Part shown: one piece after another, positions 1-64,000 of the stretch | How the letters are laid out: each line of letters starts with the position of its first letter | How positions within the stretch are numbered: position 1 is the first letter of the stretch | NCBI RefSeq assembly: GCF_947495565.1 | Contig: NZ_CANLZM010000001.1 | Span: 248,001 to 312,000 of the forward strand | Length of the DNA: 64,000 bases | Direction of reading: 5' to 3' | Source of the DNA: an uncultured Pontibacter sp. | GTDB lineage: Bacteria > Bacteroidota > Bacteroidia > Cytophagales > Hymenobacteraceae | Notes under the pieces: model-generated | What the model was told of the DNA's origin: nothing | The model's database searches: none | What the model saw: only the letters and a program-made list of their open reading frames with translations | Position numbers and translations under genes: made by a program

Positions 1-1185
1 GTGGTCTTAACGCCAGCCATTCCTGCCGAGCATGCAGAGTGGGCTTATCTAAAAATACAGGGTTATACTATCAAGAAACGTTCTGAGGTGCTGGGGATAA
101 TTACTTCCTCTGCTTACTCAGTGGCTGTAGCGGGTACACACGGCAAAACCACCACGTCCAGCATTGTGGCGCACCTGCTGCACCATGCCGGTGTGGATTG
201 TTCTGCTTTTTTGGGAGGCATAGCCACTAACCTAAATTCCAATCTGCTTATAGGAAAAGGAGAGGCAGAAAAAGAAGTAGTGGTAGTGGAAGCAGATGAG
301 TATGACCGCTCCTTCCTGACCTTGTTTCCGGATATTGCGATCGTAACTTCCGCAGACCCAGACCACTTAGATATTTATGGAGATAAGGAGGAACTGATCC
401 GCACTTTCCAGAGGTTCATTAGCCAGGTGAAGCCGGGTGGTTTCCTGTTTTTGCACGAGGGTACCGACCCACGCCTGACGGACTTGGTGCAGGAGGGGGT
501 GCAAGTGTACAAGTATAGCCTGAAAAGTGGGGATGCCCATGTAGAAAACTTGCAGGTAAACGGGCGTTGGTTTGAATTTGATGTGGTAAGTCCTTTCGGA
601 AATGTCGAGGGAATCAGGTTGGGAGTGCCGGGATTTCATAATGCCGAGAATACATTAGCGGCCATACTTGCGGCCCAGGTGCTGCAGGTACAGGCTCAAA
701 GTATAAAGGCAGGCGTGGAGGCTTTTACAGGTGTAAAGCGTCGCTTCGAGTTTGTGTATGAGGGCCAAGGCAAAGTATACATTGATGATTACGCGCACCA
801 TCCCAAAGAGATAGATGCGTTTATGAGTTCATTGTTAGCACTTTATCCAAACAAGCGGATAAAAGTGATATTTCAGCCGCACCTCTTTACGCGTACCCGC
901 GACTTTGCAGCGGAGTTTGCAGAGAGCTTGAGTAAGGCAGACGAACTGGTACTTCTGGATATTTACCCGGCACGGGAAAAACCGCTTCCAGGCATTACCT
1001 CAGACATCATTCTGGAGCAGGTAACAAGCCCTGTAAAAGAGTTGATGCACAAAGATGAAGTTGTGAAAAATCTGCTTAAAAACAGTGATTTTGATGTTTT
1101 GGCCACACTTGGGGCTGGAGATATTGACACGCTGGTTAAGCCTATCAAAAATATTTTAGAAAATAATCGGTATGGGCTTGAATAG
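1..1185 (+). CDS. murC: UDP-N-acetylmuramate--L-alanine ligase, 5' end cut by window
   Basis: Cytoplasmic ligase that adds L-alanine to UDP-MurNAc with ATP, the first amino-acid step of the peptidoglycan stem peptide. The visible 394 residues hold the ATP-binding loop GTHGKTTT (about residues 45-52), the EADEYDRSF motif near 98 and the YIDDYAHHPKEI segment typical of Mur ligases. Full MurC is near 460 residues, so roughly the first 70 lie left of the window and the GTG at base 1 is not a real start. The 3' end overlaps ftsQ by 14 bases, which implies translational coupling inside the murC-ftsQ-ftsA-ftsZ cluster usual in this phylum. Confidence 0.96.
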   Translation: MVLTPAIPAEHAEWAYLKIQGYTIKKRSEVLGIITSSAYSVAVAGTHGKTTTSSIVAHLLHHAGVDCSAFLGGIATNLNSNLLIGKGEAEKEVVVVEADEYDRSFLTLFPDIAIVTSADPDHLDIYGDKEELIRTFQRFISQVKPGGFLFLHEGTDPRLTDLVQEGVQVYKYSLKSGDAHVENLQVNGRWFEFDVVSPFGNVEGIRLGVPGFHNAENTLAAILAAQVLQVQAQSIKAGVEAFTGVKRRFEFVYEGQGKVYIDDYAHHPKEIDAFMSSLLALYPNKRIKVIFQPHLFTRTRDFAAEFAESLSKADELVLLDIYPAREKPLPGITSDIILEQVTSPVKELMHKDEVVKNLLKNSDFDVLATLGAGDIDTLVKPIKNILENNRYGLE

Positions 1186-1933
1186 TAGAATAAAATCTTT
1201 AATTTTTGCAGGTTGTAGTGTAATATCAATTGGTGCCATTGCAGGTTTTGCGTCTTCTAGACAAAATGAAAAAATCTGTAAAAAAGTGACAATAAAGATT
1301 GATAATGAGTACAACAATTACTTTATTGGGGATAAGGAAGTTCGAGGCTTGCTAACAAGAGAAGGTGAGCGAAAACTCGAAGGCCTCCCGAATCAAAACA
1401 TCGACCTGAAAAACCTTGAAAAACGCATAGAATCACATAAATTTGTGAAGGATGCTGAGGTCTACAGAGGGTTAGATGGAAACATCCAGGTATTTGTAAA
1501 ACAGAACAGGCCTATTGCTAGAATTATACGTTCAAACCAAGATGTATACATCGATGCTGAGGGGAATATTCTTCCGCTCTCAGACAGGTACACCGCTCGT
1601 GTAATCCCAATAACCAAGTCAGCTCTTATAAAGCCAACTGACCGAGGATTCTTTCAGGATTCTTTAGGCCAATCTTACCTTGCGCTACTCCAGTTCATAG
1701 AGAACGACGAGTTTTGGAAGGCACAGCTTGCCCAGATGCATATAGACGGCAAAGGCAAGGTATCTTTTTTACCTCAGGTAGGCGAACATACGATTGAGTT
1801 CGGTAAGCCAAATAAGGTAGAAGAGAAGTTTAAAAAGTTAGCTATACTTTACAAAGAAGTGTTGCCAACCATGGGTTGGGATCGCTATAAAAGGGTTAAC
1901 TTAGAGTTTGAAGATCAGATTATTTGCGAATAA
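1172..1933 (+). CDS. ftsQ: cell division protein FtsQ
   Basis: Bitopic divisome protein linking early and late division proteins. The 253 residues show a short cytoplasmic start, one membrane segment (about 8-27) and a POTRA/FtsQ periplasmic part. The assignment rests on this architecture, on segments such as VKDAEVYRG and YIDAEGNILPLS, and on position between murC and ftsA. The start ATG lies inside murC. The first third is unusually AT-rich: bases 1261-1320 hold 14 G or C of 60, against about half in murC. FtsQ evolves fast, so weak identity to model proteins is expected. Confidence 0.88.
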   Translation: MGLNSRIKSLIFAGCSVISIGAIAGFASSRQNEKICKKVTIKIDNEYNNYFIGDKEVRGLLTREGERKLEGLPNQNIDLKNLEKRIESHKFVKDAEVYRGLDGNIQVFVKQNRPIARIIRSNQDVYIDAEGNILPLSDRYTARVIPITKSALIKPTDRGFFQDSLGQSYLALLQFIENDEFWKAQLAQMHIDGKGKVSFLPQVGEHTIEFGKPNKVEEKFKKLAILYKEVLPTMGWDRYKRVNLEFEDQIICE

Positions 1934-1944
1934 TAGACATAGAT

Positions 1945-3237
1945 ATGCAGAACGACAAAATAGTAGTAGGCTTGGATATTGGGACAACCAAAGTTTGCGC
2001 ACTTGTAGGTCGGAGAAATGAGTTTGGCAAGCTGGAGATATTAGGCATGGGCAAGGCCGCGTCGGAGGGAGTGGTGAGAGGCATTGTCAGCAATATCGAC
2101 AAGACAGTTGAAGCCATCAAGAAAGCCATACGCCAGGCTGAAGAACAATCAGGCATTAACATCGGCGTGGTTAACGTGGGTATAGCAGGCCAGCATATCA
2201 AGAGCCTGCAGCACAATGGCAGTATCACGCGCCAGGTATCTGATGATGAGATAACTGTGGAAGACGTGAACCGTCTGACAAACGATATGTACCGCCTTGT
2301 AACGCCTCCGGGCAGCGAGATCATCCATGTGATGCCGCAAGAGTACAAAGTAGACTATGAAGAAGGTATTGTAGACCCGGTTGGCATGTCTGGTGTGCGC
2401 CTGGAGGGTAACTTCCATATTATCACTGCGCAGTCTAACGCTATTAATAACATCAACAAGTGTGTGCTTCGTGCCGGACTTGAGGTAGACCAGCTGATCC
2501 TGGAGCCGTTGGCATCGAGCATGTCGGTACTGAGTGACGAGGAGAAGGAAGCAGGCGTAGCACTCGTGGACATTGGCGGCGGCACAACAGACCTGGCAAT
2601 TTTCAAGGACAATATTATTCGCCACACGGCAGTTCTTCCTTTTGGAGGCAATATCATCACCTCTGACATTAAGCAGGGCTGTATGGTGATGCAAAACCAG
2701 GCGGAGCAGCTAAAGGTGAAGTTCGGTAGAGCCATTGCCGATGAAGCTTCCGAGAATGAAATCGTGTCTATACCTGGCCTGCGCGACCGTACGCCGAAAG
2801 AAATATCCCTGAAAAACCTGGCATATATTATTGAGGCTAGAATGGAGGAGATTGTGGAGCTGGTGTATGCTGAGATTGTTCGCTCAGGTTATGCTAACAG
2901 CTTGGCAGGTGGTATTGTCATTACTGGCGGAGGCGCTCAGCTTCAGAACCTGGTACAGCTTGTAGAATATATTACAGGTATGGATACGCGTATTGGCTAC
3001 CCGAACGAGCATTTGGGTAGGTCTAAGATAGACGCCGTGAAAGGACCTATGTTTGCAACCAGTGTTGGCCTTGTGCTGGCAGGTTACCATCCGTTAGATC
3101 AGCGTGTGGAACGCCAGTCTCCGGTAGAAGAGCAAGTATATAATAAAGTAGCTGAACCAAAGAGTACAGCAAATAACAACAGTGGCGGAGGCCTACTGCA
3201 GAAGCTTAAGGGCTTCTTATCAGACGATATTGACTAA
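1945..3237 (+). CDS. ftsA: cell division protein FtsA
   Basis: Actin-fold ATPase that tethers FtsZ filaments to the inner membrane. The phosphate-1 motif LDIGTTKVCALVG is at the N-terminus and VDIGGGTTDLAIF is the phosphate-2 motif. The C-terminus GLLQKLKGFLSDDID looks like the amphipathic membrane-targeting helix. The ATG at 1945 is preferred to the TTG at 1924, which would overlap ftsQ; it gives 430 residues and a spacer of 11 bases after ftsQ. It sits directly upstream of ftsZ, the canonical order. Confidence 0.95.
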   Translation: MQNDKIVVGLDIGTTKVCALVGRRNEFGKLEILGMGKAASEGVVRGIVSNIDKTVEAIKKAIRQAEEQSGINIGVVNVGIAGQHIKSLQHNGSITRQVSDDEITVEDVNRLTNDMYRLVTPPGSEIIHVMPQEYKVDYEEGIVDPVGMSGVRLEGNFHIITAQSNAINNINKCVLRAGLEVDQLILEPLASSMSVLSDEEKEAGVALVDIGGGTTDLAIFKDNIIRHTAVLPFGGNIITSDIKQGCMVMQNQAEQLKVKFGRAIADEASENEIVSIPGLRDRTPKEISLKNLAYIIEARMEEIVELVYAEIVRSGYANSLAGGIVITGGGAQLQNLVQLVEYITGMDTRIGYPNEHLGRSKIDAVKGPMFATSVGLVLAGYHPLDQRVERQSPVEEQVYNKVAEPKSTANNNSGGGLLQKLKGFLSDDID

Positions 3238-3274
3238 AAAAACTTATCAACCCATAATAGCAGGAGAAATTAGT

Positions 3275-4834
3275 ATGACATCAGCATATGCATTTGACTT
3301 GCCTTCCAGCGGCAAGTCCATCATTAAGGTGATAGGCGTTGGCGGTGGCGGTAGCAATGCCGTTAACCACATGTATAACCAAGGTATAAAAGACGTTGAG
3401 TTTATAATTTGTAATACGGATGCACAGGCGCTGAAAAGCAGCGGTGTTCCTAGCAGGTTACAGATTGGCGAAAACCTGACAGAAGGCCTTGGAGCAGGCG
3501 CTAATCCCGAAAAAGGTAAGCAAGCGGCCCTTGAAAGCAAGGAAGAAATCCGCGAAATGCTGAGCAACGATACCAAGATGGTATTTATCACTGCTGGTAT
3601 GGGTGGCGGTACAGGTACTGGTGCTGCTCCTGTAATTGCAAGAGTTGCTAAAGAGCTGGGTATACTTACTGTTGGCATCGTAACTGCTCCGTTTGCTTTT
3701 GAGGGTAAGAAGAAAAAGATTGCTGCAGAAAATGGTGTAAAAGAGCTGAGCGATAACTGCGATACCATTCTGGTGATCCTAAATGATAAGTTGCGCGAGA
3801 TGTTTGGTAACCTGACCATCCGTGAGGCTTTCGCGAAGGCTGATAATGTATTAACTACTGCTGCAAAGTCAATTGCTGAGATTATCACAGTTACGGCTGA
3901 GGTAAACGTTGACTTTGAAGACGTTAAAACTGTTATGAAAGACTCTGGTGCAGCAGTGATGGGTTCTGCGACAACAGAGGGTGAGGGCCGTGCCCTGCGT
4001 GCCGCTGAAGAGGCTCTTTCTTCTCCTTTGCTGAACAACACCGATATTCATGGTGCTCAAAAGATCCTTCTTTCTATTATGTCTGGTGAGCAGGCTGAGC
4101 TGGAAATGGATGAGTTAACCGAAATCACAGAGTATATTCAGGATAAAGCTGGTCAGGAGGCTGAGGTTATCTTCGGACATGGTATTGACTCTACACTTGG
4201 TCAGAGCATTCGTGTTACTGTTATCGCAACTGGCTTCGCCAGCGATTCTGAGAGCATTATCGAGCCGAAGAAAACGGTTTTCGACCTGGATAGCCAAAAA
4301 AAAATTGAGGTAGCAGAGCCTGCAAAGCCTGAGCCTGCAGCAGAAATCACAACTTTTGCGAAGCCTGTTGCTCCGGCCCCAGTAGCCACTCCTAAACCTG
4401 CTCCTGCACCTCAGCAGCAAAACAATTTTGATAACAGCGCACCACGTCGTGCCGAGCAGCCGCAACAAGCGCAGCCGCAACGTATTGTTTTTGAGCTGGA
4501 TGGTAATTCTCAGAACGATAGCTTCCATAATAGCTACCGCGACGATGAGGCACGTGAAGTGCGTGAGCATCGTGAGGCTGCTCAGAGACAGGCCGAAGAG
4601 CGTGAGCTAATGCAGCGCCGTGCCGAAGAGCGTCGTGAGCGTCTGCGTATGCTGAGCTCAGAGACTACCTCTGAAGCTATTAAAGAGAAGTTAGAAGTGC
4701 CTGCATACCTGAGACGCAATGTCGCCTTGGATAGAGTAGCGCACTCTTCAGAGCGTAATATCTCCCGCTTCAACCTAAACGACGACAACGAAATTCTAGG
4801 CGATAACCGCTTTCTGCACGATAATGTAGATTAG
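3275..4834 (+). CDS. ftsZ: cell division protein FtsZ
   Basis: Tubulin-like GTPase that forms the Z-ring. The T1 segment GVGGGGSNAV is near residues 21-30 and the G-box GMGGGTGTGAAP at about 108-119. After the GTPase core (about 320 residues) comes a long Pro/Ala/Gln/Glu-rich linker with charged EERRE repeats, which makes the protein 519 residues against about 380 in E. coli; long linkers are common in Bacteroidota. The C-terminal peptide contains VPAYLRRN. The ATG at 3275 is chosen because the upstream extension reads back into ftsA. The gene ends just before a perfect terminator hairpin. Confidence 0.97.
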   Translation: MTSAYAFDLPSSGKSIIKVIGVGGGGSNAVNHMYNQGIKDVEFIICNTDAQALKSSGVPSRLQIGENLTEGLGAGANPEKGKQAALESKEEIREMLSNDTKMVFITAGMGGGTGTGAAPVIARVAKELGILTVGIVTAPFAFEGKKKKIAAENGVKELSDNCDTILVILNDKLREMFGNLTIREAFAKADNVLTTAAKSIAEIITVTAEVNVDFEDVKTVMKDSGAAVMGSATTEGEGRALRAAEEALSSPLLNNTDIHGAQKILLSIMSGEQAELEMDELTEITEYIQDKAGQEAEVIFGHGIDSTLGQSIRVTVIATGFASDSESIIEPKKTVFDLDSQKKIEVAEPAKPEPAAEITTFAKPVAPAPVATPKPAPAPQQQNNFDNSAPRRAEQPQQAQPQRIVFELDGNSQNDSFHNSYRDDEAREVREHREAAQRQAEERELMQRRAEERRERLRMLSSETTSEAIKEKLEVPAYLRRNVALDRVAHSSERNISRFNLNDDNEILGDNRFLHDNVD

Positions 4835-4839
4835 CTTCC

Positions 4840-4910
4840 AGGCAAGTATAAAATTTAAAAAAGGGGCTGCAGATTAACTGCAGCCCCTTTTTTAAATTTT
4901 ATACTTGCCT
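4840..4910. terminator. 33-bp perfect inverted repeat, bidirectional terminator of ftsZ and the FMN reductase gene
   Basis: Arms 4840-4872 and 4878-4910 are exact reverse complements around a 5-base loop (ATTAA). The centre is a GC-rich stem (GGGGCTGCAG) flanked by A and T runs, so it can act as an intrinsic terminator on both strands. The outer part of each arm carries the word GCAAGTATAAAA in inverted orientation. The hairpin starts 6 bases after the ftsZ stop and ends 3 bases before the convergent stop at 4913. Confidence 0.92.
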
Positions 4911-4912
4911 AC

Positions 4913-5437
4913 TTAGAACCTAAGAAATTGCGTTACATGCTGCTCCAACAGCTCTTGGTAAAGCTTATTTGTTAGTTTTTCGCCATTAAAGTTATGCTCT
5001 ATGTGGGCTAGCTTAAGGCGCATAGCCATCACGTGCATCCCAAGGTAATTCAATATGTCAGAGAGGTGGCTAAGTGCTAGTCCACTGCCTTGCATGCCGG
5101 AGGATAGCCCAATTAATGCCCCTTTCTTGTCCTTAAAAGTATAAGGGTAAGAAAGCCCGTCGATAAATGCTTTCAAAACGCCCGGGAAAGAGGAGTTATA
5201 CTCAGGCACCACGAAAACGAATTTATCTGAATTGATAATTTTGTCCGTTAAGCTGTTGAAAATCTCGTTTTTGCCTGTGTTGTCATATAGCGCTGACACT
5301 GTGAAATCTGCAGGAAGATCTGCCAGATCCAGGATCTGGTAAGGCTCACCATGCTCCTGAAGCATGCTGGCATACAGATCTACAATTGCTTTAGTATTGG
5401 ATGAGGGCCGGTTAGTACCTGAAATTAATGTAATCAT
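4913..5437 (-). CDS. NAD(P)H-dependent FMN reductase family protein
   Basis: Flavodoxin-fold reductase of 174 residues. The N-terminal ISGTNRPSSNTKAI is the phosphate-binding loop for FMN, and VVPEYNSSFPGVLKAFID is the family signature around the flavin ring. Such proteins reduce FMN, quinones or azo compounds with NAD(P)H in the cytoplasm; the substrate cannot be told from sequence. It is a single gene convergent with ftsZ and shares its terminator. The start ATG at 5437 directly precedes the nucleotide-binding strand, so no longer form is needed. Confidence 0.88.
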   Translation of the reverse strand: MITLISGTNRPSSNTKAIVDLYASMLQEHGEPYQILDLADLPADFTVSALYDNTGKNEIFNSLTDKIINSDKFVFVVPEYNSSFPGVLKAFIDGLSYPYTFKDKKGALIGLSSGMQGSGLALSHLSDILNYLGMHVMAMRLKLAHIEHNFNGEKLTNKLYQELLEQHVTQFLRF

Positions 5438-5578
5438 ACTTTGTTGATTTTGCTTCCGATGCAGTTAACTTTTTAAGTTTCATAGTTAACTCGTTAACCT
5501 TACCGGAGGTTTATACTTGTGCTGACTTTGCCAGTTATTAGCTTAAAAGTATGCAAATATGGCAAATTCAGAAAAAGA

Positions 5579-5608
5579 AAAGGCGAGAACAGTTGCTGCC
5601 TCGCCTTT
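5579..5608 (-). terminator. terminator of the sdh operon
   Basis: On the minus strand a 9-bp stem (AAAGGCGAG pairing with CTCGCCTTT, 12-base loop) lies 22 bases after the sdhB stop and is followed by TTCTTTTTC. This marks the end of the sdhC-sdhA-sdhB transcript. Confidence 0.75.
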
Positions 5609-5630
5609 CCATACTTTAGTTTAGCTTCAG

Positions 5631-6413
5631 CTACACGTTTTCTGATGTTGCCTTGGCATAAACAAATTCGCTTCTCAGCATATTGATGTTCTCTAAAGAG
5701 ATACCAACAGGACACTCGGCTGCGCACGCGCCAGTGTTAGTGCAGGCACCAAATCCTTCTATATCCATCTGCGCCACCATGTTTTCTACACGCGTTTTAC
5801 GCTCAGTTTTACCTTGCGGCAACATAGCCAGCTGAGATACCTTCGCACTTACAAACAGCATGGCAGAGGCGTTTTTACAAGCCGCCACGCAAGCGCCGCA
5901 ACCGATACAAGTAGCTGCATCAAAAGCCTTGTCAGCAATTGACTTTGGAATAGGAATGGCATTAGCGTCTGGCACACCACCGGTGTTTACCGACACGTAC
6001 CCACCAGCCTGCTGTATACGGTCAAAAGCAGAGCGGTCTACCACCAAGTCCTTATGTACAGGGAAAGCGGCAGCTCTCCAAGGCTCGATGGTAATAGTGT
6101 CTCCGTCTTTGAAGTGACGCATGTGCAACTGGCAAGTAGTAGTGCCACGCTCAGGACCGTGCGGACGGCCATTGATGAACAGGCTGCACATACCACAAAT
6201 ACCTTCACGGCAGTCGTGGTCGAATGCTACCGGATCTTCCCCTTTGAGTAGCAGGTCTTCGTTAAGCACGTCCAGCATCTCCAGGAAAGACATATCCGGA
6301 GAGATGCCTTTAAGAGGGTAGGTCACCATCTGACCTATTGCATTTCTATCTTTTTGGCGCCAAACCTTTAACGTAATGTCCATTGGTTTAGCATTTGGAT
6401 TGCTTCCAGCCAT
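5631..6413 (-). CDS. sdhB: succinate dehydrogenase/fumarate reductase iron-sulfur subunit
   Basis: Electron-transfer subunit of complex II, carrying electrons from the flavoprotein to the quinone site. The [2Fe-2S] ligands C68, C73, C76 and C94 sit in an N-terminal ferredoxin domain. The [4Fe-4S]/[3Fe-4S] ligands are in [11 protein letters not shown] (169-179) and at C224, C230 and C234 (ECPVG). Length is 260 residues, normal for the type found with a single cytochrome b subunit. It is the third gene of the sdhC-sdhA-sdhB operon, 82 bases after sdhA, and its gene ends in a terminator at 5579-5608. Confidence 0.97.
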
Positions 6414-6426
6414 ATTTTTATTAATT

Positions 6427-6493
6427 ACGAATTAAGAATCACGAATTAAGAATTTTAAATCGGCTTACTACAGCCCCATTACTAATTCTTAAT
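6427..6493. repeat. direct and inverted repeat in the sdhA-sdhB spacer
   Basis: ACGAATTAAGAAT occurs twice in tandem (6427-6439 and 6441-6453), and ATTAAGAATT (6445-6454) pairs with AATTCTTAAT (6484-6493). The result is an AT-rich hairpin within the operon spacer. It could tune or protect the transcript between the two genes; no function is shown. Confidence 0.6.
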
Positions 6494-6495
6494 CA

Positions 6496-8430
6496 TTACT
6501 TATAGCTACGCTGCGTTAGCTTCACGTTCTCGAACTTGAGCTCCTCTTTATGCAGCACCGGCTCGTTGCCAACGCCTGTAAACTCCCAGGCAGCTACATA
6601 AGTATAATTCTCGTCGTCGCGGAGTGCTTCATTCTCAGGTGTTTGGTACTCCTCACGGAAGTGGCCGCCACAAGACTCATTTCTGTTCAAGGCATCTTCT
6701 ACCATCAGTTCTCCCAGTTCCAAAAAGTCAGCAACACGGTTAGCTTTTTCAAGGGTGATGTTCAGCTCCTCGTTTACACCTACCACTTTCACATCGCGCC
6801 AGAACTCATCACGCAACTTACGAATCTCCTGTTTCGCAAACTGCAGTCCTTCCGCGTTGCGTGCCATACCGCAGTATTCCCACATAATTAAGCCTAAAGC
6901 CTTATGGAAATCATCTACCGTACGCGTACCGTTGATAGAAAGCAACTGGTTGTTTTTAGAGATAACCGCCTGCTCTGCTTCTATAAATGCAGGATGGTCA
7001 ACCGGAACCTTGTCGTAAAGAGTTTTAGCAAGATAATCACCGATTGTGTAAGGCAGTACAAAGTATCCGTCAGCCAAGCCTTGCATCAGGGCAGATGCAC
7101 CCAGGCGGTTGGCGCCGTGGTCTGAGAAGTTTGCCTCGCCGGCAGCATATAAGCCTGGTACGTTAGTCATCAGGTTATAATCTACCCACAGGCCACCCAT
7201 TGTATAGTGTACAGCAGGGTAAATACGCATTGGCCTTTCGTACGGGTTTTCATCCGTGATCTTGGCATACATCTCGAAGAGGTTACCATACTTGGCCGCA
7301 ATGGCTGGCTGGCTATCGCGTTTGATGGCATCGGCAAAGTCGAGGTATACGGCAAGACCTGAGGCTCCTACCCCACGTCCTTCGTCGCAAACCAGTTTGG
7401 CGTTACGTGAGGCCACGTCGCGCGGCACCAGGTTACCGAATGCTGGGTATTTACGCTCCAGGTAGTAATCGCGGTCCTGCTCGGCAATGTCGTTTACTGT
7501 GATTTCACCGTTGCGCAGGCGCTGAGCAGTTTCAACTGTTTTAGGCACCCACACACGTCCGTCGTTACGCAGAGATTCTGACATCAGCGTAAGCTTAGAC
7601 TGATACTCACCGGAAACCGGGATACAGGTTGGGTGAATCTGAGTAAAGCACGGGTTAGCGAACAAAGCGCCTTTCTTGTGTGCTCTCCAGGCTGCGGTAG
7701 CGTTGGAGCCCATCGCATTTGTAGAAAGGAAGAATACGTTACCGTAACCACCTGTAGCCAGTACAACGGCATGCGCACTATGCGATTCGATTTTGCCTGT
7801 GATCAGGTTACGAACCACAATACCACGGGCTTTTCCATCTACAAGCACCAGGTCAAGCATTTCGGTGCGTGGGTACATCTTCACCTTACCGTAAGCGATC
7901 TGACGGTTAAGGGCAGAGTAAGCACCCAGTAGCAGCTGCTGTCCTGTTTGGCCACGGGCGTAGAATGTACGTGATACCTGGGCCCCACCGAAGGAGCGGT
8001 TAGCCAAAAGGCCACCGTACTCACGGGCAAAAGGAACACCCTGGGCCACACACTGGTCGATGATATCTACAGACACCTGCGCCAGACGGTAAACGTTTGC
8101 CTCACGAGCGCGGTAGTCACCACCTTTCACCGTGTCATAGAAAAGACGGAAAACAGAGTCGCCGTCATTCTGGTAGTTTTTGGCTGCATTTATACCACCT
8201 TGCGCCGCAATAGAGTGCGCGCGACGCGGCGTATCCTGGAAGCAAAAGGCCTTTACGTTATAGCCCAATTCTCCGAAAGATGCAGCGGCAGAAGCACCGG
8301 CAAGACCTGTGCCTACTACTATTATATCATATTTACGCTTGTTAGCCGGGTTCACCAGCTTAACGTCAAATTTATGCTTTTCCCACTTTTCGGCTAAAGG
8401 GCCTTCCGGGATTCTTGAATCTAATATCAT
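6496..8430 (-). CDS. sdhA: succinate dehydrogenase/fumarate reductase flavoprotein subunit
   Basis: Catalytic subunit of complex II, oxidising succinate to fumarate. The FAD dinucleotide fold ([20 protein letters not shown], about 38-57) is followed by [14 protein letters not shown], whose histidine (about 72) is the usual covalent FAD attachment site. Catalytic-site segments such as [10 protein letters not shown] and [11 protein letters not shown] are present. At 644 residues it is the longer SdhA form paired with a five-helix cytochrome b. It lies 21 bases after sdhC and 82 bases before sdhB in one transcription unit. Confidence 0.97.
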
Positions 8431-8451
8431 AGCAATATAGATAGCTTTTAA

Positions 8452-9132
8452 TTACACAAGGAAGAAGAAATACAGCGGAATAATTGCAAACCCTAAGCAT
8501 ACAATGATAGAGAATGCCACGCCGAACTTCTGAATAAAGGGAGTGTACTTCTTATGGTCTAAGCCAAGTGTTTGGAAGGCACTCTGGAAGCCGTGAATAA
8601 GATGGTAAGCCAGGGCAACCATTGCGATAACATAAATAGCCACATACCACCAGATCTGGAAAGATTGTACTACACGTAAGTAAAGGTTGTCATACTCCAC
8701 GTCTTCAATCACTACGCCTTCCAGGCCGCCAAAACGGGCAGGAACGAAGAAATTCCATAAGTGAATGATGAGGAAAACCAGGATTACTGTGCCTAAAAGG
8801 CCCATGTTGCGCGAAGACCAGGTGCTGTTCTGCTCCGGGTGGTTATTTACATAATCCACAGGGCGAGCCTTTTTATTACGGCTAGTCAGTACGATGGCAT
8901 CGTAAATGTGAAACAGAAAGCCAGCAACAAGTATAAGCTCCATAAACCGGATAACACCATTGTGGGCCATGAAATCCGAATAAAGGTTAAATGCAGCTCC
9001 ACCGTCGTTTCGGAACAGCTGTAGGTTACCGATAAGGTGCACCACCAGGAAAGAGCAAAGGAAAAGTCCCGTAACTGACATCACGATCTTTCGCCCAACT
9101 GTACTGGAAAACGTTTTAGTAAACCAATTCAT
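8452..9132 (-). CDS. sdhC: succinate dehydrogenase cytochrome b subunit (five-helix type)
   Basis: Membrane anchor of complex II, binding two b hemes and the quinone. The 226 residues show five hydrophobic segments, with histidines in the helices (VVHLIGN, FHIYDA, IHLWNF, AYHLIHGF) as expected for bis-histidine heme ligation. This is the single-anchor type B seen in Bacteroidota and Wolinella-like enzymes, so no sdhD is expected. It is the first gene of the operon; a strong candidate promoter lies at 9177-9207. Confidence 0.93.
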   Translation of the reverse strand: MNWFTKTFSSTVGRKIVMSVTGLFLCSFLVVHLIGNLQLFRNDGGAAFNLYSDFMAHNGVIRFMELILVAGFLFHIYDAIVLTSRNKKARPVDYVNNHPEQNSTWSSRNMGLLGTVILVFLIIHLWNFFVPARFGGLEGVVIEDVEYDNLYLRVVQSFQIWWYVAIYVIAMVALAYHLIHGFQSAFQTLGLDHKKYTPFIQKFGVAFSIIVCLGFAIIPLYFFFLV

Positions 9133-9176
9133 CTGTGTTTGTTATAGGTTAAGTGAATTAAGCGTTTTTTAACGCC

Positions 9177-9207
9177 CAAAGGTACATTTCGACCAAGTAG
9201 AAAACAA
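9177..9207 (-). promoter_or_regulatory. Bacteroidota-type promoter of the sdh operon
   Basis: On the minus strand, TTG (9207-9205) and TACCTTTG (9184-9177) are 20 bases apart. This matches the TTTG/TAnnTTTG consensus of Bacteroidota primary-sigma promoters. It lies about 45 bases upstream of the sdhC start and no other candidate was as good in the 225-base divergent spacer. Confidence 0.7.
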
Positions 9208-9357
9208 TTATACTTATATATTTTGAATCAATCTAAATTGATATCCGTAACTCCATAAATCTGCACCATTTCCTCGTATCAGAATCTATTAAGACAACAT
9301 TTTAAACTGAACATAGTTTAAGATTATACTATATTTACTGCCTAACCCGATTCATCT

Positions 9358-12126
9358 ATGCCAAATCTTATACGCCTGAAGTATCTGCTGCATGGTAGTC
9401 TGTTGTGGGTGTTGCTATTGTTGCTGTTGGGTACTTTCTCGGAAGTACAGGCTACTCATATTAGAGCAGGGGATATTACCGCCAAGCGGGACACGACACC
9501 AAACCCTAATCCCCGTCGCTTTTTCTTTACCATGATCGTGTATACTAACCATACTTCCCCGGCCGAAGACCCGGAAGTAACTATATTCACAGGTTCTGGT
9601 AATACCACCTTGCTTGTTCAACGTAAGTCAGTGACCCCCATTAACGCTGAGACTGACAGAGAGGTGTTTGAGTGGGAATTTACGTATCCGTCTGACGGCA
9701 CCTACACCACCTACTGGATTGGCGAGAACCGCGATAATAATATCCTGAACATGGCGCCGCCATCTGACCAGCGGTCTTTTTTCATATCCACCACCATAGA
9801 TATCAATGCTTTGCGCGGCTTTAACAGTACGCCAGTACTTACCGTGGAGCCGATTGACGATGCAGCCATGTTCCGTAAGTTTGTGCACAACCCTGGTGCT
9901 TTTGATGCCGACGGAGACAGCCTATCCTTTAAACTAATTGCCCCACGCTATCAGCAGCCGAGCGGAGACATTGCCGTGGTGCCTGGCTACCGCAACCCGG
10001 ACCAGGTTGCAAACTGCCGCACATCGGATGACAGCGGCCCCGCATTTTTCAGACTCGACCCCATAACCGGCCAGCTAACCTGGGACGCACCCTGCCTTGC
10101 CGGTAAGTATAACATTGCGTTTGTGGTAGAGGAGTGGCGGCGCGGACCAAACGGCGGCGCTGTAAAGATTGGTGAAGTAGTGCGGGATATGCGCATAAAC
10201 GTAGAGGAAAACGAAAACCGGCCGCCTGTGCTGGAGCCAAAAGATACCTGTATTGTTGCGGGTACTACGCTCAGAGCTATAGTGCGCGCCACCGACCCTG
10301 ACGGAGACCGCATTAACCTGACAGTGGCAGGTAGCGGTATTGTGCCGCCTGCTACGCTCGAGCAGTTAACAAACAACCCCGGAGAGGCTACTGGCCGCTT
10401 TGTCTGGAGCACTTCCTGCGAGGATGTAAGACAGGCCCCTTATCAGGTTGTTTTCCGGGCGGAGGACATCCGGCCAAACAATGATGAAAGACTGGCCGAC
10501 CTGCAGCCCTGGAATATAACAGTAATAGGACCGGCACCTGAAAACCTGGATGCCACCAGCGCAGACCGGAACGTAACTCTGACCTGGGATGAATATACTT
10601 GCCAGAACGCAGACAAAATAAGGATTTACCGACGTGAGGGGCCAAGCAACTTTGTGCCAGACGAATGCCAGACGGGCGTACCAGCCTCCACAGGCTATGT
10701 GCTAATTGGTGAGGTAGATGCAGGTGATGTTACGTTTTTTGATGACAACAACGGGGCAGGCTTAGAAGCCGGCGTGGAGTACTGCTATATTATTTATGCT
10801 ACCTTCCCGGCAGTAGGCCGCGGCGAAAGCCTAGCCTCTCTTGAAACTTGCGTGGTAATAGACCAGGACATCCCATATCTGACCAACGTGACGGTAGATG
10901 AAACCGATGTGGCAAACGGCCAGATTACTGTTAAATGGGCACAGCCGATGGAAGTAGAGAAGCTGACACCGCCGTTGGAATATCGTTTGTTCCGCAAAGT
11001 GGGCATGGACACCGGAAACGGCTTTACTGAAGTAAAGCGCACCCGCAACATGGCCGACACTACCTTTGTTGACACCGGGCTGAACACTGTAGAAAATGCC
11101 TATCGTTACCGCCTGGAGTTTTACCAGACACCACAGCCGGGAGGCCAGCCAACGTCGCTGCGCGATAGTACGGAAGCATCCAGCGTATACTTAGAGGTTG
11201 CACCATCCGAAGGCGAAGCAAAAGAGGTTCAGTTGAGCTGGACTTACGATGTGCCTTGGAACAACGAACTGCTGCAGCATTACATTTACCGGCAGGTAGA
11301 AGATGAGTTTATACTTATCGATAGTGTGTCGGCTACGGCTGCAGGCGGAAATTATACGGATGCCGGTACTTTCCAGAACCAGGAGCTGGTGCGCGGGCAG
11401 GAGTATTGCTATTATGTGCAGACAGCAGGCACCTATCAGATTGAAGGACTGCCGGAGCCGCTGCTTAACAACAGCCAGCAAGTATGCGCCACATTGCCAA
11501 GAAATATTTGTCCGCCAGAGTTAAGTATAGAACTGCTTAACTGCGATCTTTTTGCCCAAAACCCTACAGAGCCTCCTTACCAGAATGTTCTGAATTGGGT
11601 GCCGGACACTTCGCCGGACTGCACGGACGAGATCGCTTATTACACCATATACTTTAAACCGACACTGGATGCAGCGTATGTGCGACTGGACACCACAACA
11701 GAAACCACTTACACGCACAGCGGCTTGCAGTCGTTTGCGGGGTGCTATGTAGTAACAGCCACAGATGTGAATGGCCGCGAAAGTGAGTTCAGCAACGAGG
11801 TTTGCAACGACAACTGTATCTCGTTTATACTTCCTAACATCATCACGCCAAACGGAGACAACCTGAACGATGTGTTCCGGCCTAAGGTACGAGCCTTTAT
11901 CAGGAGCATGAAGTTTAAAGTTTACAACAGATGGGGGGTGCAGGTATTTGACGGCGGTACGGTTACCGAAGGAGAAGGACTGTTCATCAACTGGCCTGGA
12001 GTTGACACAGACGGTAACCGCCTTACTGACGGCACCTACTATTACGAGGTTGAAGTAGAGTTTTACACGTTAGACCCGTCCAAAGCCCGTGCCTCTTACA
12101 AGGGTTGGGTAGAGATTGTGCGTTAA
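9358..12126 (+). CDS. large secreted protein with fibronectin-like domains and T9SS type B (gliding-motility-associated) C-terminal domain
   Basis: 922-residue exported protein. A signal peptide (hydrophobic run about 9-30, cleavage likely after VQA) is followed by ATHIRAGDITA, a start common in Cytophagales surface proteins. Cadherin-like segments (DADGDSLSFKL, DPDGDRINLTV) and several fibronectin III-like repeats with paired cysteines come next. The end SFILPNIITPNGDNLNDVF through YNRWGVQVFDG is the CHU_C type B sorting domain recognised by the type IX secretion system. It is therefore probably on the cell surface or released; ligand unknown. Its stop codon overlaps the next ATG (TAATG). 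Confidence 0.9.
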   Translation: MPNLIRLKYLLHGSLLWVLLLLLLGTFSEVQATHIRAGDITAKRDTTPNPNPRRFFFTMIVYTNHTSPAEDPEVTIFTGSGNTTLLVQRKSVTPINAETDREVFEWEFTYPSDGTYTTYWIGENRDNNILNMAPPSDQRSFFISTTIDINALRGFNSTPVLTVEPIDDAAMFRKFVHNPGAFDADGDSLSFKLIAPRYQQPSGDIAVVPGYRNPDQVANCRTSDDSGPAFFRLDPITGQLTWDAPCLAGKYNIAFVVEEWRRGPNGGAVKIGEVVRDMRINVEENENRPPVLEPKDTCIVAGTTLRAIVRATDPDGDRINLTVAGSGIVPPATLEQLTNNPGEATGRFVWSTSCEDVRQAPYQVVFRAEDIRPNNDERLADLQPWNITVIGPAPENLDATSADRNVTLTWDEYTCQNADKIRIYRREGPSNFVPDECQTGVPASTGYVLIGEVDAGDVTFFDDNNGAGLEAGVEYCYIIYATFPAVGRGESLASLETCVVIDQDIPYLTNVTVDETDVANGQITVKWAQPMEVEKLTPPLEYRLFRKVGMDTGNGFTEVKRTRNMADTTFVDTGLNTVENAYRYRLEFYQTPQPGGQPTSLRDSTEASSVYLEVAPSEGEAKEVQLSWTYDVPWNNELLQHYIYRQVEDEFILIDSVSATAAGGNYTDAGTFQNQELVRGQEYCYYVQTAGTYQIEGLPEPLLNNSQQVCATLPRNICPPELSIELLNCDLFAQNPTEPPYQNVLNWVPDTSPDCTDEIAYYTIYFKPTLDAAYVRLDTTTETTYTHSGLQSFAGCYVVTATDVNGRESEFSNEVCNDNCISFILPNIITPNGDNLNDVFRPKVRAFIRSMKFKVYNRWGVQVFDGGTVTEGEGLFINWPGVDTDGNRLTDGTYYYEVEVEFYTLDPSKARASYKGWVEIVR

Positions 12127-12551
12127 TGCAAAGTTTACAAAATATACAGCAGCTGCAGGGTAAGCCAGTCATATTTTACGACGGCACCTGCGGCTTTTGC
12201 CAAGGCAGTGTGCAGGTGGTGCTAAAGTATAACCAGCGGCAAAATTTATACTTTGCAGCCCTGCAATCCGGTGTGATGGAGGCGCTGGTGCCCAAAGCGC
12301 AAATTCCTGGTCCTTTGCCTGATTCCATACTTTTTTACGAGAACGGGAGGCTCTATTCTGAGTCTGAAGCTGCGCTGCGTATTGCCCGCTATCTTGATTT
12401 TCCTTTGTCCATACTTGCTGTTTTCCGCATTATTCCTTTATCTTTCCGGGATTTTGTGTACCGCCTGGTGGCCCGAAACCGCTACCGTATAGCCGGCCGC
12501 ACAGATGCCTGCATGCTGCCAAGCCCGGAACAAAGGGCCAGGTTTTTTTAA
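12126..12551 (+). CDS. DCC-family thiol-disulfide oxidoreductase (DUF393)
   Basis: Small thioredoxin-like protein of 141 residues. The signature YDGTCGFCQGSV carries the CxxC pair that names the family, with SILFYENGRLYSESEAALRIARYL completing the domain. Substrates of DCC proteins are generally unknown. The ATG at 12126 overlaps the stop of the T9SS cargo gene by one base, so translation is probably coupled. A role in disulfides of the cysteine-bearing exported protein is tempting, but the DCC protein has no signal peptide. Confidence 0.88.
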   Translation: MQSLQNIQQLQGKPVIFYDGTCGFCQGSVQVVLKYNQRQNLYFAALQSGVMEALVPKAQIPGPLPDSILFYENGRLYSESEAALRIARYLDFPLSILAVFRIIPLSFRDFVYRLVARNRYRIAGRTDACMLPSPEQRARFF

Positions 12552-12693
12552 ATTGTTAAATGTTAGATTTCTGAACTTTACAAAGTATAGGTTGGCTAAA
12601 CCATAGGCCTATAGTGAAGGGAGCAACTATGTAGCAGTTTAGCCATTTGGCGATTTAACCATACAGCAACTATCAATTAACAAAAAATAAGGA

Positions 12694-13569
12694 ATGAAAG
12701 CATATGTTTTCCCGGGCCAGGGCTCTCAGTTTGTTGGGATGGGCAAAGACCTATATGAGCAGCATGAAGCAGCAAAGCAGCTGTTTGATCAGGCAAACGA
12801 GATACTGGGTTTCAATATCACCGAGATCATGTTTAACGGCACCGACGAGGAGCTGAAGCAAACCAAAGTAACACAACCTGCTATTTTTCTGCATTCTGTA
12901 GCACAGGCCGCCGTAGCCAAGGACTTTGCACCGGATATGGTGGCAGGTCACTCGCTTGGAGAATTCTCTGCTTTGGTAGCCAGTAAAGTGCTGAGTTTTG
13001 AAGATGGCCTGAGGTTAGTATACAAAAGAGCCATGGCCATGCAGGCCGCTTGCGAGGCAAACCCATCTACCATGGCCGCCATACTTGGTCTGGAAGATGC
13101 AAAGGTTGAAGAGGTGTGCGCTTCTATAGACGAGGTAGTAGTGGCCGCCAATTATAACTGCCCGGGCCAACTGGTTATCTCCGGCTCTAACAAAGGAATT
13201 GAGATAGCTTGCGAGAAAATGAAAGAGGCTGGTGCCAAGCGTGCGCTACCGCTCCCTGTAGGTGGTGCGTTCCACTCGCCGCTGATGAAACCAGCTGAAG
13301 TTGAACTGGCGAAGGCTATTGAGGAAACAACTTTCTCGGAAGGCATTTGCCCTATCTATCAGAATGTAGATGCCCAGCCGCATACCGATCCGCAGGAGAT
13401 TAAGCAGAACCTGATCAGCCAGCTGACTGCGCCCGTGCGTTGGACACAATCGGTGCAGCAAATGGTAGCCGACGGTGCCACACATTTTGTAGAGTGCGGC
13501 CCGGGTAAAGTGCTGCAGGGCCTGGTGAAAAAGATTGAGCGTACAGCCGAAGTTAGCTCTGCCGAATAA
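12694..13569 (+). CDS. fabD: malonyl-CoA:ACP transacylase
   Basis: Moves malonyl from CoA to acyl carrier protein for fatty-acid chain extension. FPGQGSQFVGMG is at the N-terminus, GHSLGE (85-90) holds the nucleophile Ser87, and the histidine in GGAFHSPLM is the catalytic base. The VECGPGKVLQGL motif is near the end. Length is 291 residues, typical for FabD. It stands alone, with other fab genes not in view. A weak hairpin follows at 13594-13629. Confidence 0.96.
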   Translation: MKAYVFPGQGSQFVGMGKDLYEQHEAAKQLFDQANEILGFNITEIMFNGTDEELKQTKVTQPAIFLHSVAQAAVAKDFAPDMVAGHSLGEFSALVASKVLSFEDGLRLVYKRAMAMQAACEANPSTMAAILGLEDAKVEEVCASIDEVVVAANYNCPGQLVISGSNKGIEIACEKMKEAGAKRALPLPVGGAFHSPLMKPAEVELAKAIEETTFSEGICPIYQNVDAQPHTDPQEIKQNLISQLTAPVRWTQSVQQMVADGATHFVECGPGKVLQGLVKKIERTAEVSSAE

Positions 13570-13593
13570 GCATCAGAAGTAGTATAAACTATA

Positions 13594-13629
13594 AAACGCC
13601 TTCTTTGGCCTGCGCCGGGGGAGGCGTTT
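13594..13629. terminator. hairpin after fabD
   Basis: AAACGCCT (13594-13601) pairs with AGGCGTTT (13622-13629) around a GC-rich 20-base loop, 24 bases after the fabD stop and before the convergent acetyltransferase gene. The T-tract is poor, so efficiency is uncertain. Confidence 0.5.
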
Positions 13630-13658
13630 GTGCTTTGCAGAAGTATAGATGAACAGAT

Positions 13659-14183
13659 TTATACTTTAAAGTCGGTTTGATACAGCAGCAGCTCTTCAGC
13701 ATCATGTGGCAATTTTACGAGCTTTACGTACCGCAGACCTAGTGTTTCCAGTAGCTTTTGGCTGGCAATATTGCCTTTTGTGGTGATGGCGCAAATCTGC
13801 TTTAAACCGAAATGCTCAAAAGCTGCATTGCTCAGTTTACTCGCTGCCTCAAAAGCATAGCCTTGCTTTTCATACTGCGGCAGGAAAGCAAAGCCGATAT
13901 CAATTCCATCCAAGCCCTGTCTGTCGTAAAGCCCGCAGGTTCCTATTTTAGCGCCGTCAGATTTCCGGATAACTGTGTAGTTGCCGTAGCCCAGCTTTTT
14001 TAATTGCGGTAGTATTCTGCTCCCGATATATTCTTCTGCCGCCTTAACAGAGCGCACGTTCCTGTCTCCGATATACTTTAGCCACTGCGGCGTGTTCAGG
14101 AGCTCAACTATAAAAGCGGCATCTGCAGTAGAAGTTGGTTTAATAAGCAGTCGCTCTGTTTCGAAGGATAGGTAGGCGCTCAA
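13659..14183 (-). CDS. GNAT family N-acetyltransferase (RimJ/RimL-like)
   Basis: 174 residues with the N-terminal LSFETERLLIKPTSTADAAFIVELLN seen in the RimJ/RimL branch. The acetyl-CoA-binding region is IGTCGLYDRQGLDGIDIGFAFLPQYEKQGYAFEA, followed by ICAITTKGNIASQKLLETLGL. It would acetylate an amino group of a protein terminus or small molecule; the substrate cannot be assigned. The gene reads toward fabD and is separated from folK by 34 bases, so it may be the last gene of a three-gene unit with the hydrolase and folK. Confidence 0.88.
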   Translation of the reverse strand: MSAYLSFETERLLIKPTSTADAAFIVELLNTPQWLKYIGDRNVRSVKAAEEYIGSRILPQLKKLGYGNYTVIRKSDGAKIGTCGLYDRQGLDGIDIGFAFLPQYEKQGYAFEAASKLSNAAFEHFGLKQICAITTKGNIASQKLLETLGLRYVKLVKLPHDAEELLLYQTDFKV

Positions 14184-14217
14184 AGCTTTGTTGTTGGTAA
14201 GTATGATTTAATACGAG

Positions 14218-14703
14218 TTACTCCTCAAACTCCCATACCTCCAGCTCATCCGGGCACTCCTGCAGCAGTTGGTTTATACTTTTGTGCAGCAACGGGTGCT
14301 CCAACTCCGGTACCAGCTCTGAAAGCGGCAGCAACGTAAAACGTCGCAGGTGCAGCTGTGGGTGAGGAATGGTTAAGCGTTGCGTCTGCTGCACCTGGTT
14401 AGCGTAAAAAAGTATGTCGATGTCAATCACGCGGGCGCCCCAGTGCTCATGGCGTATACGGCCGAGTTCCTGCTCAATTTGGTTTATCTGCTGCAGCACC
14501 TGCTCAGGCGTTAATTCCGTCTGCACCTCCAGCACCTGGTTCAGGAAGTTAGGTTGGTCGGTTTTGCCCCAGGCGGCAGTTTCGTATATTTTTGAGCTGC
14601 GCATGAGGCGGCCCACCTGCTGGTTTATACTTTCGCGGGCTTGCTGTAAGTATGAGGTGCGGTCGCCGAGGTTGCCGCCAAGCAATAAGTAAACCTTAGG
14701 CAT
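14218..14703 (-). CDS. folK: 2-amino-4-hydroxy-6-hydroxymethyldihydropteridine diphosphokinase
   Basis: Folate pathway enzyme that transfers pyrophosphate from ATP to hydroxymethyl-dihydropterin. The start VYLLLGGNLGDR is the diagnostic nucleotide/pterin-binding motif; RIRHEHWGARVIDIDILFY contains the metal-binding aspartates, and LTIPHPQLHLRRFTLLPL is the C-terminal signature. Length 161 is normal. Its ATG lies 8 bases inside the end of the upstream hydrolase gene, so the two are coupled. Confidence 0.95.
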   Translation of the reverse strand: MPKVYLLLGGNLGDRTSYLQQARESINQQVGRLMRSSKIYETAAWGKTDQPNFLNQVLEVQTELTPEQVLQQINQIEQELGRIRHEHWGARVIDIDILFYANQVQQTQRLTIPHPQLHLRRFTLLPLSELVPELEHPLLHKSINQLLQECPDELEVWEFEE

Positions 14704-15541
14704 GCCTTCGGAAGAAATTTATACTTAGGTCTGCGGCTGAACGCGCTGCGTCTGGCAGTTCATTTTTATCGTAAGGGTGTTGCCCGCCAAAGGAGTGGTC
14801 GGCTTCGGGGAGCAGGTGCAGTTCGGCATCCGGCTTCCAGCTTTGCAGGTCGTGGGCCATTTGGGTTGGCAGCGTTTCGTCTCGCTCGCCGTGCAGCAGG
14901 AGCAAGGGTTGATCCATGCGCTTTACCACAGTGGGTATATCCAAGCGGTACTTGTTCTCAATAAAATTTTCTACAATCTGGTAATACAGCGGCATCTGAA
15001 CACCGGTGCGTCCGTTCTGCACATATTGTACGCCTTGCTCTTTCCACTTGCCCATGTGCAGCTCATCCCAGCGGTTATCGTACCTGTTTACACCGGCCCA
15101 ACTGGCCACAGCTTTTACGCGCGGCTCTTCGGCAGCTTTCAGAATCACGGCGCCTCCGCCACGGCTATGGCCTATCAGGTAAATACGGCTCAGGTCCAGT
15201 TCTTTGGCCTCGACAGGAGGGTTTTCGGAGTGAAGCAAATCGATAAGTGCCTGCATATCATCCAGCTCCAGACTGAAGTTATTTTGCCCGAACGCCTCCA
15301 TGTCGTGCATGTCAGAGTAGTTGTCTACGGTGGTGCCGTTGTAGGCAAAGTTAAATTTGATAAACACAAAGCCTTGCTTGGCAAAATAAGTGGCCAGCAG
15401 GTTAAAATGTCCCCAGTCTTTAAATCCCTTAAAACCGTGGGCGAATAGGATAATTGGTTTGGGGTTACTGTCAGGCCAATAGGTGACATCGGCTGTAAAA
15501 GGGCGTCCGTGCTCGGGATAAACTACAAAATCAACTTTCAT
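14696..15541 (-). CDS. alpha/beta hydrolase (dienelactone hydrolase-like)
   Basis: 281-residue soluble serine hydrolase. The oxyanion strand FAHGFKGFKDWGHF is followed by the nucleophile elbow GHSRGGG (about 125-131). The acid is likely the Asp in HGERDETLP and the base the His in EADHSFGG. A cap-like insert between them contains many Trp and Tyr. No signal peptide is seen, so it acts in the cytoplasm; the substrate is unknown. The 3' end overlaps folK by 8 bases. Confidence 0.86.
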   Translation of the reverse strand: MKVDFVVYPEHGRPFTADVTYWPDSNPKPIILFAHGFKGFKDWGHFNLLATYFAKQGFVFIKFNFAYNGTTVDNYSDMHDMEAFGQNNFSLELDDMQALIDLLHSENPPVEAKELDLSRIYLIGHSRGGGAVILKAAEEPRVKAVASWAGVNRYDNRWDELHMGKWKEQGVQYVQNGRTGVQMPLYYQIVENFIENKYRLDIPTVVKRMDQPLLLLHGERDETLPTQMAHDLQSWKPDAELHLLPEADHSFGGQHPYDKNELPDAARSAADLSINFFRRHA

Positions 15542-15802
15542 CTTCTGGGTTGCTTAGTGGCTGATTGTTAAATTGTTGCTTAGAGTTATTTACTATACTT
15601 GATTGGCTTCTGTTAAAGTCGTGCTGCACAAATGTATACTTACGAAGCAAGGGCATACTCGTAACCGAGCGTTCGTCTAAGCCTGACATTAATTTTTGTC
15701 ATCAAACAATTTAACTATTCAGCAATTTAACAATAAAACACTGTTTTGCCAGCCCGCGTTTGGAAAGCACTTCAGGAGGCCGTAATATTGCGGACTTAAT
15801 AC

Positions 15803-16780
15803 ATGAGCATAAGTCTAAACGAAATACAGGCGCCCATCGCGTCGGAGATGCAGCAGTTCGAGAAGAAGTTCAGGGCTTCCATGAAGACCAGGGTTTTGCT
15901 TCTAGACCGAATTATGAGCTACATCGTGAAGCGCAAAGGGAAGCAGATGCGGCCTATGTTCGTGTTTTTCACAGCCAAGCTTTTCCAGGAAAGTATAACC
16001 GAAGCCACTTACCGCGGCGCCGCCCTGATAGAATTGCTGCACACGGCTACGCTGGTGCACGATGATGTGGTGGACGATGCCAACTACCGTCGCGGCTTCT
16101 TTTCCGTAAATGCCCTCTGGAAAAACAAGATTGCAGTTCTGGTAGGCGATTATCTGCTCTCCAAAGGCCTGTTGCTCTCGCTGCAGAACGACGATTACGA
16201 GCTGCTCAAAATCGTTTCTAATGCAGTGAAGGAGATGAGTGAAGGAGAGCTGCTGCAGATTGAGAAAGCCCGCCGCCTCGATATAACCGAGGATGTATAC
16301 TTTGATATTATTCGCCAGAAAACCGCTTCTTTAATTGCCTCCTGTTGTGCTGTGGGTGCGGCCTCTGCCGGCGCTTGCAAAGAGGAGATTGAGAAGGCCC
16401 GCTTGTTCGGTGAGAAGGTGGGGATTGCCTTTCAGATTAAAGACGACCTTTTTGATTATGGCACCGCCGAGATTGGCAAACCTGTAGGCATCGATATCAA
16501 AGAAAAGAAAATGACCCTGCCGCTGATACATGCCTTACGCGAAGCTGATTGGCTGACCAAGCGCCGTGTAATTTACAACGTGAAAAACAACAACGGCGAC
16601 AACAAGCGCGTGCAGCAGGTGATCGATTTCGTAAAAAACTCCGGCGGCATAGACTACACCATACAGCAGATGAACCAGTACCATGCCGAGGCGCTGGCCA
16701 TTCTCCATACTTTCCCAAATACCCCATCACGCCGCTCGCTAGAGCAGCTTATCGCTTATACTATAGAGCGGGAGAAGTAA
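15803..16780 (+). CDS. polyprenyl diphosphate synthase (all-trans, long-chain type)
   Basis: Condenses isopentenyl diphosphate onto allylic diphosphates, probably making the side chain of menaquinone. The first aspartate-rich motif DDVVDD is at residues 87-92 within LVHDDVVDDANYRRG, and the second, DDLFD, at 214-218. GDYLLSKG and GKPVGIDIKEKKMTLPLIHA are further family signatures. Length 325 is usual. Chain length cannot be fixed from sequence by eye. The ATG at 15803 is chosen because the conserved helix follows directly; a long leader of about 250 bases precedes it. Confidence 0.94.
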   Translation: MSISLNEIQAPIASEMQQFEKKFRASMKTRVLLLDRIMSYIVKRKGKQMRPMFVFFTAKLFQESITEATYRGAALIELLHTATLVHDDVVDDANYRRGFFSVNALWKNKIAVLVGDYLLSKGLLLSLQNDDYELLKIVSNAVKEMSEGELLQIEKARRLDITEDVYFDIIRQKTASLIASCCAVGAASAGACKEEIEKARLFGEKVGIAFQIKDDLFDYGTAEIGKPVGIDIKEKKMTLPLIHALREADWLTKRRVIYNVKNNNGDNKRVQQVIDFVKNSGGIDYTIQQMNQYHAEALAILHTFPNTPSRRSLEQLIAYTIEREK

Positions 16781-17077
16781 TTTAATTGTTAACTGTTGGA
16801 TTGTTGATTTGCTTTGTAGGGACAGGTCGTGACCTGTCCGCGCTATGGCTGCAGCAATGAAATTTATACTTTAGCAGTAGCAGTTATAGGTTCCCCTCCT
16901 TTGACAAGGGGGGAAGTTAGACCCGACGCTGGCGAAGTATAAATCCTGCCCATCCATCCCCTAAATCCTGATTCAGGCAGTTTCAACCTTATACTTCTGT
17001 AAATATCAGCCGTAATTTTGCAACAGGTAGTATAGGTACAGTAGGTAGCTTTGATGACACAAAATAACCTATGAAAC
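16781..17077. other. intergenic stretch with repeat-like hairpins
   Basis: No gene supported. It holds a 9-bp palindromic hairpin GGACAGGTC/GACCTGTCC with a 2-base loop (16820-16839). It also holds a C-rich then G-rich hairpin around 16890-16915 (TTCCCC...GGGGGGAA), and three copies of the AAGTATA/TATACTT word. These resemble dispersed intergenic repeats but copies elsewhere in the genome cannot be checked here. Confidence 0.55.
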
Positions 17078-17698
17078 ATGAACCTGAACACCAACACCTG
17101 GAACCGCCTGCGGTATACTATGTACCTGCCCATCTATGATTTTGTTGCGGATCGTATTTTCAGGAAGTATAGACAGCGCTCTGTACAGCTGCTGGGGGCA
17201 AAGCCTGATGATGCCATACTTATACTTGGCGCCGGCACCGGCCTCGACCTGCCTTACCTCAAAGGATGCACCAACCTCACCGCGATTGATATTACACCGG
17301 GCATGATTCGGAAATTAGTGCGGCGGGCCGACAAGCTACAGGTGCCAGTTGATGCGCAGGTGATGAACGGGCAGCAGCTGACTTTTGCAGACGCTTCTTT
17401 CGATGCCGTTATACTTCATCTTATACTTGCTGTTATACCTGATCCTGTGGCCTGTATCAAAGAGGTGGAGCGGGTGCTGAAGCCAGGCGGTACCGCTATG
17501 GTTTTCGATAAGTTTCTGCCCGACGGACAGAAGCCATCACTGCTTCGGCGCGCTTTTAACCAGGTTGCCAGCACGCTTTTTTCCGACATCAACCGAAGTA
17601 TAGGAAACATCATCAGTCATACTTCGCTGCAGCAGGAGCTGAATGAGACGGCAGCGCTGGGAGGGACTTTCCGCATTGTGCGGTTGCGAAAGCCTTAG
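17078..17698 (+). CDS. class I SAM-dependent methyltransferase
   Basis: 206 residues with the Rossmann-like methyltransferase fold. Motif I is ILGAGTGLDLPYLKG, the acidic motif II is TAIDITPGMI, and DASFDAVILHLIL followed by EVERVLKPGGTAMVFDKF are the motifs of the UbiE/type 11 family. The substrate is not evident. The N-terminus (WNRLRYTMYLPIYDFVADRIF) resembles phospholipid or quinone methyltransferases. It is near the polyprenyl synthase but 297 bases downstream, so a shared role in quinone biosynthesis is only a guess. Confidence 0.88.
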   Translation: MNLNTNTWNRLRYTMYLPIYDFVADRIFRKYRQRSVQLLGAKPDDAILILGAGTGLDLPYLKGCTNLTAIDITPGMIRKLVRRADKLQVPVDAQVMNGQQLTFADASFDAVILHLILAVIPDPVACIKEVERVLKPGGTAMVFDKFLPDGQKPSLLRRAFNQVASTLFSDINRSIGNIISHTSLQQELNETAALGGTFRIVRLRKP

Positions 17699-17782
17699 TA
17701 TCTAACTACCCCTTTATCTCTAAGGCTACCATTGGGGACACATTTTGTTCCTGCCGCAAGATTACATCTTGTGGCTTATAAC

Positions 17783-17846
17783 GGGGCAAGCTTTCAGCTT
17801 GCAAAAGTATGAAATGCGCAATCAACGCAAGCTGAAAGCCTGCCCC
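17783..17846. repeat. 20-bp inverted repeat, REP-like
   Basis: Arms 17783-17802 and 17827-17846 are reverse complements with one mismatch (core GCAAGCT...AGCTTGC), separated by 24 bases. The element lies in an untranslated spacer. It is not followed by a T-tract, which argues against a simple terminator. Confidence 0.65.
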
Positions 17847-17896
17847 ATGGGAAAACACGAGTTGAAAACTCGCGGTAAGTTTGCTGGAGTAAACAC

Positions 17897-17930
17897 AAAG
17901 GCCGCTGCTTCATCAGAAACAGCGGCCTTT
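17897..17930. terminator. terminator hairpin downstream of the TlpA-like gene
   Basis: AAAGGCCGCTG (17897-17907) pairs with CAGCGGCCTTT (17920-17930), an 11-bp perfect stem with a 12-base loop, 31 bases beyond the stop of the minus-strand gene. Confidence 0.7.
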
Positions 17931-17961
17931 GCCTTTATACATGCCAATCAACAATTATCCA

Positions 17962-19215
17962 TTACTTCTCCGCTAGCAGCTGCTCCATGGTTTTGTTGAA
18001 ATCAGCCACAAACTCGTCGTAATACTTGCCAGTGCCGGGGCCAGAGAAGCCGGTGTGGATCTTGCGTACTTTGCCGTCGCGGCCTATAAAGATAGTGGTC
18101 GGGAAGGAGAGGACGTGGTTTAAGGCTGGTAAGGCTTTAGCGGCTGCCTCTTTATCGGAAGTGCCGGCTACGAGCAAATCATAATTTACATCCAGGCGTT
18201 CCTCCATCTTCTTCAGGCGGGCAGCGGCTTTGTCAAACTCCGGGCTGCGTTCAAAACCGAGCCCGATAATTTCCAGTCCGCGATCTTTGTTCTGGTCATA
18301 GTATGGCGCCAGAAAATTTGTCTCGTCCATACAGTTAGGGCACCAGGAGCCCAATAGCTGCACTACCACCACCTTGCCTTTATACTTGTCATCAGACAGC
18401 GACACCTGCTCGCCCTGCAGGTTAGGAAATGCAAACGATAGTGTTTCGTAGCCAGGCTTCAGGAACGTAAGCGAGTCAGCGCTGGCAAGTGCAGCGTTAG
18501 GGTTGCGTTTGGCAGTCCAGCTCTCGTAGCCGTTCATGCCGGCGTAAAAATCTCCGTTAAGCGTGGTGTCGTTAGTTGGTGTGGCTGTAAACAGGTAAGC
18601 GTGGTTTCCGTCGAAGGTGGAAAGTTTTAGCTCACTTCCAGCCACTTGCCCCTCCAGAAAACGGTAATCACCGGTTTCGGTCAGGAAGGTGCCCGTTACA
18701 TAATTATCCTGCTGCTTAAACTCGCCGATGGCATTGTAGCTTTTCCCTTCTTTGGGTGTGAACACTACTTCCCATTTGCCGACAAAGTTAAAGTCTGCCG
18801 GAGCAGGATTGGCCTCAAATCGGTTTTCCAGGCCATGCGCTGCCGTGAAAGGCATGGCATAAGGTGTGGCGGTGTCGTTCTTTACAAAGCGGCCAGCCAT
18901 TTTATTTCCTTCCACCTTAGCAATCAGGTCGGCATCAAAAATATGCAAACCGATTTTAACAGAGTCTCCTTCCTGTTTTATGTCATCTACCAAAATGCGC
19001 TCTTCGCCATTTATCAGGTAAAGTATGGTTTTGCCGTCTTGCTCTTCGGCTTCCATTATAAAAGGAATCTCTTTTCCGTCGGCGTGCTGCAGTGCTACGC
19101 GCCAGCTGCCGGCTTTAATTGTGTTGTCAGTGGATGTCATAGAAGTACAGGATGTTACCAGCAGCGCCAAAAACAAAAAGAGGCTGGTATAGGTATTACT
19201 AAAGTGATGTTTCAT
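17962..19215 (-). CDS. TlpA-like thioredoxin-domain lipoprotein
   Basis: 417-residue envelope protein. The signal peptide ends in a lipobox (LLVTSC, lipidated Cys23). The N-terminal half is a beta-rich domain with FVGKWEVVFTP and GEFKQQDNYVTGTF stretches, as in other Bacteroidota TlpA-like proteins. The C-terminal third is an AhpC/TSA-thioredoxin fold with the redox pair in GSWCPNCMDE and a cis-proline region FPTTIFIG. It probably reduces disulfides or supports cytochrome c maturation in the periplasm. It is a single gene with its own terminator. Confidence 0.9.
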   Translation of the reverse strand: MKHHFSNTYTSLFLFLALLVTSCTSMTSTDNTIKAGSWRVALQHADGKEIPFIMEAEEQDGKTILYLINGEERILVDDIKQEGDSVKIGLHIFDADLIAKVEGNKMAGRFVKNDTATPYAMPFTAAHGLENRFEANPAPADFNFVGKWEVVFTPKEGKSYNAIGEFKQQDNYVTGTFLTETGDYRFLEGQVAGSELKLSTFDGNHAYLFTATPTNDTTLNGDFYAGMNGYESWTAKRNPNAALASADSLTFLKPGYETLSFAFPNLQGEQVSLSDDKYKGKVVVVQLLGSWCPNCMDETNFLAPYYDQNKDRGLEIIGLGFERSPEFDKAAARLKKMEERLDVNYDLLVAGTSDKEAAAKALPALNHVLSFPTTIFIGRDGKVRKIHTGFSGPGTGKYYDEFVADFNKTMEQLLAEK

Positions 19216-19353
19216 GTCGTGAACATTATGAATTACTGCAGTGCAAAGGTATAGATAAGTCTTTAAAATGTGTATTCTAATAATTCTGCATGCATATTAA
19301 TGTAGCAACTTATATTAGCGTATTCTTATGTTTTTAGAGATATATAGTTTTCG

Positions 19354-19361
19354 TACATTTG
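19354..19361 (+). promoter_or_regulatory. candidate -7 box of the aconitase promoter
   Basis: TACATTTG matches TAnnTTTG, 45 bases before the aconitase ATG, in an AT-rich spacer. No clear TTG at the ideal distance was seen, so this is the weaker kind of promoter call. Confidence 0.45.
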
Positions 19362-19406
19362 TAAACTTCATTAAATAGAGTATAAAACACTAACAATAGC
19401 AAAACT

Positions 19407-21686
19407 ATGGCATTTGATTTAGAAATGATCAAGGCGGTATATGCCGGCATGGAAGAGCGTGTTACAGCTGCCCGCAATAAGGTTGGCAGACCGCTTACCC
19501 TGACAGAGAAAATCCTGTATGCACACCTTTATGATGGTCCTGCGACAGGGGCTCATGAGCGTGGTAAGTCTTATGTAGACTTTGCGCCGGACAGGGTAGC
19601 CATGCAGGATGCCACGGCACAAATGGCCTTGCTTCAGTTCATGCAGGCAGGTAAGCCAACTGTGGCAGTACCTTCTACTGTACACTGCGACCACCTGATT
19701 CAGGCTCGTACGGGTGCTGAGTCTGACCTGCAGGACGCTTATGCAGAAAACAAAGAGGTTTATGACTTCCTTGCTTCTGTATCTAACAAGTATGGCATTG
19801 GCTTCTGGAAGCCAGGTGCTGGTATCATTCACCAGGTAGTGCTCGAAAACTACGCATTCCCGGGTGGTATGATGATTGGTACGGACTCTCACACACCTAA
19901 CGCAGGTGGTTTGGGTATGGTAGCCATTGGTGTAGGCGGTGCCGATGCCGTGGACGTAATGGCCGGTATGCCTTGGGAGCTGAAATTCCCGAAAGTAATC
20001 GGCGTAAAGCTGACCGGTAAAATGAGCGGCTGGACCTCTCCGAAAGACGTAATCCTGAAAGTGGCTGGTATCCTGACTGTAAAAGGTGGTACAGGCGCTA
20101 TTGTGGAGTATTTCGGCGAAGGCGCAGAGAGCATGTCTTGTACTGGTAAAGGCACTATCTGTAACATGGGTGCTGAAATCGGTGCAACTACTTCGGTATT
20201 TGCCTATGACAACAGCATGCGTGCTTACCTGAACTCTACTAACCGCGAGGAAGTAGTGCAGATGGCTGACGAAGTGGCGCAGCACCTGCGTGCCGACGAC
20301 GAAGTATACGCTGACCCGGCTGCTTTCTACGATCAACTGATCGAGATCGACCTGAATATACTGGAGCCGCATGTAAACGGCCCATTCACGCCGGACGCTG
20401 CGTGGCCAATTTCTCAGTTCGCTGCTGTAGTTAAAGAGCACAACTGGCCAGCTAAGCTGGAAGTAGGTTTGATCGGTTCTTGCACCAACTCTTCTTACGA
20501 AGACATTACGCGCGCTGCCTCTATCGCGAAGCAAGCCGTTGATAAGAATCTGGTTGCTCAGGCAGAGTTCACCATTACACCAGGTTCCGAAATGGTACGC
20601 TATACAACTGCCCGCGATGGCTTGTTGGATACGTTCGCTGAAATGGGCGGTGTTGTGTTGGCAAACGCTTGCGGTCCGTGCATTGGCCAGTGGGCGCGTC
20701 ACACCGACGATCCTACCCGTAAGAACTCTATCATTACCTCGTTTAACCGTAACTTTGCCAAGCGTAACGACGGTAACCCGAACACACACGCGTTCGTGGC
20801 TTCACCCGAGATCGTAACTGCTTTCGCAATTGCCGGCGACCTTACGTTTAACCCGCTTACCGATACGCTGACTACAAAAGATGGACAGCAGGTGAAGCTG
20901 GATGAGCCGGTAGGTATTGAGCTGCCAACGCAGGGCTTTGCAGTAGAAGACGCAGGTTATGCTGCTCCAGCCGAAGACGGAAGCACAGTTGAGGTAGTTG
21001 TTGATCCGGCTTCTGACCGTCTGCAACTGCTGGAAGGCTTTAAACCGTGGGAAGGCACAGACCTGAAAGGACTGAAGCTGCTGATTAAAGCGCAAGGCAA
21101 GTGTACAACTGACCATATTTCTATGGCAGGTCCTTGGTTGAAATACCGTGGCCACCTTGATAACATCTCCAACAATATGTTGATCGGTGCTATCAATGCT
21201 TTCAACGGTGAGGCGAATAGCGTTTACAATGACATGACCCGTGGTTATGACACTGTGCCTGCTACAGCCCGTACGTACAAAGCTGCCGGCATCGGTACTG
21301 TGGTTGTAGGTGATGAGAACTATGGCGAAGGCTCTTCTCGTGAGCACGCTGCCATGGAGCCTCGCCACTTGGGCGTTCGTGCGGTTCTTGTGAAGTCTTT
21401 CGCACGTATCCACGAAACGAACCTGAAGAAGCAAGGTATGTTAGGTCTAACATTCGTTAACAAAGCGGATTACGATCTGATTGAGGAAACCGACACAATC
21501 GATATACTTGGCCTTGAGGACTTCCAGGAAGGTAAGCAACTGAAAGTTGTGCTGCACCATTCAGATGGCAGCCAGGACAGCTTTATGGTAAACCACACTT
21601 ACAACCAAGGCCAGATAGCCTGGTTTAAAGCTGGTTCTGCCCTTAACCTGATCCGTCAGATGCAGAAGCAGAACGCTAACGCATAG
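19407..21686 (+). CDS. acn: aconitate hydratase
   Basis: TCA-cycle enzyme interconverting citrate and isocitrate through a [4Fe-4S] cluster. The cluster cysteines are in [10 protein letters not shown] and ACGPCIGQW. The N-terminal half has HCDHL and [14 protein letters not shown], and the C-terminal swivel domain has [15 protein letters not shown] with substrate-binding Ser/Arg. At 759 residues it belongs to the mitochondrial-like aconitase group. It is monocistronic: it ends in a strong terminator and starts after an AT-rich promoter region. Confidence 0.97.
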
Positions 21687-21706
21687 CACGTACTGAAATT
21701 CATAAG

Positions 21707-21734
21707 AAAGGCCTCTCTGTTTGGAGAGGCCTTT
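21707..21734. terminator. terminator between aconitase and the T9SS protease gene
   Basis: AAAGGCCTCTC (21707-21717) pairs exactly with GAGAGGCCTTT (21724-21734) and is followed by TTGTTTT. It lies 20 bases after the aconitase stop. The opposite gene ends at 21788, so it may serve both strands. Confidence 0.88.
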
Positions 21735-21787
21735 TGTTTTATAGGCGGTAGTCAGTTACTGAAGCAAGTAAGATTAGCTGCTAAAAA

Positions 21788-24700
21788 CTACTTCCTTACC
21801 AGAACCCGCCTCACAAATATTTCACCCTGGTAGCTGATGTGGGCAATGTATACACCCGCACTTAAAGGGCTCAAATCATATTGAAACTGTGTGCTGGAAA
21901 TTGAAGAAGGAGCAGCTGCCATAGTTTTTCCGGCCATATCGGTTAGCCTTAGCTCAGGCTTAGAGTCTTCTAATTCTGAAAGAGGCGCTGTTAAATTCAG
22001 AGTGATTTTTCCGATAGCAGGGTTAGGATAAAGTTTTGGCTCCACATCATACACATCAATTAACTGCTGATAGGTGCTGCGCGTGCAGTCTAATTTATTT
22101 AGCGTAGTTAAGGTAACGGTATATGTGCCGGGGCTAGTAAATTTATGCATAGGTTGTTGCACCTGAGATTGCCCGCCGTCCCCGAAATCCCAATGCCAGG
22201 AGCTGGCATTTATACTTTCATCTTTAAAGATTACAGTTTTGTTTACCTGAGACGTGGCATTTGTAACTTTAAAATTAGCATTGCTGATGGGCAGCACCTC
22301 TATCTGCATCGGCACCAAAGCACTTAAGTACATAGAGTCAGCATTGGCAACATAAATGGTGCTGCTGGTAGCGTTGCTGATAGTGAGGCTTGACCCTGAA
22401 GCAAGCAATTCTTTAGCATCGGAGTCATTGTAAAAATTAAAGTAGCTACCTCCTTCCGGAGCAATGACAACAGCGTCAGAATTGCAGACCTGATAAGCCA
22501 GAGACGATGGAGCCGGCCCGGATTTCATGCTTTTATACTTCTTCTGCGCAGCCTGGGCATGTTGTTTCATAGCGGCCAGGTTATCGCCGGCCAGCACGGC
22601 AAAGGCAATAATTTTAGTTTGCCCCGGTGCAAGGTCTAGCGCAGTGGCACCCAATATATGCGATATGCTGTTGCCATACTCCCCGCCTGCCTTCAAACGG
22701 CTCATTCCATTCGAAACAATTTTATACTTTTCAGCATCAGAAAAGCCATCGTCCACGGCAATAGTAGAGTCGTTGCCGCCAATGTTGTCAATGGCGTGGT
22801 AGATAGGCTGGCTTTCAGTAGTCAGAAGTTTGATGCCGGCGTAAGGTAACGGGGAGTAGGTATGATAAGCGTAACCCATCTGCAGCTCACTGTCCCAACC
22901 AGCTTTGTTTTCGGTATAGTTTCCGATGTCCCAGTCAGCAAAAAGGCCGGCGTGCAAGTATGGAATCGCTTCGGATGAATTGTTTGTGATCTGATATTCC
23001 AGTATCACATAATCCTGATCCGGCTCGGTGGCCCAAGCGTAAGCAAGGGTTTTAACCTCCACTTCCGGGTGCCCGTCTACTTTTGTCTGCATCAGGCTGC
23101 GGATTTCCTGGTCTGCCAGCTTGGTATTATAGTAGGATCGCGTAAGCATGGTTGGCTCAAATCCTTTGCTGTTTTGCCAGGAGTCGTTATGAAGGTTATC
23201 GGCCACTTTACCGTTAGTAGCAGAAAGTATAAGCCCTCCTTCAAATAACAGCGAAGCGCCATCTTTATATTTTACACCCACACCTTGCTTCATGTTTAGC
23301 CCGTTGTAGCCAATGTTGCCCTCACTGTTTAAGGTCAGGTGCAGGTTGTTGGCTGTGAGCGTGGCAAAGTTAGGGTTGATGACAAGCTCGAAATGCTGGA
23401 AACCGCTGTAGTCTCCGTCTGAATATCCTAAGCGCAAAAATACTTTATGGTTGGCAGGGGAGTCGCCTGATATTTTAATAACAAAAGGCTGTTCGCCTGT
23501 AGAGACAGTGGCCATGGTGCCTAGGCCTGAAAAACTGGCGTTGCCCTGCTCCACACTCACGTAAGGGGATAGGGAGCTAAGTGTGATTTGCAGCCCATCA
23601 GCAGCAGCAAGGTAATTTACAAAGCTGGCATCTATGGCAACAGTGCTTCCAGCTGACATGCTCTGGTTTGGGAAAGGCGCAAAAGAAAGACAGCGTACAG
23701 CTTTTAAGGAGGCGCTTTTCAATGCCTTTTTAAGGTTGAAGCGACCGGTTCCCAACATTTCGAGGTAGGCCTTGTTACCATCCAAAGTATAAATTTCGTC
23801 AGTGCTTGCTCTCAGCCTTTCTGCCACCTGCCTTGCGTTCAGCTCCGGAAAATGGGAACGCACCAGCGCAGCGCCACCGGCTACTGTGGGAGCCGCAAAG
23901 GAAGTTCCGCCCACGTTGCCATAGCGCTCATCGCCAAGCACAGATGTACTGTAGATATTGCTGCTCGGCGAGATAAGGTCAATGGTATAGCTGAAAGTAT
24001 GGTCCTTAAACTTTACATCCTGATTATTGGCCCCACCCACTGAGAGCACATTGTCATATGAGGCGGGGTAAATATTAAGGTAGGCATTTGTGTTGCCACC
24101 CGATGCCACTATAAGCACATCCTTCTCCAGTACGGCATAGTTAATCACATCTTGCTCAAAAGCAGAGAAACCGGTGCCGCCCCAGGAGAGGTTGATGATC
24201 TTACAGCCATTATTAGCAGCGTAAACTATTGCCTCATATCCGCCAAACGGTCCGTTATTGTAAGAAGAGAAAACCTTGATAGGCATGAAAAGGGCATTAT
24301 AGCTAAGGCCGGCCATACCTGTGCCATTGTTTGTAGCACCCGCAGCCACGCCAGCCACTGCTGTGCCGTGGCCTCGCCAGGCGGTGTTATCGGTTACGTC
24401 GTTATCGTTATCGGCAAAGTCCCAGCCGCGGTAATTGTCTATAAAGCCGTCGCCGTCGTTATCAATGCCATCAATCGGGTCGTTGTGGTTAAGTTTTACT
24501 TTTGTCTGCAGGTCAACGTGTGTAAGCCTGAAACCGGTGTCAAGTATACCGATCACAACTGTGGTGTCGCCTTGCTCTACCTCCCAGCCGCCATAAGCCT
24601 GCACCTGCTTGAGGTAATACTGCGTGGTTTTAGTAGAATCAGAGGCAGGGTCGTTGGGCTGATGGAGTGGCTCCCGTATAAATAATGGCTCTACATAGGC

Positions 24701-25081
24701 TACCTGTCCGGTTGCCATAAGTATGCTGCGGACTTCCTCAAACGTATGGCCAGGTGTATACTGTAATTCGTAAATCTGGGACAGGTCTACTGCAGGGGCA
24801 GCTTTTCGGGCCAAAGCAAATGTCTGCTGGGCTGCCACGCCCGGGAATTTCTGGTTTACCTGTTTTGCTCCTATCTGCTGCAGCGCCTGGCTCATACTTT
24901 GGTCAGTGCTTTTGCGCAAGTGGCTGGCTTGCTGCGGTTTTAGTTTGTAAACAACCTTGTTGGGAATGGTTTTGGCACCAAAATCCAAGGCAGGTCGTTG
25001 CCCATACAGCAGCGGCGCGTATAACAGTAAAATTAAGGCGAATAATAGACTGCGCTTTGGCAGCAGGGTAAGGGTAATCAT
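21788..25081 (-). CDS. S8 family subtilisin-like protease with PKD domain and T9SS type A sorting domain
   Basis: 1097-residue secreted protease. After a signal peptide (about 10-27) and an I9-like propeptide region comes the catalytic domain: Asp181 (ILDTGFRLTH), His238 (WRGHGTAVAG), Asn330 (ASGGN) and Ser394 (GGTSFAAP). A long beta-rich middle part follows, then a PKD domain with WHWDFGDG near residue 970, and the C-terminal sorting domain beginning LYPNPAIGKITLNL and ending in VRRVLVRK. T9SS export would place it on the surface or outside. Calcium-like repeats DGIDNDGDGFID lie near 204-215. Confidence 0.94.
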   Translation of the reverse strand: MITLTLLPKRSLLFALILLLYAPLLYGQRPALDFGAKTIPNKVVYKLKPQQASHLRKSTDQSMSQALQQIGAKQVNQKFPGVAAQQTFALARKAAPAVDLSQIYELQYTPGHTFEEVRSILMATGQVAYVEPLFIREPLHQPNDPASDSTKTTQYYLKQVQAYGGWEVEQGDTTVVIGILDTGFRLTHVDLQTKVKLNHNDPIDGIDNDGDGFIDNYRGWDFADNDNDVTDNTAWRGHGTAVAGVAAGATNNGTGMAGLSYNALFMPIKVFSSYNNGPFGGYEAIVYAANNGCKIINLSWGGTGFSAFEQDVINYAVLEKDVLIVASGGNTNAYLNIYPASYDNVLSVGGANNQDVKFKDHTFSYTIDLISPSSNIYSTSVLGDERYGNVGGTSFAAPTVAGGAALVRSHFPELNARQVAERLRASTDEIYTLDGNKAYLEMLGTGRFNLKKALKSASLKAVRCLSFAPFPNQSMSAGSTVAIDASFVNYLAAADGLQITLSSLSPYVSVEQGNASFSGLGTMATVSTGEQPFVIKISGDSPANHKVFLRLGYSDGDYSGFQHFELVINPNFATLTANNLHLTLNSEGNIGYNGLNMKQGVGVKYKDGASLLFEGGLILSATNGKVADNLHNDSWQNSKGFEPTMLTRSYYNTKLADQEIRSLMQTKVDGHPEVEVKTLAYAWATEPDQDYVILEYQITNNSSEAIPYLHAGLFADWDIGNYTENKAGWDSELQMGYAYHTYSPLPYAGIKLLTTESQPIYHAIDNIGGNDSTIAVDDGFSDAEKYKIVSNGMSRLKAGGEYGNSISHILGATALDLAPGQTKIIAFAVLAGDNLAAMKQHAQAAQKKYKSMKSGPAPSSLAYQVCNSDAVVIAPEGGSYFNFYNDSDAKELLASGSSLTISNATSSTIYVANADSMYLSALVPMQIEVLPISNANFKVTNATSQVNKTVIFKDESINASSWHWDFGDGGQSQVQQPMHKFTSPGTYTVTLTTLNKLDCTRSTYQQLIDVYDVEPKLYPNPAIGKITLNLTAPLSELEDSKPELRLTDMAGKTMAAAPSSISSTQFQYDLSPLSAGVYIAHISYQGEIFVRRVLVRK

Positions 25082-25275
25082 CTGCTCAATATAATACCTG
25101 TTTATACCTGTTTATGAAATAGAGCAAATCATGGACGGGTACGGCAAAAGTACAAATATCCATGATAAAAAAAACAGCTGATGGATTTGGCTTCAGATTT
25201 TTTTGTGTATATTTCATTCAACTGTTATTTACAATAATTTGTTTCTATTTTCCTATTAAATATTAAAAATTAACT

Positions 25276-26949
25276 ATGAATCTGGAATTAGTGGATAAAC
25301 ACCGAGAAACTATTCAAAAAGCAGTACAGGCTTTGCATGACCGTACTTTCTTTGCATACTACCCTGAAAACCCATCGCCGGACGTGTATGGCGAAACTGC
25401 CGATAAGGAAGGTCGCGAGAAGTATAAAAACTTTCTGAACAATAAATTTACGGAACTACTGCAGCAGGAAGAGCAAGCCTGGGTAGGGCAGGAGGAGTCG
25501 CCGTACGAGCAGCAGCAGCTCGGCGTTAAATACCCTTTCTTTGAGCCGGATACCCTGATCAGCCGTGCTGAAGAGGCGTATCATCAATGGCGTAAACTAA
25601 AGCCAGCCGATCGTGCAGCGCTGCTTGTGGAGGCGCTGGAGCAAATGAAAACCCGCTTTTTCGAAATCGCCTATGCTACCATGCACACTACGGGGCAGGC
25701 TTATATGATGTCGTTTCAGGCTTCCGGCCCTCACGCAGCCGACAGAGCCCTTGAAGCCATTGCGGCTGGCTACGAAGAGCAAACCCGTTTTCCGGAAAGC
25801 ACGGAGTGGGAAAAGCCAATGGGCAAGTATAACCTGAAGCTTAACAAAACTTGGAAAGCAGTACCGAAGGGTGTGTCGCTGGTAATTGGCTGCTCTACCT
25901 TCCCGACCTGGAATACCGTGCCAGGCATGTTTGCCAGCTTGGTAACAGGCAACCCTGTTATCGTGAAGCCGCACCCGAAAGCTGTGCTTCCTATTGCTAT
26001 TGTTGTGGCTGAGGTGCAGAAGGTGCTGCAGCAAAACGGCCTAAACCCGAACATCTGTCAGCTGGGTGTGGATGCCGATGACCGACTGATTACAAAGGAG
26101 CTGGCAGAAAACCCGAAGGTTAAGCTGATCGACTATACTGGCGGCACTGAGTTTGGAAACTATGTGGAGAGCCTTTCAGGTAAAACTACTTTCACTGAGA
26201 AAACCGGCGTTAACTCTATTATCATAGATTCTGTGGAGAACCTGGACAAAGTGGTGCAGAACCTGGCCTTCTCGGTTACGCTGTACTCTGGCCAAATGTG
26301 CACAGCTCCTCAGAACTTCTTTATACCTGAAACAGGTGTGAAAGTAGCCGGCGAAACAGTGCCTTACGAGCAGGTAGTGGAGAAAATTGCCGGAGCCGTA
26401 ACAGCCTTGGTAAATAACCCTAAAGCTGCGCCGCATATCATGGGTGCCATTCAAAACCCGGCCACTGCGGAGCGTGTAAAAAGTGCTGCTTCGGTAAAAG
26501 GGCGCGAGGTGCTTAGCACTTGCGATTTCGAGAACCCGATGTTCACCAACGCGCGCACCTGCACACCGGTAATCTATGAAGTGGATGCCACTGAAAAAGA
26601 AAGCTACAGCCGCGAGTTGTTCGGGCCGGTGGTTCTGATCATCAAGACCAGAAGCACAGACCAAAGTATAGAACTGGCTAAAGAAATGGCCATTAATTTC
26701 GGGGCCATCTCGTGCGGAGCTTATACTACTGACGATGACGTGAAAGAGAAGATTATGGACGAAATGGGCTTAGCGGGTACTCCGGTAAGCTTTAACCTGA
26801 CAGGCGGTATTTATGTAAATCAAAATGCCAGCTTCTCCGACTTCCACGTAACAGGGGGCAACCCTGCAGGTAACGCCTCTTTCACTAACCCTGAGTTTGT
26901 CATAAAACGCTTTACATGGGTTGGCTTTAGAGAGCCTGTAATGGGATAA
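25276..26949 (+). CDS. paaN: PaaN-type aldehyde dehydrogenase family protein
   Basis: 557-residue NAD(P)-dependent aldehyde dehydrogenase-like enzyme. The fold motifs are VPKGVSLVIGCSTFPTWN, the cofactor segment NPVIVKPHPKAVLP, the turn DYTGGTEFGNYV, EKTGVNS and the catalytic cysteine in YSGQMCTAPQNFF. The N-terminal 110 residues extend beyond the ALDH core, as in the PaaN group annotated for phenylacetate ring-cleavage aldehyde oxidation. Unlike the PaaZ fusion there is no C-terminal hydratase. No other paa gene is in the window, so its substrate here is uncertain. Confidence 0.85.
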   Translation: MNLELVDKHRETIQKAVQALHDRTFFAYYPENPSPDVYGETADKEGREKYKNFLNNKFTELLQQEEQAWVGQEESPYEQQQLGVKYPFFEPDTLISRAEEAYHQWRKLKPADRAALLVEALEQMKTRFFEIAYATMHTTGQAYMMSFQASGPHAADRALEAIAAGYEEQTRFPESTEWEKPMGKYNLKLNKTWKAVPKGVSLVIGCSTFPTWNTVPGMFASLVTGNPVIVKPHPKAVLPIAIVVAEVQKVLQQNGLNPNICQLGVDADDRLITKELAENPKVKLIDYTGGTEFGNYVESLSGKTTFTEKTGVNSIIIDSVENLDKVVQNLAFSVTLYSGQMCTAPQNFFIPETGVKVAGETVPYEQVVEKIAGAVTALVNNPKAAPHIMGAIQNPATAERVKSAASVKGREVLSTCDFENPMFTNARTCTPVIYEVDATEKESYSRELFGPVVLIIKTRSTDQSIELAKEMAINFGAISCGAYTTDDDVKEKIMDEMGLAGTPVSFNLTGGIYVNQNASFSDFHVTGGNPAGNASFTNPEFVIKRFTWVGFREPVMG

Positions 26950-26969
26950 CCTGTAACGAGATCACGTAT

Positions 26970-27008
26970 AAAAACAAAGCCCCTGCCGCAAGCAGGGGCT
27001 TTGTTTTT
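26970..27008. terminator. 17-bp perfect hairpin, shared terminator
   Basis: Arms 26970-26986 and 26992-27008 are exact reverse complements around the loop CGCAA, with A and T runs on the outside. The minus-strand gene stops at 27007-27009, inside the right arm, so the hairpin terminates paaN and overlaps the end of the convergent gene. Confidence 0.9.
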
Positions 27009-27303
27009 ATTTTATCATATTGTCTGCATCGCTGTGCAGGTCGTTAATGTTGTTGTGCAAATCTTTCCAGTGCTGCTGCTCATTGCTGGGGTCGCCCATC
27101 TTCTGGATGATCAGTTCCCGCTTCCGCTCCAGGCCGGCAATATGCTCATGGTACGTATGGTTAGAGTCTGCCGCAGTGGCGTTAATGCGACCCTTGAGGG
27201 TTTTAATCTTGTTATCCAGTTCATCCAGGCTTTTCTGTACCTCGCCTTTAGTCAAATGGTCTGGGGCGCGCATGTTTTCAGGTTTAATAGGGTAATTATC
27301 CAT
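27007..27303 (-). CDS. small coiled-coil hypothetical protein
   Basis: 98 residues, not recognised as a named family. It is soluble and strongly charged, with heptad-like helices (KSLDELDNKIKTLKGRI and LERKRELIIQKMG) broken by a His/Asn-rich linker, so it likely forms a helical hairpin or coiled coil. The gene is kept because the composition is protein-like, it ends at a strong terminator and it has a clean ATG. No enzyme motif is visible. It may be lineage-specific. Confidence 0.7.
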   Translation of the reverse strand: MDNYPIKPENMRAPDHLTKGEVQKSLDELDNKIKTLKGRINATAADSNHTYHEHIAGLERKRELIIQKMGDPSNEQQHWKDLHNNINDLHSDADNMIK

Positions 27304-27665
27304 AGTATAATAGCTTTGTTGTAGAATTGCTTTTTGGGCTTCTTACCACTATTACTAATTTTTTAGTCAAAAGGATGTGTGGTGGCAGCAGCTTATAAAA
27401 GTATGGAGATAATGCGGGGCCTAAATCAGCAAGATAACAGGTGAGATTCTACCATCTGTTTAAGTTTTGCGTTAATGGCACCTGATTTAGCAGGGTATTA
27501 TGCTGCGTACGTAACACATGTATTTTCAATAATTTAGTTTAATGCAGGATTAAAATTTGAATTTACAGGTTAGAGTACGATATTCGCAAAAAGTTAAACA
27601 GAATAACTTGCAGCTGTAGGTTTAGTAGGTGCGACTGGTGAAATTTTAAAGGAATTGAGGCATAA
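27304..27665. other. intergenic region upstream of the response regulator
   Basis: 362 bases between divergent genes. CTAAATCAG (27421-27429) is repeated inverted as CTGATTTAG (27482-27490), with CAGGTG/CACCTG just inside on either side. This could form a long-armed structure or an operator pair. No clear TAnnTTTG promoter was found. AAGGAATTGAGG before the ATG at 27666 is a possible ribosome binding site. Confidence 0.4.
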
Positions 27666-28112
27666 ATGAACAACCTGATGAAGCCCTACAATTATCCCTT
27701 AAATCTTGTGTTATTGGTAGACGACGACGATACCACTAACTATCTGAATGAGCGTTTGCTCAAAGAAATGCAGGTGGCGAAGGAGATTAAGTTGCTGAAA
27801 AACGGCAAAGAAGCATTAGATTATCTCACAAAGGCAGAAGGCCCTGAGGCAGAAGCAGCATACAAGCACCCGGATCTAGTTTTCCTGGATATTAAAATGC
27901 CTGTTATGGATGGCTTCTCTTTTTTAAATGAGTACCACAAGCTTAATTTTGAAGAAATTAACCCTGTTATTATACTTATGCTTACTTCTTCAGCAAGCTT
28001 TTACGATCTGGAGAAGCTAAAGCAGTATAATAAGGTAAAAAAGCATTTCTCCAAAGCGCTCACCAAGCACGATGTGCACGAAATAATAGAAGAATTTTTT
28101 AAAAGAAGCTAA
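27666..28112 (+). CDS. single-domain response regulator (CheY-like)
   Basis: 148 residues made only of a receiver domain. The acidic pocket is VDDDD (18-22), the phosphorylation site is Asp75 in FLDIKMPVMDG, the switch residues are Thr107-Ser108 and the conserved lysine is Lys130 in FSKALT. There is no output domain, so it must act by protein contact or as a phospho-shuttle. It converges on the histidine kinase gene of the stressosome operon and shares one symmetric terminator with it, which makes that kinase its likely partner (inference). Confidence 0.93.
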   Translation: MNNLMKPYNYPLNLVLLVDDDDTTNYLNERLLKEMQVAKEIKLLKNGKEALDYLTKAEGPEAEAAYKHPDLVFLDIKMPVMDGFSFLNEYHKLNFEEINPVIILMLTSSASFYDLEKLKQYNKVKKHFSKALTKHDVHEIIEEFFKRS

Positions 28113-28161
28113 AATAAGAGAGGCGCTGTATTTATTTGCAGCGCCTCTCTTATTTTAGCTT
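28106..28161. terminator. 23-bp perfect symmetric terminator containing both stop codons
   Basis: Arms 28106-28128 and 28139-28161 are exact reverse complements with a 10-base loop. The response-regulator stop (28110-28112) and the kinase stop (28157-28155) occupy mirror positions in the two arms, and both proteins end Ser-stop encoded as AGC TAA. The stem has a GC core (AGAGGCGCTG) and A/T outer arms, so it can work on both strands. Confidence 0.92.
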
Positions 28162-29504
28162 TCCTGTACGATTTCTTCCTTGGGCCAGGTAAAAGAAAAC
28201 CGGCTGCCCCTCCCTTGGGAGTCAACCCATATATTGCCGCCTTTTTCTTCTATAATTTTCCGGACAATAGAAAGCCCAAGCCCGGAGCTATCCGGCCTCG
28301 ACATAGCATTGCCTGATTCATACATACTGAAAATCTGGTGCTGCGCCTCTTCGGCAATTCCCGGGCCGTTATCCTCCACTGTAAAGTATAGCCAATCCTG
28401 CTGAGCCTCAAAATTGATGCGGACAAATGCCTTTTCCGGCTGGTCGTGGTACTTTATAGCATTGCCCAGCAGGTTGCTGAACACCTGGTAAAGGTATATT
28501 TCCTGAGTGTAAAGTATAGGCAGCTCTGGCTGAACATCTATTTTAAATAATGGCGGCACATTAAGCGAAGAGATAACCTGGTGCAGCAGCACCTGCATAT
28601 CAATTACTTTTTTAGGCAAGTTGTGGTGCCCCGCCAACGAGTAAGCAAGTATGCCTGTTATCAGGCGGTCCATTTTCTGAGTCTGCTGACGAAGCATCGG
28701 GAAAACATGGTTAGCCTCCTCCAACTGTCCGGCCTCCAGGCACGCCTCCAGTGCGGTTGCAATTCCGTTGATGTTCTGCAGCGGCGCGCGCAGGTCATGC
28801 GACACGGTGTGTGCAAAGGCATCCAAGTGCTGGTTAATATCTTGCAGGATGAGGTTTTTCTTCTCCCGCTCGTCCAGCAGCTGGTTAATCTCTTGGTTAG
28901 ACTTCTGTAGCTGTGTGTTCAATCGCCGGATCTCTTGTAGCTGTTGCTCTGCCTCCAGGTTTCTGATGCGAAGTTGTTCCAGTACCTCCAGGAGCTGCAT
29001 GTTCTGAGTCTTGATCTCGGCATAAGGAGATATGTCTGCTTCACGCTCAAATTCTAAAGCCCACTTCTCTAAAGTATCTTTGCTGATGCTCGGGCCGGTG
29101 GCCGGAAGTTTTTTCAGGAGCTTTACACGGGTACCTTTTGCAAAATCGCTCTCTATCTCAAACAAGTCGGACAGCTTTTTTGAGTTGATGATTCCGGAGC
29201 CGCGGGAGTTGATTTTATAAGCCCTGTTTTCAAGTATAAGATCAAGGTTGCCGATGCCTCGCCCTCTATCAGTTACAAAAGCTTCCAGGTACTTAAAGCC
29301 GCTGACTTCTGATATGTTAAACTGTATGGTGCCGCTGCCAACATGCTCCACCACGTTGCGGCAAATCTCAGAAACGGCCGTAGCAAACTTGGTCTGGTTG
29401 GCTTGTTGCAAACCTAGCCGCTCAGAAAGCTGCATGGCTCTCTTGTAAGCCAGTACTACATCCAGCTCGTTGTTAATATTTATTTTAAGTATACTAAGCT
29501 GCAT
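28155..29504 (-). CDS. histidine kinase with an extra N-terminal RsbW/RsbT-like ATPase domain
   Basis: 449 residues. Residues 1-135 form a GHKL ATPase of the anti-sigma/RsbT type (EICRNVVEH 46-54, TDRGRGIG 78-85, SRGSGIINSKKL 100-111). A coiled coil spans about 165-225. A HisKA domain follows with the phospho-acceptor His236 (SHDLRAPLQ), then a second GHKL domain (N-box NLLGN 344-348, G1 DNGPG 378-382, G2 SSGLGLS 406-412). There is no membrane segment, so it is a cytoplasmic kinase that could read the RsbS/RsbT state. It is the last gene of the stressosome operon, starting 5 bases downstream of the ATPase-phosphatase gene. Confidence 0.9.
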   Translation of the reverse strand: MQLSILKININNELDVVLAYKRAMQLSERLGLQQANQTKFATAVSEICRNVVEHVGSGTIQFNISEVSGFKYLEAFVTDRGRGIGNLDLILENRAYKINSRGSGIINSKKLSDLFEIESDFAKGTRVKLLKKLPATGPSISKDTLEKWALEFEREADISPYAEIKTQNMQLLEVLEQLRIRNLEAEQQLQEIRRLNTQLQKSNQEINQLLDEREKKNLILQDINQHLDAFAHTVSHDLRAPLQNINGIATALEACLEAGQLEEANHVFPMLRQQTQKMDRLITGILAYSLAGHHNLPKKVIDMQVLLHQVISSLNVPPLFKIDVQPELPILYTQEIYLYQVFSNLLGNAIKYHDQPEKAFVRINFEAQQDWLYFTVEDNGPGIAEEAQHQIFSMYESGNAMSRPDSSGLGLSIVRKIIEEKGGNIWVDSQGRGSRFSFTWPKEEIVQES

Positions 29505-29509
29505 TTTGC

Positions 29510-30553
29510 TTAACTTCTACTTTTACATACTACAACCAAAGAATCATCTGTTTGGCGACTATTGTCTTTGTAGAGCAAAGCTGCCACAGTGGTAGGTAAA
29601 TGGCGGTTTAAAGCCTGGTATTTGGTAAGATCCCACCTGGATTTGATTCCGTCTGAGTGTAGGATCAGCATACGGTGCCGTCCCCAATCAAGTTCCTGCT
29701 CGCTAAGTGTATTTGGGATATTGTGGCCTAAGATACCATTATAGGAGAACACGTTCTTATACGGGCTGCTGCCAAAGGTTGCATCGGGTGCATACAGTTT
29801 GCCTGCAATATTACCAATTCCGCAATAGCTCATGCGGTTGCTTGTTCCGCTGATGTTGGCCACAAAACCCACGGCACCACGTGTGCGCTTAATGTTATGA
29901 TGAATCAGGCGTAGGGCATCGGTAGGCAGAAGCGGGGGAGAAGAGGTAAACACCTGTGCGGCAAGCTCTGAGGCTTCGTGTGCGCTTGGGCCATGCCCCA
30001 GTCCATCCAGGGCTAGTATGTATACTTCAGTTTCCTTTTCAATGATAGCCAACCCATCGCCACAAACTGTTTCTTTAGGCTTAGGCACCATAACATAACC
30101 AATCTCGTGGTGCCTTGCAGGCTGTGTTGCAGAGGTGGTTTTAACAGGCTTTAAAATCCTGGAAAGTATAACCGTGCCGACTCCCTGCTGAGAGTAAAGG
30201 TCAAAAACGTCTGACTGTCTTTTTATGGCGCCAAGTCCTTCCCCAGCAGTGCCGAAAGTAGAAATTCCATCTTCCTGCATCCGGATTGGGTCAGTCATAC
30301 CAGGGCCGTTATCAAGGCTAATCACCTCTATACCCTCAGCCGGTGTGCCTCCTAATACGCGTAAGAGCAACTCACCACCCTGCACGGTATGCTTTACCAA
30401 GTTGGATACCATCTCGGCAACCACGATGTTGAGCTTTCCTACGTCGCTAACGGACATGCCGGCAGCAGCAGCTACACGCGCAATTTCTCGTTTAGCAATA
30501 CTGGCGTAAGATTTATCTGGTATAAGAAAACGTTGGTGTTGCTTAACGTCCAT
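29510..30553 (-). CDS. RsbT-like ATPase fused to a PP2C (RsbX/SpoIIE-type) phosphatase
   Basis: 347 residues. The N-terminal half (1-135) is a GHKL ATPase domain: E47...N51 in AEMVSNLVKH, G1 DNGPG 81-85, G2 GTAGEGLGAIKR 101-112. The C-terminal half (150-345) is a small PP2C domain with the metal-binding motifs CGDG 164-167, DGLGHG 183-188, HSDGIKSRW 299-307 and TDDSLVVV 335-342. RsbX in Bacillus dephosphorylates RsbR/RsbS to reset the stressosome, and this should be its counterpart. The gene overlaps rsbT by 11 bases. Confidence 0.9.
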   Translation of the reverse strand: MDVKQHQRFLIPDKSYASIAKREIARVAAAAGMSVSDVGKLNIVVAEMVSNLVKHTVQGGELLLRVLGGTPAEGIEVISLDNGPGMTDPIRMQEDGISTFGTAGEGLGAIKRQSDVFDLYSQQGVGTVILSRILKPVKTTSATQPARHHEIGYVMVPKPKETVCGDGLAIIEKETEVYILALDGLGHGPSAHEASELAAQVFTSSPPLLPTDALRLIHHNIKRTRGAVGFVANISGTSNRMSYCGIGNIAGKLYAPDATFGSSPYKNVFSYNGILGHNIPNTLSEQELDWGRHRMLILHSDGIKSRWDLTKYQALNRHLPTTVAALLYKDNSRQTDDSLVVVCKSRS

Positions 30554-30947
30554 GTTTCCAGTGTATTATTGTTACAGTGGTGCCTTCGCCCACTGCGCTC
30601 TTGATATCAAACTCATTTACGAGCCTTTTGGCGCCGGGCAGGCCGAGGCCCAAACTTTTTCCGGTAGAAAAACCGTCTCGCATAGCCTGCTGCACATCGG
30701 GTATACCTGGTCCCTGATCTTCAAAAATAAGCCTGATGCCTGACTGAGCGTTCTTGCTTATGGTTTCCAGCATTACTTTGCCGCCGTTGCCATACTTAAG
30801 CATATTCCGAACTAGTTCGCTGGCCGCAGTGATGAGCTTTGTCTGGTTTACCAGGCTCATACCTATTTTAGTGCTTAGCTCACGAACCCGGTTACGAAAG
30901 GGTACAACATCCTGCTCTCGCACGATTTGCATCGTGTCTTTAGTCAT
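30543..30947 (-). CDS. rsbT: stressosome switch kinase RsbT
   Basis: Small GHKL serine kinase that phosphorylates RsbS and RsbR and is released to act on a downstream target. ATP-site motifs: ELVRNMLKYG, EDQGPGIPD, and STGKSLGLGLPGAKRLVNEF. The ATG at 30947 gives 134 residues and an ATGACTAA overlap with the rsbS stop, the usual coupling; an ATG at 30956 would add three residues. In Bacillus RsbT activates the phosphatase RsbU, but no RsbU is in view here. Confidence 0.92.
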   Translation of the reverse strand: MTKDTMQIVREQDVVPFRNRVRELSTKIGMSLVNQTKLITAASELVRNMLKYGNGGKVMLETISKNAQSGIRLIFEDQGPGIPDVQQAMRDGFSTGKSLGLGLPGAKRLVNEFDIKSAVGEGTTVTIIHWKHGR

Positions 30948-31347
30948 TACAATCATCCGGGGCCTCCTCGTCTTCTTCAGGATCTTCTAAGATGCCTATT
31001 TTATCCTGTAAGAGCTCCATGCCTTTTTCTACATCGAGGGCAGTATAAACACCCTGTAATGTAAGGCCAAGCTCTACCAGCGTAATAGCTACGGCAGGCT
31101 GCATACCCACCACAACTGTTTCAGCATCCATGATCCGCGACATAGAGGCAATGTTGCCCAGAATGCGGCCCATAAAGGAATCTACTATACTAACTGCGGA
31201 AATATCGATGAGCACACCTCTTGCACCGGTCTTACTCACCATGCTGATCAGGTCGTTTTCGAGGTTCAGGGCTAACCGGTCATAAAGGTCTACTTGAATG
31301 GTGACCAGTAGGAACGGCCCCATTTTCAGAATAGGAATTCTCTCCAT
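30940..31347 (-). CDS. rsbS: stressosome scaffold protein RsbS (STAS domain)
   Basis: Single STAS domain of 135 residues that, with RsbR, builds the stressosome shell and holds RsbT. The start RIPILKMGPFLLVTIQVDLYD and the segment GVLIDISAVSIVDSFMGR match RsbS; Ser57 in VDSF corresponds to the phosphorylated Ser59 of Bacillus RsbS. An acidic tail (DPEEDEEAPDD, about 122-132) extends past the usual end. It lies 9 bases after rsbR and overlaps rsbT. Confidence 0.93.
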   Translation of the reverse strand: MERIPILKMGPFLLVTIQVDLYDRLALNLENDLISMVSKTGARGVLIDISAVSIVDSFMGRILGNIASMSRIMDAETVVVGMQPAVAITLVELGLTLQGVYTALDVEKGMELLQDKIGILEDPEEDEEAPDDCND

Positions 31348-31356
31348 TTTACTAAA

Positions 31357-32229
31357 CTATCGGCTAATGCTAAAGCCTGTTTTCTTACTACTGTTCCGAA
31401 CCTCTACGTTGCGCATGCTAAAGGCTAACTGCAGGGCAGTTGCCAAACTTGCTTTTGTTTTGATATTAGAGAGGTCAATGCCTAAATGCACGATAGTCTG
31501 TGCAATCTCTGCACGGATACCGCTAATAATACATTCAGCTCCCATTAGGCGGGTGGCGCTCACCGTTTTTATAAGGTGCTGGGCAACTAATGAGTCTACA
31601 GCTGGTACACCAGAGATATCAAGAATAGCAATGCTGCTACCTGTGTTCACAATCTCTTGCAACAGGTTCTCCATTACAATTTGAGTACGGGCGCTGTCTA
31701 ACGTTCCGATAATTGGAAGAGCAAGTATACCATCCCAAACACGGATAACAGGAGTAGATATCTCATTGATCTCATCCGTCTGGCGCAGGATCACTTCTTC
31801 ACGCCCTTTAATATAAGTCTCAAAAGTAACGACACTAAGGTTGTCTAATAACCTGTGGATAATGAGTAGCTCTTTGTAAAGTACTTCTGGCTGGTCGCTA
31901 TGCTTTTCTTCTAAAATAGCGCTTAGTGCCTGCTTAAGGCTCAATACATACATACCTGTCTCGCGGGGGCTAAAGCCTTGGCGGGCGCGGGTAATAGAAA
32001 TATCACTTAAGATTTCAATTACAGTTTCATATTCAGGAGCGTGAATATTATCTACGTTGCCTGTTGATGTGGCACGGGCAAGCGAACTGATAAGCTCATC
32101 AGACTGGCGACGCAGCTCCTCGTTTGATATTAAATCATCGCGGAGTGAATTGTCTTGTAGTTGATTTTGCATCCAAGTTTCCAGAATTTTACTCTTATTA
32201 TTCTGTAATAACTGAGCTGTTGTGTTCAT
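31357..32229 (-). CDS. rsbR: stressosome sensor RsbR-type protein (RsbRD-like N-terminus + STAS)
   Basis: 290 residues. The N-terminal helical part (about 1-150; KSKILETWMQNQ, SPRETGMYVLSLKQAL) resembles the RsbRD-type sensor region rather than the globin-like domain of Bacillus RsbRA. The C-terminal STAS domain (about 160-272) has DISGVPAVDSLVAQH and GIRAEIAQTIVHLGIDLS. Ser213 and Thr258 align with the RsbRA phosphosites Thr171 and Thr205. It is the first gene of the rsbR-rsbS-rsbT-phosphatase-kinase operon. The signal sensed is unknown. Confidence 0.9.
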   Translation of the reverse strand: MNTTAQLLQNNKSKILETWMQNQLQDNSLRDDLISNEELRRQSDELISSLARATSTGNVDNIHAPEYETVIEILSDISITRARQGFSPRETGMYVLSLKQALSAILEEKHSDQPEVLYKELLIIHRLLDNLSVVTFETYIKGREEVILRQTDEINEISTPVIRVWDGILALPIIGTLDSARTQIVMENLLQEIVNTGSSIAILDISGVPAVDSLVAQHLIKTVSATRLMGAECIISGIRAEIAQTIVHLGIDLSNIKTKASLATALQLAFSMRNVEVRNSSKKTGFSISR

Positions 32230-32706
32230 AATAAAGGGTTAGCCGATGTATACTAGGTATAGGTGTAAAATGATTTGGTACGATAAGCTTAAAGATATAA
32301 AATATATGTTTAACTACAGCACTTAACTTTTGTTGAGGTTGGCTGCATGTGTTTACACTTTGCTGTATATCAATAATATAGATAATTTTTTAGTTAGTTG
32401 GTAGCGCAAAGTATATGTCAAACCGGATCAAAAATTTAATATACTTAAAGCCTTTTGAGCTGAAATACGGCAAAAGGTTAATGTTAAAAGCTTAAATATT
32501 AACTTCTTGGTAACACTTCAGTATCTATGCAGGTGAGTTAGCTGTCAGTTGTGGAGAGTTTCAAAAATCTGCCACTCAGTATATTGCCGGATAATTTTCA
32601 TGCGCTCAATTCGATTTTAAAATGTACAAAAATTGTTTTTTAGACAAACCTAAAACTATACTTTTGAGTATTGAACATTGTAAGAATGTATGTCTAAAAA
32701 GTAATT
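32230..32706. other. divergent regulatory region between rsbR and the TonB receptor
   Basis: 477 AT-rich bases without a credible gene. It carries the TonB-receptor promoter and candidate operator at its right end (listed separately) and a small hairpin CCTTTTG/CAAAAGG (32451-32457 and 32471-32477). No TAnnTTTG box was found facing rsbR, so the stressosome promoter is not located; a different sigma factor is possible. Confidence 0.45.
32633..32666 (+). promoter_or_regulatory. TonB-receptor promoter with internal metal-regulator-like operator
   Basis: TTG (32633-32635) and TACTTTTG (32659-32666) are 23 bases apart and match the Bacteroidota promoter. Between them lies TTTTAG-ACAAAC-CTAAAA (32638-32655), an inverted repeat with 6-bp arms resembling DtxR/MntR-family boxes. 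A second half-site, TGTCTAAAAA (32691-32700), is an exact inverted copy of 32637-32646. Binding there would block RNA polymerase. The regulator identity is inferred from motif shape only. Confidence 0.6.
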
Positions 32707-34995
32707 ATGAAACACCTCAATACGCTTATTTTATTATTAACGGTTTTCTCCGTGCAGGTAGTGGCGCAGAAAGGCAGCATTAGCGGCTATGTTCGCTCGG
32801 CAGACAGCCCGCTGGAGTTTGTGAACGTGGGGTTGAAAAATACCAGCTTGGGCGCCTCCACAAACCAGAACGGATACTTTAGCATCAAAGAAGTGCCCTA
32901 TGGCACCTACGAAATCACTACTTCCTTTATAGGTTTTGAAACGCAAACAAAACGGGTTGTTGTTAGCAGCCAAAACCCTCAGGGCACAGTTAATTTTAAC
33001 TTAAAAGAGGCTGCCGCCCGGATAAGCGAGGTTGTGATTTCGGGTACAATGAAGGAAATGACAAAGCTGGAGAGCCCAGTGCCGGTGGAGGTTTACACTA
33101 CGGAATTTTTTAAAGCCAACCCAACTCCCTCTGTGTTCGAGTCTATGCAGCACGTGAACGGCGTGCGGCCACAGCTTAATTGCAACGTGTGCAACACCGG
33201 CGACATACACATAAACGGGCTTGAGGGGCCTTATACGATGGTGATGATCGACGGCATGCCCATAGTAAGCGGGCTCTCCACAGTATATGGGTTAACCGGT
33301 ATCCCGCAGTCGCTGATGGAGCGGGTGGAGGTTGTAAAAGGCCCGGCCTCCACGCTCTACGGTTCTGAGGCTGTGGGAGGCTTGATTAACATTATTACTA
33401 AAAAGCCGTCTTCCGCGCCGCTTACCGCTGTAGATGTGTTCGGCACAAGTTGGGGCGAGGTAAACGCTGATGTGGGGATGCGCTACGCCGCCGCAAATAA
33501 AGCGCAGGGCCTGTTAGGGGTAAATTACTTTAACTATCAGAACCCTATTGATAACAACAGCGACAACTTTACTGATGTAACACTGCAGAACCGTATTTCA
33601 GTATTCAACAAACTGAGCTTTGCGCGCAAGAGCAATAAGCCTTTCTCGGTGGCAGGCCGCTATGTGTACGAAGATCGCTGGGGCGGCGAGATGAACTGGA
33701 ATAGCGAGAACCGTGGAGGGGAAGAGGTATACGGCGAGAGCATTTATACCAGCCGCTGGGAAGCTTTCGGGACTTATCAGCTACCGGTGGATGAAGTCAT
33801 CAATTTCCAGTTCAGCGCTAACGGGCATGACCATAACTCTGTGTATGGCACCACTTTGTATTACGCCAACCAGTACATCGGCTTCGGGCAGCTGACCTGG
33901 AACAGGCTTTTTGGTAGAAAACATGATGTGCTGATGGGCCTGGCTTACCGCTATACTTACTACGACGACAACACGCCAGCCACAGCCGAAGCCGACGGTG
34001 CCGGAAATGAGCCTTCGGTGACGCACCTGCCGGGCCTCTTTCTCCAGGACGAGATCATCCTGAACGAGCAGAACAAAATCCTGCTTGGTGCCCGCTACGA
34101 TTATAACAGCCTGCACGGCAACATTTTTACGCCCCGCCTCAACTATAAATGGACCTCTGAAAACAAAAATAACGTAGTGCGCCTGAGCGTGGGCAACGGC
34201 TACCGCGTAGCCAATGTGTTCACTGAAGACCATGCTGCCCTGACCGGTGCCCGTGAGGTGGTATTTGAAGGGGAGCTGGACCCGGAAACATCCTGGAACG
34301 CGAACCTGAATGTGGTAAAGCAAATTTATACCGGCAACAATTCCTTTATCGGTCTGGATGGGAGTCTTTTTTATACTTATTTCAACAACCGCATTGTGCC
34401 TGATTATGAAACAGACCCGAACAAGATCTTTTACAGCAACCTGATGGGCTCAGCCGTTTCGAAGGGAGTGTCTCTGAACCTGGATATGGCCTGGACGAAC
34501 GGCTTGAAAATATTGGCTGGCGTTACTGCCATGGACGTTACGCTGGAGGAGAACGGTAAGCGCAGAAGGCAGCTGCTGACCGAGCAGTTTACTGGCGTCT
34601 GGAATGTTGGCTATACTTTTCTTAGGGCGGGCCTGACGGTAGATTATACCGGTAACCTGTACGGGCCTATGCGCCTGCCTCTGCTTGGGGAGCTGGATGA
34701 CCGCCAAGAGTACTCCCCCTGGTGGAGTTTACAGAACATACAGCTTACCAAAGCCTTCGGCAGCCAATGGGAAGTATACGGGGGCGTGAAAAACCTGCTC
34801 AACTTCACGCCTCCGGCCAACAGCATTGCCCGCTCCTTCGACCCCTTCGATAAAGAAGTGCAGTTTGACGACCAGGGGCAGGTGGTTCCGACTCTCAATA
34901 ATCCTAACGCGCTCACTTTTGACCCTTCCTATGTATATGCGCCTAACCAAGGCATCAGAGGGTTCCTGGGCGTCCGTTATACTTTGAGCAAATGA
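32707..34995 (+). CDS. TonB-dependent outer-membrane receptor
   Basis: 762-residue beta-barrel importer. Signal peptide about 1-20 (VQVVAQ), carboxypeptidase-like regulatory domain (GSISGYVRSADSPLEFVNV, about 22-105), plug (about 125-230) with two cysteines in LNCNVCNTGDIHINGL and the TonB-plug segment VVKGPASTLYGSEAVGG, then the barrel ending in GVRYTLSK with a terminal-strand pattern. The CxxC pair in the plug suggests a metal or metal chelate, in line with the DtxR/MntR-like operator in its promoter. It is coupled by ATGA to a thioredoxin-like gene. Confidence 0.93.
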   Translation: MKHLNTLILLLTVFSVQVVAQKGSISGYVRSADSPLEFVNVGLKNTSLGASTNQNGYFSIKEVPYGTYEITTSFIGFETQTKRVVVSSQNPQGTVNFNLKEAAARISEVVISGTMKEMTKLESPVPVEVYTTEFFKANPTPSVFESMQHVNGVRPQLNCNVCNTGDIHINGLEGPYTMVMIDGMPIVSGLSTVYGLTGIPQSLMERVEVVKGPASTLYGSEAVGGLINIITKKPSSAPLTAVDVFGTSWGEVNADVGMRYAAANKAQGLLGVNYFNYQNPIDNNSDNFTDVTLQNRISVFNKLSFARKSNKPFSVAGRYVYEDRWGGEMNWNSENRGGEEVYGESIYTSRWEAFGTYQLPVDEVINFQFSANGHDHNSVYGTTLYYANQYIGFGQLTWNRLFGRKHDVLMGLAYRYTYYDDNTPATAEADGAGNEPSVTHLPGLFLQDEIILNEQNKILLGARYDYNSLHGNIFTPRLNYKWTSENKNNVVRLSVGNGYRVANVFTEDHAALTGAREVVFEGELDPETSWNANLNVVKQIYTGNNSFIGLDGSLFYTYFNNRIVPDYETDPNKIFYSNLMGSAVSKGVSLNLDMAWTNGLKILAGVTAMDVTLEENGKRRRQLLTEQFTGVWNVGYTFLRAGLTVDYTGNLYGPMRLPLLGELDDRQEYSPWWSLQNIQLTKAFGSQWEVYGGVKNLLNFTPPANSIARSFDPFDKEVQFDDQGQVVPTLNNPNALTFDPSYVYAPNQGIRGFLGVRYTLSK

Positions 34996-35491
34996 TAATA
35001 CTTCGCCTGCTGACCATACTTCTATTGACTCTCTGCCTGCAGACAAACGCACAGGGCAGTCTGTCAACTGGACTGATTTTGAGCATCTGGGCGACAGCCT
35101 GCGCAGAGAAAGAAAACCGCTGCTGATCTTCACCCAGACCGATTGGTGCAAATTCTGTAAAATGCAGGAGCACATCACTTTCATGGACAATGCTTTGGTG
35201 CAGGAGCTGAATAAAAGGTTTTACTGCCTGCGCCTGCATGGTGAGAGCAAAGCTAAGATTAGTTTTTTGGGTAAAATATACTGCTACCAACTCAACGGGT
35301 ACCATGAATTGGCCGAAATGTTGGCCCGAGCGAACGGTGAAGTTACTTTCCCGACTACAGTGGTGTTCTTGGATAACCCGCAGGTTTTGATCAGGTATAG
35401 CGGGTATATAGGGCCGGAGGAGTCAAGGAGTTTTTTGAAAAGCTACATCGCCAAGAAAACCGATGAGCGGGGTAACTCCCAAAATGAGTAA
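34992..35491 (+). pseudogene. thioredoxin-family periplasmic protein, frameshifted
   Basis: The ATG at 34992 overlaps the receptor stop (ATGA) and encodes a good signal peptide (MIILRLLTILLLTLCLQTNA, then QG), but that frame stops soon after. From about 35057 the thioredoxin domain continues one frame back: VNWTDFEHLGDSL, PLLIFTQTDWCKFCKMQEH with the redox pair CKFC, and FPTTVVFLDNPQV to the stop at 35491. The domain frame has no start codon before the ATG at 35162, which would cut off the signal and the CxxC. Restoring one G in the GGG run at 35054-35056 joins the parts as AQGQSVNW. Either a real mutation or a sequencing error. Confidence 0.82.
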
Positions 35492-35619
35492 GCTGGGCTG
35501 TTACAATTTACTGTAAGTGCTGCGACAGTGGGCCTACATTTTCCTTATTAGTTGTCATTTCACTTAAATTGTCTCTGATATTGTAAGCAGTAGTAAACCG
35601 ATTAATGTGAATACGGCAA

Positions 35620-35656
35620 CAAAAAAGCGCTAACTACTTTAGAAGTAATTAGCGCT
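35620..35656 (-). terminator. terminator downstream of tRNA-Arg
   Basis: On the minus strand a 14-bp stem with one mismatch (AGCGCTAATTACTT against AAGTAGTTAGCGCT; plus-strand arms 35626-35639 and 35643-35656) is followed by six T. It lies 14 bases downstream of the tRNA. Confidence 0.8.
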
Positions 35657-35669
35657 GAAATTATACTTG

Positions 35670-35743
35670 TGCACCCGAGAGGATTCGAACCCCTAACCCT
35701 CGGAGCCGAAATCCGATATTCTATCCAATTGAACTACGGGTGC
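35670..35743 (-). tRNA. tRNA-Arg (anticodon TCG)
   Basis: The minus strand folds as a full cloverleaf: acceptor GCACCCG/CGGGTGC, D-arm beginning GTTC, anticodon stem TCGGA/TCCGA with loop TTTCGGC giving anticodon TCG (CGA codons), a five-base variable loop, and the T-arm loop TTCGAAT. The discriminator base is A and CCA is not encoded, as is common in this phylum. It is a lone tRNA with its own terminator. Confidence 0.92.
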
Positions 35744-35896
35744 AAAGAGTATGCAAAAATAGCAAGTAAACCCACAATACGAAACATCTGTTAATAAAAT
35801 ATGCTAAAATCTGCTATATAAGTTACTTCCCAAAACATTGCTGCTTATTCTGTAGTTAAACCTACCAACGATAGTAAATTTAAATAGCTGAAAACT

Positions 35897-36313
35897 ATGA
35901 AGAAACTGTATACGGCAGAGGTTACTGCTACCGGAGGCCGTCGTGGTCAAGTTACATCCTCAGACGGTATTATAGACATGAAATTAGCGCTTCCTGAAGG
36001 CTTAGGAGGGCAGGGGGGCGCAACTAACCCAGAACAGTTATTTGCCGCAGGGTATGCTGCCTGTTTCCAGAGCGCATTATTGGTAGTAGCTGGTAAGCAT
36101 CATTTACGCCTTGACCCGGAATCTACCGTGTCGGCGCACGTAGACCTGAACCAGAACGAGGATGGTGGCTATGGCCTAAGCGTGAAACTTGAAGTAGATA
36201 TCAAGGGAGTAGAAAAAGACAAAGCAAAGGAACTGGTAGACGAAGCGCACCAGATTTGCCCGTACTCCATTGGCACTCGCGGTAATATAGAAGTTGACCT
36301 GCACGTAGTGTAG
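35897..36313 (+). CDS. organic hydroperoxide resistance protein (Ohr/OsmC family)
   Basis: 138-residue cytoplasmic thiol peroxidase that reduces organic and fatty-acid hydroperoxides. The start YTAEVTATGGRRGQVTSSDG and GGATNPEQLFAAGYAACFQSAL are Ohr signatures. The peroxidatic cysteine is in AACFQS and the resolving cysteine in ICPYS. The separation of the two and the N-terminal motif favour Ohr over OsmC. No adjacent OhrR gene is seen. It is monocistronic and followed by two hairpins. Confidence 0.93.
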   Translation: MKKLYTAEVTATGGRRGQVTSSDGIIDMKLALPEGLGGQGGATNPEQLFAAGYAACFQSALLVVAGKHHLRLDPESTVSAHVDLNQNEDGGYGLSVKLEVDIKGVEKDKAKELVDEAHQICPYSIGTRGNIEVDLHVV

Positions 36314-36325
36314 CAAGTATAAAAA

Positions 36326-36416
36326 GGTTTAGATGGTCAGTTGAGCTAGAATCAACTGCCAATCTAAACCAAGTATAACTAAAAAGGGCTGCCAAAACTG
36401 GCAGCCCTTTTTAGTT
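36326..36416. terminator. tandem hairpins between ohr and sucC
   Basis: First hairpin: 36326-36344 pairs with 36352-36370 (19 bp, two mismatches). Second hairpin: 36377-36393 pairs exactly with 36400-36416 (17 bp, loop AAAACT), with A and T runs outside, so it can terminate both ohr and the convergent sucC. AAGTATA words lie just before each hairpin. Confidence 0.88.
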
Positions 36417-36430
36417 ATTTAGTAAGCGGA

Positions 36431-37627
36431 TTAAGCTTCAGCTAATACTTGCTTTACTTTCTCAGCAGCTTCTTTCAGTACAACGGCAGAGTATACCTTA
36501 AGGCCAGACTCGTCGATGATGCGAGCACCTTCCTCAGCGTTTGTGCCTTGCAGACGAACAATGATCGGAACCTTGATGTCTCCGATGTTCTTGTACGCCT
36601 CAACCACACCGTTAGCCACTCTGTCGCAACGAACGATACCACCGAAAATATTGATCAGGATAGCTTTTACGTTCGGGTCTTTCAGGATGATCCGGAAACC
36701 AGCCTCAACCGTCTGTGCGTTTGCCCCACCCCCTACGTCAAGGAAGTTAGCAGGCTCACCGCCAGAAAGCTTAATGATATCCATGGTAGCCATTGCCAGA
36801 CCTGCACCGTTTACCATACAGCCAACGTTACCGTCAAGCTTTACATAGTTTAGGTGATACTCACCAGCCTCAACCTCCAATGGGTCTTCCTCTGTGATAT
36901 CACGCAGGGCAGCCAGATTTTTGTGGCGGAACAGCGCGTTATCGTCCAGGTCTACTTTGGCGTCAACTGCAAGTATTTTATTGTCTGATGTCTTCAACAC
37001 CGGGTTGATCTCGAACATAGAAGAGTCAGTCTCAACGTAAGCCTTGTACAGGTTCGTTACAAACTTAACCATCTCCTTAAATGCTTCGCCTTCCAAACCG
37101 AAAGCAAATGCAATTTTACGAGCCTGGAATCCCTGTAAGCCAACAGCCGGGTCGATCCACTCTTTAATGATTTTTTCAGGAGATTTCTCAGCAACCTCCT
37201 CAATGTCCATACCACCTTCGGTAGAGGCCATGATCACGTTCTGACCTTTAGCGCGGTCCAGCAGGATGCTCAGGTAGTATTCTTTTGGCTCAGAATCGCC
37301 TGGGTAATACACATCCTGTGCAACCAGAACTTTCTGTACCAGTTTGCCTTCTGGGCCAGTCTGGTGCGTTACCAGCGTCATTCCCAGAATCTGATCAGCG
37401 ATTTCTTTCACCTGATCCAGGTTTTTGGCCAGTTTTACACCGCCACCTTTACCACGGCCACCCGCATGGATCTGAGCTTTGATTACGTGCCAGCCTGTGC
37501 CGGTTTCTTCAGTCAGTTTCATGGCAGCTTTAACTGCCTGGTCTGGCGTCTCAGCCACGATACCCTCCTGGATACGTACTCCGTAGCTCTTTAAAATTTC
37601 TTTAGCCTGATATTCGTGTATGTTCAT
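36431..37627 (-). CDS. sucC: succinate--CoA ligase (ADP-forming) beta subunit
   Basis: Beta subunit of succinyl-CoA synthetase, which conserves energy as ATP in the TCA cycle. MNIHEYQAKEILKSYGVRI begins the ATP-grasp domain, KAQIHAGGRGKGGGVKLA is the nucleotide loop and GGIVRCDRVANGV lies in the CoA-ligase domain. The ATG at 37627 gives 398 residues, the normal length; the longer reading frame adds 36 unrelated residues. No sucD is adjacent. The gene shares a terminator with ohr. Confidence 0.96.
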   Translation of the reverse strand: MNIHEYQAKEILKSYGVRIQEGIVAETPDQAVKAAMKLTEETGTGWHVIKAQIHAGGRGKGGGVKLAKNLDQVKEIADQILGMTLVTHQTGPEGKLVQKVLVAQDVYYPGDSEPKEYYLSILLDRAKGQNVIMASTEGGMDIEEVAEKSPEKIIKEWIDPAVGLQGFQARKIAFAFGLEGEAFKEMVKFVTNLYKAYVETDSSMFEINPVLKTSDNKILAVDAKVDLDDNALFRHKNLAALRDITEEDPLEVEAGEYHLNYVKLDGNVGCMVNGAGLAMATMDIIKLSGGEPANFLDVGGGANAQTVEAGFRIILKDPNVKAILINIFGGIVRCDRVANGVVEAYKNIGDIKVPIIVRLQGTNAEEGARIIDESGLKVYSAVVLKEAAEKVKQVLAEA

Positions 37628-37807
37628 GCTTTCAGTTTTAATGGACGCACGAAAGTAAGCTTTTGTCGGCTTAAATTCAAGTAATCGGTTTTTAAAATAT
37701 TCCTTGTCTAAAAGCTCCTCAAGGCGCTTTTGCAACGTGCACTGCTGCTATTCAGTAACAGAGTATACTTTAAAAGCCTCATCGGACTTAATTAAATAGA
37801 GAAGTTT

Positions 37808-38896
37808 ATGTTAAATGTGTACTTGTATGCTAAGCGGGTGGCAATCGCCGCTCTTGTGGTACTGCTGATTGTCACCGGGTTCTACCTGCTGGGGCAGCAC
37901 GCCTACTTTTTCCTGCTGGTGTTTGCAGCCATCCTGCTGGCTGTGCTGTTCTGTGGCATAACAGACTGGATAACTGCTAAACTGCATTTAAAACGGGGGC
38001 TGAGTTTGCTGCTGGCCGTGCTGTTCTTCTTCGGCGTAATCATAGCGGCTTTCTGGCTAATAGCTCCAACAGTGAGCGAACAGGTGCAGGAGATGCGGCA
38101 GACTATACCGCAGGCAGTGTCGCGGGTGCAGGACTGGCTGAGCCAGTATGGATGGGGGCAAAAGCTGGTGGAGCAGGTGCCCGACGACATGAGTAAAGCC
38201 ATACCCAAGCAAAACGCGATGCTGTCTAAAGTATCGGGGATTTTCTCAACCACGCTGAGTTTTCTGGCTGATCTGTTTATAGTTATCATCACAGCACTTT
38301 TTCTGGCCTCTAACCCTGCGCTGTATACAACTGGCCTCACAAAACTTTTCCCGCTACGAAACCGCTCACGTATATCGGAAGTGCTTGGCAAGAGCTACGC
38401 AACTTTAAAATCATGGCTGGTAGGGATGTTGTCTGCCATGGCCATTATAGGTGTAAGCTCTGCAATCGCCTACAGTTTAATTGGGCTACCGTTGGCGTTT
38501 GCACTGGCCCTGATCGCTTTTTTTCTGGCCTTTATACCTAACGTTGGGCCATGGATTGCCGGCTTGCCTGCTGTACTTGTTGGCCTTACTGTGAGTCCGC
38601 AGATGGCGCTGTATACTTTGCTGATTTATAGTGCCATTCAGATGGTGGAAAGCTATATGATTACACCGATTATATTTCAGAAGACCGTGGATTTACCGCC
38701 GGCACTGCTGCTCTTTTTCCAGGTGCTGCTGGGTATTTTTGAAGGGGCGCTGGGGCTGCTTTTGGCTGCGCCTATACTTGCCGTGCTGATGGTTTTGATA
38801 AATGAATTTTACGTGAAAGATGTGTTGGAAGCAGAACCTGTAGATGCCTCGAAGGAGGAACAAACGGAGGGAAAGATAGCCTCGTCTGAAGTATAA
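37808..38896 (+). CDS. AI-2E family transporter
   Basis: 362-residue inner-membrane protein with about eight helices, clustered as two or three at the start, a soluble stretch (about 90-150; EQVQEMRQTIPQAVSRVQDW) and five or more after that. Family signatures are FLAFIPNVGPWIAGLPAVLVGL and the ESYMITPIIFQKTVDLPP segment. Members include TqsA-like exporters and Na+/H+ antiporter-like proteins; the substrate is unknown, and quorum sensing should not be assumed. The charged C-terminus is cytoplasmic. Confidence 0.92.
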   Translation: MLNVYLYAKRVAIAALVVLLIVTGFYLLGQHAYFFLLVFAAILLAVLFCGITDWITAKLHLKRGLSLLLAVLFFFGVIIAAFWLIAPTVSEQVQEMRQTIPQAVSRVQDWLSQYGWGQKLVEQVPDDMSKAIPKQNAMLSKVSGIFSTTLSFLADLFIVIITALFLASNPALYTTGLTKLFPLRNRSRISEVLGKSYATLKSWLVGMLSAMAIIGVSSAIAYSLIGLPLAFALALIAFFLAFIPNVGPWIAGLPAVLVGLTVSPQMALYTLLIYSAIQMVESYMITPIIFQKTVDLPPALLLFFQVLLGIFEGALGLLLAAPILAVLMVLINEFYVKDVLEAEPVDASKEEQTEGKIASSEV

Positions 38897-38975
38897 AAAA
38901 GCCACTGATACAAACCAAAGGCAAGTATAAGCCACTGGCTGAAGTATAAGCAACGCAGCAACTGCAAAATTTTTG

Positions 38976-38983
38976 TAGCTTTG
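38976..38983 (+). promoter_or_regulatory. candidate -7 box upstream of the LolD-type ATPase gene
   Basis: TAGCTTTG fits TAnnTTTG and lies 46 bases before the GTG start. No TTG sits at the right distance upstream, so support is partial. Confidence 0.4.
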
Positions 38984-39029
38984 GCTTATTAATTTACGTT
39001 TTCAGGGCCAAACTCATACTTAACAGAAC

Positions 39030-39704
39030 GTGCTGCAGGTAAAGAATATTCATAAAAAATACGGTGCGCTGGAGGTGCTTAAAGGCATCGACCTAACCAT
39101 TGCCACAGGAGAAGTTGTATCGATAGTAGGGGCTTCGGGAGCCGGTAAAAGCACCTTGCTGCATATTCTGGGTACGCTAGATACGGCAGATACCGGTGAG
39201 GTAATGTTTGATGATAAGAATATCGCCCGTATGAATGCCGCAGAAATGGCGCGTTTCCGTAACCGGCACATAGGCTTTATCTTCCAGTTCCATAACCTGC
39301 TGCCTGAGTTTACCGCACTCGAAAATGTATGCCTCCCGGGCTTTCTGGCAGATAGGCCTGAGAAGGAGGTACGGCAGCGGGCCGAGGAACTCCTGACGAT
39401 GCTCCACCTCTCGCACCGCCTCGACCACAAGCCTTCTGAAATGTCGGGTGGCGAGCAGCAGCGCACAGCTGTAGCAAGGGCGCTTATTAACTCTCCTAAA
39501 ATTATTTTCGCTGATGAGCCGAGCGGTAACCTCGACTCCAAAAATGCGCAGGAACTGCACGATATCTTCTTCCGCCTACGAAATGAGTTCAACCAGACGT
39601 TTGTGATTGTAACCCATAACGAGCAGCTTGCCACCATGGCCGACAGAACGCTGGTAATGAAGGATGGCCAGATTGTGGAAGAGCTGAGGGTAAGGGTGGA
39701 TTAG
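39030..39704 (+). CDS. ABC transporter ATP-binding protein (LolD/MacB type)
   Basis: 224-residue ATPase with Walker [10 protein letters not shown] (34-42), Q-loop [16 protein letters not shown], signature MSGGEQQR and Walker [13 protein letters not shown] followed by the switch His in VTHNEQ. This is the subfamily that powers lipoprotein release (LolD) or MacB/FtsE-type mechanotransmission. The GTG at 39030 places the conserved [11 protein letters not shown] directly at the start. No permease gene is next to it, so the partner is encoded elsewhere. A short hairpin with a T-run follows at 39731-39757. Confidence 0.9.
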
Positions 39705-40071
39705 AAATTTCAAGACTTTTAAAGATGTGAGGGACGGGCTGTGGCTTGTCCCTTTTTTTATGTATCAGGTTTTACAAGATGTTGTAGTGTGCTATTGTTT
39801 TTTTTAACTACTGATTTTATAACCAGCAAACTGTTAAGGATTTAGTGGCTTTAAAGTTTACATATCTTCATCTCCGGAATCTACGTATGTATACTTCCTC
39901 CTTTTCTCAACTTTTAGCTTTTGGGTAGAGCTTTGGCAGTAGCCAAATTTTCTTTGAAAATATTTTATAACAAACTGATAATCAGTCTTTTAATTTGTGT
40001 TTAATTTCTGATTTTTTGCACTATTTACGCTGCTGCTCTGTTTAATATATGTAACTAACTATGAAAGCTAA
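39705..40071. other. intergenic stretch
   Basis: 367 AT-rich bases. A GGGAC...GTCCC hairpin followed by seven T (39731-39757) ends the ATPase transcript. The rest shows long T runs and no credible gene; it presumably carries the promoter for the next gene, but no clear TAnnTTTG box was seen. Confidence 0.5.
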
Positions 40072-40860
40072 ATGAATATGAATCAACCTAATAAGGAGAC
40101 AAAGGTGCAGAAGAAGCCGAAGATTGAGAGCTATGATATAGCCAAGTCTGACGAAACGCTCCACCTGGCCGTTGACCTGGCGAAGTTCATAAAGGAAAAC
40201 CGCCTTTACCAGAACATCCAGGGAAAAGAATATGTGAATGTGGAAGGCTGGCAGTATGCCGGTTCTCGCTTGGGTATTTTGCCAGTGGTAGAGCACGTGG
40301 TGAACATCAGCAGCGATGACGAGATAAAATACCAGGCAAAGGTTAACCTGCTTGATCTGCGTAGCCAGCAGGTGGTAGGTGCCGGCTTTGCCATCTGTTC
40401 TAACAAGGAGCAGGGGAAGAAGTATTATCAGGAGTTTGCCATTGCCTCTATGGCGCAAACGCGTGCTATCGGTAAGGCATACCGTAATATTTTGGCCTGG
40501 GTTATCCGGGCTGCCGGCTATGAACCGACTCCCACTGAGGAAATGGATTATGGCGGCAATGAGTCTGCCGCTAAGCCTGCAGTGCCAACCGAAAAGAAAG
40601 CTACAATGAAGTCTTCTACGGCGGCACCAGTTGCGGAGGCTGAGAACAATGAAGAGCAAAGCGCCAGTGTGCGTTATGCGTCGGCTAAGCAGAAGGAAGA
40701 GATCATTCGCCTGCTGAATAACCCGACTATTACGCGCCAGGAAAAGACAAAAATGCTGCTGAACATTAACCGTTTCGACGAAGAGCGTGCCGCGCAGGCC
40801 ATCGAGAAGTTAACCAAGGTGATTGAGGAGCGTGAAGACGGACAGTCGGCAGCTGCATAA
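40072..40860 (+). CDS. conserved hypothetical protein resembling phage single-strand-annealing accessory proteins
   Basis: 262 residues, no signal or membrane segment. The middle has FAIASMAQTRAIGKAYRNI followed by AAGYEPTPTEEM, a pattern I associate with phage and plasmid proteins near ERF/Rad52-like annealing genes. A Pro/Ala/Lys-rich linker (about 165-200) leads to a C-terminal helical domain (YASAKQKEEIIRLL to LTKVIEER) like those at the end of phage recombination proteins. Function is not assigned. No phage genes surround it. It is monocistronic, with a terminator at 40881. Confidence 0.75.
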   Translation: MNMNQPNKETKVQKKPKIESYDIAKSDETLHLAVDLAKFIKENRLYQNIQGKEYVNVEGWQYAGSRLGILPVVEHVVNISSDDEIKYQAKVNLLDLRSQQVVGAGFAICSNKEQGKKYYQEFAIASMAQTRAIGKAYRNILAWVIRAAGYEPTPTEEMDYGGNESAAKPAVPTEKKATMKSSTAAPVAEAENNEEQSASVRYASAKQKEEIIRLLNNPTITRQEKTKMLLNINRFDEERAAQAIEKLTKVIEEREDGQSAAA

Positions 40861-40880
40861 GTATACTTTCAAAACTAGCT

Positions 40881-40916
40881 AAAGTCCCCATCTCTGCTGA
40901 GGTGGGGACTTTTTGA
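40881..40916 (+). terminator. terminator of the 262-aa gene
   Basis: AAAGTCCCCA pairs exactly with TGGGGACTTT over a short loop and is followed by TTGATTTT, 20 bases after the stop codon. Confidence 0.88.
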
Positions 40917-40923
40917 TTTTAAG

Positions 40924-40961
40924 GCAGAAAACAATGTGTGTTGCAGAAAACAATGTGTGTT
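40924..40961. repeat. perfect tandem duplication, 2 x 19 bp
   Basis: The unit GCAGAAAACAATGTGTGTT occupies 40924-40942 and again 40943-40961 with no mismatch. It is the only perfect tandem repeat of this size noticed in the window and looks recent. Confidence 0.9.
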
Positions 40962-41280
40962 AAAGATGAAAGGTTGGCTCCGGAAGTGGCTGGGCGATGC
41001 CGTGCTTGTGGGATCCAAAGCCAGAATTGCAACAAACAGGTTGTGATGCAAAGTTCAGCGGTAGCTAGTAAGTAAGTTGTTGGAGGCAGACGCTTAGGGA
41101 ATACAGATATACGGCTTAAGAAATCCGTAGCAGGCAAATAGAGGACAGAGAAGGCCGGAACAGCGAAGCTTACTTTATACTTGCTGTTGCAAATCATACT
41201 TTACAAAAGTATAAACACGACCTCCGGCGTTGGCTTCTGTTTGCTAAAGCTTATCTTCGCAGTAAAGAAGCAGCCATACG

Positions 41281-43191
41281 TTGGAGGATATTCACCACAT
41301 ACTTAAAACCTACTGGGGTTATGACTCCTTCCGGCCATTGCAGGAGGAGATTGTACAGTCGGTGCTGGCAGGGCAGGATACTTTGGCACTGCTGCCGACT
41401 GGCGGCGGAAAATCGGTCTGCTTTCAGGTGCCAGCTATGGTTTTAGATGGTGTTTGCCTGGTTATAACACCACTCATCGCCCTGATGAAAGACCAGGTAG
41501 AGAACCTGAAGAATCGTGGAATAGCTGCCGTAGCCGTGTACGCTGGCATGAGCCGCCGGGAGATTGATATTGCCTTTGACAACTGCGTGTACGGTGGCGT
41601 GAAGTTTCTGTATCTCTCTCCGGAGCGCCTGCTCACAGAAATGTTCCAGGAGCGTGTGAAGCGCATGAAAGTGGGGTTGCTGGCGGTGGATGAGGCTCAC
41701 TGTATCTCGGCTTGGGGATATGATTTTAGGCCGCCATACCTGCAATTGGCAGAGTTGCGCGAGGCGTTGCCCAGTGTTCCTGTTATCGCACTCACAGCCA
41801 CAGCTACCGAACTTGTAAAACTGGACATACAAGAGAAGCTGAACTTTCCGAAGCACAACGTTTTCCAGAAGAGTTTTGCCCGCGCCAACCTGTCTTACTC
41901 CTGCCTTCAAACAGAAGATAAAACAAACCGACTACTGGAAATTATGCAACGGATGCAGGGCCAAAGTATAGTGTATGTGCGCAGCCGCCGCCAAACGGTA
42001 GAGATGGCTAAGTTTCTGCAGAGCCGCCGGATTTCCGCCGCCGCTTACCATGCCGGTCTTAAGTTTGAAGAACGCAGTGCCGTGCAGCAGCAGTGGGTGG
42101 AAGATAAGGTACGGGTAATTGTGGCCACCAATGCCTTTGGTATGGGTATAGATAAACCTGATGTGCGGCTGGTGGTGCACCTGGATCTGCCGGAGAGCTT
42201 GGAGGCATATTACCAGGAGGCTGGCCGGGCCGGTAGAGATGAGCATTATGCCTTTGCCACCATACTTTTAGGGCCGAACGATGTAGCAGACCTGCTTCGG
42301 AAAGTAGAGGAAGCGCATCCGCCTTTGGAGTTCATCAGAAGAGTATACCAGTGCCTGGCAAACTATTATCAGCTGGCAGTTGGCAGCGGCCAGTTCAGCA
42401 GCTTTGACTTTGACCTGGCTGATTTCTCAAAACAGTATAAGCTGAAGGCACTAGAAACGCACCATGCTATTAAAAGGCTGGAGTCTGAGGGTTATCTGCA
42501 GTTGAATGAAGGGTACTACCTGCCTTCGCGGCTTATGCTCGCGCTCGAAAACACTGAACTCTATAGCTTTCAGCTGAAGAACCCTGAGCACGACAAACTT
42601 ATACAGCTCATACTTAGGATGTACGGCGGCGAGGCTTTTGTGAATTTTGTGAAGGTGCGCGAGAAAAAGATGGCTGAACTGCTAAAGGTGCCAGAACTGG
42701 AACTTCGGCGCAAGTTGGAGTACCTTCATAAGCTGAAGGTTATCATGTATGAGCCTCAGCACGATTCGCCACAGCTCGTTTTTACTGCTCCCCGCGAAGA
42801 TGCAAGCCGGGTTATACTTCAACCTAAAAAGCTGAATACCCTACGGGAACGGGCGCTGGATCAGGCAAAAGCAATGGGCTACTATGTGCAAACTGAGAGC
42901 CGTTGCCGTACACAGCTGCTGTTGGAGTACTTCGGAGAAATAACAGACACCCGCTGCCGCATCTGCGACTACTGCTTGTCGGAGCGTAAAAAGCAGCGGC
43001 GACTGGAGGACCAACAGGCTTTGCGTGCCAAGCTGATGCAGCTGGTACAAGTGCGGCCATACTTGCCTAAAGAGTTGGTGCAGCAGTTTGAGCCAAAACA
43101 TGCTACAGCTGTAACAGAACTTATACGGGAGCTGTTAGACGTCGGTAAACTGCATTACCAGGGCAGCGGAAAATTAGAAGCGAGGCATTAA
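41281..43191 (+). CDS. recQ: ATP-dependent DNA helicase RecQ
   Basis: 636-residue 3'-5' SF2 helicase for recombination and replication-fork repair. Helicase motifs: FRPLQEEIV, Walker A LLPTGGGKSVCF, DEAH box VDEAHCISAWGYDFRP, LTATAT, ATNAFGMGIDKPDVR and the arginine motif QEAGRAGRDE. The zinc-binding domain is marked by RCRICDYC with an upstream cysteine-poor linker. No clear HRDC domain is seen at the end. The start TTG at 41281 puts EDIHHILKTYWGYDSFRP at the N-terminus, as in the family. It shares its last four bases, TTAA, with the convergent gene. Confidence 0.95.
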   Translation: MEDIHHILKTYWGYDSFRPLQEEIVQSVLAGQDTLALLPTGGGKSVCFQVPAMVLDGVCLVITPLIALMKDQVENLKNRGIAAVAVYAGMSRREIDIAFDNCVYGGVKFLYLSPERLLTEMFQERVKRMKVGLLAVDEAHCISAWGYDFRPPYLQLAELREALPSVPVIALTATATELVKLDIQEKLNFPKHNVFQKSFARANLSYSCLQTEDKTNRLLEIMQRMQGQSIVYVRSRRQTVEMAKFLQSRRISAAAYHAGLKFEERSAVQQQWVEDKVRVIVATNAFGMGIDKPDVRLVVHLDLPESLEAYYQEAGRAGRDEHYAFATILLGPNDVADLLRKVEEAHPPLEFIRRVYQCLANYYQLAVGSGQFSSFDFDLADFSKQYKLKALETHHAIKRLESEGYLQLNEGYYLPSRLMLALENTELYSFQLKNPEHDKLIQLILRMYGGEAFVNFVKVREKKMAELLKVPELELRRKLEYLHKLKVIMYEPQHDSPQLVFTAPREDASRVILQPKKLNTLRERALDQAKAMGYYVQTESRCRTQLLLEYFGEITDTRCRICDYCLSERKKQRRLEDQQALRAKLMQLVQVRPYLPKELVQQFEPKHATAVTELIRELLDVGKLHYQGSGKLEARH

Positions 43192-44675
43192 TGTAACAGC
43201 TGGTCGCGCCATTTTTTACCCATTTCGGTGAGTGTGGTGTAATTATCTTTAACTTGGGGATTTGGTTGAACTAATTCTACTGTTTCTTTTCCCCAAAACT
43301 TAGCGTAATCATTATTAACCCATGAGCCTTCTCCGTTTTCGGATACCTGCAAATCGAGGAAATGAAGCGAGGCAGGTACGGCAGATAAAGGCGGTGTTTT
43401 ACACTTCACACAACTGCTGGTCGCCATTGTCAGGTCTCTTGCGCTCAGCTCATTGTTATATTGAGCGGCTTTGCCAGAGATTAGATCCAGGTATGCCGTG
43501 CTGATGTTATTGTTCAGATCCAGAAACGCCAGCAGCAGTAAAACACTAACAGCAGCTTTCAGAAAAACAGGCCATCGGCTAACCATAAACCAGCTGCCTT
43601 TACGAATTATAAGCACCTGTAAAGTATAAAACCAGGCTAGCAGCAAAAAGAAGTAAATTACGTTCTGTAATCTAGGAGTAGGTCGCTCGCCGGTGGCCCA
43701 CACAAACAAGAAGTTCATCAGGTAAACCGTGCCCACAACATACAGCAGCAGCAACGGCAGCGAAACCTTGAATAAGCCAGATTGACCGAGCGCTGCTTTT
43801 ATTTTCTCTCCGAAAGCAAACACGTATACCAGCGAAGCCAGCAGGAGCAAGCCACCAAAACGATAAAAAGTAACCACACTAAGTATGCCGGCATATACAA
43901 CAGACCACACCGGTTGCTTTGCCTGCGGATGGGATGCCATTCTGGAGAAGTTGCCCGGTGCCAGCACAACTGCCAGACTCACGAGCAGACAAAAAGCAAA
44001 AACAGCCAGAAAATAATTCCTGTTGGCAGATTGATTTATCCAACTGCTGATAAGTATAAACAGTAGCGTAGCCATGAGGTAGAGCAGTGCCATTTCGTTA
44101 GCGCCTACTATAAGCCCACCTGTTAGAGCGGCAGCCGTAGCGTAAGCTATTTTAATCTTTTGCTGACTTGTGTAAACTAGCTTATATAGGAAAAACAATA
44201 CCCAAAAAAAGAGCAGATTCGGGAGTGTATAACCTAAAAAGCCTGTAAGCCAGAACAGACTTTCTGCAGTACTTGGCAGTTGCAACAGGTACAAAGCCAG
44301 AAGCAGCGAGGTCAAACCAAAACAAGCGGCGCGGGAAAGATGTGGGCGAAGCACCTGGTAGATCAGAAAAGTCAGGCTACCGGCAAAGGCAAGTATAATA
44401 CCCAGTGAGTAAAATTTGTAATCCTCAAAGGATTTGGTGATAAGCGGGTTTAGCTGAAGTATGGCTGTGCTGAAAAAGCGGCCAGACCAATTCAAATAAA
44501 AATCTGCTTGCGTACTCCAAAAATTAAACTGCCCATCTCGGATAGCATAGTAATAGTCATCAGCCTGTGGGTATGCGTAGTTGGATAACAACAGAAACGG
44601 TAACAGGCAACAGATGCCAAGCAGGCTTAGAAAGAAGTAAAAGGCTTTGCTCTTAAAATTAAGGATGATAGACAT
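43188..44675 (-). CDS. DUF6056-type multispanning membrane protein (glycosyltransferase-like)
   Basis: 495 residues with about eleven hydrophobic helices in the first 390, then a soluble C-terminal part containing two cysteines (SSCVKCKTPPL). The first loop has YPQADDYYYAIRDGQF; an Asp-Asp pair after the first helix is typical of GT-C and DUF6056 proteins, where it may bind a polyprenyl-phosphate sugar donor. Function is unproven. Its stop codon overlaps that of recQ. Confidence 0.72.
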   Translation of the reverse strand: MSIILNFKSKAFYFFLSLLGICCLLPFLLLSNYAYPQADDYYYAIRDGQFNFWSTQADFYLNWSGRFFSTAILQLNPLITKSFEDYKFYSLGIILAFAGSLTFLIYQVLRPHLSRAACFGLTSLLLALYLLQLPSTAESLFWLTGFLGYTLPNLLFFWVLFFLYKLVYTSQQKIKIAYATAAALTGGLIVGANEMALLYLMATLLFILISSWINQSANRNYFLAVFAFCLLVSLAVVLAPGNFSRMASHPQAKQPVWSVVYAGILSVVTFYRFGGLLLLASLVYVFAFGEKIKAALGQSGLFKVSLPLLLLYVVGTVYLMNFLFVWATGERPTPRLQNVIYFFLLLAWFYTLQVLIIRKGSWFMVSRWPVFLKAAVSVLLLLAFLDLNNNISTAYLDLISGKAAQYNNELSARDLTMATSSCVKCKTPPLSAVPASLHFLDLQVSENGEGSWVNNDYAKFWGKETVELVQPNPQVKDNYTTLTEMGKKWRDQLLH

Positions 44676-44891
44676 ATACTAGCTCTGGCTGCAGCTCAAA
44701 GATAAGTGATTTAAGAAGTATACAAGTATAAAGTACCTCGAACTGATAATCATTTATACCTGTCGCAGCTGCTCCTCTACCAGTTGCTTCAGTACAATAA
44801 TCGGTTAAAATTTTATCGATCTCACCCTTTGCAACCAGATATCACTTTTTGGCATCTTAAGTATAGTCGTTACTAAAAATAAACCAAAATT

Positions 44892-45107
44892 ATGATGTAC
44901 TGGAGGAGGTTTGAATGTATAATACTGCTGGATGCTTGCCTTCTAAGTGCTTGCAAGGATAAAAACTGCATAAAGGGAGAAGGAAGTATTGAAACGCGCA
45001 TGCTTGGTATTCAGCCTTTTAGCAGGATAGAGGCCAACGGAGATTTTAAAGTATACTTAGTTCAAAGCTCTTTGCCTCAGGTGGAGGCAAAGAGCGCGGT
45101 TAGCTAA
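44892..45107 (+). pseudogene. truncated GIN-domain (DUF2807) lipoprotein
   Basis: 71 codons. A lipoprotein signal (LLSACKDKNCIKGEG) is followed by the first strand pair of the GIN/auto-transporter-adhesin-head domain (GIQPFSRIEANGDFKVYLVQ), and then a stop. Complete proteins of this type are over 200 residues, and no continuation in other frames was recognised downstream. It looks like the 5' remnant of a degraded gene rather than a functional peptide. Confidence 0.72.
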
Positions 45108-45189
45108 CTTCAAAATTATACTGCAGCAAGTATAAATCTAAGCCGATTAAGCTTGAGCCATACTTGCCAAGGAACCGCTTCAGGTAAGC

Positions 45190-45417
45190 TTACCGAATTT
45201 TGCGCCGCGTGTATAAGTATAATCCCTCTACTTTTTCGCGGGCCCAGGGCGTGCGGCGCAGGAAGGTAAGGCTGGATTTTATACTTGGGTTATTTTTGAA
45301 GCAGTTAAGGTTAATCTTGAGGCTCAGGTGTTCCCAGCCGTATACTTCCACCAAGTGCTCTAGCATCATTTGCAGCGTAACGCCGTGCAGCGGATTGTTT
45401 TTCTGTTGTTCTGCCAT
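45190..45417 (-). CDS. VF530 family DNA-binding protein (DUF2132)
   Basis: 75 residues that follow the VF530 pattern throughout: [22 protein letters not shown], then [20 protein letters not shown] and [10 protein letters not shown] family structure from Vibrio suggested DNA binding; the cellular role is unknown. The gene is divergent from the DUF218-like gene with a 71-base spacer. Confidence 0.93.
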
Positions 45418-45488
45418 ACCACAAAAGTACGTATTTAAGCTGAAAGTACAGCTGAATCCAGCATGGGCAACAGCCGTATAAGGGGGCT

Positions 45489-46109
45489 ATGCTAGAAGAA
45501 CTCATTATCCGCACCCTGGCCGACACCCTGCCGGACAAACCCTTAGACGGCCTTTTCCTGTTTGGGCAGACAGAAGATAACCAGCAGTCCGGTTTTGCTG
45601 TGGCCCAACGTATGCTGCAGCAGGGGCAGGTACAGAAAATTATGTTTCTGAAAACCAAACCCATGAGCGGCTACCCCGGTTTCGACAACTGGCACGCTGC
45701 ACTTACCAAGCTGGGAGTACCGGAAGAAAGTATAGAAGGCATCCCGGATCCAGGTGAACCTTATCTGCACACGCTGATAGAAGCGAAGGCAATGGTACGC
45801 CACGCCAAAGACAAAAATTACAAGCATATAGCCGTAGCGGCGGCACCGTTTCAGCAGCCTCGCGCGTTTATGGCGGCTGTTACGGCGGCACGTCTCTACT
45901 TTCCGCAGCTATACCTCTACAGCCAGCCTGGCCAGCCGTTGCCGTGGTGCCGCCAAGTAACCCACTCGCAGGGAAAAGTAGAAGACACCAGAGCAGGGCT
46001 AATTGCCGGAGAAATGGAGCGAATCAGCAAGTATAACGCAAAAGGTGATTTGGATACTATGGAGGAAGTGCTGGCATATCTGAACCGTCGTGACAATAAG
46101 CAGTTGTAA
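45489..46109 (+). CDS. YdcF/DUF218-like protein
   Basis: 206 residues, cytoplasmic by sequence. GLFLFGQTEDNQQSGFAVAQ, EAKAMVRHAKDKNYKHIAVAAAPFQQPRA and ARLYFP follow the layout of DUF218 proteins (SanA/YdcF), which have a Rossmann-like fold and bind nucleotides or act on envelope carriers. Usual members carry a membrane anchor, absent here. Family assignment is moderate and the function unknown. Confidence 0.65.
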   Translation: MLEELIIRTLADTLPDKPLDGLFLFGQTEDNQQSGFAVAQRMLQQGQVQKIMFLKTKPMSGYPGFDNWHAALTKLGVPEESIEGIPDPGEPYLHTLIEAKAMVRHAKDKNYKHIAVAAAPFQQPRAFMAAVTAARLYFPQLYLYSQPGQPLPWCRQVTHSQGKVEDTRAGLIAGEMERISKYNAKGDLDTMEEVLAYLNRRDNKQL

Positions 46110-46207
46110 ATTCTATACCTGTCATATTTTTTTATGAAAAAGTATGACAAACCTTTTATTCATGCTTCAGTTCTTAAGGAATATGTATCACCTAACTACT
46201 TAAAGCT

Positions 46208-47152
46208 ATGAAAGCATATGTTTTGAACGAGCCAGGCCAGCCTAATAATCTACAACTGCAGGAGGTAGATAAGCCAGTACCTGATAAAGGTGAGGTGCTG
46301 GTAAAAGTGAGAGCCATCAGTATAAACCCGGTAGATACCAAAACGCGTGAAGGAAAAGCGCTATACAAGCAGTTGGAAGCAGACCCTCCGGTTATACTTG
46401 GTTGGGACATATCTGGTGAGGTAGAAGCTGTAGGCGAGGGCGTAAATTACTTTAATGTGGGGGATGAGGTGTTTGGGATGGTGAATTTCCCCGGGCATGG
46501 CAAAGCCTACGCAGAGTACGTAACCGCCCCGGAATCTCACCTGGCGCACAAGCCGGAGCATATTCCGCACCACGAAGCCGCTGCCGCTACGTTGGCTGCT
46601 CTAACAGCCTGGCAGGTACTAGTACATGAAGCCAGTATTCAGCCAGGGCAGCGGGTGCTGATACATGCCGCAGCAGGTGGTGTTGGGCACTTTGCAACTC
46701 AGATTGCCCGGTACTTCAAAGCCTTTGTGATAGGCACGGCCTCTGCCAAAAATCATGAGTTTCTTAGAACAATGGGGGCTGATGAACAGATAGATTACCA
46801 TGCCTACAAAGTAGAAGATGTGGTGATGGACGCAGACATTGTATTGGACTCGCTAGGAGAGGAGAATGCCCAAAGGTCACTGGCTACTTTAAAAAACGGC
46901 GGCAAACTCATTTCCATACTTGGAGGAGCCACCGAGGCTGTACAGGCTGAGGCGAAGAAGCGCAATATTGAGGCAAAAAATTACCTGGTACACTCCAGCG
47001 GAGAAGATCAGGCAAAGCTGGCTGACCTGATGCGTGAGGGCAAGTTGCGGCCGCATGTATCGCACGTGTTCAGTTTTGAAGATTTGCCAAAGGCGCACCA
47101 GCAGGTGGAAACGCACAGAACAAATGGCAAAGTGGTGGTTACGGTAGCCTGA
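46208..47152 (+). CDS. NADP-dependent quinone oxidoreductase-like zinc-free alcohol dehydrogenase
   Basis: 314-residue medium-chain reductase. GroES-like domain: VLVKVRAISINPVDTKTREG and GWDISGEVEAVGEGV. Rossmann domain: VLIHAAAGGVGHFATQIARYF, the usual AAxGGVGxxAxQ cofactor loop. The zinc-ligand cysteines of alcohol dehydrogenases are absent, which fits the quinone reductase branch. It probably reduces quinones or enones with NADPH. Single gene; substrate not known. Confidence 0.92.
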   Translation: MKAYVLNEPGQPNNLQLQEVDKPVPDKGEVLVKVRAISINPVDTKTREGKALYKQLEADPPVILGWDISGEVEAVGEGVNYFNVGDEVFGMVNFPGHGKAYAEYVTAPESHLAHKPEHIPHHEAAAATLAALTAWQVLVHEASIQPGQRVLIHAAAGGVGHFATQIARYFKAFVIGTASAKNHEFLRTMGADEQIDYHAYKVEDVVMDADIVLDSLGEENAQRSLATLKNGGKLISILGGATEAVQAEAKKRNIEAKNYLVHSSGEDQAKLADLMREGKLRPHVSHVFSFEDLPKAHQQVETHRTNGKVVVTVA

Positions 47153-47315
47153 CAGTATCTCTATCATTCAAATAAATTCAGAAGGAAAACTATAAGTATG
47201 GCTGGCCCTTCGCCTGACGTACTAGGCCTGATACCCTGAATTGCTGCAGGCCTGCCTAAAATCCCAAAGTTTCAGGAACGAGGTACTGTACGATTTTTAA
47301 AAAGCCAGCCAATAA

Positions 47316-47359
47316 AGCTACAAATCCCTGCCACTTGCTCGTAACAGGGATTTGTAGCT
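47316..47359 (-). terminator. terminator of the CoA-transferase gene
   Basis: AGCTACAAATCCCTG (47316-47330) pairs exactly with 47345-47359, a 15-bp stem with a 14-base loop, 7 bases beyond the minus-strand stop. Confidence 0.78.
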
Positions 47360-47366
47360 AACTACC

Positions 47367-48656
47367 TTAAATGTAGCCGTAGCGCTGAAAAGCTTCCTGC
47401 TCCAGCCGCTCCCGGTGGTCTGGATGCGCAATGCTGATGAGCGCCTTGGCCCGCTGCCGCAGGTTTTTGCCATAGAGGTACGCTACACCATACTCTGTTA
47501 CTACATAATGCACGTGCGCCCTGGTAGTGGTTACGGCGGCACCCTCATTAATGAGCGGCGTAATTCTGGAGATGCCTTTGTTCGTGACAGAAGGTAGCGC
47601 GATAATCGGTTTGCCGCCTTCAGACAAGGCTGCGCCCCTGATAAAATCCATTTGCCCGCCAATGCCCGAAAACTGGTGCCTGCCAATGGTATCGGCCACA
47701 ACCTGCCCGGTCAGGTCAATTTCTATAGCGCTGTTGATGGCAGTAACTTTCGGGTTGGTGCGGATGATAGTGACGTCGTTTACATAGTCAGTGCGCTGCA
47801 TAAGTATGAGCGGGTTATCGTCCACAAAATCGTAAAGCTTACGGTTGCCTACAATAAAACCGGTGGCAATGCGGCCTGGGTGCCTCTTCTTGTGCTCATT
47901 GGTAATCACTCCTTTCTCCACCAGCTCCATAATACCGTTCGACATCATTTCGGTATGGATGCCGAGTTCCTTGTGGTTGGTCAGGTTGCTTAAAACGGCG
48001 TCTGGTATGGCACCAATGCCCATTTGCAAAGTAGCACCGTCTTCCACCATCTCTGCAATATAGTTGGCGATAGCCCTTTCTCTGTCTGTGATGCGGAGGC
48101 TGTAATCCACTTCCGGCAGTGCTTCGTTTACCTCCACCAGCACATCGAAACGCCTTATATGTATCAGGCCGTCGCCGTGGGTACGTGGCATCTGCGGGTT
48201 TACCTGCGCAATAACATGTTTGGCGCTTAGCACGGCTTCGCGGGCAATATCCACAGACACACCCAGGGAGCAGTAGCCGTGGTGGTCAGGGGGTGATACG
48301 TGCACAATAGCGACATCCAGCGGCATGTTGCCGGACCGGAAAAGTTTAGGAATCTCGCTGAGGAAAATCGGCACGTAATCGCCGCGGCCGCTGTTTACGG
48401 CATCGCGCACATTGGCCGACACAAACAGTGAGTTGATGAAGAAGGAATCTTTGTAGCGCTCTTCTGAGAGCGGGAAATCTCCGTAAGTCGAAATACTTAC
48501 CAACTCCACATCGCGCAGCGAATCGGCGCGTTCGGCCAGTTTGCGCACCAGGTACTGCGGGGTGGCGGCACTGCCTTGAATAAAAACTCGGTCTCCGGAC
48601 TTGATAACTGCCAGAGCTTCCTCAGCTGATTTGTAAGAAACGTTAGTACCAGACAT
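47367..48656 (-). CDS. acetyl-CoA hydrolase/transferase family protein (4-hydroxybutyrate CoA-transferase-like)
   Basis: 429 residues from the ATG at 48656; a longer frame to 48710 adds 18 residues that read through the pgk terminator and is rejected. Family segments: GDRVFIQGSAATPQYLV, VHVSPPDHHGYCSLGVSVD, QMGIGAIPDAVLSNL with the following HTEMMSNG, and GGQMDFIRGAALSEGGKPI, where the catalytic glutamate lies in the first of these regions (HTEM). It moves CoA between short acyl groups such as acetate and butyrate. It lies directly downstream of pgk but after a hairpin. Confidence 0.9.
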   Translation of the reverse strand: MSGTNVSYKSAEEALAVIKSGDRVFIQGSAATPQYLVRKLAERADSLRDVELVSISTYGDFPLSEERYKDSFFINSLFVSANVRDAVNSGRGDYVPIFLSEIPKLFRSGNMPLDVAIVHVSPPDHHGYCSLGVSVDIAREAVLSAKHVIAQVNPQMPRTHGDGLIHIRRFDVLVEVNEALPEVDYSLRITDRERAIANYIAEMVEDGATLQMGIGAIPDAVLSNLTNHKELGIHTEMMSNGIMELVEKGVITNEHKKRHPGRIATGFIVGNRKLYDFVDDNPLILMQRTDYVNDVTIIRTNPKVTAINSAIEIDLTGQVVADTIGRHQFSGIGGQMDFIRGAALSEGGKPIIALPSVTNKGISRITPLINEGAAVTTTRAHVHYVVTEYGVAYLYGKNLRQRAKALISIAHPDHRERLEQEAFQRYGYI

Positions 48657-48671
48657 AGCTTTAAAATAAAT

Positions 48672-48698
48672 CTGCCCTTCCTGGTGAGGGAAGGGCAG
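48672..48698 (-). terminator. terminator of pgk
   Basis: CTGCCCTTCC (48672-48681) pairs exactly with GGAAGGGCAG (48689-48698). On the minus strand the hairpin begins 12 bases after the pgk stop and is followed by ATTTATTTTA; it lies between pgk and the CoA-transferase start. Confidence 0.8.
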
Positions 48699-48709
48699 TA
48701 AGTGTAACA

Positions 48710-49909
48710 TTAGTAATCGGTGCGTTCCAGGGCGGCTACCCCTGGCAGGGTTTTTCCTTCCATATATTCTAGTAAGGCACCGCCGCCGGTGGATACGTAG
48801 GACACACGGTCGGTGTAGCCAAATTTGTTTACAGCTGCGGCAGAGTCTCCGCCACCTATCAGGGAGTAGGCGCCGTTGGCTGTGGCGGCTACTACGGCAT
48901 CGGCCACGGCCTCGGTACCTACCGAGAAGTTAGACATCTCAAACACGCCCATCGGACCGTTCCAAAGTATAGTTTTGGAGTTAGCGATTACGGCAGCGTA
49001 CTGCTCGCGCGCATCAGGGCCAATGTCTAGTCCCATCCAGTTCTGCGGGATGTGGTGGCTCAGCTTTGTATCTACATTAGCATCGTTGCTGAAGGCATCG
49101 GCTATCACAGAGTCCACCGGAATCATAATGTTTACGCCCTTGTCCTTCGCCATTTTGATGAGGCGGTTTGCCAGCTCCAGCTTGTCTTCTTCCACCAATG
49201 AAGAACCAATCTGGCCGCCGTCGGCTTTCACGAAGGTATAAGACATGCCGCCACCAATCAGCAGGTTGTCCACGCGGTCGAGCAGTTTTTCGATGATCAG
49301 GATTTTATCAGAGATCTTGGCGCCGCCCATAATAGCAGTGTAAGGGCGCTCGGAATTGTCCAGCACGCGGCGTGCGTTCTCCAGCTCGGCCTGCATCACG
49401 TAGCCCATCATTTTATCGTTCGGGAAGTAACGTGCTATAACAGCCGTGGAGGCGTGCTCGCGGTGAGCAGTACCGAAGGCATCATTTACATACATATCAC
49501 CCAGCGTAGAAAGCTCTTTCGCAAAATCAGGGTCTCCTTTTTCCTCCGCCTTATGAAAGCGCAGGTTCTCCAGCAGCAGGATTTCGCCAGGCTGCAGTTC
49601 ATGTGCCAGCTGCGCCGCCTCAGGGCCAACGCAATCCGGGGCAAAAAGTACGCGGGTGTTAAACTCCTGCTCCAGGCGAGCTACCAGGTGGCGCAGCGAG
49701 TACTTCTCCTCAGGGCCAGTTTTAGGGCGGCCAAGGTGCGACATCAGGATAACAGCGCCGCCATCTTGTAAAATCTTGTTGATAGTTGGCACGGCAGCCC
49801 GGATGCGTGTATCGTCGGTGATCTTATATTCGCTGTCAAGCGGCACGTTGAAATCTACGCGCACCAAAGCTCTCTTACCGGCGAAGTTATACTCATCTAT
49901 TGTTCTCAT
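48710..49909 (-). CDS. pgk: phosphoglycerate kinase
   Basis: Glycolytic enzyme making ATP from 1,3-bisphosphoglycerate. [13 protein letters not shown] and MSHLGRPK bind substrate; GGAKISDKI and the nucleotide segment [18 protein letters not shown] and [20 protein letters not shown] are diagnostic. Length 399 is standard. A TATATTTG box on the minus strand (49985-49978) lies about 70 bases upstream. Monocistronic with its own terminator. Confidence 0.97.
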
Positions 49910-50273
49910 GGGGTTTGGTTATGATTTTGTAAAAGCGTTAACTCGTTTTTCGTGATTTGCAGAAAATAGTTGCTCTACAAATATAGCGATTTACCTATTG
50001 TATGATAATCGGAGAGGGGCAAAAGGCGATATACTTCATGTTTAGGTCTCTGCAGTGGGCTGTTTAACCCAGGTTACTAATTACAACTTGAATTTTTACA
50101 AGCGTGTAGAAGGTGCAATTTTGGGGGTTGATGCAGGTGTGAGTTTTAACCAGCAATTAGCAAGTATAAAACTGCCTTATAAACCGCATAAAAACTGGTA
50201 AAAGAAAAATGGCTAAACCGCTGATTTATACTTCAGCGATTTAGCCACTTCACTTAGTGATATTGTTAAAAGA
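49910..50273. other. intergenic region between pgk and the mutase gene
   Basis: 364 bases. It contains the pgk promoter candidate and, at 50210-50247, a 15-bp stem with one G-T mismatch (arms 50210-50224 and 50233-50247) followed on the minus strand by ATTTTTCTTTT, the terminator of the mutase gene. The loop of that hairpin holds TATACT. No gene was found. Confidence 0.6.
49978..49985 (-). promoter_or_regulatory. candidate -7 box of pgk
   Basis: Minus-strand TATATTTG matches TAnnTTTG, 69 bases before the pgk start; no TTG at the best distance was seen. Confidence 0.4.
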
Positions 50274-52007
50274 TTACTTCAGTTTCAGGTCTTTGAGGAT
50301 CTGCTCTATTTTCTGGTTCAGCTTCTGCTCCGTAGCCTCATAATCGTTGGCAGAGGCAAGCGGCTCTTTCACGCTGATGTAGAACTTGATTTTTGGCTCG
50401 GTACCGGACGGCCGGGCGGATACTTTGGTGCCGTCTTCCGTCAGGTATTGCAACACGTTAGAGCTTTCCAGCTTCAGTTTGTGCTCCTCACCGGTCATGA
50501 TAACTTTGCGGGTGCTCATTTTGTAGTCGTGCACCTCTATGATGTTAGAGCCGGCAACCTGCTTAGGCGGGTTGCTGCGCATGTCGGCCATCATCTGCTG
50601 GATTTCCTCGGCACCGCGCTGGCCTTTTTTGGTGATGGAAAGCAGATCTTCTTTGTAGAAGTTATACTTAGCATACATTTCCACCATCATTTCGAACAGG
50701 CTCTGGCCATTGTCTTTAGCGACGGCGGCCATTTCCGCAATAAGGGCGCAGGCCGAGATAGCGTCTTTGTCGCGCACAAAGTCACCGATCATGTAGCCGT
50801 AGCTTTCTTCGCCGCCGCCAATGTATACTTCCTGGCCTTCTTTTTCACGGATTACCTCTGCAATGTATTTGAAGCCGGTCAGCGTCTCATACATCGTCAC
50901 GTTGTAGCTTTCGGCAATCTCTTTGATCAGGTCGGTGGTTACGATGGTTTTCACTACAAACTCTTTGCCAGTTAGCTTATCGGCTTTCTGCCACGCCTGC
51001 AGCAGGTAGTTGATGAGCAGCGCACCGGTCTGGTTTCCGTTCAGGAGCACAAACTCGCCTTTCTGGTTTTTCACGGCAATGCCTACGCGATCCGAGTCCG
51101 GGTCTGTAGCCAGCACTAAATCCGCATCAATTTCTTTTGCCTTGTTCAGGGCCAGCGTCATGGCTTCTTTCTCTTCCGGGTTCGGATACACTACCGTCGG
51201 GAAGTTGCCGTTTGGCTCTGCCTGCTCCTCTACTACATGCACATTGGTAAAACCGAAGCGCTGCAGCACCTCCGGCACCAACGTAATGCCTGTGCCGTGG
51301 ATGGAGGAGAAAACAATTTTGAGATCGTGCTGGCGCTTAATGGCCTCCTGCGAAATAGACAGCTTCTGCACTTCCTGCATATAAGCTTCATCTATCTCCT
51401 TGCCGATCATCTCGATCAGGTCAGGGTTTGGCTGAAACTTCACCTCATCAATAGAAGTAATTTTGTTTACTTCGCCGATGATATTTTTATCATGCGGGGC
51501 CGTTACCTGGGCGCCGTCGTTCCAGTATACTTTGTAGCCGTTATACTCTTTCGGGTTGTGCGATGCCGTTACCACCACACCGCTCTGGCAACCCAAATGG
51601 CGAATGGCAAAGGAAAGCTCCGGCGTTGGGCGCAGCGCCTCAAACAAGTATACTTTAATGCCGTTGGCAGAAAAAATCTCAGCGGCGATGCGGGCAAACA
51701 GATCAGAGTTGTTGCGGCAGTCGTGGGCGATGGCCACTTTTACCTGCTCCCCCGGAAAATTCTGCTTCAGGTAGTTGCAAAGGCCTTGTGTGGCCATGCC
51801 TAACGTATAACGGTTCATACGGTTGCTGCCCGCACCCATAATGCCGCGCAAGCCGCCGGTGCCAAATTCCAGGTCTCGGTAAAACGCATCCGACAGCGCT
51901 TCGTGCTCGTTGCGCTCCAGCAAGCCGCTGATCTCACTTTTTGTAGCCTCGTCGTAGTTACCGGAAAGCCACTGGTCTATTTTCTGTTTTATGGACTGGT
52001 CTATCAT
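50274..52007 (-). CDS. phosphoglucomutase/phosphomannomutase family protein (alpha-D-phosphohexomutase)
   Basis: 577 residues from the ATG at 52007; the longer frame adds 25 residues without family support. The phosphoserine loop is VVVTASHNPKEYNGYK, the metal loop DPDSDRVGIA, the sugar loop GGGEESYGYMIGD and the phosphate-binding loop ARPSGTEPKIKFY. GTGGLRGIMGAGSNRMN at the start places it with the long PGM2-like enzymes rather than the 450-residue ManB type. It interconverts hexose-1- and 6-phosphates. Confidence 0.93.
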   Translation of the reverse strand: MIDQSIKQKIDQWLSGNYDEATKSEISGLLERNEHEALSDAFYRDLEFGTGGLRGIMGAGSNRMNRYTLGMATQGLCNYLKQNFPGEQVKVAIAHDCRNNSDLFARIAAEIFSANGIKVYLFEALRPTPELSFAIRHLGCQSGVVVTASHNPKEYNGYKVYWNDGAQVTAPHDKNIIGEVNKITSIDEVKFQPNPDLIEMIGKEIDEAYMQEVQKLSISQEAIKRQHDLKIVFSSIHGTGITLVPEVLQRFGFTNVHVVEEQAEPNGNFPTVVYPNPEEKEAMTLALNKAKEIDADLVLATDPDSDRVGIAVKNQKGEFVLLNGNQTGALLINYLLQAWQKADKLTGKEFVVKTIVTTDLIKEIAESYNVTMYETLTGFKYIAEVIREKEGQEVYIGGGEESYGYMIGDFVRDKDAISACALIAEMAAVAKDNGQSLFEMMVEMYAKYNFYKEDLLSITKKGQRGAEEIQQMMADMRSNPPKQVAGSNIIEVHDYKMSTRKVIMTGEEHKLKLESSNVLQYLTEDGTKVSARPSGTEPKIKFYISVKEPLASANDYEATEQKLNQKIEQILKDLKLK

Positions 52008-52206
52008 AGTCTGTTTTTGCTGATGTGTTAGTAGCCGTAATCTCTTCTTTAAGTATAGTGCCGCCGGCATGGCAGGCATCAAGACAAAAAATCACACCAG
52101 CTCTTGTTGTACCCAAAGCACAATCGAAGAACTGGTGTGAAATATAGTTATATCAAAATAAAGGTATTTTAGCCACAATTACACGCGGCTATACTTTATT
52201 TTTAGC

Positions 52207-53331
52207 CTAAAGGTTGCCGCGCAGCTCCTGTTCGCGCTCAATGGCTTCAAACAATGCCTTAAAATTGCCTTTGCCAAACGATTTAGCCCCCTTGCGCTGA
52301 ATAATTTCATAGAACACGGTTGGTCTGTCTTCCACCGGTTTTGTGAAAATCTGTAGCAGGTAACCTTCGTCGTCGCGGTCTACCAGAATGTTGAGCTTCT
52401 TCAGGTCTTCCATGTCCTCGTCAATGTCGCCAATGCGCTCAAACAGGTCGTCGTAGTATGTCTCTGGTACGTATAAGAACTCCACCCCACGGCGGCGCAG
52501 TTCACTCACGGTATGCAGAATATCGTTGGTAGCCACGGCAATGTGCTGTACTCCGGCTCCGCGGTAAAACTCAAGGTACTCGTCTATCTGCGATTTTTTC
52601 TTTCCTTCGGCCGGCTCGTTTATCGGGAATTTAATGTAACCGTTTCCGTTGGATACTACTTTAGACATCAGGGCAGTGTACTCGGTGCTAATGTCTTTAT
52701 CGTCGAAGGTCAGGAGCAGTTTGAAGCCCATCACATCTTCGTAAAATTTCACCCACTCGTTCATCTGGCCCAGCTCCACGTTTCCTACGCAGTGATCTAC
52801 ATACTTCAGGCCAACCGGCTCAATGTCAAGTATATTTTGCTTCGGAACAAAACCCGGCATAAACACACCATTATAGTTTTTGCGCTCCACAAAAGTATGG
52901 ATGGTATCGCCGTAAGTATGGATGGAGGCTACTTTCACCTCGCCGTGCTCGTCGGTGATGGTTTTGGGCTCCATGGCCGGTTTAGCGCCACGCCCCACTG
53001 TGCCACGAAAGGCTTCCTCGGCATCATCCACCCAAAGGGCCAGCACCTTTACACCGTCGCCGTGCTGGAGCACATGCTTTGATATTTCGGAATTAGGGTC
53101 CAGAGAGGTGGTAAGCACCAGGCGTATTTTCTCCTGCTGCACCACATAGGAGGCACGGTCGCGCACGCCGGTTTCGGGACCAGCATAAGCCACCAGCTTA
53201 AAGCCGAAGGCAGTCTGGTAGAAGTGAGCGGCTTGCTTGGCGTTGCCTACGTAAAACTCAATATGGTCTGTGCCGTTTAAGGGCAGGATATCTTTAGCTA
53301 CAGTTTCTGAAGTTACGGTCTTGGTATTCAT
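52207..53331 (-). CDS. hpd: 4-hydroxyphenylpyruvate dioxygenase
   Basis: Fe(II) dioxygenase of tyrosine breakdown, making homogentisate. Two vicinal-oxygen-chelate domains: DHIEFYVGNAKQAAHFY at the N-terminus and KYVDHCVGNVELGQMNEWVKFYEDV, whose His is the first iron ligand, with GVQHIAVATNDI (second His) and a C-terminal glutamate in TVFYEIIQR as the third. RKGAKSFGKGNFKALFEAIEREQELRGNL is split here only by its length and closes the enzyme. The ATG at 53331 gives 374 residues; the 24-residue upstream extension lacks support. No hmgA neighbour in view. Confidence 0.95.
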   Translation of the reverse strand: MNTKTVTSETVAKDILPLNGTDHIEFYVGNAKQAAHFYQTAFGFKLVAYAGPETGVRDRASYVVQQEKIRLVLTTSLDPNSEISKHVLQHGDGVKVLALWVDDAEEAFRGTVGRGAKPAMEPKTITDEHGEVKVASIHTYGDTIHTFVERKNYNGVFMPGFVPKQNILDIEPVGLKYVDHCVGNVELGQMNEWVKFYEDVMGFKLLLTFDDKDISTEYTALMSKVVSNGNGYIKFPINEPAEGKKKSQIDEYLEFYRGAGVQHIAVATNDILHTVSELRRRGVEFLYVPETYYDDLFERIGDIDEDMEDLKKLNILVDRDDEGYLLQIFTKPVEDRPTVFYEIIQRKGAKSFGKGNFKALFEAIEREQELRGNL

Positions 53332-53480
53332 AGTCTGTTCGGAAAGGTTTACAATTATACTACGTAAAAATACATCTTTTACTTTAGTATCAAAACGATG
53401 CAAGCCTCAGACAAATTATCAAACCTATTTCTTGCAATTGCTAAGGCATGTTTCCAACTTTGTAAAAAATACGAGACAAC

Positions 53481-53879
53481 ATGAACGCAAAAGCCCTGAA
53501 CGAGTCCATTGTGGCCATCCTGGAGAAGAAGCAAGAGTTACGAGCGCTTGACTACAACGATGCGCGCTATGATGACATAGAGGAAGAGCTGCACGACCTG
53601 GAAGACGATTTTAATGAAGAGTACGGCGATGAGCTGGAGGATGTGCTGGAGGATGTGCACGGCAAAATAAAGTCTGATGCCGATATCCTGCTGCCAACCG
53701 CTTACCTGGCCAGCTCGCTGGACGGCAAAGAGCTGGAAGAAGGCGATGATAACGAAGGCGTTTGGGTAGAGTCAGATTCTTTTCCGGGTGTGGAGATGCG
53801 CCTGGTGCTGGTAGCTAACCCGCCACGCGTGCTGCTGGTGCTTGCAGACCAGGAGCGTGTACTCTGGAAAGCTGAGTAA
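53481..53879 (+). CDS. acidic conserved hypothetical protein
   Basis: 132 residues, not a family I recognise. The first half is highly acidic and helical (YDDIEEELHDLEDDFNEEYGDEL), the second half beta-like (GVEMRLVLVANPPRVLLVLADQERVLWKAE). It is soluble and has no signal peptide. GC content and codon use match neighbours. A clear ATG after an AT-rich leader and a strong terminator at 53922 support a real monocistronic gene. Confidence 0.78.
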   Translation: MNAKALNESIVAILEKKQELRALDYNDARYDDIEEELHDLEDDFNEEYGDELEDVLEDVHGKIKSDADILLPTAYLASSLDGKELEEGDDNEGVWVESDSFPGVEMRLVLVANPPRVLLVLADQERVLWKAE

Positions 53880-53921
53880 ATAAGATTTGACTTTAGTAGC
53901 CTTCGGGCTGCCGATTTATAC

Positions 53922-53964
53922 TTGCCGCACTTGCCAAAGCCTTGAGCTTAGGTTGGTGCGGCAA
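53922..53964 (+). terminator. terminator after the acidic protein gene
   Basis: TTGCCGCAC (53922-53930) pairs with GTGCGGCAA (53956-53964), followed by seven T. The loop is 25 bases. Confidence 0.75.
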
Positions 53965-54009
53965 TTTTTTTGTAGTTGATAAACGTAGGAATATGGCTAT
54001 ATTTTATTA

Positions 54010-54040
54010 GTTTAGAAATATGTGACATATTTTTCTAAAC
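54010..54040. repeat. AT-rich near-palindrome upstream of the GIY-YIG gene
   Basis: GTTTAGAAATATGT (54010-54023) pairs with ACATATTTTTCTAAAC (54025-54040), with two unpaired bases on the right side, about 40 bases before the ATG. It could be an operator for self-regulation or part of an insertion junction. Confidence 0.55.
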
Positions 54041-54080
54041 AGATTGATGAGAAACTATACTTAAATAGTGAAACAACTTA

Positions 54081-54959
54081 ATGGGAAAGAAACTAACAAT
54101 TTACATGATAGATGGGACTGAATATGGCCCAAGATTAGGTGAGATTGGTAATTGGGTTGGTAAAGCTGTTTTTTGTCCGAGACCTTCCGTAAATAAAATC
54201 ATAAATAGACCCGAATTTGATAATCCAGGTATTTATTGTCTGAAAGGTGATCCGAGTGATGACACTTTTGATGAAAAGATTTACATAGGAGAAGCAGAAA
54301 ACATTAGGTCAAGATTAAAGCAGCATTTAAGCGATCCGAATAGAGATTTTAAGGAGTTAATCTTTTTTGTTAGCAAAGATGAACTTCTTACTAAGACTCA
54401 AATAAGATATCTAGAGTCTAGGCTTGTACAAATTGCAATTGAAGCTAAAACTGCTCAAATTGATAATGGAAACTCACCAAGTTTACCAACTCTACATGAA
54501 GCGGACATTTCTGATATGGAATATTTTCTTGATCAAATTAAGTTAATACTACCTGTCATGGGTTTTAAGTTTCTCATTTCATCAACCATTAAACCATCAC
54601 AAAGTGAAAGTAAAAATCCTCTTGATGAAGTGCATGAAACTTATTTTATTAGAACTAAATCTTTCAAAGCAACAATGAAAGAAACTGATCAAGGTTATAT
54701 TGTTTTAAAGGGAAGCGAAGCTAAAAAATCTCTCTCTAACTCCTGTACAGATACTTACCGAAATATGAGAAGGCGACTTGTTGAAACTAGAATACTAGTT
54801 GAACAGATTGATAAGTTAGTTTTTGCTGAAGATGCCATCTTTAATAGTCCTAGTGCTGCATCAAACATGATATTAGGTAGAAACTCAAATGGGTTTACAG
54901 AATGGGTAAATAAGGATGGGTTAACCTTCAAATATGTTCAGGAAAAAATTAATAACTGA
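54081..54959 (+). CDS. GIY-YIG nuclease-domain protein with C-terminal DUF4357-like domain
   Basis: 292 residues. The GIY-YIG fold begins at GIYCLKG (50-56) and KIYIGEAENIRSRLKQHL (67-84), with the conserved arginines after YIG; the glutamate and asparagine further on complete the site less clearly. The C-terminal 90 residues (YIVLKGSEAKKS to GRNSNGFTEWVNKDG) match the DUF4357 pattern. Sampled lines of the gene are 25-40% GC, against about 50% around it, and it contains no AAGTATA word, so it was likely acquired. The role is unknown; DNA cleavage in defence or mobility is possible. Confidence 0.85.
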   Translation: MGKKLTIYMIDGTEYGPRLGEIGNWVGKAVFCPRPSVNKIINRPEFDNPGIYCLKGDPSDDTFDEKIYIGEAENIRSRLKQHLSDPNRDFKELIFFVSKDELLTKTQIRYLESRLVQIAIEAKTAQIDNGNSPSLPTLHEADISDMEYFLDQIKLILPVMGFKFLISSTIKPSQSESKNPLDEVHETYFIRTKSFKATMKETDQGYIVLKGSEAKKSLSNSCTDTYRNMRRRLVETRILVEQIDKLVFAEDAIFNSPSAASNMILGRNSNGFTEWVNKDGLTFKYVQEKINN

Positions 54960-55077
54960 CAGTTGAATAAAAAGCACTAAGATTATCTAGTAAAGATGTA
55001 ACTATTAAGAGAAGCTCATTTATATTATCAGGTACTTTAAATTCGCACAATAGTTATATTTCATATTATAATATTTT

Positions 55078-55767
55078 TTGAAGAACTATTTCCTACCCCT
55101 CCTCTTCCTCCTATATATGCTTTCTACAGATATTGCCATTGCCCAGGATTGGGCGCAGCTGGGTAAGTATAAAGCTGAAAATGCAAAACTGAAAACACCT
55201 GCACCAGGCGAAAAGCGGGTGGTATTTATGGGCAATTCTATAACCGAAGGATGGAGCAATCATTATCCTGCCTTTTTCAAAGGAAAGCCTTACGTTAACC
55301 GCGGTATCAGCGGACAAACTACCCCTCAGATGCTGCTTCGGTTCAGGCAGGATGTTGTAGAACTGAAGCCGGCGATAGTGGTGATACTGGCCGGAATAAA
55401 TGATATTGCGGGTAATACCGGCCCCGCCACGTTGCAGCAGATAGAAGCCAATATTATTGCGATGGCTGAGCTGGCTGAGGCTAACAATATAAATGTAGTA
55501 CTCTCGTCTGTATTGCCCGCCCTGGATTTTGGCTGGAATCCTGGCCAGGAGCCAGCCTCTAAAGTTATCGCGCTCAACAAACTTATCAGGAAATATGCAG
55601 ACCAACATAAACTGCCTTACATTGATTATTATTCAGCTATGGCAGACGCGCAGCAGGGGCTAAAACAGGCATATACCTATGATGGGGTTCATCCTAACGA
55701 GGCAGGGTATAAGATAATGGCACCACTGGCAGAAGCTGCCATTGCCAAGGCGCTGGCGCAGGAGTAG
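55078..55767 (+). CDS. SGNH/GDSL hydrolase
   Basis: 229-residue exported esterase. A signal peptide (LPLLFLLYMLSTDIAIAQ, about 5-22) precedes the four blocks: GNSITEGW with nucleophile Ser54, RGISGQTT with the oxyanion Gly, AGINDIAG with the Asn, and YDGVHPNEAGY with the Asp/His pair. Probably a periplasmic carbohydrate esterase or acylhydrolase. The start is TTG at 55078, directly before the hydrophobic core; no ATG gives a full signal peptide. Confidence 0.92.
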   Translation: MKNYFLPLLFLLYMLSTDIAIAQDWAQLGKYKAENAKLKTPAPGEKRVVFMGNSITEGWSNHYPAFFKGKPYVNRGISGQTTPQMLLRFRQDVVELKPAIVVILAGINDIAGNTGPATLQQIEANIIAMAELAEANNINVVLSSVLPALDFGWNPGQEPASKVIALNKLIRKYADQHKLPYIDYYSAMADAQQGLKQAYTYDGVHPNEAGYKIMAPLAEAAIAKALAQE

Positions 55768-55783
55768 ACGTAATTATAATTAA

Positions 55784-55818
55784 AAAGGCAGGTCAGAATC
55801 TGGTTCCAACCTGCCTTT
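55784..55818. terminator. terminator between SGNH hydrolase and the 72-aa gene
   Basis: AAAGGCAGGT (55784-55793) pairs exactly with ACCTGCCTTT (55809-55818), between two convergent stops (55767 and 55827). Confidence 0.82.
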
Positions 55819-55826
55819 GCTGCTTT

Positions 55827-56045
55827 TTAAGCTTCTTCTTTTTCATCGGTTTTTTCTTCTTTGCTTTCTTCCGGAGGCGTATCGGTTATGTTTCCGAATT
55901 CATCCACATAGGCAATCATGGCATCCAGGCTACCGCCTGAAGAGTTTTCCTGGCGCTCCTGCTTGCGCTGCACTTTGTCCTCTTTCTTTTTCTGCCTTTT
56001 CTTTTCGCGTTGCTTTTTCATGAATGTGTTTTGAGATCTGGCCAT
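55827..56045 (-). CDS. small basic/acidic hypothetical protein (cold-shock-neighbour type)
   Basis: 72 residues from the ATG at 56045. The first half is extremely basic (KKQREKKRQKKKEDK), the middle DAMIAYVDEFGNITDTPP is conserved in similar Bacteroidota proteins often encoded beside cold-shock genes, and the tail is Glu/Lys-rich. The basic segment suggests RNA or ribosome contact (inference). No csp gene is adjacent here. The 48-codon upstream extension is not credible. Confidence 0.75.
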   Translation of the reverse strand: MARSQNTFMKKQREKKRQKKKEDKVQRKQERQENSSGGSLDAMIAYVDEFGNITDTPPEESKEEKTDEKEEA

Positions 56046-56504
56046 AGTATGTTTTTTAAGTGAGACATGTACCCCGCCCGTATCAGCTTTCAAAAGCACG
56101 GTGTGCGGAGGTATATTTAAAACGAGCAGCTGCCTTGCAAAACTTAGCCTGATGCGGCTGCACCAAGTGTCTTCTTCGCCAAACACCAAAGCTAAAAGAG
56201 CTGCTGAAGTATGAACCCTGACAGGTAGTTTAATGATGGTGCCGCGGGAGAGGGTGTACCAAAAAAAGCGGCTACAAACGAAGATCGGTTATAAAATCAG
56301 GATGTATGAATTAAACAAAGATAGCAAAATTCCAGGAGAAACGCAGGTTTTAGCCCAAGTTTCTTGGCAGGAGAGGGAGCAGGAGTGATCTCTTTTTTTA
56401 AGAATCGTACCGAACAGTTTCTGGCAGGAGTTTATCCCGTTTCTAAAAAAACACTATCTTTAGGCAAGGCATCCGCAGAAGGAGCCACTTGAAAAGAAGT
56501 AATT
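56046..56504. other. intergenic region upstream of mgsA
   Basis: 459 bases between divergent genes, with no credible gene. CTATCTTTAGG near 56453 is a near match to the -7 box for mgsA. Nothing else structured was recognised. Confidence 0.4.
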
Positions 56505-56885
56505 ATGAAAACCACTACTATTGCGCTAATTGCTCATAACCAAAGAAAGACAGACCTGCTGAACTGGGCTAAAACACACCGCGACGTGCTTGTAAAGCAC
56601 GAGCTGATAGGGACCAGCAATACTTCTAAGTTACTGAACGACATGCTGGAGCTGGAGGTAAAACCTTTTGGCCACGGCCCAAGCGGCGGCGATATACTTT
56701 TAGCAGCTAAAATACTGCAGCATGAGGTGCATAAGATTATTTTCTTTATTGATGCTGAAACACCACACGGCCACGAGCACGATATCCAGACGCTGATACG
56801 TACCGCTGTGATCAACAATATCCCGATTGCACTAAACCGCGCCTCAGCAGATTTTATCATCATGGAAATGACGGAGGAGGCTTAG
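56505..56885 (+). CDS. mgsA: methylglyoxal synthase
   Basis: 126-residue cytoplasmic enzyme that turns dihydroxyacetone phosphate into methylglyoxal, a bypass of lower glycolysis. ALIAHNQRKTDLLNW opens the fold; GTSNTSK is the phosphate site, HGPSGGDILLAAKI carries the catalytic Asp63, and IFFIDAETPHGHEHDI replaces the DPL..PHDPD region of the E. coli enzyme while keeping an Asp and two His. NIPIALNRASADFII closes the domain. It is shorter than the 152-residue E. coli protein. Confidence 0.9.
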   Translation: MKTTTIALIAHNQRKTDLLNWAKTHRDVLVKHELIGTSNTSKLLNDMLELEVKPFGHGPSGGDILLAAKILQHEVHKIIFFIDAETPHGHEHDIQTLIRTAVINNIPIALNRASADFIIMEMTEEA

Positions 56886-56906
56886 GCTATACTTGTGATG
56901 CAAACA

Positions 56907-56948
56907 AAAAAGCGCCTATGGCTGCACAAGCAGTTATAGGCGCTTTTT
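56907..56948 (+). terminator. terminator of mgsA
   Basis: AAAAAGCGCCTAT (56907-56919) pairs exactly with ATAGGCGCTTTTT (56936-56948), 21 bases after the mgsA stop. Confidence 0.88.
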
Positions 56949-56976
56949 GATACACTTTTATTGAAGTGGCGATACA

Positions 56977-57019
56977 TATAAACGCCCGCCTAGTACTAAT
57001 AACCAGGCGGGCGTTTATA
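56977..57019 (-). terminator. terminator of the HGSNAT-like acyltransferase gene
   Basis: A 15-bp perfect stem (56977-56991 with 57005-57019; core AACGCCCGCCT) lies 18 bases beyond the minus-strand stop at 57038. Together with the mgsA hairpin it makes a double barrier between the convergent genes. Confidence 0.85.
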
Positions 57020-57037
57020 CTTTGCGGTAAGTATAAT

Positions 57038-58201
57038 TTATACTTTAACGTAAATGCGGTTGCGGTCCATCAGGTAACCCATCAGCCAGTGCAGCAGCAT
57101 GTAGGCAAGGGCAAACATCAGAGAGGCAAATTCTCCCTCGCCCCAGCTCAGGAACCAGTTTTGGTAAATCCACCGGCTTAGGCGGGTTTCTTCATCTACT
57201 TTTATAAAGCTCAGCGTTTTGATAATCAGAATGGACATGCAGAAAATGAACAGCGGGTTTTTGCCGAAGACCTCAAAAAAGTAAGTCCACTTTCTGTAGT
57301 TCAGCACCTCTATTACAAGCATCAGCGTAGCCAACACCAGCAGCACCAGTCCCACAGAGTATAAAGTATAAGTGCTGGTCCAGAGCGCCTTGTTAATCGG
57401 GAAAACAGTATCCCACAGCAGTGCTGCCACAATAACAGCTGCCCCGGCAATATTCAGTTTAAAGACAGTGCTAAGGTTGTTGCCATACCGCTGAATTGCC
57501 ATGCCGGCCAAATAACCAGCCACCACGTTTACAGCTGCAGGCAGCGTGCTCAGCAGTCCTTCCGGATCAAACGGAATGCCGTAACCCTTGTAAAGATTCT
57601 CCGGGGAGAAAAACAGCAGGTCAAATTTGAGAGCTGCATTGCCCTCTAGTGAATAAGGGTCTGGTTGATTGCCGAAGAAGTATGAAACAGCCCAGTAGCC
57701 TAGCAATACCACGGCACTAAAAATAATAGAGCCCTTAATTTTAAGGTAATGAATGGCCAAAGACCCGATGAGGTAGCAGAGAGCAATGCGCTGCAGCACG
57801 CCCATCACTCGTATGCCTGTAAAGTTTATCAGCCCCAGGCCACCGCCCTCGGCATGCGCCACAAACGGAAAGGCGCGCAGTAGTACTCCGATAAAAAAGA
57901 TAATCGCGGCGCGCTTAAACACCTTCTTCAGGAAAACACTATCCGGCTGCAGGTCGAATTTGCGCATGCTGAAGCTCATGGCATTTCCCACAGCAAACAG
58001 AAAAGCCGGAAAAACAAGGTCTGTAACAGTAAAGCCGTGCCAGGCAGCGTGCCGAAGCGGTGCGTAAATAGAGCCCCAGCTGCCCGGTGTATTCACGATC
58101 ACCATCAGTGCCACGGTAAGCCCTCGCAGCACATCCAGCGACAGGTAGCGTTCAGATCTTTTCTTTGTGAGAGGTGTTGATGCTGCAACTGCGTTTGCCA
58201 T
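57038..58201 (-). CDS. HGSNAT-like membrane acyltransferase (DUF5009/DUF1624 type)
   Basis: 387 residues with about ten membrane helices. RYLSLDVLRGLTVALMVIVNTPGSWG is the start signature of the heparan-glucosaminide N-acetyltransferase-like family, and HAAWHGFTVTDLVFPAFLFAVG carries the conserved His thought to take part in acyl transfer. FFEVFGKNPLFIFCMSIL is the third conserved region. It probably acetylates sugars of envelope or imported glycans across the membrane; substrate unknown. Confidence 0.9.
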   Translation of the reverse strand: MANAVAASTPLTKKRSERYLSLDVLRGLTVALMVIVNTPGSWGSIYAPLRHAAWHGFTVTDLVFPAFLFAVGNAMSFSMRKFDLQPDSVFLKKVFKRAAIIFFIGVLLRAFPFVAHAEGGGLGLINFTGIRVMGVLQRIALCYLIGSLAIHYLKIKGSIIFSAVVLLGYWAVSYFFGNQPDPYSLEGNAALKFDLLFFSPENLYKGYGIPFDPEGLLSTLPAAVNVVAGYLAGMAIQRYGNNLSTVFKLNIAGAAVIVAALLWDTVFPINKALWTSTYTLYSVGLVLLVLATLMLVIEVLNYRKWTYFFEVFGKNPLFIFCMSILIIKTLSFIKVDEETRLSRWIYQNWFLSWGEGEFASLMFALAYMLLHWLMGYLMDRNRIYVKV

Positions 58202-58310
58202 ACGTTAAGGTTCAGGAGTTAGAGTAAAGTATAGAATATCGCTTTAAGATATAGATAATACCCGATATTTTGGGTCTAATCAGCCTAAATCAACAAGGAA
58301 ACATAAAAAA

Positions 58311-58340
58311 AGCGGCAGCCGGTTTTACGCAGCTGCCGCT
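58311..58340 (-). terminator. terminator of trpS
   Basis: On the minus strand AGCGGCAGC (58340-58332) pairs with GCTGCCGCT (58319-58311), followed by seven T, 66 bases after the trpS stop. Confidence 0.83.
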
Positions 58341-58405
58341 TCTGTACTTTATACTTTAATCTGTAATTCAGCTTACTGTAAGGTGCAGTTCAGGCAAAGT
58401 TATAC

Positions 58406-59380
58406 TTAATAACCTAGCTTCTGGCGCACACGCTCCAGCACCGGTGTTGCAATGGCTTTCGCTTTCTGGGCACCTTCCAAGAGTTTCTTATCCAGCTCAG
58501 GCAGGTTGTTCATGTAGTAATTAAAAATCTCGCGCTCCTTGGCATACTTGCGAATAATGAGCTCGTAAAGGGCTTGCTTAGCATGGCCATACCCGTAGCC
58601 GCCCGCCAGGTAGTTCTGGCGCATTACCTGAATTTCCTCTTCTGAGGCCAGCAAGCTGTAAAGTTTAAAAGTTGTGTCCTGGTCCGGGTCCTTAGGCTCC
58701 TCTAGTGCTGTACTGTCTGTCACAATGCTCATGATGGTTTTGCGCAGCGGTTTGTCTGCTTCAAAAATATCGATGATGTTGCCGTACGATTTACTCATTT
58801 TCTCGCCGTTAACGCCGGGCACGGTCATCACGGTCTCATCGGTTTTAGCCTCCGGCAGCACAAAGGTGTCGCCGTAAATATGGTTAAATGAGCTGGCAAT
58901 GTCGCGGGTGATTTCCAGGTGCTGTATCTGGTCTTTGCCTACCGGTATAAAGTTGGCGTCATACATCAGAATGTCGGCGGCCATCAGTACAGGGTAAGTA
59001 AACAAGCCGGCATTTACATCCGCAAGGCCGCGGCGCGAAGATTTGTCTTTAAACGAGTGGGCATTTGCCAACATCGGGAAAGGCGTATAGCAGCTCAGGT
59101 ACCAGCTCAGCTCCGTCACCATCGGCACATCCGACTGGCGGTAAAAAATATGCTTATCCGTATCGAAACCAAAGGCAAGCCAGGCTGCAGCCACCGAGTA
59201 GGTATTGTGTCGTAAGGTCTCTGCGTCGCGGACTGTAGTCAGCGAGTGCATATCGGCTATAAAGTACATGGCCTCCTGGTCTGAGGTTTCGGAGAACTTG
59301 ATAGCAGGAATAATAGCGCCCAGCAGGTTGCCCAGGTGCGGGCGGCCCGTGCTCTGGATGCCTGTAAGATAACGTGCCAT
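58406..59380 (-). CDS. trpS: tryptophanyl-tRNA synthetase
   Basis: Class I synthetase charging tRNA-Trp. The HIGH-type motif is GRPHLGNLLG near residue 13, GKDQIQHLEITRDIA lies in the Rossmann fold and GEKMSKSYGN is the KMSKS loop. Length 324 and the C-terminal helices (YYMNNLPELDKKL, VLERVRQKLGY) are typical. The ATG at 59380 gives MARYLTGIQSTGRPH directly. Monocistronic. Confidence 0.96.
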   Translation of the reverse strand: MARYLTGIQSTGRPHLGNLLGAIIPAIKFSETSDQEAMYFIADMHSLTTVRDAETLRHNTYSVAAAWLAFGFDTDKHIFYRQSDVPMVTELSWYLSCYTPFPMLANAHSFKDKSSRRGLADVNAGLFTYPVLMAADILMYDANFIPVGKDQIQHLEITRDIASSFNHIYGDTFVLPEAKTDETVMTVPGVNGEKMSKSYGNIIDIFEADKPLRKTIMSIVTDSTALEEPKDPDQDTTFKLYSLLASEEEIQVMRQNYLAGGYGYGHAKQALYELIIRKYAKEREIFNYYMNNLPELDKKLLEGAQKAKAIATPVLERVRQKLGY

Positions 59381-59469
59381 AGGTTAGGGTGTTCTTTGTT
59401 TGATTGCAAATTACGCGAAAATGCTGCAAACATGCTTAGCCCATTCAGCACAAATCCATACCTGTAGCT

Positions 59470-60018
59470 TTAAAGTTTGCGGAGCGAGTAGTTCTTAGCG
59501 TCGCTGATCTCCTCCTGCCGGTTGTTGAGCAGCTTTACTTCGGTATCGCTTACCTGCAGGAAATACATCAGGTCCAGGTCGCCTTCTGTCGGGATGAGCT
59601 GCAGGATCACGGCTTCTGGGTTATGCTTATTGCCTCTGGCTAAAATCCATTTTCCGCTGCCGGTAACTATGTTATTTTCAGCTGGTTTGCCCACATGCAT
59701 TTGCTTGATTGTAAAGATGCCGTTGGTATCTTTAGAGTTTCGGGTCAGTATCAGTTCCGTCCGGATTTCCTGGCAGTCTGAGCAGGCAAATTTACCCCTG
59801 AAAGTGCCGTTTGGTGGAGCCATGGCAGGAGCAGGAGCTTTTTTCTCGGCACTCGCAGCTGCAGTCTTTCCTTTTACCGTCGTTTTTTTAGCGGCTGACT
59901 TGCCGCCGCTTCTGCTTTCTTTCAGCCAGTCCTCATAGCTTTTGCCGGTTTGCGCCTGTGCCTGCTGCAGCCCAAACGTACAAGAGAATAGGACAAAAAT
60001 TGCGATGATTGCTTTCAT
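59470..60018 (-). CDS. exported NlpE-type domain protein (copper resistance protein NlpE N-terminal)
   Basis: 182 residues from the ATG at 60018; a longer frame adds 24 residues that do not form a better signal. The signal peptide (AIIAIFVLFSCTFGLQQAQAQ) is followed by a Lys/Ala-rich linker and an NlpE-like beta domain: GTFRGKFACSDCQEIRTELIL with the family CxxC, then GSGKWILARG and LLNNRQEEI. In E. coli NlpE senses surface contact and envelope stress; here there is no lipobox at the cleavage site, so it may be soluble in the periplasm. Confidence 0.82.
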   Translation of the reverse strand: MKAIIAIFVLFSCTFGLQQAQAQTGKSYEDWLKESRSGGKSAAKKTTVKGKTAAASAEKKAPAPAMAPPNGTFRGKFACSDCQEIRTELILTRNSKDTNGIFTIKQMHVGKPAENNIVTGSGKWILARGNKHNPEAVILQLIPTEGDLDLMYFLQVSDTEVKLLNNRQEEISDAKNYSLRKL

Positions 60019-60328
60019 ATGGTAAGTGTTTTTATGCCGGTTTATACGTATCAGAAAGTGTACCGCAATTGCGATAGCAGTCACTTTCATATCCTGATAC
60101 AGTTTAAACTGCCTTAGGAGAAGGATTATTGTGCTTTAAGGCAGTTGGGATACTGAGAGAGGATGCGTCAGGAGCAGGAATTGAAAAGCCGCGGAGTGCA
60201 GTAGGTATGCTTTAAAATTGGATCTTCTCTGGAAGCAATCATACTTGTGATGATGTAAAACAGAAAAGGCCAGGTATCTGCCCGAAGCAAAACCTGACCT
60301 ATCTGTAATCAACCATCAACGAATATAG
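60019..60328. other. intergenic region with a weak hairpin
   Basis: 310 bases. Near its right end AGGCCAGGT (60267-60275) and ACCTGACCT (60292-60300) pair with one mismatch and precede a T-rich run on the minus strand, a plausible terminator for the EamA gene. The upstream part would hold the NlpE-domain gene's neighbour spacer; no promoter box was recognised. Confidence 0.45.
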
Positions 60329-61240
60329 TTAAGCGGCCGCCATTAGCTGCTGCCGCTTTTTCTGCCTTACCGAACTGATATTGGATAGCACAATTGCCAG
60401 CAGAATCAGCGCCACGCCCAGCCATTGCATCACTTTTACATCCTCCTGCAGCACCAAGCTAGACATAAGCACAGCCACAGGCAACTCAGCAGCGCTAAGT
60501 ATGGCGCTTAGCCCAAGCCCTGTTTTCGGGATACCGTAGGCATAGAATAGCGGCGGGATAACCGTACCAAACAAAGCCAGTACCAACCCCCACTTCAGCA
60601 GGCCGTTAAGCAGCGCCCCATTCACCAGAAACACAGGCGGAAAAATACTGAATATCAGCAAACAGGCTCCGGTAAGTATAAGGGCACTTTTAGTAGTAGG
60701 GTGCAGCGTATTGCCGGCCGAGCCGTTTATCATCAAAAAGAAAGTATAGAAAAGTGCGGCTAACATGCCATACACTATGCCTGCTACATCAAAATTAGAA
60801 ATGCTTTCGGAGAACAAGCGGCCCGCCAGCGCTGTGCCTAAAAGTATAAGCACTACCATGCCTAACTGAAAGCGGCTTGGCAACTTACGCTTTATAGCAG
60901 ACTCCAGTAGCAGGCTCATCCAGGTGAACTGCATGAGCAGCAGGATGGCGATGGAGGCAGGTACTGTTTGAACACATTTATAGTAGAAAATGCTGACAAG
61001 GCCGGTGCTGGTGCCCATAGCAACCAGTTTAAGCTTTTCCCTGAACGACGTGTCATTGCTTTTGCTGCCAAGCAGCTTGCGCAATAACACGATGGTCCAA
61101 AGAATAATCAACCCAAAAAAAACCTGAGTGCCCGTTACTTCACCCAGATCAAAACCTTCCTTGTAGGCTAGCTTAACAAAAGTAGAAAGTACGCCAAAAC
61201 TACATGCGCCCATAAATACCAAGGCGACTCCTCTGAACAT
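60329..61240 (-). CDS. EamA-family (DMT superfamily) transporter
   Basis: 303 residues with ten hydrophobic helices in two five-helix EamA repeats. GACSFGVLSTFVKLAYKEGF opens the first repeat, and the second carries GLVLALFGTVIPPLFYAYGI and LSAAELPVAVLMSSLVL, the family signature. Such proteins export amino acids or metabolites; substrate unknown. The end is Lys/Arg-rich (RQKKRQQL). Single gene on this strand. Confidence 0.92.
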   Translation of the reverse strand: MFRGVALVFMGACSFGVLSTFVKLAYKEGFDLGEVTGTQVFFGLIILWTIVLLRKLLGSKSNDTSFREKLKLVAMGTSTGLVSIFYYKCVQTVPASIAILLLMQFTWMSLLLESAIKRKLPSRFQLGMVVLILLGTALAGRLFSESISNFDVAGIVYGMLAALFYTFFLMINGSAGNTLHPTTKSALILTGACLLIFSIFPPVFLVNGALLNGLLKWGLVLALFGTVIPPLFYAYGIPKTGLGLSAILSAAELPVAVLMSSLVLQEDVKVMQWLGVALILLAIVLSNISSVRQKKRQQLMAAA

Positions 61241-61494
61241 AATTGTCCCTCCAGTCTAAAATATTAATCAACCAAAAATAGTAAAGGAGGGGCCGACACA
61301 GCCCCAAAAGAGATTGGGGAGCTGTTACAGGTCGTGCAGCTCGTAGCCTGTGATGAAAATCTGTGTATGTGCTAAATGTGCAGGCATTTTCTATTTTGCA
61401 AGACTACAAAGATAAGGCACGCGCAAGTATAAATCCAAAAGAAAAAGTTGTTGCAACTATAATTTGTTGATTGTCAGAATGAAATTTTTCATGG

Positions 61495-62292
61495 CTAGAA
61501 TTCGCTTTCTGCAGCGGCGGCCTCTATTTGCTGCTCCGCCTGCCGCTCGCCCAAGTAGCCATCTATCAGGTAGTGGGCCAGGTACAGGAGCGGAGTTAGA
61601 AGTATGGCCACGCTAAACTTGTAGATGTAGTTGATGAAAGCAACAGATAGCACCTGTTGCAGGCTCCAGTTACCGAACACGAAAAAGGCGATGAACAGCA
61701 CCACCAGTGAGTCGATGATCTGGGAGACGAGGGTGGAGCCGGTGGCGCGGAGCCAGATTTTTTTGCTGCCGGTAAAACGGCGCAGCCAGTGGAACACCGT
61801 GGCATCCAGAAACTGCGAGAGCAGGAAAGCAGCCACAGATCCAAGTATAATGCCCAAACCCTGGCGATACACGCTGTTATAGGCATAATTAATATCGAAA
61901 GGGTTGCCGCTGGCGTCGGTGCTGTTTACATCAAGCCAGAACTGGGCGGGAGGCAGGCCGGTTACTGCCGTTATCACCACAAAGGCATATAGTATAAGTA
62001 TAACAGTAAGTATGCTGACTTTCTTTACGCCGGCTTTTCCAAAGTATTCATTTATGATATCAGTGGTGATAAACACAATGGGCCAGATGATGACACCGGC
62101 AGTCAGGTTAAAGTCCAGTAGCTCGCCGGCGATCGGAATTTGCGCGCCTGGCAAACCAAAGAGCGCCTCCCCGGAAAAAATCTTAACACCGATAAGCTCA
62201 GCCAATAAGGCATTGGAAATAAAGATACCGCTGAGCACCAAGAAAAGATTTGTGCGCTTGCGTTGCTGTGTAGCCGTGACTATACTTTCCAT
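61495..62292 (-). CDS. queuosine precursor transporter (YhhQ/QueP family)
   Basis: 265 residues with six or seven helices. LSGIFISNALLAELIGVKIF starts the domain, and FITTDIINEYFG and LRATGSTLVSQIIDSLVVLFIAFF are the vitamin-transport (VUT_1) signatures. The family imports 7-cyano- or 7-aminomethyl-7-deazaguanine for queuosine tRNA modification. No preQ1 riboswitch is visible in its short leader. It lies 62 bases downstream of rnz on the same strand, so the two may be co-transcribed; both concern tRNA. Confidence 0.9.
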   Translation of the reverse strand: MESIVTATQQRKRTNLFLVLSGIFISNALLAELIGVKIFSGEALFGLPGAQIPIAGELLDFNLTAGVIIWPIVFITTDIINEYFGKAGVKKVSILTVILILYAFVVITAVTGLPPAQFWLDVNSTDASGNPFDINYAYNSVYRQGLGIILGSVAAFLLSQFLDATVFHWLRRFTGSKKIWLRATGSTLVSQIIDSLVVLFIAFFVFGNWSLQQVLSVAFINYIYKFSVAILLTPLLYLAHYLIDGYLGERQAEQQIEAAAAESEF

Positions 62293-62354
62293 AGTTCTGG
62301 GTTTATACTTTGGCAGTGCCAGTGTGGCGGAAATCTAATAAAGAAAGGTTATAC

Positions 62355-63275
62355 TTACTGGTCGCAGACGCTAAAAATACTGCCTTCCGTAGCCAGGTCC
62401 GTAGCCGCAAAAACCTCCTGCGCTTCCTGCAGTAAAGGTGTCAGGTCTTTGTAGCGTACCGAAAAGTGGCCGATGAGCAGGTGCCGCACTTCAGCGGCTG
62501 TGGCTATCTCTGCCGCCTGCCGGGCTGTGCTGTGGTAAGTATAACTGGCACGGTCGCGCAGCTCGTCAGTAAAAGTAGCTTCGTGGTACAGCAGGTCTAC
62601 GTGGCGGAGGTAAGGGAGCAGCGATGGCTTGTAGCGGCTGTCGGAGCAGTAGGCGTAGCTGCGGCTGCGCTTGGGCTCCAGGGTTACCTCGCTGTTGCGC
62701 ACCAGTATGTTCCCTGCTTCGTCTTTAATGTCTTCGCCCCACTTCAGGCGCACCAGCTGCGGAGGCCGCAGAAAATCAGGTAGTTTATCTTTAATGAGAG
62801 GACGCGGCTTCTGCTTTTCACGGAACAAAAAACCGCAGCAGGGCACGCGGTGCTCCATGGGTATGGTGTGCACGGTTATGCTTTTATCCTCGAAAATCTT
62901 TCTGTAGCAGGTAGTATCCAGCTCATGAAACACAAGCTTGAAGTTGAGGTTGGTGCCAGAGTACTTAAACTGCAGACTAAGGATTTCGGAGAGGCCGGGA
63001 GGGCCGAAGAGGTGCAGCGGCGATTGGCGGCCCTGCAGGTGCATGGTGGAGATGAGCCCTGCCAGACCGAAGTAATGGTCGCCGTGCAGGTGGCTGATGT
63101 AAATATTGCAAATGCGCTGATGCTTTATCTTGTAAAGCATCAGCTGCATTTGCGTACCTTCTCCGCAATCAATCAGGTGGGGCTGATTGCCAAGTGTAAG
63201 AACCTGGGCGGTATGGTGCCTATTTGCCGAGGGAGTGGCCGACGAACTACCAAGAATTCTGAGTTCGAAATCCAC
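62355..63275 (-). CDS. rnz: ribonuclease Z
   Basis: Zinc endonuclease that trims tRNA 3' ends. At 306 residues it is the short form. The start DFELRILGSSSATPSANRHHTA is typical, and the zinc motif SHLHGDHYFGL (61-71) provides His62, His64, Asp66 and His67. Further ligands are in MEHRVPCCGF, YCSDSRY and IGHFSVRY. CCA is not encoded in the tRNA found in this window, consistent with a need for 3' processing and CCA addition. It starts 13 bases downstream of the STAS gene stop, so they form one unit. Confidence 0.95.
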   Translation of the reverse strand: MDFELRILGSSSATPSANRHHTAQVLTLGNQPHLIDCGEGTQMQLMLYKIKHQRICNIYISHLHGDHYFGLAGLISTMHLQGRQSPLHLFGPPGLSEILSLQFKYSGTNLNFKLVFHELDTTCYRKIFEDKSITVHTIPMEHRVPCCGFLFREKQKPRPLIKDKLPDFLRPPQLVRLKWGEDIKDEAGNILVRNSEVTLEPKRSRSYAYCSDSRYKPSLLPYLRHVDLLYHEATFTDELRDRASYTYHSTARQAAEIATAAEVRHLLIGHFSVRYKDLTPLLQEAQEVFAATDLATEGSIFSVCDQ

Positions 63276-63288
63276 AACGGCTTTTTAC

Positions 63289-63666
63289 TTAGTCTTCCTT
63301 ATTAGTCAGATCCTGCTCAATCTCGTGCAGAAAAACACGATCAATCGCCTCTTCCACAGTTGGCAGGATGTTTAGCACAGACTCCAGCTTAGAGATTGAG
63401 ATCAGCTTCATTACGTGGTCTTGCAAACCGGTCAGAATCAGCAAGCCGCTAGATGAGTTGCATAGGCGGTTAGCGATCAGTATGGAGCTAAGGCCGGACG
63501 AATCTGTATATTTAACTTCGCTCAGGTCTAGAATCAGGTTGTTGATCCCTTCTGCATTCAATTTCACGAACTCAGACTTCAGGTCTGGCGCGATCGAAGT
63601 ATCCAACTTCTTCTCATCTATCGTGATAATCGTGTAGTTTTCTTTCTTATCTATCGTGTACTTCAT
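63289..63666 (-). CDS. STAS-domain anti-anti-sigma-like protein
   Basis: 125 residues from the ATG at 63666 (a TTG at 63672 would add two). One STAS domain: YTIITIDEKKLDTSIAPDLKSEF, then NLILDLSEVKYTDSSGLSSIL, where the Ser-Ser after Thr-Asp is the usual phosphorylation site of SpoIIAA/RsbV-type proteins. It probably takes part in partner switching with an RsbW-like kinase, but no kinase gene adjoins it. It precedes rnz by 13 bases; purC follows the opposite side 54 bases upstream. Confidence 0.9.
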   Translation of the reverse strand: MKYTIDKKENYTIITIDEKKLDTSIAPDLKSEFVKLNAEGINNLILDLSEVKYTDSSGLSSILIANRLCNSSSGLLILTGLQDHVMKLISISKLESVLNILPTVEEAIDRVFLHEIEQDLTNKED

Positions 63667-63720
63667 AGTCAACCAGTAAAGGATTTAAATGCGAATGTAC
63701 CAAAATCTACTTTAACAAAC

Positions 63721-64000
63721 TTAATTTTTGGTAGTAAAAATATTGTCATTAATGTGTTGCTCAATGCGTTTGAACACTGAGTTGTAATCTTCTTTCAGGA
63801 ATTTTTCGCCTGTAAATACTTCATAGAGCTCTATATAGCGCTCAGAGATGCCGCCTACAACCGCATCTGTCATTTCAGGAATCTGCTGCCCGTCTTTGCC
63901 CTGAAAACCGTTTTCGATAAGCCACTGGCGAACAAACTCCTTTGAGAGCTGACGCTGCGGCTCGCCGTTTTGCTGGCGCTCTGCGTAGCCTTCGCTGTAA
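63721..64000 (-). CDS. purC: phosphoribosylaminoimidazole-succinocarboxamide synthase, 3' end only
   Basis: The minus strand at the window edge encodes the last 92 residues of SAICAR synthase, an ATP-dependent step of purine synthesis. Recognised from [25 protein letters not shown] and the C-terminal [19 protein letters not shown]. The stop TAA is at 63723-63721. The start lies beyond base 64000. It is followed on the same strand, after 54 bases, by the STAS and rnz genes, so all may form one transcript. Confidence 0.92.

What the first reader, a model, noticed from the sequence alone, without database searches (positions are those of the whole stretch)
1..64000. The word AAGTATA/TATACTT is massively over-represented on both strands and in every frame
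By eye I counted 21 occurrences of AAGTATA or TATACTT in 12001-18000 and 9 in 43201-45200. Equal base frequencies predict about 0.7 and 0.25. Hits lie in genes and spacers. In genes they occur in different frames (ATA-CTT for Ile-Leu, AGT-ATA for Ser-Ile, AAG-TAT-Axx for Lys-Tyr, GTA-TAC-TTT for Val-Tyr-Phe), so the DNA word rather than a peptide is favoured. Many share the extended form GCAAGTATAAA. This is the behaviour of DNA uptake sequences or HIP1-like iterated words. I know of no such word described for this lineage.
Basis: partly seen in the sequence, partly recalled or inferred. Interest (0 to 1): 0.82.

Follow-up and report, generated by a model that had tools for sequence, protein, structure and literature searches.

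The report
Three-dialect DNA watermark in Pontibacter genomes
Most Pontibacter genomes examined are stamped thousands of times with one short DNA word, which comes in three spellings in different species; it looks like the "self" label that some bacteria use to recognise DNA of their own kind, yet this group seems to lack the pili known to read such labels.

Summary
AAGTATA/TATACTT occurs 67+67 times in the window against 13 expected. AAGTATAA occurs 2246+2296 times in the 4.52-Mb genome against about 80 per strand for the reversed word. The genus is Pontibacter. The word is enriched in all six coding frames and in spacers, shows no leading/lagging bias in a relative, and is sparse on three plasmid-like contigs.

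The word has dialects. Of 50 genus genomes, 20 carry AAGTATAA, 12 AGGTATAG, 4 AACTATAG, 3 both the first and the last, at about 1000 or more per strand; 11 reach that with none. In aligned genomes some A-words are converted in place to C-words (7 of 12 against 8 of 633 control 7-mers in the best pair).

This behaves like DNA uptake sequence dialects of Neisseriaceae. The type IV pilus ATPase was not convincingly found in any of 37 genomes. ComEC (37 of 37) and helix-hairpin-helix proteins (50 of 50) occur with or without the word, and a DUF5689 prediction failed. No gene tracking the word was found. Best reading: an uptake-sequence-like self-label with an unknown, pilus-independent reader. Uptake is inferred, not shown.

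The parts
1..64000. 67 AAGTATA (+) and 67 TATACTT (-) copies spread over the whole window; all 134 start positions are printed
   Evidence: 13.2 expected (order-2 Markov)
4842..4852 (+). extended form GCAAGTATAAA, facing the - copy at 4898-4908
4898..4908 (-). extended form, reverse strand
36313..36323 (+). extended form GCAAGTATAAA
41174..41184 (-). extended form, reverse strand
45126..45136 (+). extended form GCAAGTATAAA
50160..50170 (+). extended form GCAAGTATAAA
53915..53925 (-). extended form, reverse strand
61423..61433 (+). extended form GCAAGTATAAA
40859..40868 (.). overlapping inverted pair AAGTATACTT (palindromic double word); further ones start at 45049 and 51646
   Evidence: + starts 40859, 45049, 51646 with - starts 3 bases on; 42 on both strands together, so 21 sites, in 504 kb
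6600..8929 (.). one of the longer word-free stretches of the window, between the words at 6600 and 8929; it covers most of the succinate dehydrogenase flavoprotein gene (6496-8430, -) used for the genus tree

Best explanation
The word is a DNA uptake sequence, or works like one: a short self-label that a sequence-specific DNA-binding protein of the cell prefers when free DNA is taken up or recombined. Copies spread because word-bearing fragments replace word-free alleles more often, so the word accumulates over the chromosome on both strands, in all frames and most densely where coding constraint is weak. Shown here: enrichment, strand symmetry, chromosome-biased spread, three dialects, bilingual genomes, conservation above controls, in-place conversion. 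Inferred: that the sorting step is DNA uptake. Since no type IV pilus ATPase was convincingly found, it should be a surface or periplasmic protein of a pilus-independent transformation machinery as in other Bacteroidota, or a cytoplasmic recombination factor.
For: Genome-wide 4542 AAGTATAA, 1 per ~1.0 kb, 28-fold over the reversed word. Six-frame enrichment. No replication-strand bias in a one-contig relative, 248 leading versus 246 lagging, p=0.96. Sparse on three plasmid-like contigs (20 kb of each): AAGTATA 2 vs 2.1, 4 vs 2.3, 11 vs 4.6 expected, and AAGTATAA 0.10, 0.05, 0.15 per kb against 0.69, 0.45, 1.03 per kb in the same genomes. More long word-free gaps than random (11 over 3 kb, 2.65 expected), two of them with a transposase or an integrase. 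Three dialects over 39 of 50 genomes; the 9 treed B genomes form one branch with 99/99 support, 3 more B genomes were not treed. Bilingual A+C genomes G027, G033, G074, with G095 partly so. In-place conversion A to C at 10 of 71 query sites; where the other six bases are kept, G033 vs G031 has C at 7 of 12 words against 8 of 633 controls (p=5e-10), G033 vs G018 3 of 9 against 6 of 538 (p=2e-4). Conservation 50 of 120 words against 23 of 80 for six control words together, G012 vs G022; 40 of 68 C-words in the C pair.
Against: No gene separates word-bearing from wordless genomes: ComEC 37 of 37, helix-hairpin-helix family 50 of 50, DUF5689 in 12 of 30 word-bearing and 4 of 7 wordless, and no tracking gene in 12-20 kb around comEC in 20 genomes. 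G022 has broken comEC and double-HHH frames but as many words as its sister G012 in aligned DNA (117 and 120), although its whole-genome count is lower (1274 vs 1815 per strand); the breaks may be assembly indels. The known readers, type IV pili, appear absent. One-mismatch neighbours are mostly not enriched, unlike the decaying copies that a simple drive-and-decay balance might leave. In-place conversion is not seen for G027 vs G018 (0 of 2) nor for B words read in A genomes (3 of 18 against 15% of controls). One control word, AAGTTTA, is kept as often as the word (8 of 15). I know of no report of natural transformation in Pontibacter (recall).
Confidence: 0.6

Rival explanations
1. HIP1-like: an orphan DNA methyltransferase recognises the word, and a methylation-linked repair or mutation process creates and keeps copies. 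Dialects would be methylases of different specificity.
For: Elhai 2015 (PMC4390886, abstract, outline and passages) describes HIP1 and alternate HIPs with matching methylases, so 'dialects' are not unique to uptake sequences. PF02384 methylase matches occur in 50 of 50 genomes.
Against: The word is not palindromic. PF01555 is absent from 13 of 39 word-bearing genomes, and one of these, G117, has only weak PF02384 hits (best 7e-5). Three plasmid-like contigs, which share the cell's repair machinery, are poor in it, unless they arrived recently. PF02086, PF07669 and PF00145 were not tested.
Confidence: 0.15
2. A self-recognition site read inside the cell: a Chi-like site for a recombination nuclease, or a label that spares DNA from a defence nuclease.
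For: Short non-palindromic word, thousands of copies, few on plasmid-like contigs. A change of specificity of the nuclease would also produce dialects.
Against: No leading/lagging bias (248 vs 246), whereas Chi of E. coli is skewed (recalled). Enrichment of about 8-fold in coding and 10-fold in noncoding DNA, in every frame, is above that of known Chi sites (recalled). Per-site selection would have to act at thousands of sites.
Confidence: 0.12
3. A binding site for a nucleoid-associated or chromosome-organising protein, kept by selection at each site.
For: Roughly one AAGTATA per 500 bases, higher density in spacers, some overlapping inverted pairs.
Against: Positions turn over between species; A-words are conserved at 2 of 68 sites between A and C genomes. 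Eleven congeners have no such word at high count. A switch of spelling at thousands of sites is hard to reach by selection alone.
Confidence: 0.08
4. Compositional, codon-usage or mutational-bias effect, or a repeat family that carries the 7-mer.
For: Maximal-order Markov statistics do not flag the 7-mer.
Against: Reversed word is 28-fold rarer; all six frames exceed synonymous shuffles; flanks carry almost no information beyond ~3 bases, so it is no repeat family; G-to-C exchange at the third base of words is ~37-fold above matched 7-mers in the pooled pairs, 11 of 25 against 20 of 1683.
Confidence: 0.03

Closest known systems
DNA uptake sequence (DUS) dialects of Neisseriaceae (Frye 2013, PMC3630211: passages read; Treangen 2008, PMC2397512: passages read)
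   Same: Short non-palindromic word in thousands of copies, dialects that cluster on the phylogeny, a kept core (CTG there, TATA here), a species with two dialects at once, overlapping dyad pairs, over-representation between genes and rarity in the accessory genome.
   Different: There a longer word read by the type IV minor pilin ComP and shown to steer transformation. Here an 8-base motif in Bacteroidota, no pilus ATPase convincingly found, no uptake test, no reader known.
Uptake signal sequence (USS) of Pasteurellaceae (recalled; titles and abstract starts)
   Same: A word of about 9 bases, about one per 1.2 kb in Haemophilus (recalled), two lineage types (recalled).
   Different: Different word and phylum; type IV pilus-dependent uptake there (recalled).
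HIP1 and alternate HIPs of cyanobacteria (Elhai 2015, PMC4390886: abstract, outline, passages)
   Same: Highly iterated octamer, replaced by other words in some species.
   Different: Palindromic, tied to methylases of matching specificity; no universal methylase seen here in the two families tested.
Transformation of Riemerella (Huang 2021, PMC8459023: abstract, outline and passages; R. columbina, PMC7965970: passages)
   Same: Same phylum; ComEC, DprA, ComF, RecA plus four essential proteins unlike known uptake machinery; R. columbina prefers its own DNA.
   Different: The putative uptake k-mers visible in the passage are A-runs with one other base; no dialect word seen. The DUF5689 family of one essential gene does not track the word in Pontibacter.

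Membership tests
DNA uptake sequence (DUS/USS) | Short non-palindromic word strongly over-represented genome-wide on both strands | tested here: met
DNA uptake sequence (DUS/USS) | No replication-strand bias | tested here: met
   248 vs 246 in 20 tiles of G022; own tiles p=0.09
DNA uptake sequence (DUS/USS) | Lineage-specific dialects with a shared core | tested here: met
   AAGTATAA, AGGTATAG, AACTATAG; TATA shared
DNA uptake sequence (DUS/USS) | Rare on recently acquired or mobile DNA | tested here: met
   three plasmid-like contigs (20 kb each of 74-204 kb) at 1.0, 1.7 and 2.4 times expectation for the 7-mer and 7- to 9-fold below their genomes for the 8-mer; a 4.9-kb chromosome stretch of G021 had only 2 words. 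Small sample
DNA uptake sequence (DUS/USS) | Competence genes present in carriers | tested here: inconclusive
   ComEC 37 of 37 and HHH family 50 of 50, but also in wordless genomes; comEC frames broken in G009 and G022, short in G018 (555 residues)
DNA uptake sequence (DUS/USS) | Type IV pilus machinery and a DNA-binding minor pilin | tested here: not met
   PF00437 gives only short matches of 19-26 bits, 2 of 37 genomes barely above the cut-off; pilin families not searched
DNA uptake sequence (DUS/USS) | Word increases uptake or transformation | not testable with these tools
   needs transformation assays; this defines membership, so the word is not filed as a proven DUS
HIP1-like iterated word | Palindromic octamer | tested here: not met
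   AAGTATAA is not a palindrome; the palindromic double word AAGTATACTT occurs at only 21 sites in 504 kb
HIP1-like iterated word | Matching methyltransferase in every carrier | tested here: inconclusive
   PF01555 in 31 of 50, missing from 13 of 39 carriers; PF02384 matches in 50 of 50, but only weak in G117 and G006; other classes not tested
Chi / KOPS | Orientation bias along the replichore | tested here: not met

The most novel reading that the evidence does not exclude
Pontibacter has a DNA uptake-sequence system whose reader is not a type IV pilin: a new class of sequence-specific DNA receptor in the pilus-independent transformation machinery of Bacteroidota. The genus holds at least three dialects, and bilingual species (G027, G033, G074) catch a dialect switch in progress, with some words rewritten in place by a G/C exchange.
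Probability: 0.42. Interest if true: 0.92.

Novelty: new variant of a known kind. Interest (0 to 1): 0.83.

Why it matters
To my knowledge, uptake words with dialects are established only in Neisseriaceae and Pasteurellaceae, both pilus users (recalled). A phylum-distant genus with 39 word-bearing and 11 wordless species among 50 examined, three dialects and bilingual intermediates is a natural experiment. If the word steers uptake, it would also help genetic work in Pontibacter.

Tried and rejected
1) Codon or peptide origin: rejected, all six frames enriched. 2) Repeat family or mobile element: rejected, flanks uninformative. 3) Chi/KOPS: rejected, no strand bias. 4) Loss and decay of the word in 'intermediate' genomes G018/G031: rejected, they carry dialect C. 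5) Type IV pilus reader: PF00437 not convincingly present. 6) Prediction that the DUF5689 protein (essential in Riemerella) tracks the word: failed, 12 of 30 word-bearing and 4 of 7 wordless have it; the own copy sits beside SusD-like and phosphoesterase-like frames (my reading of the translations, not a family search). 7) A tracking gene near comEC in 20 genomes: none among gene clusters shared by at least 3; the stretches are not fully syntenic. 8) Word erosion in G022: not seen in aligned DNA. 9) PF01555 or PF02384 methylase as universal maker: not supported. 10) A fourth dialect in wordless genomes: no clear one in 16-80 kb samples of G002, G007, G024, G025, G026, G028, G034, G060 and G142. 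G142 shows weak GGTATA enrichment and G002 weak AACTATA (4.2-fold); AGGTAGAG in G028 and CTGTCCCA in G060 proved local clusters (7 of 11 copies in tandem arrays, and 9 of 9 within 3.7 kb); G140 and G151 were not sampled.

Limits: genes were called by long-ORF rules, not a gene finder. Only 504 of 4524 kb of the own genome were read letter by letter for these counts; the rest is known by pattern counts. 'Wordless' means below 1000 per strand for all three words; several of the 11 still show 2- to 4.5-fold excess over the reversed word (for example G007 614 vs 138 for A; G142 375 vs 93 for B). G033 has 1004 and 998 C-words on its strands. A and C words were not searched in other genera of the family; B was (150 genomes of 5 other genera, at most 107 per strand, near its control), and A was searched in 22 genomes of other families, not enriched. 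The sdhA tree has a weak backbone; word versus none needs at least 3 changes on it. Counts reuse sites across genome pairs; one search counts query sites once, though sites of G027 and G033 may be orthologous.
Full report
WHAT IS THERE. The window is G000:C1:248001-312000 of a 4.52-Mb genome in 44 contigs. Its protein 9358-12126 finds nine Pontibacter contigs at 65-89% identity, and nothing else above 36%, so the genus is Pontibacter (Bacteroidota, Cytophagales). The window has 67 AAGTATA and 67 TATACTT; an order-2 Markov model predicts 13.2 in all, and it is the most over-represented 7-mer. The reversed word occurs 6 times. Maximal-order Markov statistics do not list the 7-mer because the 6-mers AAGTAT and AGTATA are themselves inflated; that is a property of the statistic, but it is recorded as a point against.

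THE WORD ITSELF. In 464 kb of the own genome (window plus 20 tiles) there are 902 copies, 85.5 expected at order 2 and 167.8 at order 3. AAGTATAA is 521 against 24.5. Of the 21 single-base neighbours of AAGTATA only AAGTATG (4.9-fold) is clearly enriched; AACTATA is 2.25-fold and the others lie between 0.76 and 1.81. The next base is A 58%, G 19%, C 17%, T 6%; beyond three bases the flanks are nearly flat. In coding sequence (345 long ORFs) each of the six frame/orientation classes is enriched 3.8- to 24-fold over a synonymous-codon shuffle; noncoding DNA has 3.6 copies per kb, coding 1.5, and 320 against 32.6 expected in noncoding DNA. Spacers of 20-600 bases between convergent genes are densest: 7.3 per kb against 5.1 tandem and 4.4 divergent. 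Spacing is mildly clustered (coefficient of variation 1.25), with an excess of overlapping inverted pairs AAGTATACTT, 21 sites in 504 kb.

STRAND AND REPLICON. In G022, one contig of 5.46 Mb, 20 tiles of 20 kb give 248 words on the leading and 246 on the lagging strand as judged by GC skew (p=0.96). The own tiles give p=0.09. Second contigs of three A genomes, sampled 20 kb each, are poor in the word: G001:C2 2 AAGTATA against 2.1 expected, G020:C2 4 against 2.3, G021:C2 11 against 4.6. For AAGTATAA they have 0.10, 0.05 and 0.15 per kb, their whole genomes 0.69, 0.45 and 1.03. A 20-kb chromosome stretch of G001 has 24 against 2.1; the only chromosome stretches of G020 and G021 counted there were 4.9 kb, with 4 and 2 words. 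G021:C2 carries a relaxase, TraG and TraM, and G001:C2 a transposase and an AbiEii gene; G020:C2 carries metabolic genes and its nature is less clear. Long word-free gaps in the own genome exceed chance (11 over 3 kb against 2.65). Ten proteins from the gaps were tested: a transposase (L032), a phage integrase (L026), two SusC-type receptors (L023, L147), two hydrolases (L013), a release-factor-domain protein (L023) and three without a Pfam match, so not every gap is mobile DNA.

DIALECTS. Counting AAGTATAA in 59 genomes (own, 36 congeners, 22 of other families) showed rich and poor genomes inside the genus and no enrichment outside it. Sequence from poor genomes revealed a second word, AGGTATAG, and sequence from two 'intermediate' genomes a third, AACTATAG (AACTATA 498 against 31.7 in 180 kb). 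Tally of 50 genus genomes at about 1000 per strand: A only 20 (G000, G001, G004, G006, G008, G012, G013, G014, G019, G020, G021, G022, G023, G030, G032, G035, G036, G095, G117, G148); B 12 (G003, G005, G009, G010, G011, G015, G016, G017, G029, G124, G132, G138); C 4 (G018, G031, G129, G144); A and C 3 (G027, G033 with 1004/998 C-words, G074); none 11 (G002, G007, G024, G025, G026, G028, G034, G060, G140, G142, G151), some of these with a 2- to 4.5-fold excess over control. G095 has 455 C-words besides 2987 A-words. The nine named Pontibacter loci (L001-L009, 22.8 kb each) all show A. In a DNA tree of the succinate dehydrogenase gene of 37 genomes the nine treed B genomes form one branch (99/99); the four states need 5 changes and word/none needs 3. 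The backbone is weak, so gains and losses are not polarised. B was searched in 150 genomes of five other genera of the family and is not enriched there; A and C were not searched in those genera.

TURNOVER AND CONVERSION. Against nine named relatives, words of the window are conserved at 27-56% of aligned sites, AT-rich 7-mers at 18-30%. Between G012 and G022 (110 kb aligned of 180 kb each, 78.7% identity) 50 of 120 words are kept, against 23 of 80 for six control words together, though one control, AAGTTTA, is kept at 8 of 15. C-words are kept at 40 of 68 sites between G018 and G031, B-words at 40 of 68 between G010 and four others, but A-words at only 2 of 68 sites between A and C genomes. 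So words are held within a dialect and mostly lie at new places in another dialect. Part of the change is in place. At A-words of the bilingual genomes where the other six bases are kept, the C genomes have C at 11 of 25 against 20 of 1683 for AT-rich control 7-mers. By query site, 10 of 71 A-words are converted and 10 kept. By pair: G033 against G031 7 of 12 versus 8 of 633 (p=5e-10), G033 against G018 3 of 9 versus 6 of 538 (p=2e-4), G027 against G031 1 of 2 versus 5 of 265 (p=0.04), G027 against G018 0 of 2. For A against B the signal is small: 4 of 6 A-words against 15% of controls, and in the other direction 3 of 18 against 15%, no excess.

WHO READS IT. PF00437, the type IV pilus/type II secretion ATPase, gives only short matches of 19-26 bits, most of them in frames of about 650 residues, in all 37 genomes, 2 of them barely over the cut-off; I read that as absence of the pilus. 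ComEC (PF03772) is present in 37 of 37, with broken frames in G009 and G022 and a short one in G018. Helix-hairpin-helix family PF12836 is present in 50 of 50; a double-domain protein of 304-346 residues has a whole frame in 49 of the 50, all 11 wordless genomes among them, and is broken in G022. Riemerella, also Bacteroidota, transforms with ComEC, DprA, ComF, RecA and four proteins unlike known machinery, one a DUF5689 protein (PMC8459023, abstract and passages), and R. columbina prefers its own DNA (PMC7965970, passages). I therefore predicted that DUF5689 would track the word; it does not (12 of 30 word-bearing, 4 of 7 wordless). The comEC neighbourhoods of 20 genomes hold no tracking gene. 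G022, with broken comEC and double-HHH frames, shows no word erosion against G012 in aligned DNA (117 versus 120), though its whole-genome count is lower (1274 against 1815 per strand); the breaks may be assembly indels. Methylase families: PF01555 is missing from 13 of 39 word-bearing genomes; PF02384 has matches in all 50 but only weak ones in G117 and G006, and G117 has no PF01555 either.

COMPARISON WITH THE KNOWN. The pattern resembles the dialects of the Neisseriaceae uptake sequence in the respects tested by sequence: thousands of copies, dialects with a shared core, a species with two dialects, dyad pairs (passages of PMC3630211), rarity in accessory DNA and over-representation between genes (passages of PMC2397512). 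It is not filed as a proven uptake sequence: the defining effect on uptake cannot be tested here, and the known pilus machinery was tested and not met. HIP words also switch between species together with their methylases (PMC4390886), so dialects alone do not decide; the non-palindromic word, the word-poor plasmid-like contigs and the methylase results lower that rival. On print: of ten paper searches two named Pontibacter, one with no paper and one whose 20 listed papers do not hold the name (1630 papers in all); (the bare word) returned 1650 papers of which the 20 listed are unrelated. They cover open-access texts only.

VERDICT.

Noticed in passing
own genome, 504 kb sample: Several 6-base palindromes are strongly depleted (both strands counted): GTCGAC 2 against 40 expected, CATATG 56 against 293, CTCGAG, GACGTC and GGATCC 0.22-0.27-fold; possible traces of past restriction systems.
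   Followed up: no
L195 and L196 (G022): comEC lies in two overlapping frames (residues 1-448 and 421-701 of the G000 protein) and the double helix-hairpin-helix gene is split over frames in the same one-contig genome; real double loss or assembly indels.
   Followed up: partly
L199:6068-6313 (G021:C2): 18 copies of AATTAATA at an exact 14-base period beside a relaxase gene (6467-8044) on a conjugative-plasmid-like contig; possibly iterons or an oriT region.
   Followed up: no
L083, L084, L136 (G026): Dispersed AATTATTC motif, 4-7 copies per 20 kb on both strands, followed in two of the three copies printed by a GGCCCTCCGGA stretch; looks like an intergenic repeat family in a wordless genome.
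   Followed up: no
L203 (G142:C19:1-16000): A genome wordless at the set threshold shows weak GGTATA enrichment (37 against 10.5 in 16 kb; GAGGTATA 8 against 0.6): possibly a weak or fourth dialect.
   Followed up: partly
G002 loci L062, L140, L201, L202: AACTATA 4.2-fold and GACTATA 4.6-fold in 65 kb: a weak or fading C-like dialect.
   Followed up: partly
L137:550-581 and 1003-1026 (G028): Local tandem array of AGGTAGAG units in a wordless genome, not a dispersed word.
   Followed up: yes
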